Part shown: piece after piece, positions 1-64,000 of the stretch
How the letters are laid out: the number at the start of each line of letters is the position of its first letter
Numbering within the stretch: the first letter of the stretch is position 1
DNA from: Norana najaformis
Taxonomy: Eukaryota > Annelida > Clitellata > Crassiclitellata > Hormogastridae
Assembly (NCBI GenBank): GCA_964023275.1
Contig: OZ029919.1
Span: forward strand, 32,519,561-32,583,560
Reading direction: 5' to 3'
Length of the DNA: 64,000 nt
Notes under the pieces: generated by a model
Seen by the model: only the letters and a program-made list of their open reading frames with translations
Database searches by the model: none
Told to the model about the DNA's origin: nothing
Made by a program: the position numbers and the translations under genes

Positions 1-546
1 CATCAGATAGTAAGGTAAAGCAAAGCATCATGTATATATGTATGTTTGTTCTGTAATGTAATGGAATGCAGTATATTATTATTATTTTATTAATCAGATA
101 TTTGTATTGCACTAATTCATGAATTCAAATCAAAAGAGCGGTTAGATGGAAACAGATAAGACTTCACTCGCTTGCGAAATGAGACCCGAGAAATAGTAGG
201 GTTCTGCAAAGCTCATGGTAGTGAAATCCATATATGAGGGAAATAGAATATGAGGAATGCAATATGAGGAATATAATAGGAGGACTACACTGTAATTATG
301 ACAATTTATATAGCATTGCAGGTAGCGAACTACTTGTTCTTCTGTGTACATATCTAGATATTATCAGAATATTACGTAATGCCTTTAAGAACTATTCACA
401 GCTGCTGAATTACATTGAAAAAAATGAGTACAGTCGCAGCTATATGGTCGCTATATAAAAAGTTTACATTTCACATTTACATTTCACATTTCACATTTAC
501 ATTTCACATTTACATTACAGTATCTATGGCCTTGTAGTAAATTTCT
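1..546. other. 3' flank of the NWD-like gene; repeats only
   Basis: No coding exon was found here. Bases about 285-340 belong to an interspersed family with a 'gacaatttatatagca' core; a clear second copy lies at about 57745-57810, and the core is followed in both by a 'gtagc.a.ctactt' block. Bases about 465-520 are a short AT-rich tandem repeat built on 'acatttcacattt'. The stretch probably holds the 3' UTR and downstream flank of the minus-strand gene whose stop codon is at 547-549, but I see no unambiguous AATAAA in the right place. Confidence 0.5.
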
Positions 547-3500
547 CTATGTTTTCAATATGATTTTGCAAACCCGTAGAAGTCGAGTGTGTGGCAGCTG
601 TTCCAGAGTGCAGTGTCCAATTAAGAGCTGTTCACTGCGCGCCAGGCACAGTTGATCAATGCCGTAGCCTCCAGTGCCAATCATGGTTTTCATCAGCACA
701 CCTTTACAGGTAACAGCAAAGGAAAATAATAAATCATGGGCAAAGACAGAAACTTCCACCCTTTAAGGGGGATAATTTAAACTCTATGGCATTTCTTTGC
801 AAACCGTACTTTGAAAAATGTTCCATAGAACAGTATGCTTAGTTTGACATGAACCATAGTAAGTTTATGCGCCAACACATCTAAGTGTGCGCATGCATAC
901 AGCTGTTTTAAGCGTGTTGGCAAGTAAAGTAATGTACATGCATATAAAGTCAGAAGGTACAAGCTATACGTCTAATTGTAAACATACCTCGAATGTTAAA
1001 TATCCATTGGTAGATTTATGCTCACTGTAAAATGTTTACTATATACACATGTATATATATATGTATATACATGTATATATATACATATATATAGCATAAT
1101 TAAACATAAATATAAAAAATAAATAAATATATATCATATAAATAGTAAGCATTCTATATATATATATATATGCATATATATGTATATGCATGTATATAGA
1201 ACGTTTACTATATATATGTTAAAAAAACTGTTTACTATAAGTAAGCATGTATCTAATCACTTATATAGCACCTTTTATGAACCTCTAAACGACATATTGA
1301 AGTGTCACTCACCCAAATTGATATCCCAGATCTGAATAGACCCTAACCCTGACCCTGTAATGACCTTTTGCTCATCCGAGGTCACAAGAAAACATCTGAC
1401 GTCATCGTTTCCACCCGCAACCACTCGCTCTTTCGTCAGCTTCATGCCAGCAGCACCTGCTTCCTCCTCGATTTCCTCTGGGGGTTCTTCAAGAAGACTC
1501 TGATAATTCCAGACTAGCGCAGTACCATCATCGGCAGCCGACAGCAGCTGCCCATGTCGTGTGATGCTCAACGAATTTACTTGCTTTCCATGTCCCTTCA
1601 GTGTTCCAAGTACCGTATCTGAATTAGAAATGTCAAATATGCAGATCGACCCTGTGTCGTAGCCCACAAAAAGATGCCCTTCGCTCTTCCTGGTCATAAG
1701 AACCTTTGTCGGAGTTGAATGTCTGGCAACTTCTGCACTGATAATCCTTGTGCTGGTGTTCTGTGATATGGAGAGAATGACGATTCCACTTTTTGCAGTA
1801 GCTACAAAAATGCCGTCTCCCTGAGTGTCGATGCCAGTAAGGTCTTTGTATTCATCTCCCTCGATCTTCTGGTCAATTGTTGCCCTTGCAAGATTGACAA
1901 CGATGATCATGCCAGAAACAGAGCTGCCACAGATGATCATTTTGTGATCAGTGTTGAGGCAGACGTGGTTCGGGGTGCAGCCGAGATCAAGGCTGAAGTC
2001 CAGAGAACCACTCTCGAGGTCCCAGAACCCAAGATCCTGGAAAGGTGACTTGCCAAAACTTATGATCGAGTTCGTTTCTCTCTTGATGTTCTGCACAAAC
2101 ATCAGCTTTCCCACTCCTTCTCCGTGCAGCTCACCAAGTGGAAGACGGAACACAATGTCCTTCGTTAGAACCGCAACTCCCAGAATGCACCGCTCCAGCT
2201 CCTTCGTCTGCTCTGACTGCACCAGCGTTGCCACGGCCATCAGCTGATCATCTTCATCCAGGGCCACCGCTTCGAATTCACGCTGAAAGTTCGAGCTGAG
2301 CAGAAGAATTCCAGTCTCTGTACTCCAGACGTCAAACCCCGTCAAGCGATTTACGTGCGAATAGTGCGTCAGGATGACAAACTCCGCCGAATGCCCTACA
2401 AGTATTCCTTCGATGTGCTGTTCCGTGTAAACACCGCAACGGTGGAGAAGTTCCCCGGTTTGAAGTCTCCAGACGTCGATCCCATGTTTTTCGCTGAACA
2501 GTACTGCAACCTCACCTTCCCGCAGATAGCCCAGGAAATGGGTTGGGCCAGCCAGGGTGTGCCGGAGCAGAGAGCACGGCTGAGTCCAAACTGACCTCAG
2601 AGGAACCAACATTCTCCTGTCAGTTTTCTGAAGCCACTCCTCTGCCTGCCTGACCAACTGTGCTATGCCCAAATGCAGTTCGGAAACTTCACGCAGCCTA
2701 CTGAGAACTTCAATCGCTAAAATTCCCGGATCCTTCGAAATATGCTTAAGAGTAAGCTGCAGAAATTCGTACAATACTCCAATGTCCGCAAATGTCTCGT
2801 CGATGACTGACTCATAGACGAGGTGTCTGCTGAGATTGTAAAATGACAGAACATCACGTAGGATTACGTATGCAAGGCCTGAGCAAGCGAGCCGAGATTG
2901 CAACCAGTCGTAGTTGAATACCAGGCACTTCTTGACTCGTGCCAAGCCTTCGATTGGCAACAAGACTCTGAGGTGGTGCGAAAGACGGCTTGCTCTTAAA
3001 ACTTTGTCAACAGACAATACCAGAGCAGAAGTATTTTCAAAAGCCTTGCCATGCTCTGCAGATGAATCCAAACTCGGGTCACTCAGTCGATTCGAGCGGT
3101 CTTCCTCTGCAAGATAAATGTTCGCAAAGTGTTCGTGAAGCATAAGTGTGAAGTTGGCCACGTCATCTTGCAGCTGCTCCTCGGCAGTACCATCTGTTAT
3201 GATATTATATCTGGCAGCGACGGCCTTTCCAAATTCCCTGTGGCTCCATCCGAATCCACTTCTTCCAAAAATCAGATGCAGTTCGATGAACTCTTCAAGT
3301 TGGTGCTTCAAAATCATAATCACGGCAACTGGAAACGTCAGGGCCCTGTCTTGCATCACTTCTTTGTTCAAAGACAGAAGATCAACCATCTCCTCTGTGA
3401 TAATTCCAACCTGGGACGCGGTGAGGTATGATGCAAAGTACCTAATGATTCTGTCTCCAAACTCCTCTTCCAGTCTATCCAGCACAGACATAAGTGCGTC

Positions 3501-6500
3501 TGAGATGGTAAATGGCAGCACCACATTCGAAAGTGTGGACCGCCATCTTGTGGCTTCATGTAAGGTGAAACTCAGGTACAGAGGCTGATTATTAGCAGCA
3601 GCTGCAGCTGACAAGATCACCTTCTCCTGTTCCTCTGACAGTTTCCTCTGTCGGCTGCGGAGATGCTCTTGGACAAAGCAATTCACTTCGCTACTTTTGA
3701 TTGTTTTGACCTCAGCCATGCAACCCGGACTTGTCACCAGAGTCACAAGCGCACCAAAGAAGTTTGCGTTGCCGTTTTCTTTGATCGATGACAAAATCAC
3801 GTGGACATTTGGGGGAAGGTTTTTCACAGCCCACAATGCTTCGAGACACTCACTGTAAGGACGCAGCTGGTCAATACCATCAAGAAAGATAAAAAGTGGG
3901 CGACTGAAAGCATGGTTTTTTGAAACCTTATCAAGCGTTGCTCGGAACGTGCTCAGCGCTTTATACAGGGTTCCAAACTCTTCCGCCTGATCTGGAATCT
4001 CAAAACCATACGCAAGGCAGATTTGAGTCACGACGCTAGTCACGACGTCATGTATGTTGCTACTGGCAATGGTTGTTCCCAGAAAGCGAACAACTGTCAC
4101 GCAGTCGCCAGAGAACCAATCCCTGCACATCTTTGCAGCGCTAGCAACCGCCGCAGATTTTCCACACCCTGATGGTCCGTGGATTATAAAAGGTTGGCTG
4201 TTGCGTGAAGGATCCCTAAGGAAGGTCCGAACTGTTTCCAGAAGTTCGCTCTGCCCATAGTAGAACAGGGATTTCCTTTCACAGATTCTTGCATGGTGCA
4301 GCGTTTCAAGACGGACAGACGTCTCCACAGATTGATGCAAATCCGACGAACATTTTGAAACGTTCTGAAGAACCAATTCCTTTACGTCAGCTACAAAATC
4401 AGCACAAAGCTCTTGTAGGTAACTCCGATAGCCTTCGCCACCTTCCACACTACCTGTCTCTGACCTCACAGTGTAGTTCCTGCAGTTTGTTGAACCAAGA
4501 TACTTTTCAATGTTCTTCCACAACGACTGAGCACGATGCTGACGCTCCTTGTCATCTGTGACGTGACCTTTCACCTGACCTTTCTCATTCTGTGTCAAGT
4601 CTTTGTGTACTGCAGTGGTTTCCATGCTTGCCGGAAGATTCAGGAGTTCACGCCGGTATGCCAGACAACACGTGCGTGGACATTGGATCCCAGTAACTCC
4701 AGTACTGATGTCATCCTCCAATGCTATAAACAAACGTTCACATGGATACTTGATGCACAGACTAAATTTATATAGCACCAACCAATTTGTTAATATAACC
4801 TATTTTGATGTGCTTCCAGCTTGTGACACTAACTGTTTGAATGATCAGATGCAACACCAGAAAATTTACAAGGATGAGGAAGAAAAGAAGTCAAGGGCGA
4901 TTGAGGAAGCGGAGGAGAAGTGCAGAAGGAGGATGAAAAGATATAGGTGTAGGAAGAGGAGAAGGAAGAGGAGGAAGATACGGAGATGAGATTCTCTCAA
5001 ACGATACCTGAAGTAAAGTATTTTTTGATGACATCATCCGTAAGCTGCCCTGTGTCTTTAGCAGCAACTGACGCCGTCTGCAGCAGCTGAACCAAGTCAT
5101 TCAGCTGCACCTCTGACTCAGGAGGACTTGGCTAAAACCAAAACACACTGGCCATACACACACCACCACCACCACACCCCACCCCACCACACCACTACCC
5201 CACCACACCACCACCACAACTACCACAGAGTGACTATACCATGGGCATAACCACAACCTGCCACACCCCACTACATAATTTTCATCATCATCGTCATCAT
5301 CATCGACATCATCATCATGACTTTAAATACACTTCATACTGCAAATCCAGACAGCAGTTACAATGGTTGATACCTGGAACCCGAAGGTTGGCGGGTCACT
5401 GTTGTCATCTTTGACGTAACAGTCGTGCAACAGATGACCGTTGGCAATTGAATTTCTCAAAATGGCTTCATCCAGAATCTCAAACTCCATCTTTGTGATT
5501 TCAGACACAATTGTTGGCTGCCCGCACGTCTCACCCATCAGCAACTACCAGTTACATAAGAAATGTGATTTTTCAGTCCATCATCAGCAACATCACGGCT
5601 GCCCACTACCACCACCACCACCACTACCACCACCACCACCACTACTACCACTATAATCATCATAATCATAATAACCATAAGCATTGTCATTATCCATGTC
5701 AAGGTGCTACATAAATGTTGCAATGAAACCATATTTCCAAAAAATCTTCAGCAGTCGATGCTGGTTTATGTCATTCTAATGGACCTTGTAAGCAACAGTC
5801 GTTTGCTTATGGATGGATGGATGGGTGGGTGAATGCAAGGATGGAAGGACTGATGAATGCTTGGATGAACATATAGAAAGGATGGAAGGAATGAAGGAAG
5901 GATGGAAGGAAGGAAGGAAGGAAGGCAGGAAGGCAGGAAGGCAGGAAGGACAGAAGAACGGATGAACAGACGGACTGACAAAGGATCAAACAGTGGGCAT
6001 GAGTTTTGAGTGGGTCAATGTAGTTTTTCTAACTTACACCAAATAACTACAAATTTGCACAAGGAACATACTATGAAGTTCGGGCCAAGCGATGACCTTT
6101 GACATTCAGTCAAAACTCGGTTTGGCTCTTTTGACCGACATTTGTGCATTTCAGGACAGTTTCTTTCCATCCAGTTTGGATCAACGAGTTGGAAAGCGAG
6201 TCCAAAGTCAGCACAGAACTTCTGTAGTTTTGGCACGGCTGTCATCATCAAAGCATCAACTTCAGCCTTCATTTCTGCCAAAACAAAGATTCTCCATAAG
6301 CTGAACAACTCTTCAGAAGCAACAGATGCACCAAAACTTCTTTCACTCAAAACTGAAAACACTCCTCTTCCACAAATCCTATCCTGATTCTTCCTCTTCC
6401 CTTTATTCCACTTTCCGGTTCAATTCCAAACACCACACATCGTAGCTGTTTGACTGTTGGCCTGCCTGACTCTTGGATCTTGACCTGGAACTGAACCCTT

Positions 6501-9500
6501 CTTGCCTAACAATTTTGTTTTGAATGAGCGCCTGTGAATAAGCTGGCTCCCACGTCTTAGCTTTTGCTGGGCGCCGTAGAAATCCTGAATTTACTAATAT
6601 GATTACACACCTTCACAGCACTCCTAAGCAGCCAATAAAGGTAAAGGTAACAATAATTCAGATGCCTCAGTAGAGACTCCTCAAAAGATTATACGACTGA
6701 GGTACAAACATGACCTCAGCAATACAATGACATGACACCTTTCTTAACCTCCCAACTTGCATTGGTACTTGTCTACCTATAAACAAAGGATGGAGGGCTG
6801 AGTGGGCGCCAGGTGGCAAGACATTCCATGATGGTCACCCACCAAATGCGTATTGATTTCAACAAGAATATTCATATATTAATGAAACACATCATTAGCA
6901 GGGTCTGGTGTAATGTGTGTATAGCAGAAGATCTCTCAATATACGTGATTATATATATAATCACCATTATGTTAGTTTCAAATATTGATTTCAACAGTTT
7001 ATTTATGTTCTCCAATGCACGGAAGTCAGAACACTTTTCAGGTGAGATTTTTGTTGTCTAATAATTTCTTCACTCATCAGTCATTTTTAATCACTATTTG
7101 TCACAAACCCCGCTCAATACATCCTGGCTATCAGTCAGTATGAAGGTAAAATATTGATCCATTTCTCACTGAGGGATTGTAGAAACACTCACCCGTGAAA
7201 TTGTAGCACAGGTAGATACTAACAGCTGTTGGTTGCGATTCAGGTACGCTGGTAAAAACTCCGCTAAAGACATCGAGTTCAGCGTCATTCTTCTGAAGCT
7301 CAGACGATATCTGAGGCAGAACTGGAAAAAGAGCAGAATCCTCTACAATACAATACGATACAACAGAATACTTCACAATAAAATACTATGCATACAATAA
7401 ATACAATACGTACAAAGCAATAAAACTGCAATGCATACATTACATAATATACTACCATACAATAAAATATATAAAATATAACACAATGCAATGCATACAA
7501 TACACAGAATGCTTTACAGCAAGACACAATGCAATATAACACAATACAATGTGATACAATACAAAAATTAATTCAACAATGACATTGGATAGAATTTGAT
7601 GACGATGTACGTGATTAGAGGATGCAAGATGGATGAGAAGAAACCATTAATGAGAAATAGTAATTAAAAATGACTAATGAGGAAAGAAATCAACAGGCAA
7701 CAAAAATCTCACCTGGAAAGTGTTCTGACTTCTGTGCACTGTAGAAAATAAATGAACTGTTGAAATCAATATTTGAAACTAACATAATGTTTGTTTGTAT
7801 ATAATCACGTAGCGGGACATTTGTCCCTTCTGGATTGCCTTATGATGCCAGCACTTGTAATATTTTAGGTGAAACTGTTGTAACTGTTTAGATTGTTGGC
7901 TGTTGGTGATTCAACAAACAAATAAACAACGTATATTGACATAAAGTCTGCAAGGTCTGCTATACACCAGACCCTGCTAACAACGTGCTTCATTATAATA
8001 TGAATATTCTGATATAACATAGTCACGTACATGAACCCAAAATTCAGTTCAGCTGTCGAAAATGACTTCAGTATAACACAGTCTCTTTATAAGGCAGACC
8101 TTGATAAATGAAATTTCTCCCTTGGACTTACTTCATGGACTTTGAAGAAGTGGCATGGTTTTTAAAGAGAGGCTGAAGTTTTCCACCTGGTAGAACTGGC
8201 TTTCTTCTGCTTTTCACTCTTGGCTTTAAAAGTATAAAAAATCAGATAATATAACAGTAAAATTTCTAACACATAGCAATGGCAAAAATTGTAAGCCACC
8301 CTGTATTGAGGCACTCCCTATCGATTGATGGACAAGTCAAGAGACTCTATTGTTAAGCCACACATCGAGGACTGTTCTTACTTGCATACTTGCTTACTTA
8401 TTTACTGAAAGAGGTGCTTAATAACTGAGAAATTGTTTTCTCTTACCTTCCTAACTACCACTGATGTTTACCGAATTTAAAGGACTGAAGGATGGACCCC
8501 AAGAAACACTGCGAAGACCATAAACAATTTACAAGACACTCGTTTCAGTGGTTGACCAGTCTGGTACGATGATATTGAACTTATGACTTGGGTGAACATA
8601 ACAGAAAGGTTCTTCAATGCCCTCGAGAAGTTCTGAAAACATGCTCTATAAATGAGCATGTCTGAGCAGCCTTGTATGGACGCCATATAAATGATCCGAA
8701 TGAGTGAATGTGTGAGTGAATGAATAAATGAATGCAATATTGGAATAGGAGAAGCAGAGGACACTCTAGCATGTTTAAAGAAGTTAGGTAAGATTGAGTA
8801 TTAAGCATTTCCGGTTAATTTGCAGCATTTCTAACACAGATTACAGGTCTCCTGAGCTGCTTAAACCCTTTCTATGTTATGTTAAATATCAAGATACGCG
8901 CAATCAGAGATGAAGTATTACCTGACTTTTGTGCCGCATTGAACTCATTTTGGTTTGGGGAGACCAAGAAGCTAAAAATAGAAGAACATGTATTTATGTT
9001 TGCATGCATTCATTTGGGCAAGATAGGGTAAGGTGCAGCAAGATAAGTTTACCCTTTAAGTGGTTCTTTACAAATCTTAAATTACAGTTACAATAAGGTA
9101 GGGTAATTGATCATTTATTTATCATCACTTCTGTGGTCTTGGGTTGAGGGATATTTCAGCTGAACCACAAACACAACGGCAACCAAAAAGCGGACAAAAA
9201 TGTTATCGTGTTTGCATCTAACATTTGTTGGGTATCTCTGTACCTGTGCTTGTACAAAGACCATACCCTAGAACCATGAAGCCCTTAAGACCACAGAACC
9301 CTCTGGGACTTAAGGAACCATGTGCCAACGCTACATAGGAATCCATTGGTTGGGCTCTGTGTGCGCTGTGGAATCCATGAGTTTGACTTCTGTAGTTATC
9401 TCAACATTCTTTGCAAATTGATGAACTTTTTGTTCTTAAGAACTTTACGCCAATAAGCCTAGCATAGACAGCGTTGTTGTGAAGTGCTTTAAAAGGCACT

Positions 9501-9757
9501 ACATTTAATATCAAGATACATACATACATACATACATACATACATACATACATACTTACAATCATTAAATTGCTTTTTGCATGGAATTTGTGATATAAAT
9601 GGACAACTGATATTTCAGATCAAAATGGTTAAGATTATCCATTTGAGCCAAGAAATTTGTGATGAGGTAAGCAGAAACTGCAACATGTTTGAGTTAAATA
9701 TAACTGGTACTTACCACTGGATTCCCTCTGGGAAGATGCACTGGAGGCAGGAGACAT
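547..9757 (-). CDS. NWD1/NWD2-like STAND NTPase (DUF4062-like + NACHT + WD40), 9 exons, about 1440 aa
   Basis: Exons in minus-strand order: 9757-9715 (ATG, MSPASSASSQ), 8971-8922, 8223-8187, 7321-7193, 6274-6072, 5544-5374, 5131-5008, 4723-1313 and 701-547 (stop TAG). All eight junctions keep phase and the total is 4323 nt. Exons 4-6 encode a DUF4062-like fold (YLCYNFTEMKAEVDALM, then LGPNFI, then MEFEILDEAI), matching the N-terminal region of NWD proteins. The large exon has Walker A GPSGCGKS (about residues 435-442) and a Walker B/DGID motif LFIFLDGID (about 529-537). WD40 repeats follow, for example WDINLG at the exon 8/9 junction. NWD proteins are multidomain signalling ATPases whose WD repeats are thought to sense a ligand; the ligand is unknown here. 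Vertebrate NWD1/2 are about 1550-1750 aa, so this length is plausible. The terminal exon and the small exons 1-3 are the least certain. The large exon's continuous ORF reads past both splice sites, so its apparent Met at 4781 and stop near 1305 are intronic. Confidence 0.85.
1030..1215. repeat. AT-rich microsatellite in the last intron of the NWD-like gene
   Basis: Imperfect (TA)n and 'tatatgtata' tracts with palindromic character. They lie between the large exon and the final exon of the minus-strand NWD-like gene. No other function is visible. Confidence 0.7.
5156..5225. repeat. CCA/CAC-rich simple repeat
   Basis: An imperfect run of cac/acc triplets in the intron between exons 6 and 7 of the NWD-like gene, followed at about 5280-5320 by a CAT/ATC triplet run. 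Confidence 0.75.
5597..5650. repeat. (CCA)n/(CAC)n triplet repeat
   Basis: A triplet run of about 50 bases upstream (minus-strand sense) of NWD exon 6. The His-rich and Val-rich ORFs read across it are artefacts of the repeat. Confidence 0.8.
5805..5960. repeat. ATGG and (GGAA)n purine-rich repeats
   Basis: A 'ggatggat' stretch passes into a (GGAA/GGCA)n stretch at about 5877-5950, inside an intron of the NWD-like gene. It produces spurious Pro/Ser/Phe-rich ORFs on the minus strand. Confidence 0.8.
6336..6605 (+). mobile_element. LINE family B 3' end, 5'-truncated
   Basis: This encodes the last residues of a reverse-transcriptase ORF (LFHKSYPDSSSS type) and then the family's 3' UTR: 'ttgacctggaac', 'gattttgttttg'-like, 'gcgcctgtgaataagctgg', and 'gcgccgtagaaatc'. 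The same order is found in the longer copy at 38345-39130. It is inserted in the intron upstream of NWD exon 5. Confidence 0.75.
7365..7560. repeat. ACAATA-rich degenerate simple repeat
   Basis: Repeated 'caatacaata' and 'atacaat' blocks over about 190 bases, in the intron between exons 3 and 4 of the NWD-like gene. The Cys/Tyr-rich minus-strand ORF across it is an artefact. Confidence 0.7.
9518..9557. repeat. (CATA)n microsatellite
   Basis: About ten tandem CATA units in the intron downstream of NWD exon 1 (minus-strand sense), next to a 'tactttaaaagg'-type SINE tail. Confidence 0.85.
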
Positions 9758-12064
9758 AGTCACAGGACTCTAAAGCAAAATAACATTACTATTAATAATT
9801 TAACTAATTAATAGCTTTAGCCTTTTAATAGAAACTCACCATAGAATACGGCGGTTATTAGTAGACTGAAAAACACTTTGTTCTTATAATAAAACTCATG
9901 AATCAAAAATAAAAAAAACGTTCAATAGTAAATAACTATACTAACCACTTTTGAAATACTTCTGTGACTCATTGCACAAATTCTTTCTTGTGTTTCGGTT
10001 GTGCGTTTGAGCCAAATTTGTAGGAGACAGCACTAGCTCTTACTCTTCCATAGTGTCAGCAACTCAGATCTGGCCTCTTTTACCGTCAAATTTTCCAAAA
10101 GATTTCTGTATATCGAATAAAAGAAATCAAGGAAAGAAGCAGAATATATTTATTTTTTTCAGCGTTGAGAAGTAGTCTGCATTCACATACTTATGAAACA
10201 ATTTAAAATCATAGTAACTGTTAGTTTTCGAATGTAATGTATGCATGCATCTGGATATTTAGGCCTATATAGCACCTTCAGAGAACCTCACAAATGCTCC
10301 AATTACCCCAAGACCTAATGATCAACATCTAATGCACAAGATCATTAGCTGTCACTAATGCTAAATGTCGAGCCTATATATCACCAGCTCATTTACACAC
10401 TAATGTCTCCATATCAGCACAACTGTAACACTGATCAAGGTACTGTAATGTATTTGATGCCAACATGGCATCACTGAAACTACCTGCTGTTTCGTTACCC
10501 TTGCTACAATGCCCTGACTGGTTCTACATGGCGCTGTATAAATATACATATACACGCATAGGCCTACATAGGCCACGCATAGGCTACCGATTAGCGTAAA
10601 CACCGAAGTCGGCGTACTTCACAAGGGCTTCCTGCCCCAGGCGTGGCAATTAATATAGCTAATTAACTGTAATAAGCGCAAGCATGCACTTAATTAAACT
10701 GCGCCAAAGACGCCCGAGTTTTAAGTCCGCACCAAGAACCAATTTTTAAAAGATCCATAAATTCGAGAAAAGATATTCTGCCATGTTATAGATGCTTAAC
10801 AGATGTGATTTGGCGCTCGATTCCATCTTTGGTTTACATCTACTGACCCCATTAAGTCTGCATCAACTACTAATTATCCCCTTCCATTGGAAAGACTTCC
10901 TCCGATGCGGCCAAGCAGTCAATCATTGGTAACAGGTAAGCGTAACCAGGAAGTGCGTCATATCGCGCTTCTGAAGAACTCGTGTAGCGCCTTTTTAGTA
11001 ACGCCAACAACTTCTGCAGCGTTTATGAGTCTAATATGGGTATAAAATAAATAATATTACGACACTTAACTTAAAATCGGAAAATATTTTAGTTATAGCA
11101 TGAATTCCTTAGTTGAGACGATTTCTTCATAAAATGTAAGTTGGTTGTCAGAAAATGCATGAAGAAATTATTAACAAAGGTTTAGTTACTTCGAATCAGC
11201 TTCGAGGTCCTAAATAGTGTGAGATCGTAGTTTGCCTAAATCCTAAAATCTTCTTTAAGTGATGATGATGGGAAATAATTATATATAATGGTGAATTGGT
11301 GATTGGTAACGATGATGATAACAATGGTTGGCGTGTGCTTGCCACTCGTAATCGTAATCGTAAGCTCGAGATTTCTACACCCCCAACGAAGGCTAAATCA
11401 ATAGCAACTTATTCAGAGCCGTGTGACACTAAAGACGTCGTGAAAATTAATGTTCACTGTTGTCAAAATCACATGACAGTTGCTGTATAGGGTGGAACTT
11501 TTGTAGCGCTAAGATATAGAATGCACCACAGAACTCTAAAGCGAGCAGAGTCTATTTACAAACAAAGACGCACTTCGTGATTAACCTTGTCCCTGCAACG
11601 AAAGATGGCAACGAAATAACTGATGTATTGCAACGCTAGGTAAGTATGTAAGCAAAATAGCGTATTTCAGTCAGGAACGTAAAATTGATTTAAGCCAGAA
11701 GACCCTGTACTTTTATAGATAAGAACTGACTAACGATAATAGCAAAACTTTATCAGATCTGGATTCAAACTAATCTTGCCCAAATGTCCGTCCAAGGACG
11801 CAGGGTTAGTCGACCCTTCACCTTTAGAGTCAGAGTTTTATTGCGTCATCACATGTCGATATTCTATACTGAAATATATAACCACTGCTTGTTTTTACTC
11901 GGATTATTTAAGACAACTCCCACTGAAGAGTGTTTTTGAACGTACCCTGGGCGAAAGAAATATTTCGACCATGAGTAAAGGAGGATACCTTAGAAGAAGC
12001 AGTCTTTTAATTCCAAATAATTAGGCGTTTCTTAGAAGATAGTCGAAGTTAATTAACAGTATAA
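9758..12064. other. Divergent intergenic region between the NWD-like gene and TM7SF3
   Basis: About 2.3 kb separate the two divergent start codons. I see no conserved coding exon in it. It contains 'tatatagcacc'-type SINE tails near 10268 and 10372 and a reverse copy of the LINE-B tail at about 11340-11420. Promoters and 5' UTR exons of both genes should lie here, but I cannot place a TATA box or start site with confidence. Confidence 0.5.
11340..11420 (-). mobile_element. LINE family B 3' tail fragment
   Basis: A reverse-complement copy of the LINE-B 3' end. The 'cgtaatcgtaatcgtaag' terminal microsatellite is followed by 'ctcgagatttctaca' and 'aacgaaggctaa', then 'caacttattcagag'. It matches the ends of the copies at 35335-35570 and 38345-39130. 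Confidence 0.7.
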
Positions 12065-15000
12065 ATGGCTTGTTTTTGTCTATTTATAGCAGTTCTATTT
12101 GTTCCTTTTTCCGAAGTTTACGTCGGTAAATATTGGAATAACTTCTTTTAATTTTGTTTCATGCATTTACTTTATTTAATTGCACACAGTAGCAGTGATA
12201 TAACTATTTTGGTTAGTGACCTTTTCCGACCAAGGAACAAAGTTGTTTCCTATTAACTTTTCTGGCCTATCGATTTTGTTTTGACTGAGCGCCTGTAAAT
12301 AAGCTGGTTCCCGTGACGTAGCTTTCGTTGGGTGCTATAGAAATCTCGAGTTTTTACAATTTTATGATTACAAAAGCTGTTTCCTATGGTTAAGCTTCTG
12401 TAGCATCACAAAGAGCAACATCGCTTACAATACAGATTCATGTTTTTTAATGCAGATTTCATAATTGCCAGGAAAGGCGCAGGTTTCGAGCAAGATAAGA
12501 GGGAGCCATGTTTTAGGAGATTTCTAACTGTTTATGCTTGTATGTTTAAACTTATACTCGTGCACGAGCAAAAGTGTATCCAGGGAAAGATGTGTTTCTA
12601 GTGGATGATAGTCATATCCAATGTGGAGAAGTAATTTTCAAGCTCCATGCAGAACTGTGCCATGATTATTCATCTGTTTAACTTCTTGCTGGGGAGATGC
12701 ATATGTATATCATAGCATATATGACGTATATTTATGTCCCCTAGGCAAGGTTTTATAGAAAATTTGATAACAAGCACATTAACTAGGTTAAATTCAAATA
12801 GCCAAAAGTAAAAAACATATAAGTAAAAGCAACACTTTTGACTATTTGAATGGAACTGATTAATCCGTTTTAGCAGCCGCTGATGGTGATGAGTGCATGT
12901 ATACACTGGACGACCAGTTGTCGAAACAGATTTCAGTGTCAACTGATGATGTCACGGTTTTCTGTTTGAATCACACGAGTCAGCTTGCAACAACTACACA
13001 CGTGCTTTTTCAGGCGCACGTTTACCCCGGCAGCAACCTCACCATTTCCTTAGACAACGTTCTGCTTTGGGGTCGATACGTCACAGGCACAGATGTTGGT
13101 GTTGTTTCGGTCACAAAACATGGAGACTTGGCAAAGTGGCACGTGAAAGTTGAACCGAAAGTGGAACATCCGGTTCCAGTTGTTGTCATGGCAACATCAT
13201 ATACAGCATTAGGTATGATGATAAATACAAAACGTTGTCGGTAGGTACGCAGCAGATGTCTGTAGTGATCTAATCTAATATGGAAACTTCTATAGCACCA
13301 GCATCTTATTGCACAGTGCATAAGTCTGTGGTTGCTTAAATGCAAAGAAGGAGAGTAGTCCCTTAATCTAACAGGCAGCCATAGTTTTAGGCAGTTTTAG
13401 CGACTTCATTTTCTTGGCCTCTGCTGTTGAAGGCAAGTGGCCAGCCCTCTTCCTTGCTGCCTGATCTTCCCATCAACAGTGTATGGTCAGTGTAATCATT
13501 TTTTAGCAGAGTTCCCTAGGGGGCCTAAGCGGAGCAGAACTGTCAAAATATCTTTCTGCCTTGGCTGTAATTTGAACCTCTGATCTTTGGGTTGAGATTC
13601 CAGCATGCTAACCACTAGGCTGTCGCACACCCCCAAACTACATTCAAAAAGCATAGTCCGCTGGATGGAAGCAGTCAAGAGCCGTGAAGCCTCAGAGATT
13701 GGAAGACAGGTGTGTATGCAATCAAAAAAGGATGGGGCATCAGCTGTGACTGAAATGGAAGAAACGGAAAGAGAGAAATGGAAAACATAGGTTGGAGCCT
13801 TTGCAAATTGAACATTGTACATACTTCAGCTGCAGTGTCATCCCTGAAGACTACAGTACTGTTCACAGAGACCAAAAATTAGTTCCTTACCTTGTCTTAC
13901 TTTAACATTGGAAATCTTACCTTCTTTTCTGCTTAGTGCTCAGTCCAGTTGTATATTATACCATAGGGACAAATTATAAAGCAACTTGATATGGAAGCAA
14001 CTTGTTGGAAGCGGCATTCTACTGTATTGTTTTTCATGCACATAGATCCTGTGCCAGGAGGATGTAATCTGGAGTTGCCGCTGGAGAATGATCCCAACAT
14101 TTACCTTCATGATAAAGGGTCACATCTGCATGAGCTTCAGTTTGCTGAAGGTGACGTATCAACTTTCGGAAAGTGTGGAGATACCACTTCACAAAATGTG
14201 ATACGATATGATGTGTATCAGTTCTTCATGAACGAAAGAGACTTGAGCGCCGTTCATTACTATGATGCCATAGAGAGGATGATGCAGTTGGATTACATCC
14301 AGCAAAAGGCCATTCATGTTAGTAAGGTTGACCTTCTGTAATGACAGAATTTATATAGCTCCACGGTAGCCTTATGCCGTTTTTCCACATGCTCAAGAGT
14401 TGCAAAAGTATAGATGGATTTTAAGATAAATGGATGGATTGATTTATCTCAAAATTAATTTTCAGGACAGTTAGTTCCAGATATTTTTATTGCTGCATTG
14501 CTGATTTCTTGTTCCTGAGGGTTGTGTGTACATTTGGTAAAAACTTCATGTATATAAAATTTATGTTCTGTTTTGAACTTCAAATAGGCAAAGTTTATAA
14601 GAGCTGGGCTGGGAAATATACAGCAATGACAGGTAAGGTAGGGTAAGCTAAGGTAAGTTTAGGTAGGTAGGAGTCTGTTTAGCTTTTTATTAGGCAGTCT
14701 TTCACTTAGTTTAGTATTTAAAGGTGGAGGCGTAATAACAGCAACTTAACAACATTACAACTTTTTCTTTCAGTTTGCATGAAATGAAGGTAATTTGTCA
14801 ATTTTCCCGAAATGATTTTGTTAATTTTCCCAAATGATTTTGTTAATTTCCCAACATTAAATTTGTCAGTTTTCCAAAATGACTTGTCAATTTCCCAGGT
14901 GAATTGTCAAATTTGTAAGTGAATTGTCGATTGCCCAGAGGGAATTGTCAGTTGCCCAGTGTACTATCATTTTTGCGCAGTGTTGCGAGAAATTGATTGC

Positions 15001-18000
15001 GGTCACAGAAGTGAAATGCCATTAGATTACTGTTTACATACAAGCCATGTAAACTTTACGCCTACGATTCCTCGCTCAGCCGATGGACACATGGCGTGTT
15101 AACAAATGTCTTACTTACTTACTTCCTTAAGCCATTGATAAAATGTACAGCTTCAGACGTGTTATGTAATTAAGACTGTAAATAACATTACAACTCTATT
15201 TTCTCACTCTTTGGCTGTGAAATGTTAAATCAGGTGACTTCAATGAATTCAAAACCGTTTACAGAGCTGACAGTTCCTGCATATCACGGACTTGGAACCA
15301 TCTTTGTTGCAGTTGTTTCCATTGACCGTTATGCTGCATCTGATGATCCTTTTAATGCCGTAACACAGGCATCCTATGTTCCTGTTGTAACGTATTCTTG
15401 TAATGATCTACCAAATGGCTGTGTTGAAGAGGGTAAGTATTGTGTAGCGGTTCAGAAAAGTTCAGTTCAAAGTTCATTTGCTTAGACCTGCTTGTCGTCA
15501 ACATATATATTGTCTGTGTGATAATTGCTTTACTTTGTGTTCCATTTAGTTCAATTAGAAAAGTCTAAATTATATGAGCACAATAAAGATTTCGTGGCTA
15601 AAGGGGAGCAACAGGGAACTTTCCCCAGAAGGGGAAACTAGTGTGCAGATGCTTTGCCCAGGAGAGGCTAGTATGTAATGTAATGCATGCCACCATTAGG
15701 CATGTTTACACCCACCATGGCTATCTCATGCGATTTTCATAGGTTGTCATGTGTACAGCACTTTTGTAAGTTATTTAAAGGTGCTACATTAAGCGTTCTG
15801 ATACGTGAATACATATTGTATGAGTATTTGGTGGATATAAGCATACCTATTATTTTTATATTATTATGAATAATAATAATACAAGCGTAGCTGTTAACTT
15901 TTGTCTTGACTAATGTGTTAATTTTGCTAGGTTATTTAAACCTGCAGTCATGACTTGTACTGTAAGTGATTAAGCTGATTTCCATGTTTTCATGCTGCAG
16001 TGGAAAATTGCATGATCTTACCTTCGATTACATTACATTATTTTGTTGTAAATGATGGTTAATTTGGTGTCAGTGAACTGGTGAATAGTAATTGCAGTGC
16101 TTTACTTTCTTGGCACTTTGTTTACGAAACTGTTTTCCATCGCATGGATTTTGATTGCCTTCCTGAGTTTTGCAAGTAACGATTTATTGACCAAGTGTAG
16201 TTACTTCTATTGTTATAGGTGAATTTGAGAGTAAGATTGTGATGACGGTTCTGGCAATATTTGGCCTCTTCATTTGTTGTGTTGGACATCGCTTCTTAAA
16301 AACAGGTAAGTGCTGGTAATTGGTTCCTTCTGTAGAATTGACCATTTTTCAGTCATTTTGTATGATTGGTCATTTTTCAGTCATTTTGTATGATTGGTCA
16401 TTTTGTACAATTGGTCGTTTTTTCAATTAGTCATTTTTACTTTTGGTCATTTTCTGATCCTGTTGATGATGTACACTGAAATAAAGAGTTTCTGATTGCA
16501 TATTTCTTTACCTTACTATGTGTTAATGTTTTTGCTGTACAATGTGTTGTTGTTGCGATTTTAGAATTGTTCTTCTTTGGTTACTTGGATGCTCTTCTCG
16601 TTGCATACATCCTGATTACTAGATTTTCCGGATGGAGCTTCTTAAGTAAGTTGCCATCAACAGACAATGCTTTTTCTTTCTAGGGTGACTACAGAATTAG
16701 TTTAAATCAACCTGTAAAGATGTGCTGACCAATTTTTGAGCTAACTTGTGTAAGTGGGATTTTTAGCTGTTTAGTATCTGGTAATGTACTAAATTCATGC
16801 AGATTGTAACCTGAATACAGTGAATGGTGAAGCTTGCTAAACAGTTGGTGGGGTAAGGTGGTAATAATAATAATAATAAATCTATAATTAGTGTGGTTAT
16901 AAGTTATGTGCTAGCAGTCAGTCACAAGACTCGACAGTGATGTGTTTTTGCTTTCAGGCTGTCTCTACTTATCGCTGGGAGTGGCAACGGTAGGTGGATG
17001 TGGTGTGTTGCTCTTCTGGGTATTTGTTGGCATCCCCTCATTTGCTGTTCTGTTTGTTGAGGTCCTGCTGGGATACCTCGTGACCAGCATCATCTTTAAT
17101 GCTTCACCACTTGGTAAGGCTTCGTAACTCTTTTCTCTTTCTGATAAGTAGAGGAAAGGGTTAACCGTGAATTGTCGTGGTGCCTGAGTGGCTAATGGGT
17201 CGGCTTTTCACCTTTACAAACCTGGGTTCGGATCCTGGGCCCATCATGTGAAATTAATATTGATTGCATTATGAATCTGTACATTACCTCAGAGGCAATT
17301 ACCTGCGATAAGGGTACCTGCTTAAGTCAAATGCAGTATTTTTACTATTTAATACAGTTTGGAAAAAGCTTCCTGTTTGCCAGTAAATTTTTGTATAATT
17401 ACGAGTAAATAACCTTACTTGCTTGTATGTGAACTGGTATTCATTCTTGTATATCGGTATTTTAGGTCTGTTTATGTTTCTTTCAGGTACTATTTCCTTG
17501 TTGCAAGTGGATCCAACTTATCACGTGGTATTTCTCTGCATGGTTGTAGCGTTGCTGTCGCCAGTTGTGTTTGCACCAAGGCTGGTTAGTCTTGAGTTGA
17601 CGTGGAAATGACTTAAGAGAAATGACAGTAGAATGAAGAGATGCGGGAGAGAATTCCAAGGTTTTATGTCCAGCAACCAAAAAACTGTAGTAAATAGTTA
17701 TTTCAGGTTGCTTCTTTTATTGTGACTTTTTTATATAACAGTTTAGTAGGCAACCCTCACCCAAAACAGTTTGGGGCAACTCAGTGGCAATGGCATATCT
17801 CCACCCAAAGTCAAACGGGGTGGAGACATGACCAGATTGGCCTGAACCCACCCTTGTCCTCTGAAGTGATGGTGCAATGGTCCATTGTCAGATTTGCCAT
17901 TTTGTATGGATGTATGTACCAGGTATGCATGTTGGTGTACATGGGTATGCATATATGTGTTTCTGGACATTTGTAGAGCGCCTTTATGATTACAAAGCGT

Positions 18001-19198
18001 TGAGTGAATGTACTGTTTGTGATGTTCTGTCTTTTGCAGCTTAACATCTTGACTTGTGCCATTGTTGGTTCATTCTTGGTGATTCTTGCTGCTGACATCT
18101 GCCTGCGTGGGGGCGTTAAGTACATTCTTATGTTCACCATATGGAAATCGTCAACGCCAGACTTCGTCAATGCCTATTGCTTTCTTCCGGTTCAGCGTTC
18201 AGGTGAGAAACTTGGAGAAAGTTTAGATTCAGGTTCAGATTCTGTGTGTGTGTATGTGTGTGTCTGTGCACGCATGCATGTGTGTGTGTGTGTGTGTGTG
18301 AGTGGCACCAGTTCTGTGTCAAGAAGCCAGTCTCTCAATCTCTGTAAAGTCTGCCTTCTTGTTGTGCAGTCTATATTCCCAGCGTTACATTGTTACCGTA
18401 ATATCCGTATGGATCGTGCATGTGTCCAGAAAGATCTCAGTCGATTCATCTGATGATCACTTGCTTTAGGTCTTCTTCTTAGGGGCTGCAATCTTTTTAT
18501 CTTTTTGTTAATTGTTATTAGAAATGTGTATTGAGATGCTCTCAGCGGTAGCCTAAATGATGTTAAATGTCATTAAGAACAGAAATTTTGTCAATAAGCA
18601 AACAATGCTCAGATACTAGAAAGTCACTTGTGGTAGGCTGCCACACACAAACAGAGCCCAGCCAACCAGCTAGAGCTGACAGCACGTTTAGAGTTCCTAA
18701 CCTGCATTGCATTGAGTCCGAGAATTGATGATAGGCGATGTGGTCTACAGCCGATGGCAGACATTTGGCTCGCTGACACTATGGTGCTTTTGATTTTCAG
18801 ATATCCTGCTTTACCTCGCCTGGGTTGTGCTCACGGTCATTGGACTCGCAATTCATTACTTCCTTGAGAGAAAGAATCCACCATTTCCGGAAAGTCCATG
18901 GCAATCTTACCAGCGGTCAAGGAGGGACTCACGTGGAAGAAGGCCAAGCGAAAGGTTGGACAGTATTGACGATGACGAACATCGACCTCTCCTTTATACA
19001 CCTCCACGGGAGAACCCGCAGCATTTCTGGAGGGAACAGCCGGTGGAACGGATCCGCCAACCGACCGATGAAACGCGAGAATGGTGGCATGAACCGTCTG
19101 ATTTGCCAGCTGCAGAGGTTTTGCCAGTCGTTTCTGAGTCTCATACGCCTCCACCACCATATACAGAAGTTGCAGCTCCGTCCAATCCTGCACAATGA
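12065..19198 (+). CDS. TM7SF3: Transmembrane 7 superfamily member 3 (TM7SF3), 10 exons, 617 aa
   Basis: Exons: 12065-12125, 12874-13212, 14046-14317, 15234-15432, 16219-16305, 16565-16645, 16958-17113, 17487-17584, 18040-18202 and 18801-19198. All phases fit and the total is 1854 nt. Exon 1 encodes a signal peptide (MACFCLFIAVLFVPFSEVYV). The extracellular part has the family block DPVPGGCNLE...DPNIYL and YDVYQ. Exons 5-10 encode the seven-helix part, including GHRFLKTELFFFGY and LNILTC, both close to vertebrate TM7SF3. The C-terminal tail is cytoplasmic-like and hydrophilic, with DDEHRPLL (possible acidic/dileucine sorting signal) and a TPPPPYTEV stretch that fits a PPxY WW-domain ligand. 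TM7SF3 is known as a p53-responsive, stress-protective membrane protein in mammals; its role here is inferred. The length is close to the vertebrate protein plus an extended tail. An AATAAA lies at about 19263. Confidence 0.95.
12260..12372 (+). mobile_element. LINE family B 3' tail fragment
   Basis: The end of the LINE-B 3' UTR ('gattttgttttgactgagcg', 'aataagctggttcccgtgac', 'ctatagaaatctcgag') inserted in TM7SF3 intron 1. Confidence 0.75.
13430..13645 (-). mobile_element. tRNA-derived SINE, family S2
   Basis: On the minus strand the head has a box A-like 'tagtggttagcatgctgg' and a box B-like 'ggttcaaatta'. A body follows that ends near 'gggctggccacttgcc'. A second copy is at about 45545-45765 on the minus strand with the same order of blocks ('tagtggttagtgtgctgc', 'ttcaaatt', 'acactgacc', 'gatcaggtgg'). 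It lies in TM7SF3 intron 2. Confidence 0.75.
14775..14975. repeat. Degenerate tandem repeat ('ttgtcaattttccc')
   Basis: About nine imperfect copies of a unit of 15-25 bases built on 'ttgtcaatttcccaa', in TM7SF3 intron 3. Confidence 0.7.
16335..16455. repeat. Short tandem repeat ('ttggtcatttttcagtcatt')
   Basis: Three to five imperfect copies of a unit of about 27 bases containing 'attggtcatttttcag' and 'tcattttgtatg', in TM7SF3 intron 5. Confidence 0.75.
17170..17260 (+). mobile_element. tRNA-like SINE head
   Basis: A box A-like 'tgcctgagtggctaatgg' and a box B-like 'gggttcggatcctg' are spaced as in a tRNA, but no good cloverleaf or acceptor stem is visible. I read it as a SINE head in TM7SF3 intron 7 and not a functional tRNA gene. 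Confidence 0.45.
18241..18302. repeat. (TG)n microsatellite
   Basis: An imperfect TG run just after the exon 9 donor of TM7SF3. The plus-strand ORF rich in VCVCV is an artefact of it. Confidence 0.85.
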
Positions 19199-19841
19199 AA
19201 GAATTCTGCGATAGCCATGGCTTTTTTATAACAGATGTATTGTAAGATGTTAGTCAAAATGTGAATAAATTTCTATGCGATCTGGAAAATTCTGTTGGTC
19301 TCAGTATGATTGATTGTTGGTGTGGTGTTGAAAATGTTTGTCTGAATGTGATGAATTTTAAAAAAATTATATTGGTCTCGAAAAGGATAAATTTTGTGGT
19401 GTTTGGGTATTAATCTCAAAATAATTAAGTTTTGATACACTTTACCACTTAGAAAGGACAAGTTTCCGCAACCGAATTTGCTTTAAAACTTGAAATCTAT
19501 TAAATTTTTAGCTTGTACTTTTATGATTTAAATTGTCAGTATTTTTGTTTGTGAAACATACTGCGATACATTTGAAATATTATTTTATTGCATGTGTCTG
19601 TTATATTAATAACTTTAGTAATAAAACATTATTATTACTTGCCTTTTAAGTTTACAGCAAAGCAAATGACAATATATAATTTGTGCATTTGCCTGTTAGC
19701 CAGAGAAAAATATATTATGTAGTGTTTCAGTTATTAGGCTTCAAGTGCTGCCTTAAGTTTTAAACTGCAATTATTCGTCAGTTTAAAATCAATATTTGTA
19801 GGGTATGGTAATTGGACATTTACTGTTAGTACTAATTTCTC

Positions 19842-20120
19842 ATGCGGTGTGGTGGTCTATCGGTAACGTGTTTCATCAATGACGTGTGGTTTGTGGTTTC
19901 AGCTCTGTGTAACAGCCCTGGGCAAGTTGTTTGCGCACACCGTGCCCTTGTCGCCAAGCAGTAGAATTTGGTACCGGTGTAAGCTGGGAAATTAACGGCA
20001 AGTCCTGTGATGCATTGGCCCTGTGTCCAGGACCTATGGATTCGTCCATTGCCAGCTGAAGGGCCTAAAGAAGAGGAAATGAGCACCTCCCCTACGTCTC
20101 ACTTGTGGGGTATGGGATAC
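19842..20120 (+). mobile_element. SINE family S1, near full length
   Basis: A tRNA-like head at 5' ('ggtggtctatcggtaacg', 'ggtttcagctctg') is followed by 'agcccagggcaag'-like sequence in reversed sense, then 'ggtaccggtgtaagctggga', 'gcattggccctgtgtccagg' and a 3' end 'cacttgtggggtatgggata'. Reverse copies are at 44788-45040 and 56058-56330. It is intergenic, downstream of TM7SF3. Confidence 0.75.
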
Positions 20121-21289
20121 TTTACTAATTTCTCAGTGCCATGGCAAAACTGCCTCAGGGAGACCAGCCTATTCATTGTGTACGTTGGTTTTTGCTTAGA
20201 TATTTCTGTTGAAACTGTTTCGGTTTATTTACGAAATAATGCGTAGAAGTGTTGTCACTATTTAAGAAAGTCATATTTTTTATTTGCTTTTCACTTGACT
20301 TTGATGATGTACTGATGTAACTTTATGATGGGAAAGTCTTTTGTTATTGCTTCAGTTTCAACTGTTTTAAGACTCCTCGCTGCTTTGACAGGGAATTAAT
20401 ATGGTGTTACTGTTACCTAGATACTTGCAAAGGCTACAGTGATGTGTGAGAGTAATCACTATTAAGCTATCTTTGCTCAACATTTGTTTATGTGTTGATT
20501 CATTTTATACGTGGCAGGCATTTTACTTTTAATGGCATTACTGGTATTGTTATTGTGTGAAATTAAAGTAATTGCCATATTAATAGCAAAAACTCCTGGT
20601 ATCTGGTGGTGCAACTGACTGGCAAGAATTACTTTTAATGTGGCAAGCTGCCCTTGCAGTGTTTACGCAGTCTGAGTTGCGTGCCTTCGACTTGAGTTCT
20701 TCGACCACAGTTGCCTTAGCTGAACGATTTTTTATGAAGTTGTTTTCAGTTGTTGTTTGTTTCTGAGCATTATATCTAGGCTTTGATCAGTCATCAGGTT
20801 TATGTATGAGTTTGTATCTGGATATCCATGTAAAGCCTTTTAAGGACCTTTCAGAAGCACAGTAATATGGCCGTTAAAAAGCTGCATCGTCAGAAAAGCT
20901 GACAATTGTTATCACCTGTCATGTATTGTTGATTTGTAAATTCACCTCGGTGACCTGCACAGCTGGAGAAGATGAGTCTTCCAATGTTTGAAAAATAATA
21001 CAAGAGACAGAAAGAGACACAGGCATAGTGTGACTGAGGTCGCAAGAGAGATACAGGAGGAGAGAGAGGGAAGGAGAACAACAGCGAGATGGAAAGACAA
21101 ACAGTAGGTTCATGGAACTTCGTGCACAGCTGGAGTTAGAAGTTTTCTTGTACAAAAAGGCACGGAAACTGTTAGTCTGCTTTGAAGATCAGGCAGCGGT
21201 TTGTTCAAGTCCTTCTGTCCATTTATGATACCTATCCCTTTTTCCTGCCTGTCCTTATTTTAGACTCGGTGATCACTGATTCTGATTCT

Positions 21290-21480
21290 TTGGACATTTA
21301 TATAGCGCCGCTAGAAGAATAAACTAAGAGGTGCTTGCTATGCCAGCTAAAATGATGTTAAATGCCGTTAAGAAAATGTTGATAGTGAGCCAGGGTTGGT
21401 GAGGTAACAAGAAATGCCATCAGTAGGAGGCTCATGCACACACGCTGAGCCGGACAAATGGGTGATAGTCTAACCCGGGT
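21290..21480 (+). mobile_element. 'tatagcgcc' interspersed repeat (SINE-like)
   Basis: It begins 'tttatatagcgccgctagaa', continues with 'aatgatgttaaatgccgtta', and ends with 'cacacacgctgagccggac'. Related blocks in the same order are at about 18535-18670 and 61590-61775 ('ggtgttaaat', 'cacacacgcagagcccgacc'). Confidence 0.55.
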
Positions 21481-23524
21481 TTCACTCCTGGGATGTGAAG
21501 TGGTGAAACCCAGCAGATTGAGATTTTTTTGTATTTATTTAAGGATATAAATGTTAATTATCCATTTAGGGATTTATTCAAGGACACGGTACTAGTTTAA
21601 GTTTTATCCTAATTCCTGTCGTATCCTAATTCAAAATTACAGTTAGCAGAACCCATTGAACTGTGGTCATGCGAAACCTACAGCATGTGTTTTAGAAAAC
21701 GGTTTGCCGCTCTATTTGTCATTTTATGTAGCACCTTTTGCAGAATACACTACTATGAGGCGCTCCAATAGGATCATCAAAGTTCTGTGAAGACCGGTGG
21801 AACATTTTATTTAGAATCAATTCATCTTGTTGGGCGGAGTTTATCTGAGTCAGTGCAGTTCAGGTGGATGTTTTCCTGAGTTTGCGTTGTTTAATCCATA
21901 GACTGTTTATCAGTTGTTCCACTACGTTTCCTTTTAACTGACTGCAGTTTTTTTGATAAGCTATATTCTGAACTTTGCTGTTTGCTATTAGGTAGATTAC
22001 TTGATGTGGTTTAAAATTATGTTTACTACTTTCTGTTTTCTTTATTTCATTACAGCAGGCATATATGTCTTTTTAAATTTGACTCTGAATTATCATCGTC
22101 ATCATCATTCATTATATATTATTAAAATTTAAAATTAAATTCTTAAGATATTGTGGTATTTCATAAGTTATTTATGTAACCCTGGAAGTGCCATGTCCAG
22201 AGGGCTCAGAGCCTGATGTTAATGTTCTAGAGAGGCAGTTGGCTTTTCCTTGTTGAACAGCTGCCAAAGTCTTCTGGAACAAGTAAGAGGTCTCAAGTGG
22301 ATCATGGGTTGCATCTGTAGTCTGGCCTCACAATTCAGACCTTCATTGCTTCAGGTGCTGCTGGTCTCTGTGGCCACAGCCACGGAGGCGTGAGTACAAT
22401 TAATGGTGGCGTACTTCACCCTTTCTGATGGTTGGCAGCTTCATCTGCTCGGATCGATGGGCAAGCTAGATAAGCTAGATTATTATTATTATTTGTAATT
22501 AGCAACATTTATGGCACCAGTGCTTAATGCATATGGCTTCAATCGATGGTACACCAAAATCAAGTTGCAACCAGATTAGTGCCGAGAAAGTCAGTCCACT
22601 GAAACAAAATGGTAGCCTATGTGGGGGGAGGGGGATAAACCAACTGAAGAGGGTGGGTCTTAAGTTGAGAAGGAAATGACACAAGAGACAGAGCAGAATG
22701 AACAGATGCAGGACGACAGTTCGGTACAGTGTAGTTTTAAGTTGTCAATTACTTTCTTATACTTTGTAACTGGTAAATTTTGGTAGGTTTTATACGTGTG
22801 TATGGATTCAACCCTTATGTAGCGCCGTTTGAAACCTGTTGGGGTATCTGGGTTAGATCATAAAGAAGGGGGTGCAGATGTGAGTTTTCGCCCCAGTTGT
22901 CCCGACTTAGTTATTGGGTTTCTATAGGACCTCTCCAATTAATAACAGTTGCAGACTAGTATCATTTCGAAGCGACCTTTGATTGAAGCCTTGTTCATTA
23001 TGATAACGACGTGATAGAGAGTATCAGTAGATCCCGGAAATGTTCTTTATATGAAGCATATTCTAAGTGTTGCACTATCAACTGAAACCCTGTCGTCACA
23101 AACTGACGCTGTTTAATATTTTTCCTTTGAGATCAGGTGTAAAGACTTGTTTTAATGTAGGCCTACGTAGACCCTAGAAAAAACAAAAACGCTTTGTGAT
23201 AGTTTTGCTACTGTAGATTTTCTTCTGTTACCATTTCCCATTTCGTTCATTGTTTTGCGTCTACGACGTAGGCCTATGTTGTAATTGTTTGCATCCGTGA
23301 CGTACAGTGTAATTGTTGGCCAAATAAACAACAGGATTTCGAGTTTATTGTCTTTATTCGGTAATAATTCCTTTGCGTAACTGTACACGATACGGTGACT
23401 GCCAATGTTTTTATGTGAAATTAACAATGGCTGCTGTCCAATAATAGGCCCCTACACTATATTCAAATCTGCCACTGTAGTCTACTTGAGGCTATCATCG
23501 ATAGATGTCAGAAGGTCTTACATA

Positions 23525-23769
23525 CCTCTTGCGCCATTATCGAAATGTAAGCGGCGTGAAATGATTGGCCCTTCCCAGACGGGCAACATGTAGTTCTCAC
23601 GCCAAAGGCCAGCTAAGCGCCCAGTGAACGTGGCTCTCGTGGTTCTAAGTAAGACCGCAGCCGGCGATAATAATCCGTTGGAAAAGTCCCAGAATGTGTC
23701 GTATTTGACTTTAGACTGAGCAATCCTGCGACCTTGCCTCTTCTGACCATTGCCATGAGAAAGTTGCAT
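23525..23769 (-). CDS. Candidate first coding exon of an unrecognised minus-strand gene
   Basis: Reading the minus strand, an ATG at 23769 opens about 81 codons with animal-like composition (MQLSHGNGQKRQGRRI..., then YDTFWDFSNGLLSPAAVLLR and WEGPIISRRLHF). It ends at a strong donor 'caagag|gtatgtaag' near 23525. I do not recognise the product. The start is basic and the middle is mildly hydrophobic. No following exon could be placed between 19.2 and 23.5 kb, so the gene is incomplete in my reading. It may also be a fragment or a chance ORF. Confidence 0.35.
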
Positions 23770-23849
23770 TGCAGAGAGGTTGAGTTCTAAGGCTAAATTA
23801 AAATTTCATTCCATGACTCTGCAATGTAAAATGTAAATGTAACCTACAT

Positions 23850-24240
23850 GTTGTTCTATCGCGACCGTATGGCCTTGACCCTGCTAATTTTTCAATGAAT
23901 TTATCGGATGAGATCCTTAACCATTTGATTGGGTGCCACACCATTTAAGGTCTCCGTAAAGGGACCGTGCAAAATGTAGACCCCTACACGTTTTTCTGTA
24001 TAGCGACCGTATGGCATCGACCCTGATCGGTTTTCAATGGCTTTATTGGGCGAGATCCTTCGCCACCACTGCCCGTTAGAATGAGTGCCACGCCATTTAA
24101 GGTCCTCGTGTACGGACCTTGGTAGTCCGAAATTAAAATCTCTGAAATAAGCCACGATCGGTATGTGAACCGGCAGTCTCACACGCAGAGACGCCTTGAC
24201 GTACGCGTTAACCAGTGTAGCTAACCAGGCCCGCTGAGAT
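23850..24240 (-). mobile_element. Dimeric tRNA-derived SINE
   Basis: Minus-strand reading: the head has a box A-like 'tagctacactggttaacgcg' and a box B-like 'ccggttcacatacc'. The body is then repeated twice, about 142 bases apart; in plus-strand sense each copy starts 'gcgaccgtatggc' (23861 and 24003) and shares 'gatcctt', 'gtgccac.ccatttaaggt' and 'cc..c.tgta.ggacc'. The 114-aa minus-strand ORF over it is not considered a gene. Confidence 0.65.
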
Positions 24241-24600
24241 ACCATGGCGACGACTGTGACGTCTATGTGTGTTAGGCCAAGTGAGGTACCTTGACGTGCG
24301 CTTTAACAAATGTAGCTAACCAGGCCCACTGATAAACCATGGCGTCGACTGTGACGTCAATGTTTGTCAGGCCAAGTGAGGCGCTTTGACGTACGCTTTA
24401 ACCAATGTAGCTAACCAGGCCCACTGATAAACCATGGCGTCGATTGTGACGTCAATGTTTGTTAGGCCAAGTGAGGCGCTTTGACGTACGCTTTAACCAG
24501 TGTAGCTAACCAGGCCCACTGATAAACCATGGCGTCGATTGTGACATCAATGTTTGTCAGGAAAAGTGAGGCGCTTTGACGTACGCTTTAACCAATGAAC
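24190..24600. repeat. 95-bp tandem array built from a SINE tRNA-like head
   Basis: Units start at 24241, 24336, 24431 and 24526 ('accatggcg'), exactly 95 bases apart, with a partial unit before the first. Each unit carries the reverse of the SINE box A region ('aaccaatgtagctaaccagg') and 'gtgacgtcaatg'. Units 2 and 3 contain a perfect TGACGTCA (24352-24359 and 24447-24454). It abuts the SINE at 23850-24240. Confidence 0.85.
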
Positions 24601-25002
24601 TAAACTGTAGCAATGTGTATTAAACCGATGCATATGTTAACGCTTTGATTTATGCGTAATCTGTATTCATAGCAATGGTTTGACAGGCAATTCGTTAATT
24701 AACTCTGGTTAATTAGCCGATTAATTAGCCAGTGTTAGTATCTTTTATGTGCTGCAGACGAATACGTGATCTGCCTACTCATGATGAACTTCCATTTCAT
24801 CCCACTTTTCAGTCCATTAGCAGTAATGACTCGAGTAAGCTATTGAATAGTTCGAACTACAGTATAGATACATATATAGATATACTTGAATTGCATACAT
24901 ATACATTTATTGCATATATTTATATATATATGCCTAAATATGACACAATACACGAGTCTATACAATGGTTCGGATAATGAGCAGTTTGACTACAGTTAGT
25001 AA

Positions 25003-25580
25003 TTGTAATTGTAATTGAGATTTATAAAGCGCCTCTTAGAGGATAAACTCAACAGAGGTGCTTCGGACCCGAAAAAGTAAAATTACTGTCTCAGGCGCCT
25101 GAGAGGGGAAGAGAAAGGAGCTCAAGTCACAGTTCTCAAGGGAGACGATTCCAGCAAGTGGGACCAAAGTAGGCAAAGCTCCAGCTGGACTTGGCCGCAG
25201 CAATTCGCATGCGAGGGATAAACAGATCTTGAGTGGCCGAGCGAAGGGTGCTACGGCCCGGCAACGAGGAGACCAAAGTGCAGAAGTGAATGAGGTAAAG
25301 GGGAGCAGAGCCAAGAACACAGCTGCGAGGAGAGGATCTTAAAGTGGACACGCTGCTGGACGGGAAGCCAGTGAAGAGTGTCACGAATATTAGACGAGAT
25401 GTGGCCATATTTTGGAATGTCCCCTATGAGAAGAGCAGCAGAGTTAAGGTAGTCTCTCCAAGACAGATTTGCGGCATAAGAAGACATGCTGAAGAGTTCA
25501 AGTTACGAGACCGAGGACGAAACTGCAGAAGATTCAGCATCTTAGGTTGATTGAAAACAACTTTCTGCAGATCAAAGTTG
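25003..25580 (-). mobile_element. LINE family A 3' end (CR1/L2-like RT C-terminus), frameshifted
   Basis: On the minus strand the C-terminal reverse-transcriptase segment is readable: SSNIRDTLHWLPVQQRVHFK (the familiar LHWLPV..R..FK motif of CR1/L2-superfamily LINEs). After a frameshift near 25340 it continues with GSAPLYL...FGPTCWNRLP. The 3' UTR contains 'cctctaagaggcgctttata' and ends in an (ATTACA)n-type tail at 25003-25020. A second copy of this 3' end is at 62905-63170. Confidence 0.8.
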
Positions 25581-25879
25581 AGTTTGACGACATCCAGCCG
25601 ACAAGATCATCTAGCTAAAGCCACCGACATTGCTACAATCTCCTTGGATGCGTTGGCATCGAATATTCACGGATCATTAAATCTATGGCCTGTAATTTTG
25701 ATGGCAACAGCGGCAGAGAAAAACGCGATTGTGTAATCGCCTACATACGCTAGCAACAGTTGCCTGGAACGCCGAAAGAAAACTCACATGATACACACAG
25801 AACTCAACATATTTATATAATATTATGTATACATGTGACAACAAGAGAACTTCCTATTATGAAGCCCAGCAGGTGTAGA

Positions 25880-26095
25880 ACAAAACATTAATCAACACAA
25901 GTCAATGTGTATGCATGAAATTATCTAAACATTCATATGGCACTACGGGAAAAAATATTAATCAAGACATGCCCTTATGTAGGCATTGATCAATATGTCC
26001 ATGTGCATCTATATAGCACTAGATTCCTAAATGGTAATCAACATAATGCCTTGTGTATTTATGTACTATCTAGAACTTTTATATAACAATTCTAT
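25880..26095. repeat. Imperfect tandem repeat of about 65-75 bases
   Basis: Three imperfect units, each with 'aatcaaca.a', 'tatgtatgcat'-like, and 'tatatagcacta' or 'tatataac' blocks. A single related unit is at about 29850-29910 upstream of channel 2, so the array belongs to the duplicated channel block. Confidence 0.55.
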
Positions 26096-26214
26096 AAAAC
26101 GTGTAGCCTTCTAATAATGAATTTCAACATTTCAAGATGTAGCATACGAAATATTTTACAGTACAGCGTTTTCACGAAAATATTGCAACAATCGTGTGAA
26201 AAGAATCCACGTAC

Positions 26215-26258
26215 CTGATCATCCGGAACACTAGGAGCATCTCCTGCAGCATCGCACT
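26215..26258 (-). other. Possible 44-nt minus-strand mini-exon
   Basis: The minus strand shows 'cctttag|agtgcgatg' at 26258 and 'gatgatcag|gtacgtgg' at 26215, flanking 44 bases open in two frames. The homologous place upstream of channel 2 (about 30045-30065) is degraded. It could be a leftover armadillo-gene exon inside the duplicated block; its 44-nt length would restore phase between the last two armadillo exons identified at 57-59 kb. This is weak evidence. Confidence 0.25.
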
Positions 26259-26339
26259 CTAAAGGAAATAAGTTCAACGATTCATTTTGTTTATTATCGG
26301 CGTTACTGCATTAACTCAGTCTAATCTCTCTGATGTACA

Positions 26340-26640
26340 GCTAAAGTTCTGCCATCGTAAATTCGTGGATTGTGCAGTAGTTGGATCAATTCTTGAGTGC
26401 ATAGCTTAATTTGTAGTCCGTGGGACATTTCCGTGAGCATATCTGCTATTATCCACGTTTCAACATCGTCAAATAACTAATGGAAATGGGATTGATATCG
26501 GTCATTCATTAATTACTTCTGAAAAAGCATGAAAATGCATCTATGACGGCAATTGTGGTCCAGATAAAGCCACACTGCTAAATTGCTTTTCAAGTAAGTT
26601 GTATACAGCAGGCCTACAATAAATTAAATCAACTATAAAA
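26340..26640 (+). promoter_or_regulatory. Proximal promoter of DEG/ENaC channel 1 with TATA box
   Basis: TATAAAA lies at 26634-26640 inside 'aactataaaatgagg'. About 140 bases upstream is a block ('attgatatcggtcattcatt') conserved in all four channel promoters, together with 'ggattgtgcagtagttggat' about 270 bases upstream. The TATA box lies about 195 bases before the ATG. Confidence 0.7.
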
Positions 26641-26834
26641 TGAGGTACCGAGGATAGCATGTGCCACACTATGCAGCCGTTGTCCTAAATAAACCACACA
26701 GTCGAAAAGCTCGCACTGAACACTCACATTTGGATTCGTTACGTTACATGTTTTCTGAGCAGTCAGATACCGCTCTGAACATTCACCTCTGGATTGGTTA
26801 TATTATTGCAGTCAGAATACAATATTTCAACGCG

Positions 26835-28373
26835 ATGCTGAATGAAATTCGACAAGAGCTGAGAAGATTTGCTGAAACAACTGGAATAAAGGGCATCAGT
26901 CGTATCGTCAAGACATCAAGTAAGGTAATTCGATTTTTCTGGATTATATCCATTCTGTTTTGCCTCGCCTTTCTCCTCTTCCAAGTTCCAAAGGTTCTCA
27001 TGAACTTCATGTCGCACGCCGTGACCAGAAGTTTCAACGTGGCTCAGACTAAACCGATCTTTCCAGATGTCACTATCTGCAACCTTTTCGCCATCAACAA
27101 TGTCAGCAGCACGAGCTATGATGAATACTTGGAACGAGTTGAAGCCATGAAGCAGTATGAGCTTGAAACGAACCACACTAAAGATGAGCTAATGTGGGCG
27201 ATTATGAAATCCTTCGAATTTTATAATACGAACACTCCATTACTGGAACAGGTCAGGGAAAATAACGATAGTTTCATCGTGGAGTGTTCGCAGTACGGTT
27301 GGGACATGTACTGGCCATTGAAATGCACAACCAACATAATTCTGACAACCCCGCTACAAAAATGCCACAAGATCGAATTGGACAGAAGCAACTTCACGGT
27401 TGCCGCGGTCACCGTCTTGCTTTTCGTGAATAATTTTCAGTCGCAGATCATTGACGGCTATAGTTCGTGGTTTCGGATGTCGATGGGGACTGGCGCTCGA
27501 GTCATGATCCACCCAAAGGGTACCTCTCCAGATCCGAAAACGGCGATCAAGGTCTCCACCGGAAACTGGCTGAATATCCAGCTCAAACAGACAAACGTCA
27601 ATCGTCTGTCGCAACCGTATGGCAACTGCACAGATCAAAAACTCCTCACTCCGTCGCAACCAAACTCGCCTCTATACAGCCAAAGTGCTTGCATCAGCCT
27701 GTGCAAACAACGCCAGATCATCGAAAAGTGCAAATGTCTCGACAACAATAAAATCTTCACAGACGACGAACTCAAGCTTGCAAACCATACATTTTGCGCT
27801 AACATCACCCAGACCATCACTGAGATACCATTTCGTCCAGAACCATTGACACGTTGTTTGCAATTCATCCGTTGTCAATCAAACTTTCTAGGCAACATAA
27901 CTGCCTGTGACTGCCCAGTACCTTGCTCCGACACCAACTACGACACTAGCGCCTCGTCTTCCCAGTGGCCAAATCCGCTCTACCACCTCTCATTTTATAA
28001 GCAGTACATAAAGAACAACGTGCACTATGGGAACAAGTTTTCGGACTATGAAGAAATCCTGAAGAACGTCGGAAACCAGACAGACGAGGAAACGGTAAAG
28101 CAGATCAAAAGCCTTCGGTTAATCGAAGACAATTTTCTGGAGGTTTCGATAATGTTCGCCGATGAATGCGTCCAGGAGTTTACTGATTCGGCAGCGATCA
28201 CGTGGGACACTCTGGTTGCGAATTTGGGTGGATCATTCAATCTGTGGCTTGGAATTTGTGTTCCCACGTTTGTCGAAATAATAGAACTGATCTACTCGCT
28301 GCTCGTCATTGTGTGCTGCAGAAAGAAAGTTCAGGTTGATCAGAAGGTGCCTAATAGGAAACCAACTTTCTGA
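26835..28373 (+). CDS. DEG/ENaC family cation channel, copy 1 (intronless, 512 aa)
   Basis: A single open frame. It encodes a short cytoplasmic N-terminus with TTGIKGISRI (the HG-motif position is Lys-Gly), TM1 (about residues 33-55, FFWIISILFCLAFLLFQV), FPDVTICN just after TM1 and a large Cys-rich extracellular domain (SACISLCKQRQIIEKCKC and ACDCPVPC). Before and within TM2 it has GGSFNLWLGICVPTFVEII. DEG/ENaC subunits form trimeric, usually Na+-selective channels gated by peptides, acid or mechanical force; the stimulus is unknown here. There are several N-glycosylation sequons. The ORF is open upstream to 26661, with an in-frame ATG near 26750, but 26835 matches the conserved start of copy 2. 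In the variable segment (about residues 310-335) it differs from all other copies. Confidence 0.93.
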   Translation: MLNEIRQELRRFAETTGIKGISRIVKTSSKVIRFFWIISILFCLAFLLFQVPKVLMNFMSHAVTRSFNVAQTKPIFPDVTICNLFAINNVSSTSYDEYLERVEAMKQYELETNHTKDELMWAIMKSFEFYNTNTPLLEQVRENNDSFIVECSQYGWDMYWPLKCTTNIILTTPLQKCHKIELDRSNFTVAAVTVLLFVNNFQSQIIDGYSSWFRMSMGTGARVMIHPKGTSPDPKTAIKVSTGNWLNIQLKQTNVNRLSQPYGNCTDQKLLTPSQPNSPLYSQSACISLCKQRQIIEKCKCLDNNKIFTDDELKLANHTFCANITQTITEIPFRPEPLTRCLQFIRCQSNFLGNITACDCPVPCSDTNYDTSASSSQWPNPLYHLSFYKQYIKNNVHYGNKFSDYEEILKNVGNQTDEETVKQIKSLRLIEDNFLEVSIMFADECVQEFTDSAAITWDTLVANLGGSFNLWLGICVPTFVEIIELIYSLLVIVCCRKKVQVDQKVPNRKPTF

Positions 28374-29649
28374 TGGACAGGAACATAAATGCGAAATATG
28401 AATATTTTCCACAATCAAACTTGAGAATAACAAAGCCTTTGCTGTGAGAAAGAACCGCATAATACAACACAACTGAAAGGCTGAAGTATGCAGATGAGAT
28501 TAGTTCCACCCACGTAGGGGCAGTTACATCACTAACTGCAGGAAATGGAAAAGCAGATGAACTCCGAGGAATATTACTGTGTATATCACAACACTGTATT
28601 TGTTCAGCACCAGTCCAAGAAAATTCAACCGCCGACATTTAAATATGTTGCAACAAACAATTCTGCAGCCTATGTATCGAGTTAATTTATAACTGTGTTA
28701 TTAGCCACAATTTCTTCTTTATCTTGTTTAGATGAAGGAACGTTGCCTGCGATGGCTAATCTTTATGCGTCTCTGACTTTGTGAAGGTCCATTTGAAAGC
28801 AAATTCAATAGCGGATCGATAGATATGACGTCTTCTTCTAGTTCTTAGGCATACATGGAGATCATGTACTATTTAGTACTTACACTTAGCATAAGATTGA
28901 CCATGGATCCTGCAATTTTTTTAAAAATCCAGCAGCAGCAGATAAAAGACAGCAAATAAAGAGACTGGACATTTTAAGATCTTCATTCTAGAGGTTATGG
29001 ACAATTATTAGGTACAACTAGTTTCTTCAATATCGATACACTGTGGCTGGTATCTGAACTTTGTAGCTGCAGAACCTAGCAAAACTTTCGTCGGATAAAG
29101 TTCCTGTTAAACAGGTTAACTAACAGCTCCACAAAAGTACTAAACATTTCATGTCTCCACATACTTCAACAGCTTCCTACAACTCGTTACAAAACCTGTT
29201 TATGCCAGGTTCTTATTCAAAATTCTTAACCACAAATCACTTTAATATGAAATTTTATATTATGTGTGAAAAAGTGGATTCACCTGCAGCAATAGCCCAG
29301 TCTCATAGGCTTGACCAGACATCTAACACCGGCATTGGCAGAGTGCAACACCCACCACCTGTTCTTATTCGTCTCGTGATTCGCGAGACATGTTGTACAA
29401 ACGTGGTAGGCGGTTACTGTGTATGGATCCTGAGCAAGTCCTTCACTTACAATTTTGATTAGTGATTAAATTGCCCTATGTCATGGCCAGATTGCGATTA
29501 AGAACATTTTGGAATTCAAATGAAAAATCATTTCAAGATTGATCGGATAATACAAAAACATAAAACACAACTTCTTGGGGAAAATGGCTCCACTAAATTG
29601 TGGCGCTCCAGGCAACTGCCTGCCCTGCCTTTACCTAAGGCCGGCCGTG
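28374..29649. other. Downstream block of channel 1
   Basis: No gene is supported. Bases 28900-29180 ('ggtatctgaactttgtagct', 'ctagcaaaact', 'atttcatgtctcc') match 34300-34510 downstream of channel 2 and 53580-53830 downstream of channel 4, showing that the duplication unit extends about 0.8 kb past the channel stop. Only one copy of the 3' minisatellite unit is present here. Confidence 0.6.
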
Positions 29650-29769
29650 GTTGTTACGAAATTTTGAGAAGTTAGCCAAGCCCAGAGCGACGTGCCTCAG
29701 CCCTTCTGTTTCGACCGTTAAGCTATCCAGAAGCCGGAACACGTTGATCAGATGATCCGTAAGAGCTTC
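29650..29769 (-). pseudogene. Armadillo-gene exon fragment
   Basis: The minus strand reads 'cttttccag|GAAGCTCTTACGG...' and encodes EALTDHLINVFRLLDSLTVE...LGLANFSKFRNN. This is clearly paralogous to exon 59064-58933 of the armadillo gene (GALTDHLINMCRLLDNLSDE...). The reading frame is still open, but homology stops at about 29650, before the donor site, where a SINE-like sequence begins ('ggcaactgcctgccctgcc', 'ggccggcc'). No neighbouring armadillo exon is found, so I treat it as a duplicated remnant. Confidence 0.75.
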
Positions 29770-30864
29770 CTGGAAAAGTATGAGGCAAACGATGTTTCCT
29801 AAACCACCTTAATAATGAGCAGCCAAATCTCTACTGTCTCAATATTAATCAACATAAGTCCACGTGTTTGCATTTGTGTCCACACTTTTATATGGCAACT
29901 TTTATGAACCTTTCAAAGGCGACGGAAGATGTGTATACTGAATACCAACATTTCAATTTGTAGCTTACTAAATTTTTCACTATACAGAATACTGTAATTA
30001 CCCAGTGAAGTTAGTTTATAAAAATCTCCAACAAAGTGTCAAAACCAAAATGCCCGATCACTTGGGACAGTAAAGGTATTTCTCAGTATCGTAGCCTAAG
30101 TTTCAGTGTTCTGCTTTGATTATCTGCGTGACTGCATTACCTTAATCTAACCACTCTGATATACAACCAGCAAACTAAAACTAGAATTGGTGATCAGGTC
30201 CTTGGGATTGCTGGCTCGCGTGCGTAGAACAGCCTTTCGATATCTATTCGGAAGGCGAATTGACCAAATTTTTAAGAAATTAAAATTCTATATACTACGT
30301 TACTTGTGCTGGCATTGGAAGTTATAAGGCACCCTAGAATAAGCTACTGATGATGCCTTAATTACATTACATGACAACAAACATACTGGTACATCTGTTA
30401 GAAGCACAGATTGATCAAGTCATGGATTACATCATTCATCCAACAATCACAATTATTGACTGCTTTCAGATAAGGTAAGTTTGGATCCCTTTTCTTGTGC
30501 AGCCTCGTATATAAAGGGGAGCCATTTATGCCGATTTCATGCTAGTTGCCACTTCTATCGCTGCAACTCTGCCATCTGTGGACAACTGCTGGTTACTTGC
30601 ACAAGTGCATCAACCCGTGGATACCACGCACTCTCGTGAATGAGTTTATTTGAACTTTCTCCTGAACCGATTATGCAGGAAGTCCTAGATGATGGATCTT
30701 ATTTCACATATTTAGCTTTTTACCAGATGCAACTGAGGTGCATCTGTTCTCACCTAACGGTGCACGTGGGTATGCCAGCCAACTAAATAAGACTATGATG
30801 AGTGATTGGGCCTTTTGGTTTCTTGGGTGGTGTGCGTAGAACGGGCTTCCAGCATCTTTACAGG

Positions 30865-30960
30865 TGGCAAAAAGTAATCGTAATTCCGAAATTTCTACAG
30901 CGCCCAACGAAAGCCACGTCGCGGGGACCAGCTTATTCGCAGGCGCAAAGTGTTCACATT
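30865..30960 (-). mobile_element. LINE family B 3' tail fragment
   Basis: A reverse-complement tail: 'aatcgtaattccgaaatttc', 'tacagcgcccaacgaaag', 'accagcttattcgcaggcgc'. It lies at the position where the blocks of channels 3 and 4 carry forward LINE-B tails. Confidence 0.75.
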
Positions 30961-30999
30961 TTCAAACGGACAATTGAAATTCTCTCGACAATGACACTC

Positions 31000-31735
31000 T
31001 TAGCACATATTTATCACCAAGTTAATTTGAGTACGTATGAAAGTATTACCAGACTCACTCAGTTTAGTAGTTTTTGAAGTTCGTTGGAGTTTAGGATGGA
31101 GAGAGGGGACAGCCAGTGCAGAAACATCAACTGATATCAACGCCTGGACGTGCCAGCGAAGTAGGGGTAGGATGCCTGATTAATTGATTTGTTCAGACAG
31201 AGAGATGGGACTGATAACTGGTAGTGAGTCAACCGGCCCACCCGGAAAGCGATTGCACAACCAGTTGCAATAGAGACAGGAAGACAGACGGGTACAGATA
31301 CAGGGAGAGATACGCAGAAAGACCACGCTGAGTAAAGAGTCAGCTTAGACGCGAGAGAAGTCAGTCGAGCTCTGGACGCGACAGAAGACGGTCGAACTCA
31401 GGGTTCGCTGTAAGAGCTAGCTAGAATCAATTGAAATGTAGGCTCTTATAAAGTCTAGCGTCTTCTGGCGCTATAGCAATCGTTGTGGGTAGAATTACAT
31501 CTTAAGGTTCGTCGTAGGCTAATGTCATCATTGCCCGCTCCGTAGAGTAACTCTGATTGAACTAGAGAATCGTACTCGCGTTGTCAGACATTGAAGAACG
31601 ACAATAAACTATGAAGAACACTGAACAATGCGCTCTGGAGGTGAAACCAATATAGTAACTGGGACTGCACCAGAAACATTTATATTATATATTGACACTG
31701 CAAAGAACCCCAGTAGACGCTCGCGAGGACGAAGC
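31000..31735. mobile_element. Insertion of about 0.7 kb unique to the channel 2 block (possible solo LTR)
   Basis: Sequence flanking this stretch aligns with the channel 3 and 4 promoters ('gtatgaattgt' and 'aactaaaataccg' resume at about 31738), but the stretch itself is absent there. It is GC-richer than its surroundings, has no ORF, and contains an AATAAA near 31603 followed by a 'gcgctctggaggtgaaacca' region. This suits an LTR, but I could not identify matching termini or a target duplication. Confidence 0.35.
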
Positions 31736-31799
31736 AGTATGAATTGTCGTAATCACAGGACAGAATAACTAAAATACCGGTACATCTATTACATGCTCT

Positions 31800-32123
31800 G
31801 TAACGATCAACTATTGGATTGTGCATTAGTTCGATCAATTTCTGAATGCATAGCCTAATTCATACTTTTTGCATGTGGGAAAATTTCGGACGGCATGTCT
31901 GCTTGCCCGGCAGAGCCGAAATGTTTTTATTGACGCTTGAACATCCTCATATAACTAATAGAAATGGAATTGATATCGATTATTCATTTATGACTTCCGA
32001 TACTTGTATTGAAATGCACCTATGACAGCAAATGTCTCTTAATGTGGCCCATATGAAACCATCCTCGTAAATTGCTTTAGAAGCAATTTGTACGCAGAAC
32101 AATTATTCAAATCCGCTATAAAA
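31800..32123 (+). promoter_or_regulatory. Proximal promoter of DEG/ENaC channel 2 with TATA box
   Basis: TATAAAA at 32117-32123 in 'gctataaaatgaggcgc'. The conserved 'attgatatcgattattcatt' block is near 31969, and 'ggattgtgcattagttcgat' near 31815. The TATA box lies about 160 bases before the ATG. Confidence 0.7.
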
Positions 32124-32279
32124 TGAGGCGCAGAGGATAGCATGTGCCACACTCTGCAGCCGTATTGCTAATTAAGTGGCAGCCAAAAAACTTGCATTGA
32201 ACACTTCACATCTAGACTAGTTACATCGGTTGGATTTGTTCCATTAGTTAGTGCAGTCAGAATACAATATTTCAACGCG

Positions 32280-33818
32280 ATGCTGAATGAAATTCGACAA
32301 GAGCTGAGAAAATTTGCCGAAACAACTGGGATAAAGGGCGTCAGTCGCATCGTCAAGACATCAAGTAAGGTAATTCGGTTCTTCTGGTTGGCATCAATTT
32401 TGCTTTGCTTCGCCTTTCTTCTTGTCCAAGTTCCAAAGGTTCTCATGAACTTCATGTCGCACACCGTGACCAGAAGTTTCAACGTGGCTCAGACTAAACC
32501 GATCTTTCCAGATATCACTATCTGCAACCTATACGCCGTCTATAATATCAGCAGCACGAGCTATAATGAATACTTGGAAAGAGCTGAAGCCGTGCAGCGG
32601 TATCAGCTTGAAATGAACGACACAGAAGCTGAACTAATGTGGGCGATTATGAAATCCTTCGAATTTTATAACACGAACTCTCCATTACTGGAACAGGTCA
32701 GGGAAAATAACGATAGTTTCATCGTGGAGTGTACGCAGTACGGTTGGGACCTGTACTGGACAGTGACATGTACAACCAAGGCAATTCTGACAACTCCGCT
32801 ACAAAAGTGCCACAAGATCGAATTGGACAAAAGCAACGGCACGGTTGCCGCGGTCAAACTGTTACTTTTCGTGAACAATTTTCAGTCGCAGATCATTGAC
32901 GGCTATAGTTCCTGGATTCGGATGGCGACGGGCACCGGCGCTCGAGTCATGATCCACCCGAGGGGTACCTTTCCCAATCCGAAAACGGCGATCAAGGTCT
33001 CTACCGGAAACGGGTTGAATATCCAGCTCAAGCAGACTGATGTAAATCGTCTCTCGCAACCGTATGGCAACTGCACCGATCGAAAACTCCTCGTTCCGTC
33101 GCAACCAAACTCACCTGTCTACAGCCAAAGTGCTTGCATCAGCCTGTGCAGACAACGCCAGACGATCGACAATTGCAGCTGTCTTGACCATAATGAAATC
33201 TTCACAGACGACGAACTCAAGCTTGCAAACCGTACATTCTGCGCTAACATCACCCAGACCATTACCGAAACACCATTTCTTCAGGAAGAATTGACACGTT
33301 CTTCGAAACTCATGATGTGCTATATATTCTTCGTACGCAACGAAAATGCCTGTGATTGCCCAATACCTTGCTCAGAAACCTACTACGACACTAGCTCCTC
33401 GTCTTCCCAGTGGCCAAACCCGCTCTACCACCTCTCCTTTTATAAACAGTACATAAAGAACAACATGCACTATGGGAACAAGTTTTCGGACTATGAAGAA
33501 ATCCTGAAGAACGTCGGAAACCAGACAGACGAGGAAACGGTAAAGCAGATCAAAAGCCTTCGTCTAATTGAAGACAATTTTCTGGAGGTTTCGATAATGT
33601 TCGCCGAGGAAAGCATTCAGGAGTTTACTGATTCGGCGGCGATCACGTGGGACACTCTAGTGGCGAATTTGGGTGGATCATTCAATATGTGGCTTGGAAT
33701 ATGTGTTCCCACGTTTGTCGAAATAATAGAACTGATCTACTCGTTGTTCCTGGTTGTGTGTTGCAGAAGGAAAGCTAACGCTAATCAGGTGGTGCCTAAA
33801 AAGATACCAGCTTTCTGA
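32280..33818 (+). CDS. DEG/ENaC family cation channel, copy 2 (intronless, 512 aa)
   Basis: Same architecture as copy 1: TTGIKGVSRI before TM1 (about residues 33-55), FPDITICN at about 76-83, SACISLCRQRQTIDNCSC, CDCPIPC and a TM2 region with GGSFNMWLGICVPTFVEII. The cytoplasmic tail is short (RRKANANQVVPKKIPAF). The segment near residues 310-335 (QEELTRSSKLMMCYIFFVRN) is shared with copy 4 but not with copies 1 or 3, a sign of exchange between copies. The ATG at 32280 is the first in frame after the conserved promoter. It probably forms homo- or heterotrimers with the other copies (inference). Confidence 0.94.
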   Translation: MLNEIRQELRKFAETTGIKGVSRIVKTSSKVIRFFWLASILLCFAFLLVQVPKVLMNFMSHTVTRSFNVAQTKPIFPDITICNLYAVYNISSTSYNEYLERAEAVQRYQLEMNDTEAELMWAIMKSFEFYNTNSPLLEQVRENNDSFIVECTQYGWDLYWTVTCTTKAILTTPLQKCHKIELDKSNGTVAAVKLLLFVNNFQSQIIDGYSSWIRMATGTGARVMIHPRGTFPNPKTAIKVSTGNGLNIQLKQTDVNRLSQPYGNCTDRKLLVPSQPNSPVYSQSACISLCRQRQTIDNCSCLDHNEIFTDDELKLANRTFCANITQTITETPFLQEELTRSSKLMMCYIFFVRNENACDCPIPCSETYYDTSSSSSQWPNPLYHLSFYKQYIKNNMHYGNKFSDYEEILKNVGNQTDEETVKQIKSLRLIEDNFLEVSIMFAEESIQEFTDSAAITWDTLVANLGGSFNMWLGICVPTFVEIIELIYSLFLVVCCRRKANANQVVPKKIPAF

Positions 33819-34265
33819 TGGACAAAAAATAAGTGGTCAACTTTTTTATGGACAGGAAAATAAGCGAACTATTTTTCTGAAGGACGGAAAAATAAAAGAC
33901 TAATTTCTGATGGACGGAAAAACAAGTAAACTAATTTTCCGATGGATGGAAAACTAAACCAACTGTTTGATGGAGAGGAAAATAAATAAACCAACTTCCG
34001 GATGGACAGAAAAATAAGTTTATCAACTTTCTGGGCAGGAATATAAGTTAACTGGCATTCTTATGAACATGAAGTTTAGGAAACCGACTTTGTGATTGAC
34101 ATACAAATAAGTAAAAGTAACTTTCTGATGGGGAAGAAAACAAATAAACCAACTTTCTGGTGTGCAAGAAAATAAACCAACTTTTTTTGATGAACATGAA
34201 GGTAAGTAAACCAACTTTGTGACTCACAGGAAAACAAAGTCTGATGGACAGGAAACTAAGATGGA
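33800..34265 (+). repeat. 3' minisatellite derived from the channel stop region (channel 2)
   Basis: About 12-13 degenerate units of 30-40 bases with consensus 'accaactttctgatggacag' followed by 'gaaaataagtaa'. The unit matches the last codons and stop of the channel ORF (...CCAACTTTCTGA in copies 1, 3 and 4). Several units carry AATAAA. Shorter arrays follow channels 3 and 4; channel 1 has a single unit. Confidence 0.8.
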
Positions 34266-34519
34266 CAGGAAATAAGTAAGAAACATGAACATTTTATACA
34301 AAGTTGCGCATTATAAGACCATTATTGTAGACTGTATGCGACAGTACAATTAACAGGTACAACTATGTTCTTGAATATCACATATTGTTGCTGGAATCTG
34401 AACTTTGTAGCTGCAAATCCTAGCAAAACTTCATTCACGCAAAGCGTTTTAACAAAACAGATTTTAAAATCTTTTCCACAAAACTAATAAATATTTCATG
34501 TCTCCTCGTATTTTAACAT

Positions 34520-34650
34520 TTTGCTGAAAAGCGTGTATCCAAGATAAGAAGTGCAGTTGCTGTGGTTCAGCAAAGTATTGATCAGCATAAAGAGTTGGAG
34601 AGGTCTATGATGAAAATGACTCACTTAAAAAGGCAAATGCAGAGTGTGGT
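34520..34650 (+). pseudogene. Fragment of the SCAF-like gene's last exon
   Basis: 'gaagtgcagttgctgtggtt' and 'attgatcagcata' match 49165-49210 at the end of the exon at 48734-49240. Homology continues into its 3' flank ('gctgtgtgattaaagct', 'ccttaaacaccaact', 'cattggatctaattaaagtc'). The 5' part of the exon and the rest of the gene are missing and the frame is degraded, so this is a remnant carried in the duplicated block. Confidence 0.8.
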
Positions 34651-35124
34651 TTGATCTGGGATTAAAGTTTTTATGTGCAATTACTGCATTTGAAGTTTAT
34701 CTTTTAGTTTCATGATAAGTTTTAGGAATTTAAAAAGTTATATTAAAAATACATATATTATTTAGTTATGTAAAATGACATAATTTTGACGTAGCAAAGT
34801 TTGGTTTTATTGGTGAATGAAGTTTCTATGAATTGGCTAGTTTTCTTTTTTGCTGTGTGATTAAAGCTTCTTTTATAAGTTAGCTTTTAATTTTATGATG
34901 TATTGTAAAATTGGGATTTTAGTTTTGTTTTTTAAATTTTGATAGATGCAGTAATTTGGTGTGCCTTAAACACCAACTTCAGACAGACTGCAGACAGTCA
35001 GCACTGCATTGGATCTAATTAAAGTCCCATTAACGGACTGGACATAAATTACCCCATCCTGTAGCACAGTTGACGGTGCAAAAACAATGGGTTAGCCTAA
35101 TCTTGACCGTTGAACAAAGGGAGA

Positions 35125-35235
35125 TTGGAAATCGTAAACTCGAGATTTCTACAGCGCCTAACGACAGCTAAGTCGTGAAACAGCTTACGCTCAGGGCCTC
35201 AGTCAAAACAAAGTCGATGGATAGGAAGAGTCAGA
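35125..35235 (-). mobile_element. LINE family B 3' tail fragment
   Basis: Reverse tail 'gaaatcgtaaactcgagatt', 'tctacagcgcctaacgacag', 'cctcagtcaaaacaaagtcg'. The orthologous insertion is at 49625-49745 in the channel 4 block, so it predates the duplication. Confidence 0.75.
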
Positions 35236-35334
35236 GTCGGTTCGAGATAAAATCGCTTTTGTGATTCGAAGCGCACTTTTTGGAAATTTTTCATTCGGAC
35301 TCGCTTGGTGGTAGCACAGTTTTAAACAGCTCTG

Positions 35335-35580
35335 TCGTAAACTCGAGACTTCTACAGCGCCCAATGAAAGCTAAGTCGTGGGAATCAGCTTATTCACAGA
35401 CGCTAAGTCAAAACAAAATCGTTAGGCAGGATCATTACTATGGTTCCGGGTCAAGATCCAACAGGTAGTCAGACGGCTACGGTGAGTGGTGTTTGGAAGT
35501 GGATCTGAAAGACAGATAAGGGGAAGAAGAGGAATCAGGATAGGATCTGTAGAAGAGGATTGTTTTAGTTTTGAGTTATT
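35335..35580 (-). mobile_element. LINE family B 3' end
   Basis: Reverse copy with terminal 'cgtaaactcgagacttctac', the 3' UTR and the final RT codons ('ggggaagaagaggaatcagg'). It matches 49905-50130 in the channel 4 block. Confidence 0.75.
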
Positions 35581-35829
35581 TTCCTGCACATCCCACACAG
35601 CTCCAGGACCGATGATGCAGGATGTCATGGATGACGGATATTCTTTCATAGATTTAGAATTTCATCTGACGCAAATTAGGTGCATCACTTCTGACCTTAT
35701 GGTGCACACGTGTAGGCCTATTCCATGTAACCAACTAAGACTAAAATGGGTGATCTGGCCTCTCGGTTTCCTGGCTCGCTGCTTGGAAACGGCGTCTTTT
35801 CAGATGACATGTTCACGTTTAGAAAAAAC

Positions 35830-35915
35830 AATTTGAATAAGCTGTTCCCCATGTCATGGCTTTTGTTGGGCGCTGTAGAAATCGCGGGATTACAATTAAG
35901 TTCTATTCGCTATGT
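35830..35915 (+). mobile_element. LINE family B 3' tail fragment (forward)
   Basis: Forward tail 'gaataagctgttccccatgt', 'gttgggcgctgtagaaatcg', 'cgggattacaattaag'. The counterpart is at 51225-51310. Confidence 0.7.
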
Positions 35916-36039
35916 AACTATTAGCACTTTCGATTACATTTTACATAGTTAAGCATCCTGTTGAAACTTGTTACTGACGACGGCGTATCATGAATTGTCA
36001 TGAACACATTACGTTACAACTAAAATACCGATGCTCTGT

Positions 36040-36385
36040 AACGATCAATGCATGGATTGTGCATTAGTTGGATCAATTCTTAACAGCATAGCTTAAATCG
36101 TACTCGGTACCTGTGTGGCATATCGGTCTGCAAGTCTGTTTGTCCACACACAGCCGAAGCGAAAACAGCAAGGTAATCTTTTTTAAACTGACGCTTCAGC
36201 ATCATCAAATAACTAACAGAAATGGTGTTGATATCGATCATTCATTAATGACGTCCCATAATTGTATGGAAATGCACCCAAGACAGCAAATAACCCTTTC
36301 TTTGTGTGTTCCAGAAGAAATCACACTCCGATACTGGTTACCAAGTAATTTGTGTGCGAAACAATTAATCAAATCCACTATAAAA
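36040..36385 (+). promoter_or_regulatory. Proximal promoter of DEG/ENaC channel 3 with TATA box
   Basis: TATAAAA at 36379-36385 in 'cactataaaatgaggcgcc'. The 'gttgatatcgatcattcatt' block is near 36227, and 'ggattgtgcattagttggat' near 36054. Nearly identical to the channel 4 promoter from the TATA box to the ATG. Confidence 0.7.
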
Positions 36386-36505
36386 TGAGGCGCCAAGGAT
36401 AATGCGCCAGACTAGGCAGCCGTAGTCCTAATTGCCAAAACACTTGCATCGAAGACCATCACATCTGGATTGGTTTCTGCAGTCAGGTTACTTTATTTTA
36501 ACGCG

Positions 36506-38035
36506 ATGATGAATGAAATCCAACAAGAGCTGAGAAGATTTGCCGAAACAACTGGGATAAAGGGCGTCAGTCGCATCGTCAAGACATCAAGCAAGGTAAT
36601 TCGGTTTTTCTGGTTGGCATCAATTTTGATCTGCTTCGCCTTTCTTCTCTACCAAGTTTCAAAGGTTCTCATGAACTACACGTCGCACACCGTAACCAGA
36701 AGCTTTAAACTGCTTCAGGCTAAACCGATGTTTCCAGATATCACTGTCTGTAACCTTTTCGCCGTCAACAATACCAGCAGCAGAAGCTATTATGAATACT
36801 TGAAAAAAATTGACGCCATAAAGCAATATTCGAACAAAACGTATGATAAAAATGACTGGGGGATTCTGGGATCCATCGAAATTTATAATACGAACACTCC
36901 GTTACTTGAAGATTCCGGTGAAAACGGCGATGGTTTCACCGTGGAGTGTTCACAATACGGTTGGGACCTGTACCTGCCAGTGACATGTACAACCAAGGCA
37001 ATTCTGACAAATCCACTACAAAAGTGCCACAGGATCGAATTGGACAGAAGCAACGGCACGGTTGCCGCGGTCAAACTGTTGCTTTTCGTGAATAATTTTC
37101 AGTCGCAGGTCATCGACGGGTATAGTTCGTGGATTCGGATGTCGACGGGCACCGGTGCACGAGTCATGATCCACCCGAGGGGTACCTTTCCCAATCCGAA
37201 AACGGCGATCAAGGTCTCCACCGGAAACGGGTTGAATATCCAGCTCAAACAGACAAACGTCAGTCGTCTGTCGCAACCGTATGGCAACTGCACCGATCGA
37301 AAACTCCTCGTTCCGTCGCAACCAAACTCACCTGCCTACACCCAAAGTGCTTGCATCAGCCTGTGCAGACAACGCCAGACGATCGACAATTGCAGATGCC
37401 TCGACAACAATGAAATCTTCACAGACGACGAACTAAAGCTTGCAAACCGTACATTCTGCGCTAACATCACCCAGACTATCACAGAGACATCATTTACTCC
37501 GAAAGCACTGAAACGTTCTTTCGAATTACTCGTCTGCCAAGCTAACTTCACACGCAACGAAAATGCCTGTGACTGCCCAATACCTTGCATGGAAACCTAC
37601 TACGACACTAGCGCTTCGTCTTCCCAGTGGCCAAATCCGCTCTACCACCTCTCCTTTTATAAACAGTACATAAAGAACAGGGTGCAATATGGGAACAAGT
37701 TTTCGGACTATGAAGAAATCCTGAAGAACGTCGGAAACCAGACAGACGAGGAAACAGTGAAGCAGATCAAAAGTCTTCGTCTAATCGAAGACAATTTTCT
37801 GGAGGTTTCGATAATGTTCGCCGAGGAAAGCATTCAAGAGTTTACAGATTCGGCGGCGATCACGTGGGACACTCTGGTTGCGAATTTGGGTGGATCATTC
37901 AATTTGTGGCTTGGAATTTGTGTTCCAACGTTTGTCGAAATAATAGAACTGATCTACTCGTTGTTCGTCCTTTTTTGTTGCAGAAAGAACGTTAACGTTA
38001 TTCAGGTGGCACCTAAAAAGAAACCGACTTTCTGA
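36506..38035 (+). CDS. DEG/ENaC family cation channel, copy 3 (intronless, 509 aa)
   Basis: Starts MMNEIQQELRRFAETTGIKG; the first 67 residues are identical to copy 4. It has FPDITVCN after TM1, SACISLCRQRQTIDNCRC, CDCPIPC and GGSFNLWLGICVPTFVEII at TM2. The extracellular segment at about residues 68-160 is the most divergent of the four (KKIDAIKQYSNKTYDKNDW, PLLEDSGENGDGF), and the segment at about 305-330 (KALKRSFELLVCQANFTRN) is its own. The frame is also open for 12 codons upstream (a TTG start would be at 36470), but the ATG at 36506 follows the family. The C-terminus NVIQVAPKKKPTF runs into the minisatellite. Confidence 0.94.
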   Translation: MMNEIQQELRRFAETTGIKGVSRIVKTSSKVIRFFWLASILICFAFLLYQVSKVLMNYTSHTVTRSFKLLQAKPMFPDITVCNLFAVNNTSSRSYYEYLKKIDAIKQYSNKTYDKNDWGILGSIEIYNTNTPLLEDSGENGDGFTVECSQYGWDLYLPVTCTTKAILTNPLQKCHRIELDRSNGTVAAVKLLLFVNNFQSQVIDGYSSWIRMSTGTGARVMIHPRGTFPNPKTAIKVSTGNGLNIQLKQTNVSRLSQPYGNCTDRKLLVPSQPNSPAYTQSACISLCRQRQTIDNCRCLDNNEIFTDDELKLANRTFCANITQTITETSFTPKALKRSFELLVCQANFTRNENACDCPIPCMETYYDTSASSSQWPNPLYHLSFYKQYIKNRVQYGNKFSDYEEILKNVGNQTDEETVKQIKSLRLIEDNFLEVSIMFAEESIQEFTDSAAITWDTLVANLGGSFNLWLGICVPTFVEIIELIYSLFVLFCCRKNVNVIQVAPKKKPTF

Positions 38036-38340
38036 TGGACAGGAAAAGCAAGCAATCTAATTTTCTGATGGACGGAAAAATAAACCAACTGTTTGATGGA
38101 CAGGAAAATAAATAAACCAGCTTCCGGATAGACAGAAAAATAGGTGTACCAATGTTCTGGACAGGAATATATAGGTAAACTGATTTTTATGAACATGAAG
38201 TTTAGTAAGCCAACTTTGTGATTGACAGAAAAATAAGTAGGCCTAAAGGCGACTTTCTGATGGGCAGGAAAAAAGTAAACAAACTTTCACATGGTCAGGA
38301 AATAAAAAACGAGCTTTTTAATGAACATGAGGGTAACTAA
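38025..38340 (+). repeat. 3' minisatellite derived from the channel stop region (channel 3)
   Basis: About eight to nine degenerate units with 'ctttctgatggacaggaaa' and 'aataaaccaac' blocks. It starts with the channel's own stop codon and is interrupted at about 38345 by a LINE-B copy; one further unit ('gtaaaccaactttctgatga') resumes at about 39155, after the LINE. The LINE therefore inserted into the array. Confidence 0.8.
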
Positions 38341-38344
38341 AACA

Positions 38345-39140
38345 TATCCGCGACATTCGTAAAATCCGCCCTATCCTTGACTTCAAAACCACATCTACCA
38401 TTGTCACATCCATAGTCCATGCAAAACTTGACTACTGCAATTCACTTTTCCTCAATATTGACACAACTCAGATAAACCGCCTTCAAGCTATCCAGAATGC
38501 TCTCGCTGGTGCTGACACCAAAACCCCTAAACACCACCACATTACCCCTTTCTCAAATCACTGCACTGGCTTAAAATACCAGAACGAATAGAGTACAAAG
38601 TCTTATCCCTCTCCTACAACGCACTTAAATCCTCCCTACCCCCCTATCTTCGTCAGTTATTTACTATCCAACCACTCCGTTCAACCCGCTCCTCATCTGT
38701 CCTAACACTTCTTCGCCCTCTCGTCACCTCATCCTTAAAATTTGGAAATCGCTGCATAGCCATAGCTGCCCAACCCCTTTGGAATAAACTCCCGCCAGAA
38801 TTGCGACAGTTGTCTGATAAATCATACGAACTCACCAACACTTCACCTCTTTCAGTTTCTCTGCAGGTCTTTCACTCAAGACTGAAAATACTTCTTTTCC
38901 AAAAATCTTATCCTGATTCTTCTTCTTCCCCTTATCTTTCTTCTCGGTTCTATTTCAAACATCATCCACCGTAGCCGTCCGACTGTCTGACTACCTGACT
39001 CCTGGATCTTGACGTGGAACCGAACCCTTTTGCCTAGCGATTTTGTTTTGATTGAGTGCCTGTGAATAAGCTGGTTCCCGTGACTTAGCTTTGGTGTGGC
39101 GCTTTAGAAATCTCGAGATTACGAATACGATAAATCACCT
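38345..39140 (+). mobile_element. LINE family B, 3' portion with RT C-terminus (longest copy here)
   Basis: Encodes the end of a CR1/L2-superfamily reverse transcriptase: HAKLDYCNSLFLNI, then LKSLHWLKIPERIEYKVLSL after a frame slip near 38553, then PPYLRQLFTIQPLRSTRSSS, QPLWNKLPPELRQ and a final YPDSSSS. The 3' UTR and terminal 'ctcgagattacgaatacgat' follow. It is 5'-truncated and inserted in the channel 3 minisatellite. It defines the repeat whose tails recur at least a dozen times in the window. Confidence 0.85.
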
Positions 39141-40245
39141 CTGTGAATGACAGAAAAAAGTAAACCAACTTTCTGATGAATAGAATCGTCTTGTAGTGAG
39201 TTAAATTATAATGAATACATTTTCTATAATTGAACTTATTTTGGGCCTATGTCCCAGACGGAGCTATATAAGAATTTGTTTTAGCTTGAGGTTTGTTATA
39301 ATGAGACTCTAGTGTGCTACAAATTCCACCACAATGACAAGATAATATAATGCGACCAAGTATTTATTATTTACGCACCAGCTCCCACCCGACAAGACAT
39401 CTACCAGTACTAAGAATCTAGCTGTCACAGAAAATTCAGAGCTTAAAAGTACATATGTGAAATGAAAATTTAAGTTAAGAACAGATTCCGATACTAAAAC
39501 GTCTGTAGAATCTGAAATGATCTGATTAAGACTGCATTAAGTTCCACTCTAGACATTAAATGCGCGAAGTAGCAAATAATCTTCTCTAGCTTTCCACATT
39601 ACAAAATGTAAAAAAAACAAGAGTATGTTGTTAATTTCTAATCAAACAAAGCCAACACTGTCCTGAAGGCTCTGTCGATCAGCACAGCCAGAAAGCTTAT
39701 TTTGCCTAGTACCGAGTAGGTAGACAGATGAAGTTTTTTCTGTGTCATTTATTTATTATATGTTTAGGCCTACGTGTTATGTATGAACGTGTGTAACCGG
39801 CATGTATGCATGTACGTAAACTTGTATCATGACACTTAATATAGCGCCTTTTCATGACTTTTTATACATGGCTTTCCAGCTGATACAAGACAACCATGGT
39901 GGGCATAAGACACTCCAGTGGAGTTCCCTTGAAAATTATTTCATCGGGACGTAATACCAAGGATTGTTATCACTCCAAAAGCATCAAGTAGCCCTAATGC
40001 ATTTCCGTAAACAATATAATGTAACACAGAAATTGTAATGTTACCGATAGTTCACCACGAAAGGCAGGCTAATGGCTTAGAACTGATCTTCAGAAATTTA
40101 GATCTTTGCTTAGAGGACTCCGCTCTACGCTTTAATCAAATACTGGATGGTGTGAAACTCGAATCAGAAGTCCCAAATTACATTACAACTGAAAAAAACA
40201 ATTCAGTTACTACCGATTCTGATTTCTAGCACAGAAGATTACAGC
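39141..40245. other. Duplicated non-coding block, paralogue of 54400-55780
   Basis: Long collinear similarity to the region downstream of channel 4, for example 'ataatgaatacattttc', 'ttccaccacaatgacaag', 'agacat.taccagta.taagaatcta', 'tttccacattacaaaat', and 'cacagaagattacagcg' at the right end. No ORF is conserved between the two copies, so it is probably non-coding or a UTR. A 'aatatagcgccttttcatga' SINE tail is at about 39838 with its counterpart at about 55361. Confidence 0.7.
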
Positions 40246-40249
40246 GGTT

Positions 40250-40440
40250 GTCAGTAGTGGCGGATTTTACCATAGGCGCGGGGGCCGTTTCGCCCTTATC
40301 CCTTCCGCCCCTCTTGGTTATATGGTGGCGTCCTTCAGACCAGACTCGTGCATGGTGGCCTGCCAGAACTGGCGCTCCTCTGAAACTCCTCTTGTTCCCC
40401 CACGCAAGGAATTCTGGATCCGCCACTGTCTGACAGTAGG
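40250..40440. mobile_element. MITE-like non-autonomous DNA transposon
   Basis: About 180 bases with imperfect terminal inverted repeats: left 'agtggcggattttacc', right '...ggatccgccact', sharing AGTGGCGGAT. There is no coding capacity beyond chance ORFs. It sits exactly where similarity to the channel 4 block ends (about 55775), so it may mark the junction or have inserted there. The flanks are not clear enough to call a target duplication. Confidence 0.55.
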
Positions 40441-40474
40441 CCTATAGCTTCTCTCTTTCTTTCTCTCTCTCTCT

Positions 40475-40566
<92 letters not shown>
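40441..40566. repeat. CT-rich tract then a long (AT)n microsatellite
   Basis: A (CTTT/CT)n stretch at about 40450-40478 is followed by an almost perfect AT run of about 88 bases (40479-40566). Poly-(Tyr-Ile) ORFs across it are artefacts. Confidence 0.95.
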
Positions 40567-40568
<2 letters not shown>

Positions 40569-41512
40569 CACATATCCATCCATTTTATGCCATGAATAAG
40601 CATGACAGAAAATGGATTGGCGTGAACTAGTGCAAGATCCGATTGCTCATTTGGAAGCTGTAATCTCATTTCCTTCTGAACTATAGTCAAACGGTCAACT
40701 TTAACATTCATGTCGATTAAAATGATTACATTTTTTGTTACCTTTCACGAGCTCGTGACTTCATTTTATTTCAACCAAGACATGAACCTTCCAACACACG
40801 CTAAAGGTCATACCCTTGATCTTCTAGTGACAAGATTTAATTTCAACATAGTCCAAGATGTCCTAACTAAGGGAACCTACTTTCCCGATGCCCTTGTCGT
40901 CGCCGCTCTAAGTTCTTTTCCTATCAAATCACCTCCGAATTACATTGTTCTTACGTTCAGATCCTGACATCAACTAGATGACCAGACTTTCAAATGTGAC
41001 ATCTGCTCCTCATTTCCTTCTTATGACTCAAACCTATCAGCAGAATGCCTTCTCTCGTCAATACCAATCTGTTCTAACAGAACTGCTTGAAAAGCACAGT
41101 TCTCTTAATTTAAATCCAAAAGATTGTCGTTTTTGAAAGCCTTGTTTTTCGATGAGTGATGGCAAAATGATCTGAATCTGAAATCTGAATCTATAATGTT
41201 TTGGCTCTCCTTAGCGAATACCCGCATTCTTCTCTTTCAAGGTACAATCTCATTGTCAGTTATTACGTGTTACCTCAGAAATGGTATAGCGCTATATAAG
41301 AGTAATCATAAATCGAATCTAGCATCTGAGTGTCTACGAACTGTGAGCGAAAGAACAGTAACAAGCGATTAGATAAGTTCTCGTCTAAGGTTTTAAGAGG
41401 GAACTTTTAAATTTAGTGTTCTCGTCTGTTTTGGGTATTGCGGTTGTTCGAAACAAATTTTAATGATTAATTTTTTCACTGTGCAGAGCGCCTAATTCCT
41501 AATTCGAAAATT
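40567..41512. other. Region upstream of the SCAF-like gene
   Basis: No supported gene. It should hold the promoter and 5' UTR of the SCAF-like gene. The plus-strand ORF at 40710-40967 resembles a degenerate retroelement endonuclease/RT piece (THAKGHTLDLLVTR is a common phrase in LINE endonuclease domains), so 40700-41140 may be an old LINE fragment. Confidence 0.45.
40700..41140 (+). mobile_element. Degenerate LINE fragment (endonuclease domain end)
   Basis: The translation contains FNQDMNLPTHAKGHTLDLLV followed by TRFNFNIV, and later 'PDALVVAALSSFPIK', 'NYIVLTFRS'. This pattern (H..GHTLDLLI, D H .. I . S) is typical of the C-terminal part of the APE-type endonuclease of LINEs. Frames are broken after about 40967. 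It is not joined to the other LINE pieces in the window. Confidence 0.5.
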
Positions 41513-44500
41513 ATGGAAGCTGTAAAGGCTTTTAATAATGAGGTAAATATTTTAACTGTTTCGCGTGATAATAAGTCTGCATTCGCATGGTGCATGCGTT
41601 GCGCTGTTGTGCGTTGCATCAGCCTAAAACGCGAAGCGAAAAATGGCAAGGCGACTTACAATCCCTTTCGACCGGATTCATTTCCAAAAATAAAGGAAAT
41701 GAGTAATAACCGAACTATGTACATGTAATAATAAGAAAAGAGCGAATACTGTTACGTTACCTTTAACGAGTCGTAAAATCCTAATTATTTACCGATTGAA
41801 AATAAAAGAAATAATAATCCGATTCCTTTCTGCGTTTTGTGCATTACATTATATAGGCCTACTGGAAATTAAATCTAAAGTTCATTTGAAGTCAACAGTT
41901 TTTGTTTGAGGCATTTAAAAACTTGTGCGAACTTGTCCAGTTGTGATTTGCTATTGTCGTGCTAGTGCTTTTTTGGCAAACACTGTCACAGTTGTGTTTA
42001 TTTTGTGTAATAATAGAATATATAGAATATTGTTTCTTAAACTTGAAGAATGCTTAAAATACATTGTGTGCCTATGTGTGTGTGCATGTATGTATCTGGC
42101 TATTTACATAGCAGCTTTTAAGAGCCTCACAAACATGCTATCTTTTAACTTGCTTTTAGTGGTAATCATTACAAAGTGATTCATATCAGCAAGAGGCTTA
42201 GTATGTAATCTCTAGGAAGACCGTTCATGCCACAAAGTGAGGCAGAAGAAGGCCAAGACTATGGTGGATTGGCTAAATATGGACTCACTATGAAAAAAGA
42301 ATTAGACTTGTTGAATGACTAAAAAGAAATCATTCGTAATCATCTCTGCCTGGAATGGATGATGTTGATTTATATAGCTATATGTAAAATATATGTAAAT
42401 GTATGTAAAGTAAATATATGTAAGTATTACCTAATGCTGTTGATGTAAAGTCCATCAACAGATATTATAGAGAGGAGGCCCCTCAAGTAAATATGAATTT
42501 TGAAGTTAGGTTTCTTTCCTGCAGATGATATGCAGAACTGCTCGAATTTAGAATTTGTATGGTAGGTTGATGGTTTCTTTATTTCAGTTGTCGTCGTTGT
42601 ATGAATCCAAGCTCCCTGTATCACAAAGGAAGATGGCTCGTATCACGGAGAGCGCGATGAAGGCTGTCAAGTTCTACAAGCATGTCGTACAGAGTGTAGA
42701 AAGATTCATCTCAAAAGTAGGAACCAACTGGTTCTTGTGTTGTCACTTCTGTGGTGCTGATGTTATGTGTGCACGAGTTATGTATGCTTTGGTTAGGACT
42801 TTTATATGGCGCATTTAGGAACTTGTTCTATGTGCTACATGGCTCATGAACACACACAGGTGCCGCACTTCTGCACATTGGCTCAACTAAATCATTTTTC
42901 CGCTTGTCTGAGGACCTTCCTTTTGGGACAATATTTCAGTGCACGCAAAAAATACTGTGGCATTTGACGGTGTTCAGCAAACATTTTCAAATTACATTAA
43001 GCGCTCTTATGTAGGTCAGTTAGATGGTCATGAGTTCAGAACTTTTGTGAGGTACTTTAAAGGCTGTACTGTATATTAAGTGTCTTGATGCATGCGCATG
43101 TACCTACCTACATACATATATACATACATACATACATCCATACATGGTTAGACACATTTTAGCTGTCTAGTCACTAGTGATGCATGCCAAGGCTACATTC
43201 AGTTGACAAAATGTGCCAAGTCTATCAATATTGGGTCAGTTTTCACAACTCTTTGTACCTTTTAATATGTTCTAACAATTACTCGAATTTTACATTGTCA
43301 TTCTCCATCATTATGTGTAGGTTTTGTTTTGTGCGCTTATAGGCTAATAGATTTCTTACTACATATTACTTGAATCAACCACTGATTGATGCCTTGTACA
43401 TTATGATTACACAGCTTTAGGAATCATTAGATTAGGTTAGCTTCTTATGCAGTTTGCAAGGTTTGCAAAACTGTATACTGCTAGTCAAAATTTGTCATGT
43501 AGTAAAACTGATGTTGGGTTGTTTTGTCACAGTGTCCGGCCGCATACAAAGTTCCCGGTTTGTATGTTATCGACTCAGTCGTCCGCCAATCTCGTTATCA
43601 GTTCGGGGTTGAAAAAGATGTGTTTGGCCAACGCTTTTCAAAGAACCTCATTAACACATTCCAGACTCTGGTGTCCTGCCCAGAAGATGATAAGGTGAGT
43701 ACCAGCACTCCTAATTTCACTAATTTAGTGAAGATTAGACAGGAATAATTTCTTGAAAAGAATCACTTGTCAAGAACTTGATCTAGTCAGAGAATTAATT
43801 TGTAGTAACTGTTTTCTGAAGCTCCTAGTAAGTTTAAACGGCTCCAGGTACATAAATTTTAGTAGTTTAACACTATTTATTTAATACACTTAAGTGTGCT
43901 ATTAGGCTTTAACATGTTGTACAATTTTAGGAATGTAAGGTAACTTTAAATTTAAGTTAACCGAACAGTTCAATGAATCTTGACAACGAACCATGTGCAA
44001 TTGCTCAGTCATCTGTTTGACTTTCTGGTTAAAACCATTTTGCTTCAGCTGTTTGTTTTATTTGTTGCTGTATTCGCTCTTTTAGAAAAATAAATCTAAA
44101 AGTAATTCCTAACAAAAAGCAATGCCTGTAGAAGGCTCTTATAAAGTCACAAATTTGTGTTGTGTTAGAACTTGTAATGTTGTCTGATGCTGTGTCCAGA
44201 ACAAAATCGTGCAAGTGTTAGATATTTGGGAAAAGAAGAACGCCTTCCCACGGAATATGCTGAAGCAGCTCTTCAGTTTGTTTCAACCAAATGAAGATAG
44301 CGGTACAGCGGTTGCAACTGTGGCTGCAGGTAAGTAGTTTCAGTTATGATGGTCTTTATTAAGATTTTCACTCTGAGCTGCAGTTCAACAAACACGCTCT
44401 GTTGTTCGTTTAATAGTTTCTTGACAACAGATTTTATGGGATGTATGTATATATGTACATTCTCTGTCTTAGTGCACTTACCTTCTGGATATTGACCTGA

Positions 44501-47500
44501 TTACTGCTTGGCTTTGGTGTCTCATCAGTTAATTTCTTGTGCATTAGACACTGGAGCTATGGAAGTTATGTATTTGATCATAAATGTAGCGCCTTTTAAA
44601 ACTTCTGAAACCTGAACTCACAGCAGTCGGAAACTTCAAATGGAGAGGAAGTGGTTGTGCCATCAGACAGATCTAAAAATCTAAAAGGTGTGACCTAGAT
44701 AGGCTGAGAATATTTCTTGAGCAGTCTGTGGCAGAAGAGTATCAGTATGTCTTTTTAACAGGGTATTGTTCTAGTAGAAAATTAAGTATCCCATATCCCA
44801 CATGTGAGACATTTCCTTTTATTTAGCCCTTGAATGGCAGTGGATGAATCTGAAGGTCCTGGACAGGGGTCAGTGCATTGCAGGACTTGCCATTTACTTC
44901 CCAGCTTATGCTGATACCAAATTATACTACTTGATGACAGGCGTGGTGGGCACAAACAACTTGCCCAGGGTCATTACACAGAGTCTACTGCGCAACCACA
45001 TGATCATTGACCAAATGTGTTACCTGTTGTTCTAGTAGCACAGTTCAATGCACTGGAAGGCATAATGTGCTCACTTCATCGTGCAGCCACCAGCGGTTCT
45101 AGTTAGCATATGTAGTTATGAAAACCCCTTTTGGTTACCATTGGCCACTGTGTGACTGCATTGCTCAGCTAAGCTGATAAATAGGTTTTTGTTCATAGAG
45201 TCATCGGGAGAATACCCGAACTCTCAGGGTTCGGATGCTTCTGATGGAGAGGAAATGGCCCACTCGTCTTTGCAGGCAGCCCAGGAACCCAAGAATGGCT
45301 CTTTGACAGAAAAGACCAAAGGCAGTAGCTTTTCTGAGATTGGCAACAGGGCTTCCACTGCCACTTCTCAGTTCACACCTGGTGATGGTACAAAGGGAGG
45401 GACAAACGTCGAGACAGATGTGCTGCCTGCAGCTGTCCAGCTTCTTCAGTCATCTCATCAGGTTGGCTTGTATTTTTTTTTGACTTTTTAAAGGAAACTT
45501 AATATAAAACTGAGCCACAAAGACTATATCTGGAGATTGGGTGTCAGCGACTTACTTTTACATTCGGCATATGCAGGCTGCTGGCCTGTCCTCTCCCTTA
45601 CCACCTGATCACCCCACTGCCAATGTAAGGTCAGTGTACTCGTTTTATAGATAAGTTTGTTAGGGGGTGGTAGTGGAACATAAATATTTTTCTGCTGCGG
45701 TTGGAATTTGAATTCTTGACCTTTGGCAATGCAGCACACTAACCACTAGACTCTTGTGTGCCCTGTTACCATAGCAAAGCTGTGTAAATACCTAAGTGCA
45801 TTCCAGGGATTTATTATCTATGACAACTTGGAATCGTGAACATCTGTTTGAAGTACGTGATTACGTAGTTCACTACGATCCCGTGAAACTTTAAAATGTC
45901 TCTGAAGGTAAACGTCAACCATGATGCATGGCTCTGTTCCAGACTTCACAGTGATGTGCTGAGATATTTTTCATTGCTGTTGTTTCTTCTGTCTTTAGCA
46001 GCCAGTAACTCAGTTCCCGCAGCACCAACTCCTACAGCAGTTTCCACAGCCTCTGGGGTCACTGTCGTTGCTACAGCAACTGTTGCAGCAGCTGTCTCAT
46101 CAACCCAGTTCCTCCTTGGCAGTGCCTGCAGTGCAGCCACAGCCTCAGACTGATATGCTCAGGGGCGCTGCGCCAAAGTTTGACCAGAGATTGGAGGAAA
46201 CCTCGCAAGGATCTGAGCCATCGTCTTTCAGACAGAAGCGTGATAGAAGTCGCTTTAAAGAGCCCGTTGATGAGAGAAGATCTCTTGATAGGTCAGGGTG
46301 ATTATTTGAAACTATACTAATTTCAATTGTCTGCATATCATGAAATGGTGTCCGGTCATTGGATTGCTATGGTTGTATTTGTGCCCCAGCCCAGCGATGC
46401 TTCAACCTTGATAGTCTGAAGAGATTCTATAGAGGCATGTAAACTAGTGTGTTACCTTCAGCTGTTTGCCTTTATCTAAAGCCTGGTAAGTGTCTGTTAA
46501 AGTGTTCTTTTTGTAGGAACTGTGAGCAGCCGCCTTGTGCCTGGTGTAACTGACTGATGCCTTGTGTGTTTTCACTTTCTGTTTCTTCTGTAACTTACAA
46601 GAAATGAAAATTACCCGTGAACCTGTAAAGTGTTGGTCTGTAAGATGTACTCTATAAATTGATAAAAGCCAACAGCAAGCGACTACCCTCTTGGATGTTG
46701 ACCTGATTAGGGCTTGACTTTGATGCGACATTGGTTGATGCCTTGTGCTTTAGACACTGGTGCAATAGAATTTCTAATTACTAATAATAATAATAACGAT
46801 GATGATTATAATTATTGTTATTTTCTTTTCTATTCAGGTGTCGATCTCGATCACGGGATCGAAGAAGGTCACGGTCATCTCATCGTAGTCGTCGATCAAG
46901 GTTAATTAATATACAGGAAATGTTCTTAGGTATTACATGCTAAAGTGCAGTGTAGTTAACCTGTGACAGATGTTAAGCCTATATTAGGACTCGATAAAAA
47001 TTTTAGTATCACGACTGCGAGTTAGATATAAGGATTAGTCTTTGATATCTTGTTGTGATAGGCCATCATCAAGAAGCAAACTCTGACTTTTATTCAAACG
47101 TATTTTATGACTAGAATCTAATGAATTGGTTGTACTATTGAGCCTTGTGTTGATGGCGTGTTTTGCTTTTTCACTGTCATGTGCTGGCGTACTTTTTCTT
47201 CATATTTCCTTAAAGATAAACTTGCTAACGTACTAAGGTTTGCATGGAGAACTTCTGATATATACTTGAAAAGGTGCATTGTTACAATTCAGGGTTACAT
47301 TACTTTACAGTTTACACTATGGATTTATCTGGTTGTAGTTCTGGTTCTCAAGAAAGAAAAAGAAGAGGACGAGATCGAATACCATCACCACCACCAATAC
47401 TTGGAATTATGCCTCCCATGGGAGGAAGTATTCTCCCTCCACCACTGGGCACTGGTGTGCCCGTAGGCTTTAGAACTTTGATGGTAAGGAATGATATATT

Positions 47501-49240
47501 TGTGGAAACACCGAGTTCGTATGATTCTGAGTCGACTTGGAGAAAGTGATTGTCTAATGTCAGTGTCATTCATTGACCTTTCAATACAGTGTCAGGATTC
47601 CAGCTGTGTTATGCAAAATTGAGATTTGAAAAGATACCGAAAGAAGATTGGATGGTTATTTGATTGCTGTTACTGGCCAAGAGATCCTCATGTTACAAGA
47701 CTAAAAAGGGCTGTTGATGATGTAATGGTTGCATTATAAGTAGTGTAATTTTGAGGTATTTAATTAACGTGGGACGCGATGGTGTAGTGGTATGTTTGGT
47801 GCCTTGTAACCGAAGGGTTGCAGGTTCAAATCTGCCTCTAGCCACTGCATAGGGATCTTGGACAAGTTGCTCACCCACAACTGTCTGTGAGGAAGACAAC
47901 GGAAAACGACCTAACTCTTCTCATCCCCAGGTGGCATAAAGCCAATGGACCTGCCTTCAGGCAGAGAACTCTTCATCATCAATTAAAAATTGGTGTGTGA
48001 TTTTGTGCTTGTATCTCAACATTTGTTTATTGGATTTTGAGAACCTCTCTGAGGCACTGAAACATGGTTATCCTACAGGTCTGAAAATGTGTTATTTATA
48101 GATTGGCTGAAAATGTTTCCTGAGTTATAATTAGCTCCAAGTTCTTACCAGATACTGATGATTTTGATAAAAATGTAGCCCTAAGTGAGGTTTCTTGCAT
48201 TTACCATTGGAAAATTGTTAATTCGATTGAGAGCATGCCTCTGCTGGCTCCACCCAGCATGGCCTGCCTCTGGGCAGTGCCTCCCAGTACGAGACCTGGA
48301 ATGATGCCATTTCTGCCACCAAATGCCATTGTCACCACTTTTTCATGTATGTATGCATTTATTTATTTATGTATGTACGTATTTACCTGTGTGAAAGTGC
48401 ACTTGTTTGGATCAGTTAGCCATCTATGCAGGGCTCCACGAACTACTTAAATGATGCTATATCACGTGTCATTATGCATACATACATACTGACTTGCCTA
48501 CATGGATGCATACATACATACATATGAGTTAGGCAGTGTATGAATTATTTCTGTAGCCACAATGAGTTGTTAATTGGGCTTTGAAGCTTTTGTGTGTTTT
48601 CACAGTACATGCTTAAGAATTGGAGAATTTTAATTAATTAATTTAATTTTAATAACTTACTTTTATGTGATGCTAGTGTTAATTGTCATTACTACATTTT
48701 GTTACATCAGAGAATGTGTTTGTTTGAATGTAGGACATGTTTTCTGAAATTGCAAAGCTGAGCTCAGAAGTAACAGAGTTGAGGAAAAAAGTTAAAGCTG
48801 GTGATGTTGCTCTTCACGTTTTGGAATCGAAAGTAGACAGCCTTCAGACTCGCATTGACATTGATCGTCTCCTCTTTCTGCTCACAGATATGAATGTGTA
48901 TATTCATATTGCTAAGAAAATAAGGTTGAATCAGCTCGAGAAATTGACAGCTGAAGAGAGGAAGACATTACTGTATCATGGCAAGCGACGTGTCATACGT
49001 CCTGGAATGGCTGGCATTTTTGACTTGCAGAACTGTAAAGTACACAACACAATTACAAATACAGAAGTCGAAGAGGCTGTGTTTCTCTTAAACTCTCATC
49101 CAGGGTTTGTGGAATCGATTCAAGACTTGACTATCGAGACTGTTGTAAAGCATATATGCAAGGCGCGAAGTGCAGTTGCTGTGGTTCAGCAATATATTGA
49201 TCAGCATACAGAAACTGCAGATGTCTGTAATGTGAAATGA
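41513..49240 (+). CDS. SCAF4/SCAF8-like CTD-interacting protein lacking the RRM, 9 exons, 573 aa
   Basis: Exons: 41513-41542, 42588-42716, 43533-43694, 44200-44329, 45199-45461, 45999-46291, 46838-46900, 47339-47483 and 48734-49240. All junctions are in phase (1722 nt). Residues 1 to about 150 are a CID very close to vertebrate SCAF4/8 (MEAVKAFNNE, AVKFYKHVVQSVERFI, YKVPGLYVIDSVVRQSR). Then come a Ser/Gly segment, a Gln/Leu/Pro-rich segment (HQLLQQFPQPLGSLSLLQQL) and a short RS stretch (CRSRSRDRRRSRSSHRSRRS). The CID binds the phosphorylated RNA polymerase II CTD, and SCAF4/8 prevent premature 3'-end processing. Vertebrate SCAFs are over 1100 aa with an RRM after the RS region; no RRM is seen here. 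Instead the last exon encodes about 168 residues I do not recognise, starting with a heptad-like coiled coil (FSEIAKLSSEVTELRKKVKA). Joining that exon to the SCAF part is inferred from phase. Confidence 0.8.
43085..43146. repeat. (CATA)n-like microsatellite
   Basis: 'tacatacatacatacat'-type units in intron 2 of the SCAF-like gene, downstream of a SINE tail. The same association occurs at 9518-9557 and about 48475-48525. Confidence 0.7.
44788..45040 (-). mobile_element. SINE family S1
   Basis: A reverse-oriented copy of the element at 19842-20120: 'gtatcccatatcccacatgt', 'aaggtcctggacaggggtca', 'tgccatttacttcccagctt', 'aacaacttgcccagggtcat'. It lies in an intron of the SCAF-like gene. Confidence 0.8.
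45545..45765 (-). mobile_element. tRNA-derived SINE, family S2
   Basis: The second copy of the family at 13430-13645, in the intron before SCAF-like exon 6. On the minus strand the head 'gtctagtggttagtgtgctg' and box B-like 'aattcaaattcc' come first. Confidence 0.75.
47769..47990 (+). mobile_element. tRNA-derived SINE, family S3
   Basis: A tRNA-like head with box A 'tggtgtagtggtatgtttgg' and box B 'ggttcaaatctgcc' in correct spacing (47780-47835). The body contains 'ggcataaagccaatggacc' and ends 'cttcatcatcaatt'. It lies in intron 8 of the SCAF-like gene, in the region where RRM exons would be expected. Confidence 0.8.
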
Positions 49241-49624
49241 TGCTCTTATGGCAATGTGGTTTTATAATGGCCCTAATGCTTTTATGTGCAATTAGCTAAA
49301 TTTAGTTTTGTGATGTGTTTTAGGAATTAGTAACTGATTATAAAAAGTTTCTGCTGTGTGATTAAAGCTGCTACAATTTACCGTTTAGTTTTATGATGTA
49401 TTGTTAAGTGGGTTTTGGTTTGGTTTTCAAAATTTGGTACATGAGTTATTTCAGTGTAGCCTGTGCTTTAAACACCAACCTCAGACAGACTGCAGGCAGT
49501 CAGTACTGCATTGGATCTAATTAAAGTCCCTCTAACGGACTGGACAGTAAAGTAACCCATCCTGTAGCACTGTTAGCGGTGCAAAATAAACAGGCTAACC
49601 TAATCTAGGCTGCTGTAGAAGGGG

Positions 49625-49745
49625 AGGTTGGGAATCGTAAACTCGATATTTCTACAGCCATTGAGGAAAGCTAAGTCGCAGAACCAACTTATTTATGCTC
49701 AGGGCCTGGGTGAAAACAAAGTCGATAGATAGGAAAGGTGAGAGT
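49625..49745 (-). mobile_element. LINE family B 3' tail fragment
   Basis: Reverse tail 'gggaatcgtaaactcgatat', 'ttctacagccattgaggaaa', 'gaaaacaaagtcgatagata'. It corresponds to 35125-35235. Confidence 0.7.
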
Positions 49746-49904
49746 CGGTTCCAGGTAAAATAGCTTAAAATTGTAATTCGAAGCGCGCCTTTTGAAAATA
49801 TTTCATTTGCACTCGCTAGGCGGCAGCACGGTTTTAAACGGTTCAAATTCTGGCATTCGGCACATGAGTCCTTCACACGTGATGACCACTCCTATATGTT
49901 CTGA

Positions 49905-50130
49905 ATCGTAAACTAGAGACTTCTACAGCGCCCAATGAAAGCTAAGTCGCGGAAATCAGCTTATTCACAGGCGCTCAGTCAAAACAAAGTCGTTAGGCAG
50001 GATGATTAAAAACGGTTCAGGGTCACGATCCAACGGGCAGTCAGACGGCTACGGTGTATGCTATTTGGAATTGGAGTGGCAAGATAGATCAGGGAAGAAT
50101 ATGATCTGTGGAAGAGGAGTGTTCTTACTT
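49905..50130 (-). mobile_element. LINE family B 3' end
   Basis: Reverse tail 'gaatcgtaaactagagactt', 'ctacagcgcccaatgaaagc', then 3' UTR reaching the final RT codons. It corresponds to 35335-35580. Confidence 0.7.
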
Positions 50131-50579
50131 TTGAGCGAAAGACCTGGACAGAAGCTTGCAAGAGGTTTAGTGTTGGTTAGTTAAAATGATGAGTTAGATA
50201 ATTGTCAACTTCTACAACGTCTTTCAAAAGAAGAGTACGGCGAGACAGACCTTGGGGTGCCACCCCACCAGAGGAAGGCCCGCATCAGCCGTGGCTACCT
50301 GGGAAATGGGTGACCCCATGGCGGACTGACTTTATGGCCATGAGACCCGGGGTGCCGGTTTTGCCAGGGGAACGCCTCGGATGCCTGGAGGCAGAATGTG
50401 AAGGCGTGACTTGGAGGTATTTCCTGAAGCAGAAGTGAACACCCTTGCGGGGAAGCGGAAATTAAAGCCGGAGCTGGTGAAGAGCAGGAACTTGGCTTTC
50501 AAGGTAGGCAGTCTAATCCTGAACAAAGACTTACGATGTGCAGTGTAATAGGCCTATATTGTAATGTAAAGATGGCATT

Positions 50580-50790
50580 TCATGCAGTGCACTTCAAGAG
50601 TCATTTCAGGTGTCTCAGTTACAAGCCGTCTGTCTGTCTGCCTGACTCGTGGAGCCTGACCTGGAACCGAACCAGTCCTGCCTAACGATTTGTTTACTGA
50701 ACGCCTACGATTAAGCTGGTTCCCACAACTTAGCTATCGTTGGATGCTGTTGAAATCCCGACCATACGATAACGAATTATTGTGATTGCT
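50580..50790 (+). mobile_element. LINE family B 3' tail fragment (forward)
   Basis: 'cctgacctggaaccgaacca', 'aagctggttcccacaactta', 'gaaatcccgaccatacgat' in the family order. There is no counterpart in the channel 3 block. Confidence 0.65.
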
Positions 50791-51224
50791 GTCAGGTAAG
50801 GTAGGTTTCGATCCTTTTTCTGCGGTAACCTCGTGGGCCTATATGATCCGTTAATAACGAATTCAAGCACGGTGGCACTTTCCTCGCTACAGGTCCGCCA
50901 TCTGTGAAGATCTGTCGGTCACTTACATCGATGCATCAAGTCGTACATACTACGTGCTCTCGTGAGTCGGTCTTTTTAAACTTTCTACTGGACCGATGAT
51001 GCAGGGATGGATGGCGGATATTCGTTCATATATTTAGCAGTTCAGCTGTTGCAACTCAAGTGCATCACTTCTGACCTTATCGTGCACCTGTGTGTGCCTA
51101 TTCCAAGTAACTATGACTAAAATGGGTAATCTGGCTTCTCGTTTTCCTGGCTGGCGTGCTTGGAACGGCCTTGCGCCATCTTTTCAGGTGGCAGTGTGTT
51201 CACGTTTAGAAAAAACCAATTTAA

Positions 51225-51310
51225 ATTAATTGCGCCTGTGAATAAGCTGGTCTCCGTGACGTGGCTTTCGTTGGGCGCTGTAGAAATCTCGAAATTACGA
51301 TTAAATTCTA
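51225..51310 (+). mobile_element. LINE family B 3' tail fragment (forward)
   Basis: 'gcgcctgtgaataagctgg', 'gctttcgttgggcgctgtag', 'aaatctcgaaattacgatta'. The counterpart is at 35830-35915. Confidence 0.75.
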
Positions 51311-51439
51311 TTCACTATATAACTTTTAGCACTTGCGATGACATTTTACATAATAAGGCACCCTGTAGAAAATCGTTACTGACGATGGTGTATCATGAAT
51401 TGTCATGAACACATTACATTACAACTAAAACACCGATGC

Positions 51440-51784
51440 CCTGTAACGATCAATTAATAGACTGTGCATTAGTTGGATCAATTGTTGAGTGCTTCGCTTA
51501 AATCGTAGTCGGTACCTGTGTGTGGCATTTCGGTCTGCACGTCTGCTTGCCTACACGCAGCCGAAGCGAAAACAGCCATGCATTGTTTTTTATTGGCCCT
51601 TCAACATCATCATATAACTGACAGAAATGGGGTTGATATCGATTATTCATCAATGACCCGTCAAATGTATGAAAACGAATATATGCCAGCAAACAGCTCT
51701 GTCAGTAGTCCAGATGAAACCAACCTCCTGTATTGCTTTAGTAGTAATTTGTGTGCGAAACATTTAATCAAATCCACTATAAAA
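51440..51784 (+). promoter_or_regulatory. Proximal promoter of DEG/ENaC channel 4 with TATA box
   Basis: TATAAAA at 51778-51784 in 'cactataaaatgaggcgcc'. The 'gttgatatcgattattcatc' block is near 51632. The stretch from the TATA box to the ATG is almost identical to channel 3. Confidence 0.7.
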
Positions 51785-51904
51785 TGAGGCGCCAAGGACA
51801 ATGCGCCAGACTAGGCAGCCGTAGTCCTAATTGCCAAAACACTTGCATCGAACACCATCACATCTGGATTGGTTTCTGCAGTCAGGTTACTTTATTTTAA
51901 CGCG

Positions 51905-53446
51905 ATGATGAATGAAATCCAACAAGAGTTGAGAAGATTTGCCGAAACAACTGGGATAAAGGGCGTCAGTCGCATCGTCAAGACATCAAGCAAGGTAATT
52001 CGGTTTTTCTGGTTGGCATCAATTTTGATCTGCTTCGCCTTTCTTCTCTACCAAGTTTCAAAGGTACTCATGAACTACACGTCGCACACCGTGACCAGAA
52101 GTTTCAACTTGGTTCAGACTAAACCCATTTTTCCAGATGTCACTATCTGCAACATTTTCGCCGTCAACAATATCAGCAGCACGAGCTATGATGAGTATTT
52201 GAAAACAGTTGACGCCATGAAGCAGCATGAGCACGAAACGTACCATAGGCTTACTAAAGATATCGCGTGGGAGATTCTGGGATCCGTCGAATTTTATAAT
52301 ACGAACACTCCATTGATGGAAGAGATCAGGGAAAACGACGATGATTTCATCGTGGAGTGTTCGCAGTACGGTTGGGACCTGTACTGGACAGTGACATGTA
52401 CAACCAAGGCAATTTTGACAACTCCGCTACAAAAGTGCCACAAGATCGAACTGGACCAAAGCAACGGCACGGTTGCCGCGGTCAAACTGTTGCTTTTCGT
52501 GAATAATTTTCAGTCGCAGATCATTGACGGCTATAGTCCGTGGATTCGGATGTCGACGGGCACCGGCGCTCGTGTCACGATCCACCCGAGGGGTACCTTT
52601 CCCAATCCGAAAACGGCGATCAAGGTCTCCACCGGAAACGGGTTGAATATCCAGCTCAAACAGACAAACGTCAGTCGTCTGTCACAGCCATATGGCAACT
52701 GCACCGATCGAAAACTCCTCGTTCCGTCACAATCAAACTCACCTGCCTACAGCCAAAGTGCTTGCATCAGCCTGTGCAGACAACGCCAGACGATCGACAA
52801 CTGCAGATGCCTCGACAACAATGAAATCTTCACAGACGACGAACTCAAGCTTGCAAACCGTACATTCTGCGCTAACATCACCCAGACTATCGCAGAGACA
52901 CCGTCTCTTCAGGAAGCATTGACACGTTCTTCGACACTCATGATGTGCTATATATTCTTCGTACGCAACGAAAATGCCTGTGATTGCCCAATACCTTGCA
53001 TGGAAACCTACTACGACACTAGCGCCTCGTCTTCCCAGTGGCCAAACCCGCTCTACCACCTCTCCTTTTATAAACAGTACATAAAGAACAAGGTGCAATA
53101 TGGGAACAAATTTTCGGCCTATGAAGAAATCCTGAAGAACGTCGGAAACCAGACAGACGAGGAAACGGTAAAGCAGATCAAAAGCCTTCGTCTGATCGAA
53201 GACAATTTTCTGGAGGTTTCGATAATGTTCGCCGAGGAAAGCATTCAAGAGTTTACTGATTCGGCGGCGATCACGTGGGACACTCTGATTGCCAATTTGG
53301 GTGGATCATTCAATCTGTGGCTTGGAATATGTGTTCCCACGTTTGTCGAAATAATAGAACTTATCTACTCGCTTCTCGTCATTGTGTGTTGCAAAAGGAA
53401 AGTTAATGTTATTCAGGTTGTGCCTGATTATAAACCAACTTTCTGA
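51905..53446 (+). CDS. DEG/ENaC family cation channel, copy 4 (intronless, 513 aa)
   Basis: Starts MMNEIQQELRRFAETTGIKG, identical to copy 3 for 67 residues, then departs from it. It has FPDVTICN after TM1, a two- to three-residue longer loop (YHRLTKDIAWEILGSVEF), SACISLCRQRQTIDNCRC, CDCPIPC and GGSFNLWLGICVPTFVEII at TM2. The segment QEALTRSSTLMMCYIFFVRN is shared with copy 2. The tail ends KVNVIQVVPDYKPTF. As in the other copies, the HG position is KG and the G-x-S position is GIC. It lies about 2.7 kb downstream of the SCAF-like gene on the same strand, with its own promoter. Confidence 0.94.
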   Translation: MMNEIQQELRRFAETTGIKGVSRIVKTSSKVIRFFWLASILICFAFLLYQVSKVLMNYTSHTVTRSFNLVQTKPIFPDVTICNIFAVNNISSTSYDEYLKTVDAMKQHEHETYHRLTKDIAWEILGSVEFYNTNTPLMEEIRENDDDFIVECSQYGWDLYWTVTCTTKAILTTPLQKCHKIELDQSNGTVAAVKLLLFVNNFQSQIIDGYSPWIRMSTGTGARVTIHPRGTFPNPKTAIKVSTGNGLNIQLKQTNVSRLSQPYGNCTDRKLLVPSQSNSPAYSQSACISLCRQRQTIDNCRCLDNNEIFTDDELKLANRTFCANITQTIAETPSLQEALTRSSTLMMCYIFFVRNENACDCPIPCMETYYDTSASSSQWPNPLYHLSFYKQYIKNKVQYGNKFSAYEEILKNVGNQTDEETVKQIKSLRLIEDNFLEVSIMFAEESIQEFTDSAAITWDTLIANLGGSFNLWLGICVPTFVEIIELIYSLLVIVCCKRKVNVIQVVPDYKPTF

Positions 53447-53545
53447 TGGGCAAAAGATAAGTAAACCAAGTTTCCGTTGGATAGGAAAATAAACCAACTT
53501 GGAAAACCAATACGAAAAAAGAAAATTAACTTTCTGATGGACAGA
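53430..53545 (+). repeat. 3' minisatellite derived from the channel stop region (channel 4)
   Basis: About three units ('accaactttctgatgggcaa', 'aaaccaagtttccgttggat', 'aattaactttctgatggaca') starting with the channel's own stop codon. Confidence 0.7.
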
Positions 53546-56500
53546 AAATTAGAGAAACCAATGTATTATTTAGTTGAGCCAATGTAGCAGCAGTTGAAAA
53601 ACAGCAAGGAGAGAAACTGCATATTTTAAAATCCTCAATGTAGATGATAGCAAACAATTAATAGGTAAAACTAGTTTCTTGCATATCATACACTGAGGCT
53701 GGTATCTGAACTTAGTAGCTACAGAACCTAGCAAAACTTTATTCAAATAAAGCTTCTGTTAAAACAGATAAAAACCGATTTTATAATTTTCCCCTTCAAA
53801 AGCTCTTAAATATTTCATGTCTCCTCATATTTCAACATCTTGCTACCACTCATAACAAAAAGTTAAAGTAGTTTAAGGAAGTTTCTGATGCAGAATTCTT
53901 AGCAATGAATATTCAGCACATTTGCGGTGTATTTGGTTACATTAACTTGCATTTTATAAATCATCTTATAATAATTCTGATATCAAAATTTATATGATAT
54001 TTGAGGAATGCACAGTTTAACACAGGTAGTGCAGAAAATAAAATTTCAATCGCAGCTCTTAATAACGTGATAGAAGCATTCAGCTTTCACTTCGCCTAAA
54101 TTTAACGGCATCGTCACAAGCTAAAGGTTAACATGAGAAGACATAAAAATCATTTTAAGCAGCAGCCAGAGATCAAATGCATCCATAGCAAGAAGCATCT
54201 GCACAAGTCAACTGTCTGAAAGCATAATTTCTGGTTATATAATGCAGATACCATTTCGGCAACACATAAGGACATTTGATAACATTGTCATTTTAGCTCC
54301 TCTCAAACCTGCATCACAGTATTTACATGGCATCTTATAAAAAGCTCTCCAAAGTGAAAAGACAGACGTGTACACCAGACACTCGTTAAAATGCCATCTT
54401 TTGAAGCTATAATAAGAACCGCCTTGTAATGAAGTTGAGCTATAATGAATACATTTTCCCTAGCTGAACTAATTTTGGGACCATATTCCAGACTGTACTA
54501 TATTAGAATATGTGTTAGTAAAGTTTGTTATAAGGAGTCTTTGGTTTACCACAAGTTCCACCACAATGACAAGGTATTTGAATAGGCCCAAATATCTATC
54601 ATTTACTTATACAGCTCCCACCTGAGAAGACATTTACCAGTATTAAGAATCTAACCACCACAGAAAATTGATAGCGCTTAAAAGCAAATCCGTGAAAGGA
54701 AAACTTAAGAACAAATTCCGATACTTAAAAGTCTGGAGAATCTGAAATGATCAATAAAGACGGCAATATGTTCCACTCTAGACAATTAAATGCAAGAAGA
54801 AGCAATTACCTTCTCTAACTTTCCACATTACAAAATAAAAAACAAGCATATCTGTTGTTAATTCCCTCAAAATAAATACCTAATTTGGTAGCCCAGTCAT
54901 GGTTCAAAGCATACCACAGATAAATCAATCAAAATCATCTCATTTACAACAATACCACTTTTCTAACATTACCAGTAATGAATGGAAACAGCCTTAACAT
55001 GTAATATACAGTTGGTGAAAAGCAGCACAACAAAAGAACGCCATTCCTAAAACTAATTCCAACTGTCTACACTTCAAACAGATGCACAAAACAGAAAACC
55101 CACTTCGTTCTTAGACGCTAGGACTACTTAGAAGATCGAAACCAGAGACAGTTTAGAATTTCTAACCCAGCAAACCAATACTGTCATGAAGACTCCATAG
55201 ACCAACACAACCAGAAAGCTTACTTTGACTAGTACTGACAAGTTGGACAGATACAGTTCGTTCTGTTCCATTTATGTTTGTGTGTATGTTTGTTTTATAT
55301 GAATGTTACCAGTATGTATGCATGTCATGTATGTATGTAAACATATGTATCTAGACTTTTAATATAGCACCTTTTTAGGACCTCTCATACATGCTGCATA
55401 CAAGAGTACCTAACTGAAACAACACAGCCGTAGTGAGTATAAACACACCAGTGGCACCATCTGTGCAAATGACTACATCCAGGCATAATAACAAGGATTG
55501 GTATTCTGCCGTAAAGTAATGCATTCGCAATTAAATGTAACAGAAAATGTAATGCCACGATTAGTTCACCACAAAAGGTAGATCAACGGCTGAGAATTGA
55601 ACTTCAGACATTTAGATTTTTATATATCGGACTTGCCACTCTGCTCCACGCCTTCATTTAAATACTGGATGGTGAGCAACTCAAATCAGGAAGTTCTACA
55701 CTACAGAGTAACTAAGAAAAACTAATGCAACTATTAGCAATTTTGATTTCTATCACAGAAGATTACAGCGTTTGCTAACCAGAAACTCACACAAGATTAT
55801 AACAGTTGTTGCCCAAAAACTGAACTTACCTCTCTAGACATTTCTCCTCAACAGACAAACACCAGCACATAATTCAACAAGAAAATTCCCAATTTCAAAC
55901 AGTAAATATTACTCACAAACTTGCCAGATAAACTTTAAAGGGAGTCTGAATTCCTGCAATGCCCAAACAGAACTGCACATTTTTACCTTTCAGCTGTAAT
56001 CAGTATCAGTAACATAGACTGTGTAAACTTAGTGTAAGTAAAGTAAGTAAAAGTAAAGTATCCCATATCACACAAGTGAGATGTAGGGGAGGTGCTCATC
56101 TCCTCTTGGCCCTTGAATCGGCAATGGACGAATCCAAGGTCCTGGACACAGGGCCAGTGCATCGCAAGACTTGCCGTTTACTTCCCAGCTTATGCCGCTA
56201 CCAAATTATACTGCTTGGCACAGCGAGCACAAACAACTTGCATTGGGTCATTACATGGAGTCGAACCCGCAACCAAACCAAAATGACCAAACGTGTTATC
56301 AATAGACTACTGTGCCACACACTTAGTAGGCCTTAACTTTGCACATGACAAGTAAAGGCAACTGCTCATTTTCCTCTGTCCAGCCACGTCATAATCATAA
56401 TCATCGTCATCTTCATGACCATCATCTCTTTTATTCATCCCAAGTTAAGAACAATTCATCTCACAAAATGCTGTACAGTTAAACAGAATAAAAAAAGCAC

Positions 56501-57013
56501 ACTGAGAAGAGTCAATAGTCCTGCTTTCATTACAGCCATCTATGTACACAACAGCGAGATGAATATTAATGCATCACCACCAATACGTTCATTGATTTCA
56601 CAATAGAACTCTGCTGTTTTTGGGGATGTCCAAAAGATTATGATTTTTGTGATTTTGAAATGGAATTTCAAAGTGCATTACCATTGACTGACGCCTTGTG
56701 CTATGATAATGGCACTACAGAAGTCTGTAGATTAGATCTGATTAGAATTTTTCATGCCAAGGGCCCTGTTTATACAGCTGGATACATCTGTACAGTTCCA
56801 CAGTAAATTTCAAGATTCTTTCATTTATGCGCTGTATGTAAGCGCCTAAGACGTCTAACAATATATTTTTAAGTTTTTGAAATTACAGAAATCACAGCAT
56901 CAGGTGAGCGAAACAGATCTCATGCACGGCAGAATTCCATGTACATGCTATACAGCATTCTGTGGTCGATTAAGACCAAATCCATCGCAAATGTGTAACT
57001 GCGATGTGGCTAA
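53546..57013. other. Intergenic block between channel 4 and the armadillo gene
   Basis: 53580-53830 matches the downstream blocks of channels 1 and 2. 54400-55780 matches 39170-40245 downstream of channel 3. A SINE S1 is at 56058-56330. No gene is supported on either strand. Confidence 0.65.
56058..56330 (-). mobile_element. SINE family S1, near full length
   Basis: Reverse copy: 'gtatcccatatcacacaagt', 'gaatccaaggtcctggacac', 'tgccgtttacttcccagctt', 'aacaacttgcattgggtcat', then tRNA-like head 'gagtcgaacccgcaacc'. The short-ORF translation across it is not a gene. Confidence 0.8.
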
Positions 57014-60000
57014 CTAGCAGTGTGACTCGGGACAGACCACCATTGGCAGCTTTGTGCTCAGAACCTTGTGTACAGCATTAACTACCTCACCATCATAACC
57101 CAAGTATTCGAGGAAGAAGGTTGGCCCAACCCTGAAAATTAGAAAAAGTAAAAAAGGTGTACAGCCGCAGGTAAACGCAAATTTGCATATAGACTCTTCT
57201 AAAGATACTCCTCAGAGGCATTTCCGACCTAACAACGCAAAAACTCTTCCCCTCTTCCTCTTATCTCACTTTCCGATTCAATTCTAAATACCACCCACCG
57301 TAACCGTCTGACTGTCTGCCTGCCTTTCTCTTGCATCTTGACCTGGAATGGAATCCTTACTGCCCATCAATTTTGTTTTGACAAAAGCTGGTACCCACAA
57401 CGTAGCTTTTGCTGGGCTCTGTAGAAATCTTGAGCTTATGATTACAATTAAAAAAAACCATGATAGGTTTGCCATCTGCTAAAACTAAAGAGTTTCTATG
57501 GAGACGTGTAAACAAGTGTATTAATTTCATCTTTAACAGGAACTCAAGTATACCCAATGTTTAGGATGAGTGACCCACTGGATTTCAACCAGGGCTCTCC
57601 AACTGGTTTTGCGTTTTTATGATGGTTTCACTTAAAGTGACCATCGACTGATGTCTTGTGCATTATTGCAATAGCACTGCAGACTAAACCAGATTAACAT
57701 CTTCCTTTTTAGCTAACGGATGACGACGACAACGTTAATGACAACTGTAATTGTAATCATGACAATTTATATAGCATCGTCGGTAGCAAGCTACTTCAAA
57801 GGTGCTTTACAGTGTCAAATGTCGGATCACACAAGAGTAACTAGAACACGACTGATCGCAGCCACGTATGGTGTAAACTCTAATACAATAGCGAAGAATA
57901 TATACAGTGATCATATATATAGTTCATACCTTTCTAATACTTGGACACAAGCTGCTGTGCAAAACCCCAGCAAAGCAAGAATAATCTGGCAGCCGTGATG
58001 TCGAATTTCGTCATCGGGTGAATGCATCAGTTTCAGAATGACCAATTCTAGGCTTCCCAGCTACAATCAGCCGAAACATCGTCAGCAGTTAGTCTTACGC
58101 AAAAATCTTAATATTTGGATAATGAGCTTCCTTGAAGCTGTTGTTGTACAAAAACCATAGTATTGGGCTAAATACTGTAATATTTTGCTGGGTTCTGCTG
58201 GTTTTGAAGTTGGTGCTGCTATCACTGATGTGCCTGCATGCCTCCTACATTTCTGAGTTTTCCCAGTCGCAATCATTTCTTCCTGACTTATTTAATTTAG
58301 TAAAGCAACAGTGTATAAAGTATGCAAGCTGTAACTCACAAATAATTTACATTTCTAGTTATATCATATGTCACATCATAACGAGCAAAGCGGAAAAGTA
58401 AAGCTCCATGTCTCATACTGGAGCGACTGGGAAAACTCAGAAATGTAGGAGCATAGAGGAGGTGCTCATTTCTTGCTCATATACTATTAAACCGCAAGGG
58501 ATGAATTCCGGAGTCTTGGACATAGAGCCAACGCAGTGCAGAAATTGTTGTTTATTTCTCAGATACTAGCTGATGACTGGAACGTATTAATTCTGAAAGT
58601 TTTAACAGTCAAAGTGTAGTACATAGTTTAGTAGTATATAAGATTTTGAGAGGTTTTTAAAAGCCCTAAATAAATAACCAGATACATAAACAGAACTCAA
58701 CCAGCACAAAATCCATTAATATTACATTAAAAACTAATGTAAATTTCTAGCACCTCACAACAATCCATTCCTTGGTCTCTTGTATGGGTATTTTTCTCAT
58801 TAAATACTCAAATTTGATCTAAATAAAATCATATAAAAAGCTGTCTTTGCGCACAGCAGACTGATACATTCAGTCTGCACTATCATAAACCAGTCAGAGA
58901 GTATCCCTGACTCCGACTGAAATTAAACTCACCAATATTTCGCAGTTGTTACGAAATTTTGAGAAGTTAGCCAAGCCCCGAGCCACATGCCTCAGCACTT
59001 CTGTTTCATCAGATAAGTTATCCAGAAGTCTGCACATGTTGATCAGATGATCTGTAAGAGCTCCCTGGAAAAGAACGATACAAAAAAAAATTTCTAAACC
59101 ATTATAACAATAAGAAGCCATATCTCGTTGGAACTCCAGCTGTAATGAATTTTGCAAAAACCATTCTACAGTTCCAGAGAAATATCAAGATACAATACAA
59201 ACAGGCAACAACAACCAACAACTGTACGACTTGGACAACAATCCTCCAGGACAACCGTCAGTGACAACAACTGGACACAGGCCATGAACAACAACTGACA
59301 ACCTTTCCTAAATGCAAAATTGTCCAGTGTGTCATGCAGGAGACCACCAGTCCTGGAAATTTCCTTCAGCTGCCATGTCACCCCAGAACGCAAACCCACC
59401 AACGAAAGGCACGAAAGCAGGAAAAATAAATAAGCATCACCTGAGAAAATTCATCAATTGCCAAATTTGCCACAAGACAGGTGATATTGGCAAGGACAGG
59501 TAAACTGGTTGATCTGTAGGTCAACACCTCTGCCAAAAGACTACCATTATAAACATCTTCCTACAAGAAAACCAAACAAACACTGGCTACTTAAAGAAGA
59601 AACTTTACTTAAAACTCACTGTACCACATCTCAAACTTACTTGGCAAATCTTTCTTATATTAATTATTCAGGTCATAATGTAACAGAAAAAGCAATCTTC
59701 ACAATGTAATGTAAATAAACACTGACATACTGCTATTTCTACCATTACAATCGAAAACAGTACACCTGTGGTCAGATAGTTGATGACGAACAAGGTCTGA
59801 ACCTTGGAACCATGACTGTGAGGTGTGTTTAAAAGCAAGCTGTCCTTATCTTTACATTTTTAATACAATGCAATATGACACAATACAATAAGCACTGTAT
59901 TTCTCAGAGATCACCTTGACCGGATGACCCAAGTGACCACTTGATCTCTTTTGTCAAAGGCCGTTATTATTCATAATTATCTCATCCTGAGACCTGTAGC

Positions 60001-63000
60001 ACAAAGACTCAAGTCCTTACCTCGACTAATCTCTGCCTGTGCCACTCAGAACCACTGGAGATTTTCGCAAGAATCTGCAAAGTCACATCTTGAACCTGTA
60101 TGAAAAATACCATGACTCTGCTTCAGTAGAGATATCTGTATCAAGGGTAAAGAAAAGATTGTAAATTTCTGAAAAATCCTTTTAAAACCTTCCAGGGATT
60201 TCTGCCTCCAGGTTTCACGTGGGCCAATTAATGAATCAAATACCGTCTTTTTACCATGATAACAGTTCTGGATAAGTCTTCAGATTATGACCTTTTACGA
60301 CCTTGCAGGCTTTTCTGCCCCCGATTTCAGCTGGGTATGTTAATGAATCAAGTAGTGTCATCTGTACCATGATAACAGTTCTGGATAAGTCTTCTGATTA
60401 GATTAGTTTAGAAAAGAAAATTAAATGTGTGTAAATAACTGCTAACATCACACCAAATTTTGTGTTTTACAGTAAATAATACTAAAACACTCACAATAGA
60501 ATTTCTAATTAATTTTCTTTTCAACAAAAGTTTCTTACAGACATAATCAACATTTTCATTTCAGTCCAATAATAATCTCAGACGGTCTATAGCACCACTG
60601 CAACAATGTTCAAGGAATCATTTGATGGTCACAGCTAAGCAAAGTCAGTTTGTATACCAAATTCCACAGCAAGTCTGCCCAAAAACCAAAAGGGAAATCC
60701 AAGAAGACAAATAAGTCCAAGAAAAGACAAGTTTTTAGACTAAATGCACACAAGGTGATGCCAAACTTCTAAAAGGCCGACCTTTTCATCTTCTGATGTT
60801 GAAAGAATCAGAAGTTTAGCGAGCGTATGACTTTGTTTGTTATTGACGATGGCATTATAGATGTGTGGATGGTTGCAAATGACGCTGAGACATTCAAGTG
60901 CAGGAAGGCACACTGGTCCCATATTAGTGTTGCAGTAGGGCACCAGTGCGTCGACTACACCCTCTTGCAAAGCTACATGCACAAACAGAAATTTCACAAC
61001 ACAGGATATTACCCAAATGGTTTTGTCTAAATCTATCTGCAGAAATACAACTGTTTAGTCATTAGTCTTTATTTCTTTCTTAGTCTTTGTTCATTCATTC
61101 CCTCCATCATTCTGTATGTATTGTCTTTGTCAATTTAAACAGCGCCTCTCAGTGGCACTTCTTGTATGACAGCCCCTAAGGAAACAGGCAAGTTTCAGTG
61201 CAATGAAGTTGCAACATCCGTGCACTGTCTATGAGTTAGACTGACTTTAAGTCACCTGCTCACGGTAGCATCTTGTTACCTATTCAACTTTGCAAACATT
61301 GAAACAACTTGCTTTGATAAGCAGTTATAGTTGTCATAAAGAAATAGCGAATCTAACAAATATGATATTAAAGACGACAGCAATAAACAGCCCATCAAAT
61401 TTCCTTGCACAAGGCTACCAGGCATCACCATCTGTACGATCAAGAGCAAACAAAGACAAGGTATCGTAACTGATGCTGGTCATTAAGCAAACATCCCACA
61501 CCATCATCATGTATATGCAGAGCACACGTTTTAAGTAGAGCACTGGCCCAGTGGCCAGGATCTTGGGATCCATCCATCGTATGTATGTAAGTACATCTAG
61601 ACACTTTACACAGTACTTCTTAAGTACCTCAAAACAAAGTACTGCCAATGGCAGTCTAAGTGGTGTTAAATCTAATTATGAACATAAAGTTCATCAGTAT
61701 GTAAACAATTGGAAAAGTTGTCACCGCTAGGCTCTTGCACACACGCAGAGCCCGACCAGTGAAGCCCACTGCTGTCTCAAAGGCCTAAGAAAAGGCATTA
61801 AACATCTGCTTATGCACTGCTATGTGATGCTTACTTTACTATCTTACCAGTAATTACCTTCACCTTTACCTTTACGTATTTGATAATCAGAGGTGTTTGC
61901 AAACCAGACTACCTAGTAGTTTGACTGATTCGGAAGAACACAGCAAACGAATAACGCTGATGATGTCACGTAACAATGGATGCTGGCTTCTGTCAGTGTC
62001 CTGAAATTTTCTGCAACAGGACAAAAATGACTTCGGTAAAGCAGACTGTAAATTAATTTAAATGGAAACATTTAAATAACACCAAGTAGACTCAACACAT
62101 CTCACGCGTGGCTGATTGTGTGTGACACAGTAGCCAGTTGGTTTTTGTGCTAGCTTTTAATGCAGGGTATCTCAGGTCGAACCTCACCCGAGACAGTTAC
62201 TATGTAGCAAGAGCAAGTCCTTTGCAAACAACTGCTCAGCGCCATCGATTGATTCCTTGCATTAGATATGGGCGCATAATTAATGCATAAAAAAAATCTC
62301 AGATCTGGCAGACAACAGATAATGATAAGAGTCAGAGACAAGGTGGTAGACTGTTTCTGATTATAATACTTAAAAAGATTGTTGCCTCACAAATATCTGA
62401 TTGTATCAGAAAGTACAGCATAGCTACATTAGCACTTCTAAAGCTTTGAAACAATCACATGTACATAAAGCCCCCTAGAAAATGAAAACAAAAACAAAAA
62501 TTAAACTGTAGAGAAGAAGGAAAGGAAAACAAAGTTTGATCCTGAAAGAAAACTAAACTACTTCCCAACAAGGTTCAAATGAGCCCAACAATAACAACTG
62601 GAAGAACAGTTGTTACATTTATTACGCGTAATTACCTCACTATAATAGAGAAAAAGAAAACAAACAAGTGGAATGCTGAATATGGACAAACAGCTGATAA
62701 TAAAATCACAAAGTCAATTTCACGCATCAACGCTTTCACAATAAAGCAAGGGAAACAACAAAAACAGATCCATAATGACAATAGATAACGTTTCACCTAA
62801 CTGGTCATTCCTGGTCAAGATAACTGGCCATGGTGTTCAGAATCAAAGGAACCCCAAATTCCAATAACTGACATAAACTTTTAAAATTGTTAACAGGTTT
62901 GGGAGACCTACAGTAATTGTAATTGCAACTGAAGTTTTATAAAGCACCTCTTAGAGGATAAACTCAACAGGGGCGCTCCCGACCCTAACAACTAGAATCA

Positions 63001-63426
63001 CTGTTAAACAGTACAGTCTTCAGGCGCTTGCAAAACCCTGAGAGGTGGAGAGAGAAGCTCGAGCCGCAGATCTCAATAGAGATGGTTCCAGCAGGTGGGA
63101 CTGACATAAGCAGAACTTTTGGACTGGGCAAGGAGTCAAGAGCACACCAGAGGCTCGTTACAATATGCTTCATTATAAGACAAAAACCATTGCTAAATTG
63201 CATGGGTAGTTTACAATCACTGATTAGAACAAAGACAAAAGGCCTTTGAAAGCTCCAAAAAGGGACTCCATAGAACACACATATAGACATACATATAGAC
63301 ATACATATACACATACAAAATATGTATAACGTACTTGGTTAGAAGTTTGATAGTTCCGACTGATGCTAGGTAGTTGTGCAGCGCAGGATGTGAAGCAAGG
63401 CAGCGGACTGCCTTCAAAAACGTACT
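57014..63426 (-). CDS. Armadillo-repeat protein gene, partial (seven exons found, 5' end beyond the window)
   Basis: Minus-strand exons: 63426-63335 (LKAVRCLASHPALHNYLASV), 62010-61913 (HPLLRDIISVIRLLCSSESV), 60972-60782 (LQEGVVDALVPYCNTNMGPV; ALECLSVICNHPHIYNAIVN), 60095-60021 (VQDVTLQILAKISSGSEWHR), about 59513/59504-59441 (LANITCLVANLAIDEFSQ), 59064-58933 (GALTDHLINMCRLLDNLSDE; VARGLANFSKFRNN) and 57131-57014 (LEYLGYDGEVVNAVHKVLST, stop TAG). Phases agree for the first four and for 59441 to 59064. One exon is missing between 60021 and 59513, and probably one between 58933 and 57131. The helical pattern (..LLxxLxxxDxxVLxxVAxxLANLS..) is armadillo/HEAT-like, suggesting a scaffold or adaptor. 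I do not recognise the orthologue. No start codon or N-terminal exon is seen before the right edge. Confidence 0.7.
57250..57455 (+). mobile_element. LINE family B 3' end fragment
   Basis: 'ttgacctggaatggaatcct', 'caattttgttttgacaaaag', 'ttttgctgggctctgtagaa' in family order, with the final RT codons just before. It lies inside the last intron of the armadillo gene. Confidence 0.7.
57735..57815 (+). mobile_element. 'tatatagca' interspersed repeat (second copy of 285-340)
   Basis: 'gtaattgtaatcatgacaat', 'ttatatagcatcgtcggtag', 'caagctacttcaaaggtgc'. It shares order and sequence with the copy at the left end of the window. Confidence 0.55.
58242..58451. repeat. Perfect 29-bp inverted repeat with a 152-base spacer
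   Basis: The left arm 58242-58270 ('ctcctacatttctgagtttt' then 'cccagtcgc') is the exact reverse complement of 58423-58451. The right arm sits at the edge of a diverged S1-like SINE (58385-58580). It lies in an armadillo-gene intron. Confidence 0.85.
58385..58580 (-). mobile_element. Diverged SINE S1-like copy
   Basis: Blocks 'gaggaggtgctcatttc', 'gcaagggatgaattccggag', 'tcttggacatagagccaacg' and 'ttgtttatttctcagatact' follow the S1 order, but many positions differ and the tRNA-like head is not visible. Confidence 0.5.
60165..60405. repeat. Two-copy tandem duplication in an armadillo-gene intron
   Basis: Two copies of a unit of about 110 bases: each has 'ttctgcc.cc', 'aattaatgaatcaa' or 'gttaatgaatcaa', and 'ccatgataacagttctggat' followed by 'aagtcttc.gatta'. 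Confidence 0.8.
61590..61775 (+). mobile_element. 'tatagcgcc'-related interspersed repeat
   Basis: 'atctagacactttacacagt', 'ggtgttaaatctaattatga', 'cacacacgcagagcccgacc' in the same order as the copy at 21290-21480. Confidence 0.5.
62110..62200 (+). mobile_element. tRNA-like SINE head
   Basis: A box A-like 'cacagtagccagttggttt' and a box B-like 'caggtcgaacctcac' with tRNA-like spacing, but no paired acceptor stem. It lies in the intron upstream of armadillo exon 62010-61913. Confidence 0.45.
62905..63170 (-). mobile_element. LINE family A 3' end
   Basis: The same 3' structure as the element at 25003-25580: '(g)taattgtaattg' tail, 'ttataaagcacctcttagag', 'gataaactcaacaggggcgc', 'ttccagcaggtgggac'. 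It lies in the intron after armadillo exon 63426-63335. Confidence 0.75.
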
Positions 63427-64000
63427 CTAGACCCAAGAAAAACAAAAGATCACAACCACAAGAAATCACAATCGCAAGTACACATTTATACAGCACGCCT
63501 TCCAGAAAACTACTGAACAGTGCTTCCAACATCACACCATAAGACCACAATTGAAAACGATGGTCTTACACTGCTGGAAAACAGAGACCAAGGACAAGTA
63601 GTTCATGACACAGTTCTTATCTAATCTAACAACTTCTTTAGCACCCTTATCAAAATGCATAAAACATCAATTGATGATCACTTCAGGTAAAATTATAGTC
63701 AAAACTATAATCCGTTAGAGAACCCAAGTCGAAATCTGGTAGTTCAGAGAAACCAGTCGTCATCGTCATCCATTAGCTAAAAGGGGAGACATTAATCTGA
63801 TTTTGTATAACGATTTCTGCAGTGCCACTGCCAAAAGGACAGATTTATATAATGCAAGCATCTCAGTGTGGTGTTTCTGAACCAAAGGCAAAGCACGAAA
63901 CTATTGCAAAACAAAATCGTTACGTAAAAACAAAAAATGCTGAGAATGAAATCGGTAGTGCAATTATAACTGTCATTCTTATCAAAGCCATCATCATTTT
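63427..64000. other. Right edge; no exon assigned
   Basis: I expect this stretch to be intron upstream of armadillo exon 63426-63335. No second armadillo exon is recognisable. A short minus-strand acidic stretch followed by a stop (about 63770-63735) is recorded under rejected items. Confidence 0.4.

Follow-up and report, generated by a model that had tools for sequence, protein, structure and literature searches.

Four channel genes and their surroundings

The window, a 64,000-nucleotide stretch of the Norana najaformis genome (contig OZ029919.1), carries four intact, single-exon DEG/ENaC open reading frames (ORFs) on the + strand: D1 (26835-28373, 512 aa), D2 (32280-33818, 512 aa), D3 (36506-38035, 509 aa), and D4 (51905-53446, 513 aa). 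The original prediction had described four full-length ORFs of these lengths between 26835 and 53446, each as one uninterrupted frame, and both the coordinates and the frames are borne out. Every ORF matches positions 1-455 of the 455 in the Pfam ASC profile (PF00858), with E values of 1.2e-59 (D1), 1.2e-60 (D2), 5.5e-61 (D3), and 3.7e-62 (D4); thus, the domain is encoded without an intron in every copy. Lengths are counted from the start codon common to all copies; an upstream in-frame ATG of D1, at 26748, would give a protein of 541 aa. Identity to D1 amounts to 82, 78, and 79% in the remaining three. Between the transmembrane segments, 14 cysteines are invariant in all four, and 14 is the canonical number of extracellular cysteines in DEG/ENaC channels. 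In a substitution-only neutral simulation (2000 runs), the frames stayed free of stops in 0.55%, 0.10%, and 0% of the runs at 0.10, 0.15, and 0.20 changes per site, respectively. Given this rarity, the four open frames are not due to chance.

A degraded fifth copy, the remains of a C-terminal ASC portion interrupted by at least one stop and by frame changes, is present on the + strand at about 25405-25718. With sensitive tblastn settings (E 3e-7 to 2e-6) it shows up as three collinear pieces, each in a different frame, and none of 100 shuffles reaches its score (best shuffle 0.008). Under default statistics the E value is only 0.022, which again no shuffle out of 100 attains (the best is at 0.026). 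The relic lies just upstream of D1 and did not figure in the original prediction.

Elsewhere in the window, every other gene had been said to contain many introns. This is not confirmed as written, given an uninterrupted 1106-aa ORF of the NACHT/WD40 (NWD1-like) type on the minus strand at 1305-4625, identified from the ORF list and Pfam, which may be a complete gene or a single large exon. Ten more ORFs outside the channel genes were selected by eye from a list of 145, and none had a Pfam match above the cut-off; scanning the window with Rfam (gathering threshold) and for tRNAs likewise yielded no hits. A wider search for relatives of the array in viral and prokaryotic contigs confirmed none of 54 and 181 pattern stretches, respectively.

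Duplication units and promoters

About 530 bp of 5' flank can be aligned in all four copies, with a p-distance of 0.13-0.27 (Jukes-Cantor 0.15-0.33, versus a dS of 0.20-0.27 among the coding sequences). The 3' flanks are common to pairs of copies, as are further flank blocks. The 5' flank shared by all four, together with the pairwise 3' flanks, indicates amplification at the DNA level by tandem duplication, and the earlier proposal that the genes were amplified along with their flanks is supported. Indeed, the arrangement is that of a tandem segmental duplication, with flanks shared on both sides and the copies placed head to tail on one strand. The units of D3 (at least 34522-40250) and D4 (at least 49141-55774) are collinear and on the + strand. 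The D3 unit consists of the blastn blocks 34522-34730, 34847-35327, 35335-35575, 35606-38155, 39182-39636, and 39615-40250, whose partners around D4 run from 49141-49328 to 55139-55774. The block at 35335-35575 is itself an interspersed repeat. Downstream of D2, repeats of roughly 32 bp extend on the + strand from the stop codon on (33812-34276; tandem repeats at 33812-33968, 33848-34017, and 34243-34276), and AATAAA/ATTAAA positions were mapped in this flank.

Alignment of the 5' flanks reveals a TATA box, TATAAAA, that is invariant in all four copies. On the + strand, it lies 201 bp upstream of the ATG in D1 (26634-26640), 163 bp in D2 (32117-32123), and 127 bp in both D3 (36379-36385) and D4 (51778-51784). 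Between the TATA box and the ATG, the donor motifs GT[AG]AG, GTATG, and GTAAA, the only forms sought, are absent from all four copies; thus, an intron in the 5' UTR would have no obvious donor.

Selection, gene conversion, and the pore

All four copies are under purifying selection. Outside the finger and a thumb block, omega is 0.37 (p 2e-12 against 1), and in this conserved part each terminal branch is below 1: 0.54 for D1 (p 0.012), 0.27 for D2 (p 1e-4), 0.25 for D3 (p 2e-5), and 0.23 for D4 (p 9e-5). The internal branch, at 1.0 in the conserved part, counts against the explanation preferred below. The thumb block (333-361), which was picked after the data were seen, has an omega of 1.6-1.8, not different from 1. 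At alignment nt 1007-1080, ten consecutive informative sites group D2 with D4 and D1 with D3, a run equaled in 1 of 200,000 shuffles. Since this thumb-region tract, shared by D2 and D4, contradicts the main tree, it suggests gene conversion.

Divergence among the copies is concentrated in the finger, which in D1 comprises residues 88-147 (alignment columns 88-148; 27096-27275, + strand), with partner regions in D2-D4. When branch lengths are shared across regions, the finger evolves faster than the rest with a likelihood ratio of 63.8. Positive selection was considered and rejected: an omega of 1.49 (p 0.02) under shared branch lengths falls to 1.07 with separate branch lengths, which does not differ from 1 (p 0.81), versus 0.37 elsewhere, and an alternative tree gives 1.26 (p 0.43). 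Given this drop, acceleration is claimed and positive selection is not; the pattern could reflect relaxed constraint or imported segments. In FaNaC1, the FMRFamide pocket is described as formed by finger helices α1-α3, and the finger as variable among FaNaCs (PMC11026163). The D1 finger is matched to these helices through its conserved flanks alone, as the printed alignment does not run through the finger. An AlphaFold model built from the four-row alignment had a mean pLDDT of 28.5 and yielded no usable pocket model.

The pore departs from the family pattern at three places, identically in all four copies. Lys-Gly replaces the His-Gly before TM1, a motif that most DEG/ENaC members keep; Asn replaces Gly at 6'; and the selectivity filter reads G-I-C, with Cys at 12', rather than G/S-x-S with Ser at 12'. 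Departures of this kind have precedents. The filter of the centipede channel BRTNaC1 is likewise G-I-C in a printed alignment, and that of DEGT-1d is given as G-A-T (PMC8536179); thus, G/S-x-S is not strict, and membership in the superfamily rests on the full domain. Similarly, DEGT-1d (PMC8536179) and the centipede PDPNaC1 (PMC12714832) are described as lacking the canonical His-Gly, so that this motif is not a strict feature of membership either. From the residues themselves, a pore with Lys-Gly, Asn 6', and Cys 12' would be predicted to be less sensitive to amiloride and to discriminate differently between sodium and potassium. However, the prediction from Cys at 12' is weakened by the report in PMC12714832 that mutation of the PDPNaC1 GAS tract left selectivity unaltered. 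BRTNaC1 and PDPNaC1 are channels tied to heat and protons, and PDPNaC1 is described (PMC12714832) as differing from the array in having nine exons, a Gly-Ala-Ser tract, and, by spacing, Gly at 6'.

Origin, kinship, and meaning of the array

The explanation that probably fits best is that a single-exon founder carrying a TATA promoter of its own gave rise, by amplification in place, to four working genes with a conserved core and a divergent finger, which form a receptor set. The founder, a single-exon DEG/ENaC gene already carrying this promoter, probably derived from an mRNA retrocopy. Unequal crossing-over in place would then have created the tandem array of four working genes plus at least one older dead copy, each working copy probably being transcribed as one exon from the promoter that was duplicated with it. 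By analogy with the family, the product would be a two-transmembrane subunit of a ligand-gated cation channel, a trimer of either identical or mixed subunits. Purifying selection would preserve the core formed by pore and palm, the copies would be partly mixed by gene conversion, and divergence would gather in the finger, the peptide-binding site of related channels. Since the divergence falls at the ligand site of those channels, a small receptor set with differing ligands or heteromer combinations would be the likeliest function; a lineage-specific receptor expansion, as originally envisaged, is possible.

That some copies are instead decaying or silent, with the divergence of the finger being mere relaxation, seems improbable. 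A finger omega of about 1 and a relative that is already dead fit such decay, but all four frames are open and omega is below 1 on all four terminal branches in the conserved part. Somewhat less doubtful, though still rather unlikely, is that the array is a diversified set of neuropeptide-gated channels of the FaNaC/WaNaC family proper. Among solved structures the best matches are indeed Malacoceros FaNaC1 (8on7; 4.3e-32) and Aplysia FaNaC (7yvb; 3.9e-30), ahead of ENaC α (6.7e-21), and the finger is variable here as it is among FaNaCs. Seven residues are reported as needed for FMRFamide activity in FaNaC (PMC9234716). Three of the five that can be mapped, R288, R324, and S447, are kept in the array as R222, R257, and S376; F231 and I281 fall outside the printed alignment. 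However, the other two are lost in all four copies (G316 is Gln249 and R529 is Glu436), identities to FaNaC1, Aplysia FaNaC, and ENaC α are alike (32-34% over 246 shared columns), and in a tree of 8 sequences and 246 columns the two FaNaCs pair without the four (85.2 SH-aLRT, 83 bootstrap). A plain assignment to FaNaC was dropped on account of the equal identities and the position of the four outside the FaNaC pair in this small tree.

The remaining rival concerns the founder. DEG/ENaC genes had been assumed usually to contain introns, and this agrees with Hydra HyNaC3-11, which contain them (PMC4212090), and with the nine-exon PDPNaC1 (PMC12714832). At the sequence level the four genes lack introns, one mark of a retrogene, and it is plausible that the founder was a retrocopy. 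A precedent is HyNaC12, an intronless Hydra gene for which its authors infer early retrotransposition (PMC4212090). Yet HyNaC12 also serves the other reading, a tentative one that is a real contender without being the favored view, in which there was no local retrocopy: the subfamily would have long been intronless, through ancestral intron loss or very old retroposition, and only the tandem amplification would be recent. HyNaC12 is placed in clade B, along with ENaC and FaNaC (PMC9822975), the branch common to D1-D4 is long (0.99 substitutions per site in the 8-sequence tree), so that the founder need not be young, and the promoter is common to all four. The main text of PMC10325066, on Biomphalaria FaNaC, contains neither the word exon nor the word intron, and among the literature matches listed there is no intronless tandem DEG/ENaC array.

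Under the preferred explanation, amplification of a single-exon founder in place, the array would exemplify growth of the DEG/ENaC family in which introns were probably lost first, with tandem duplication and gene conversion coming afterwards. As the copies are almost the same across the pore and palm and diverge mainly in two short regions, they lend themselves to exchanges that link finger to ligand. The fixed combination of G-I-C, Lys-Gly, and Asn 6' would bear on the joint control of selectivity by the His-Gly loop, the 6' residue, and the filter.

Among known systems, FaNaC resembles the array over TM1, the β-ball/thumb, and TM2 and has a PYGNCT-like motif, but it has G316, R529, and His-Gly rather than Lys-Gly, whereas the array has Asn 6' and Cys 12'. 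HyNaC12 belongs to DEG/ENaC and, like the array members, has an uninterrupted frame; the passage of PMC4212090 on it describes one gene and mentions no array. Several chemoreceptor families, including CR, are listed as intronless, a hallmark of retroduplication (PMC11526382, a review); these belong to other protein families, and the review passage does not mention DEG/ENaC. Closest in arrangement are the mollusc nAChR genes, intronless tandem arrays of ligand-gated channel genes explained by retroposition and then tandem duplication (PMC6896357), for which the route of intron loss followed by tandem duplication is thus already known; unlike the trimeric DEG/ENaC channels, they encode pentameric Cys-loop channels. 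A bolder reading, which at present seems unlikely, is that the array is a tandem chemoreceptor set built from a retroduplicated, neurotransmitter-type DEG/ENaC gene with its own TATA promoter, a variable finger pocket, and a fixed pore rewired by Lys-Gly, Asn 6', and Cys 12'. If true, the array would be to DEG/ENaC channels what the diversified, intronless tandem receptors of molluscs are to the nAChR type.

Channel ORFs and their 5' flanks

The four DEG/ENaC channel ORFs in tandem, D1 to D4, lie on the + strand at 26835-28373 (D1, 512 aa counted from the ATG common to all copies), 32280-33818 (D2, 512 aa), 36506-38035 (D3, 509 aa), and 51905-53446 (D4, 513 aa); the ORF listing thus agrees with the positions and sizes in the original prediction. 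If begun at an upstream in-frame ATG at 26748, D1 in this listing has 541 aa; this start adds 29 residues, and its context appears by eye weaker than that of the shared ATG. As had been claimed, each ORF is one uninterrupted frame: the Pfam ASC domain (PF00858) is unbroken, and its whole profile covered, in all four (E 1.2e-59 to 3.7e-62). Identity to D1, taken as reference, is 82, 78, and 79% for the other three copies, and pairwise NG86 estimates give dN of 0.08-0.13 and dS of 0.20-0.27.

The copies have in common about 530 bp of 5' flank homology, which includes an invariant CTATAAAATGAGG in all four, its TATAAAA located 127-201 bp upstream of the ATG. A search of the interval between TATA box and ATG for GT[AG]AG, GTATG, and GTAAA found none in any copy (one GTAAA is present in D2, upstream of its TATA box), so a predicted transcript begun at the TATA box would contain no obvious 5' UTR intron, as judged by these motifs. 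The accompanying claim of many introns in all other genes of the window is not confirmed in that form: at 1305-4625 on the minus strand, a 1106-aa NWD1-like NACHT/WD40 sequence makes up a single uninterrupted ORF, which may be one large exon. Among ten ORFs picked by eye from the 145 listed in the window, Pfam gave no family above cut-off.

Duplication history of the array

In a self-comparison of the window, 26366-28379 (D1) matches 31815-33824 (D2), and collinear blocks connect D3 with D4 across 34522-40250 and 49141-55774. Shorter blocks tie D4 to other copies, its 3' flank to those of D1 and D2 and its 5' flank to the distal 5' flank in D2; shared flank blocks lie to either side of the genes. 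The 530-bp 5' flank has diverged (p 0.13-0.27, Jukes-Cantor 0.15-0.33, 442-522 aligned sites per pair) to an extent comparable to coding dS, with D1 pairs lying somewhat above it. The downstream flanks of D3 and D4 align globally much worse than the 5' flank (p 0.38, 1990 sites) because homology there is split into blocks. The predicted amplification at the DNA level, flanks included, is borne out by the flank blocks and by 5' flank divergence near dS, which indicate that the copies were made by tandem duplication of DNA and not by retroposition time after time.

A fifth copy, a degraded C-terminal ASC relic with at least one stop and frame changes, was detected by tblastn upstream of D1, at ~25405-25718. 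With sensitive settings its E values are 3e-7 to 2e-6, reached by none of 100 shuffled sequences (best 0.008); under default statistics the match is weaker (E 0.022 versus a best shuffle of 0.026, again 0 of 100).

The 51 informative sites divide into 32 for D1+D2 versus D3+D4, 15 for D1+D3 versus D2+D4, and 4 for the remaining split. Of the 15, ten follow one another without interruption (alignment nt 1007-1080), which was matched in 1 of 200,000 shuffles. The surrounding 29-codon block has 3 amino acid differences between D2 and D4, and 14-17 in each of the remaining five pairs. This pattern is most simply read as gene conversion between D2 and D4.

Several repeats occur in the window. The 3' flanks of D2 (33812-34276) and D3 (38015-38344) contain ~32-bp repeats, whose unit reproduces the stop-codon context, with AATAAA-like signals among them. 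Translations of 38337-38974 (+) and 24998-25502 (-) resemble, by eye, a LINE reverse transcriptase at its C-terminal end; the latter adjoins the fifth-copy relic, and Pfam found no family in 38531-38971. One interspersed repeat, with matches of ~90-330 bp in both orientations, occurs at 6339, 12265, 35335, 38868, 49906, 50626, and 57251, several copies being within the array; a second, of ~250-275 bp, occurs at 19852-20126, 44773-45022, and 56046-56310. A tandem repeat at 24188-24597 has a 95-bp unit in 4.3 copies (91% matches).

Published precedents include HyNaC12, which is intronless and for which its authors inferred retrotransposition (PMC4212090), mollusc nAChR genes, described as intronless tandem arrays formed by retroposition plus tandem duplication (PMC6896357), and, according to a review, several intronless chemoreceptor families (PMC11526382). 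An intronless tandem DEG/ENaC array was not among the matches listed in the literature search.

Selection on the coding sequence

Outside two regions, the finger (alignment columns 88-148) and the thumb block (codons 333-361), omega is 0.37 over 423 codons (versus 1, p 2e-12). Terminal-branch values there are 0.54 (D1), 0.27 (D2), 0.25 (D3), and 0.23 (D4), all below 1 (p 0.012 or better), and the internal branch has an omega of 1.0. When branch lengths are shared, the finger (57 codons once gapped columns are removed) has an omega of 1.49 versus 0.36 (likelihood ratio 63.8), and a scan of 60-codon windows gives omega above 1 in 5 of 23, three in the finger and two in the thumb block. With branch lengths fitted separately, the omega of the finger is 1.07, indistinguishable from 1; excluding the gap zone changes little (1.10). 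The finger is therefore fast-evolving, without demonstrated selection for change.

The FMRFamide pocket of FaNaC1 is reported to consist of residues V87-F144 plus two further segments, with a sequence strongly divergent even between FaNaCs (PMC11026163). The fast region of D1-D4 would be the counterpart of this pocket, a match made via the conserved flanks, because no printed alignment crosses the finger.

Kinship and pore compared with known channels

A profile of D1-D4 matches Malacoceros FaNaC1 (4.3e-32) and Aplysia FaNaC (3.9e-30) best, followed by ENaC alpha (6.7e-21), then ENaC gamma and ASIC5. Over 246 shared columns, identity is 32-34% to FaNaC1, Aplysia FaNaC, and ENaC alpha alike, and 29-31% to ENaC gamma. 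A small unrooted tree recovers a FaNaC pair (85.2/83) and an ENaC pair (95.5/97), and places D1-D4 apart on their own long branch. In Aplysia FaNaC, seven residues are reported without which FMRFamide is not active (PMC9234716). Five are mappable: R288, R324, and S447 are retained in D1-D4, and G316 is Gln and R529 Glu in all four copies. Given the equal identities, the tree, and the two changed residues, D1-D4 are possible members of FaNaC, and their gating by FMRFamide seems somewhat doubtful.

In the pore of all four copies, His-Gly is replaced by Lys-Gly, position 6' is Asn (Gly in Aplysia FaNaC), and the filter reads G-I-C instead of G-I-S. Amiloride is reported to bind at the 6' residue, and for a change of the 12' Ser of alpha-ENaC to Cys, PK/PNa is tabulated as 0.227 (rat) and 1.781 (mouse) (PMC8536179). 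Centipede PDPNaC1 is without the canonical His-Gly; there, Na+ selectivity rose when Gly378 was mutated to Ser or Gln, and mutation of the Gly-Ala-Ser tract left selectivity unaltered (PMC12714832). From its spacing to this tract, we infer that Gly378 is the 6' position. Since the published mutants point in different ways, the prediction for D1-D4 is limited to lower amiloride sensitivity and a changed selectivity. BRTNaC1 likewise has G-I-C, and thus the D1-D4 filter itself is not unique.
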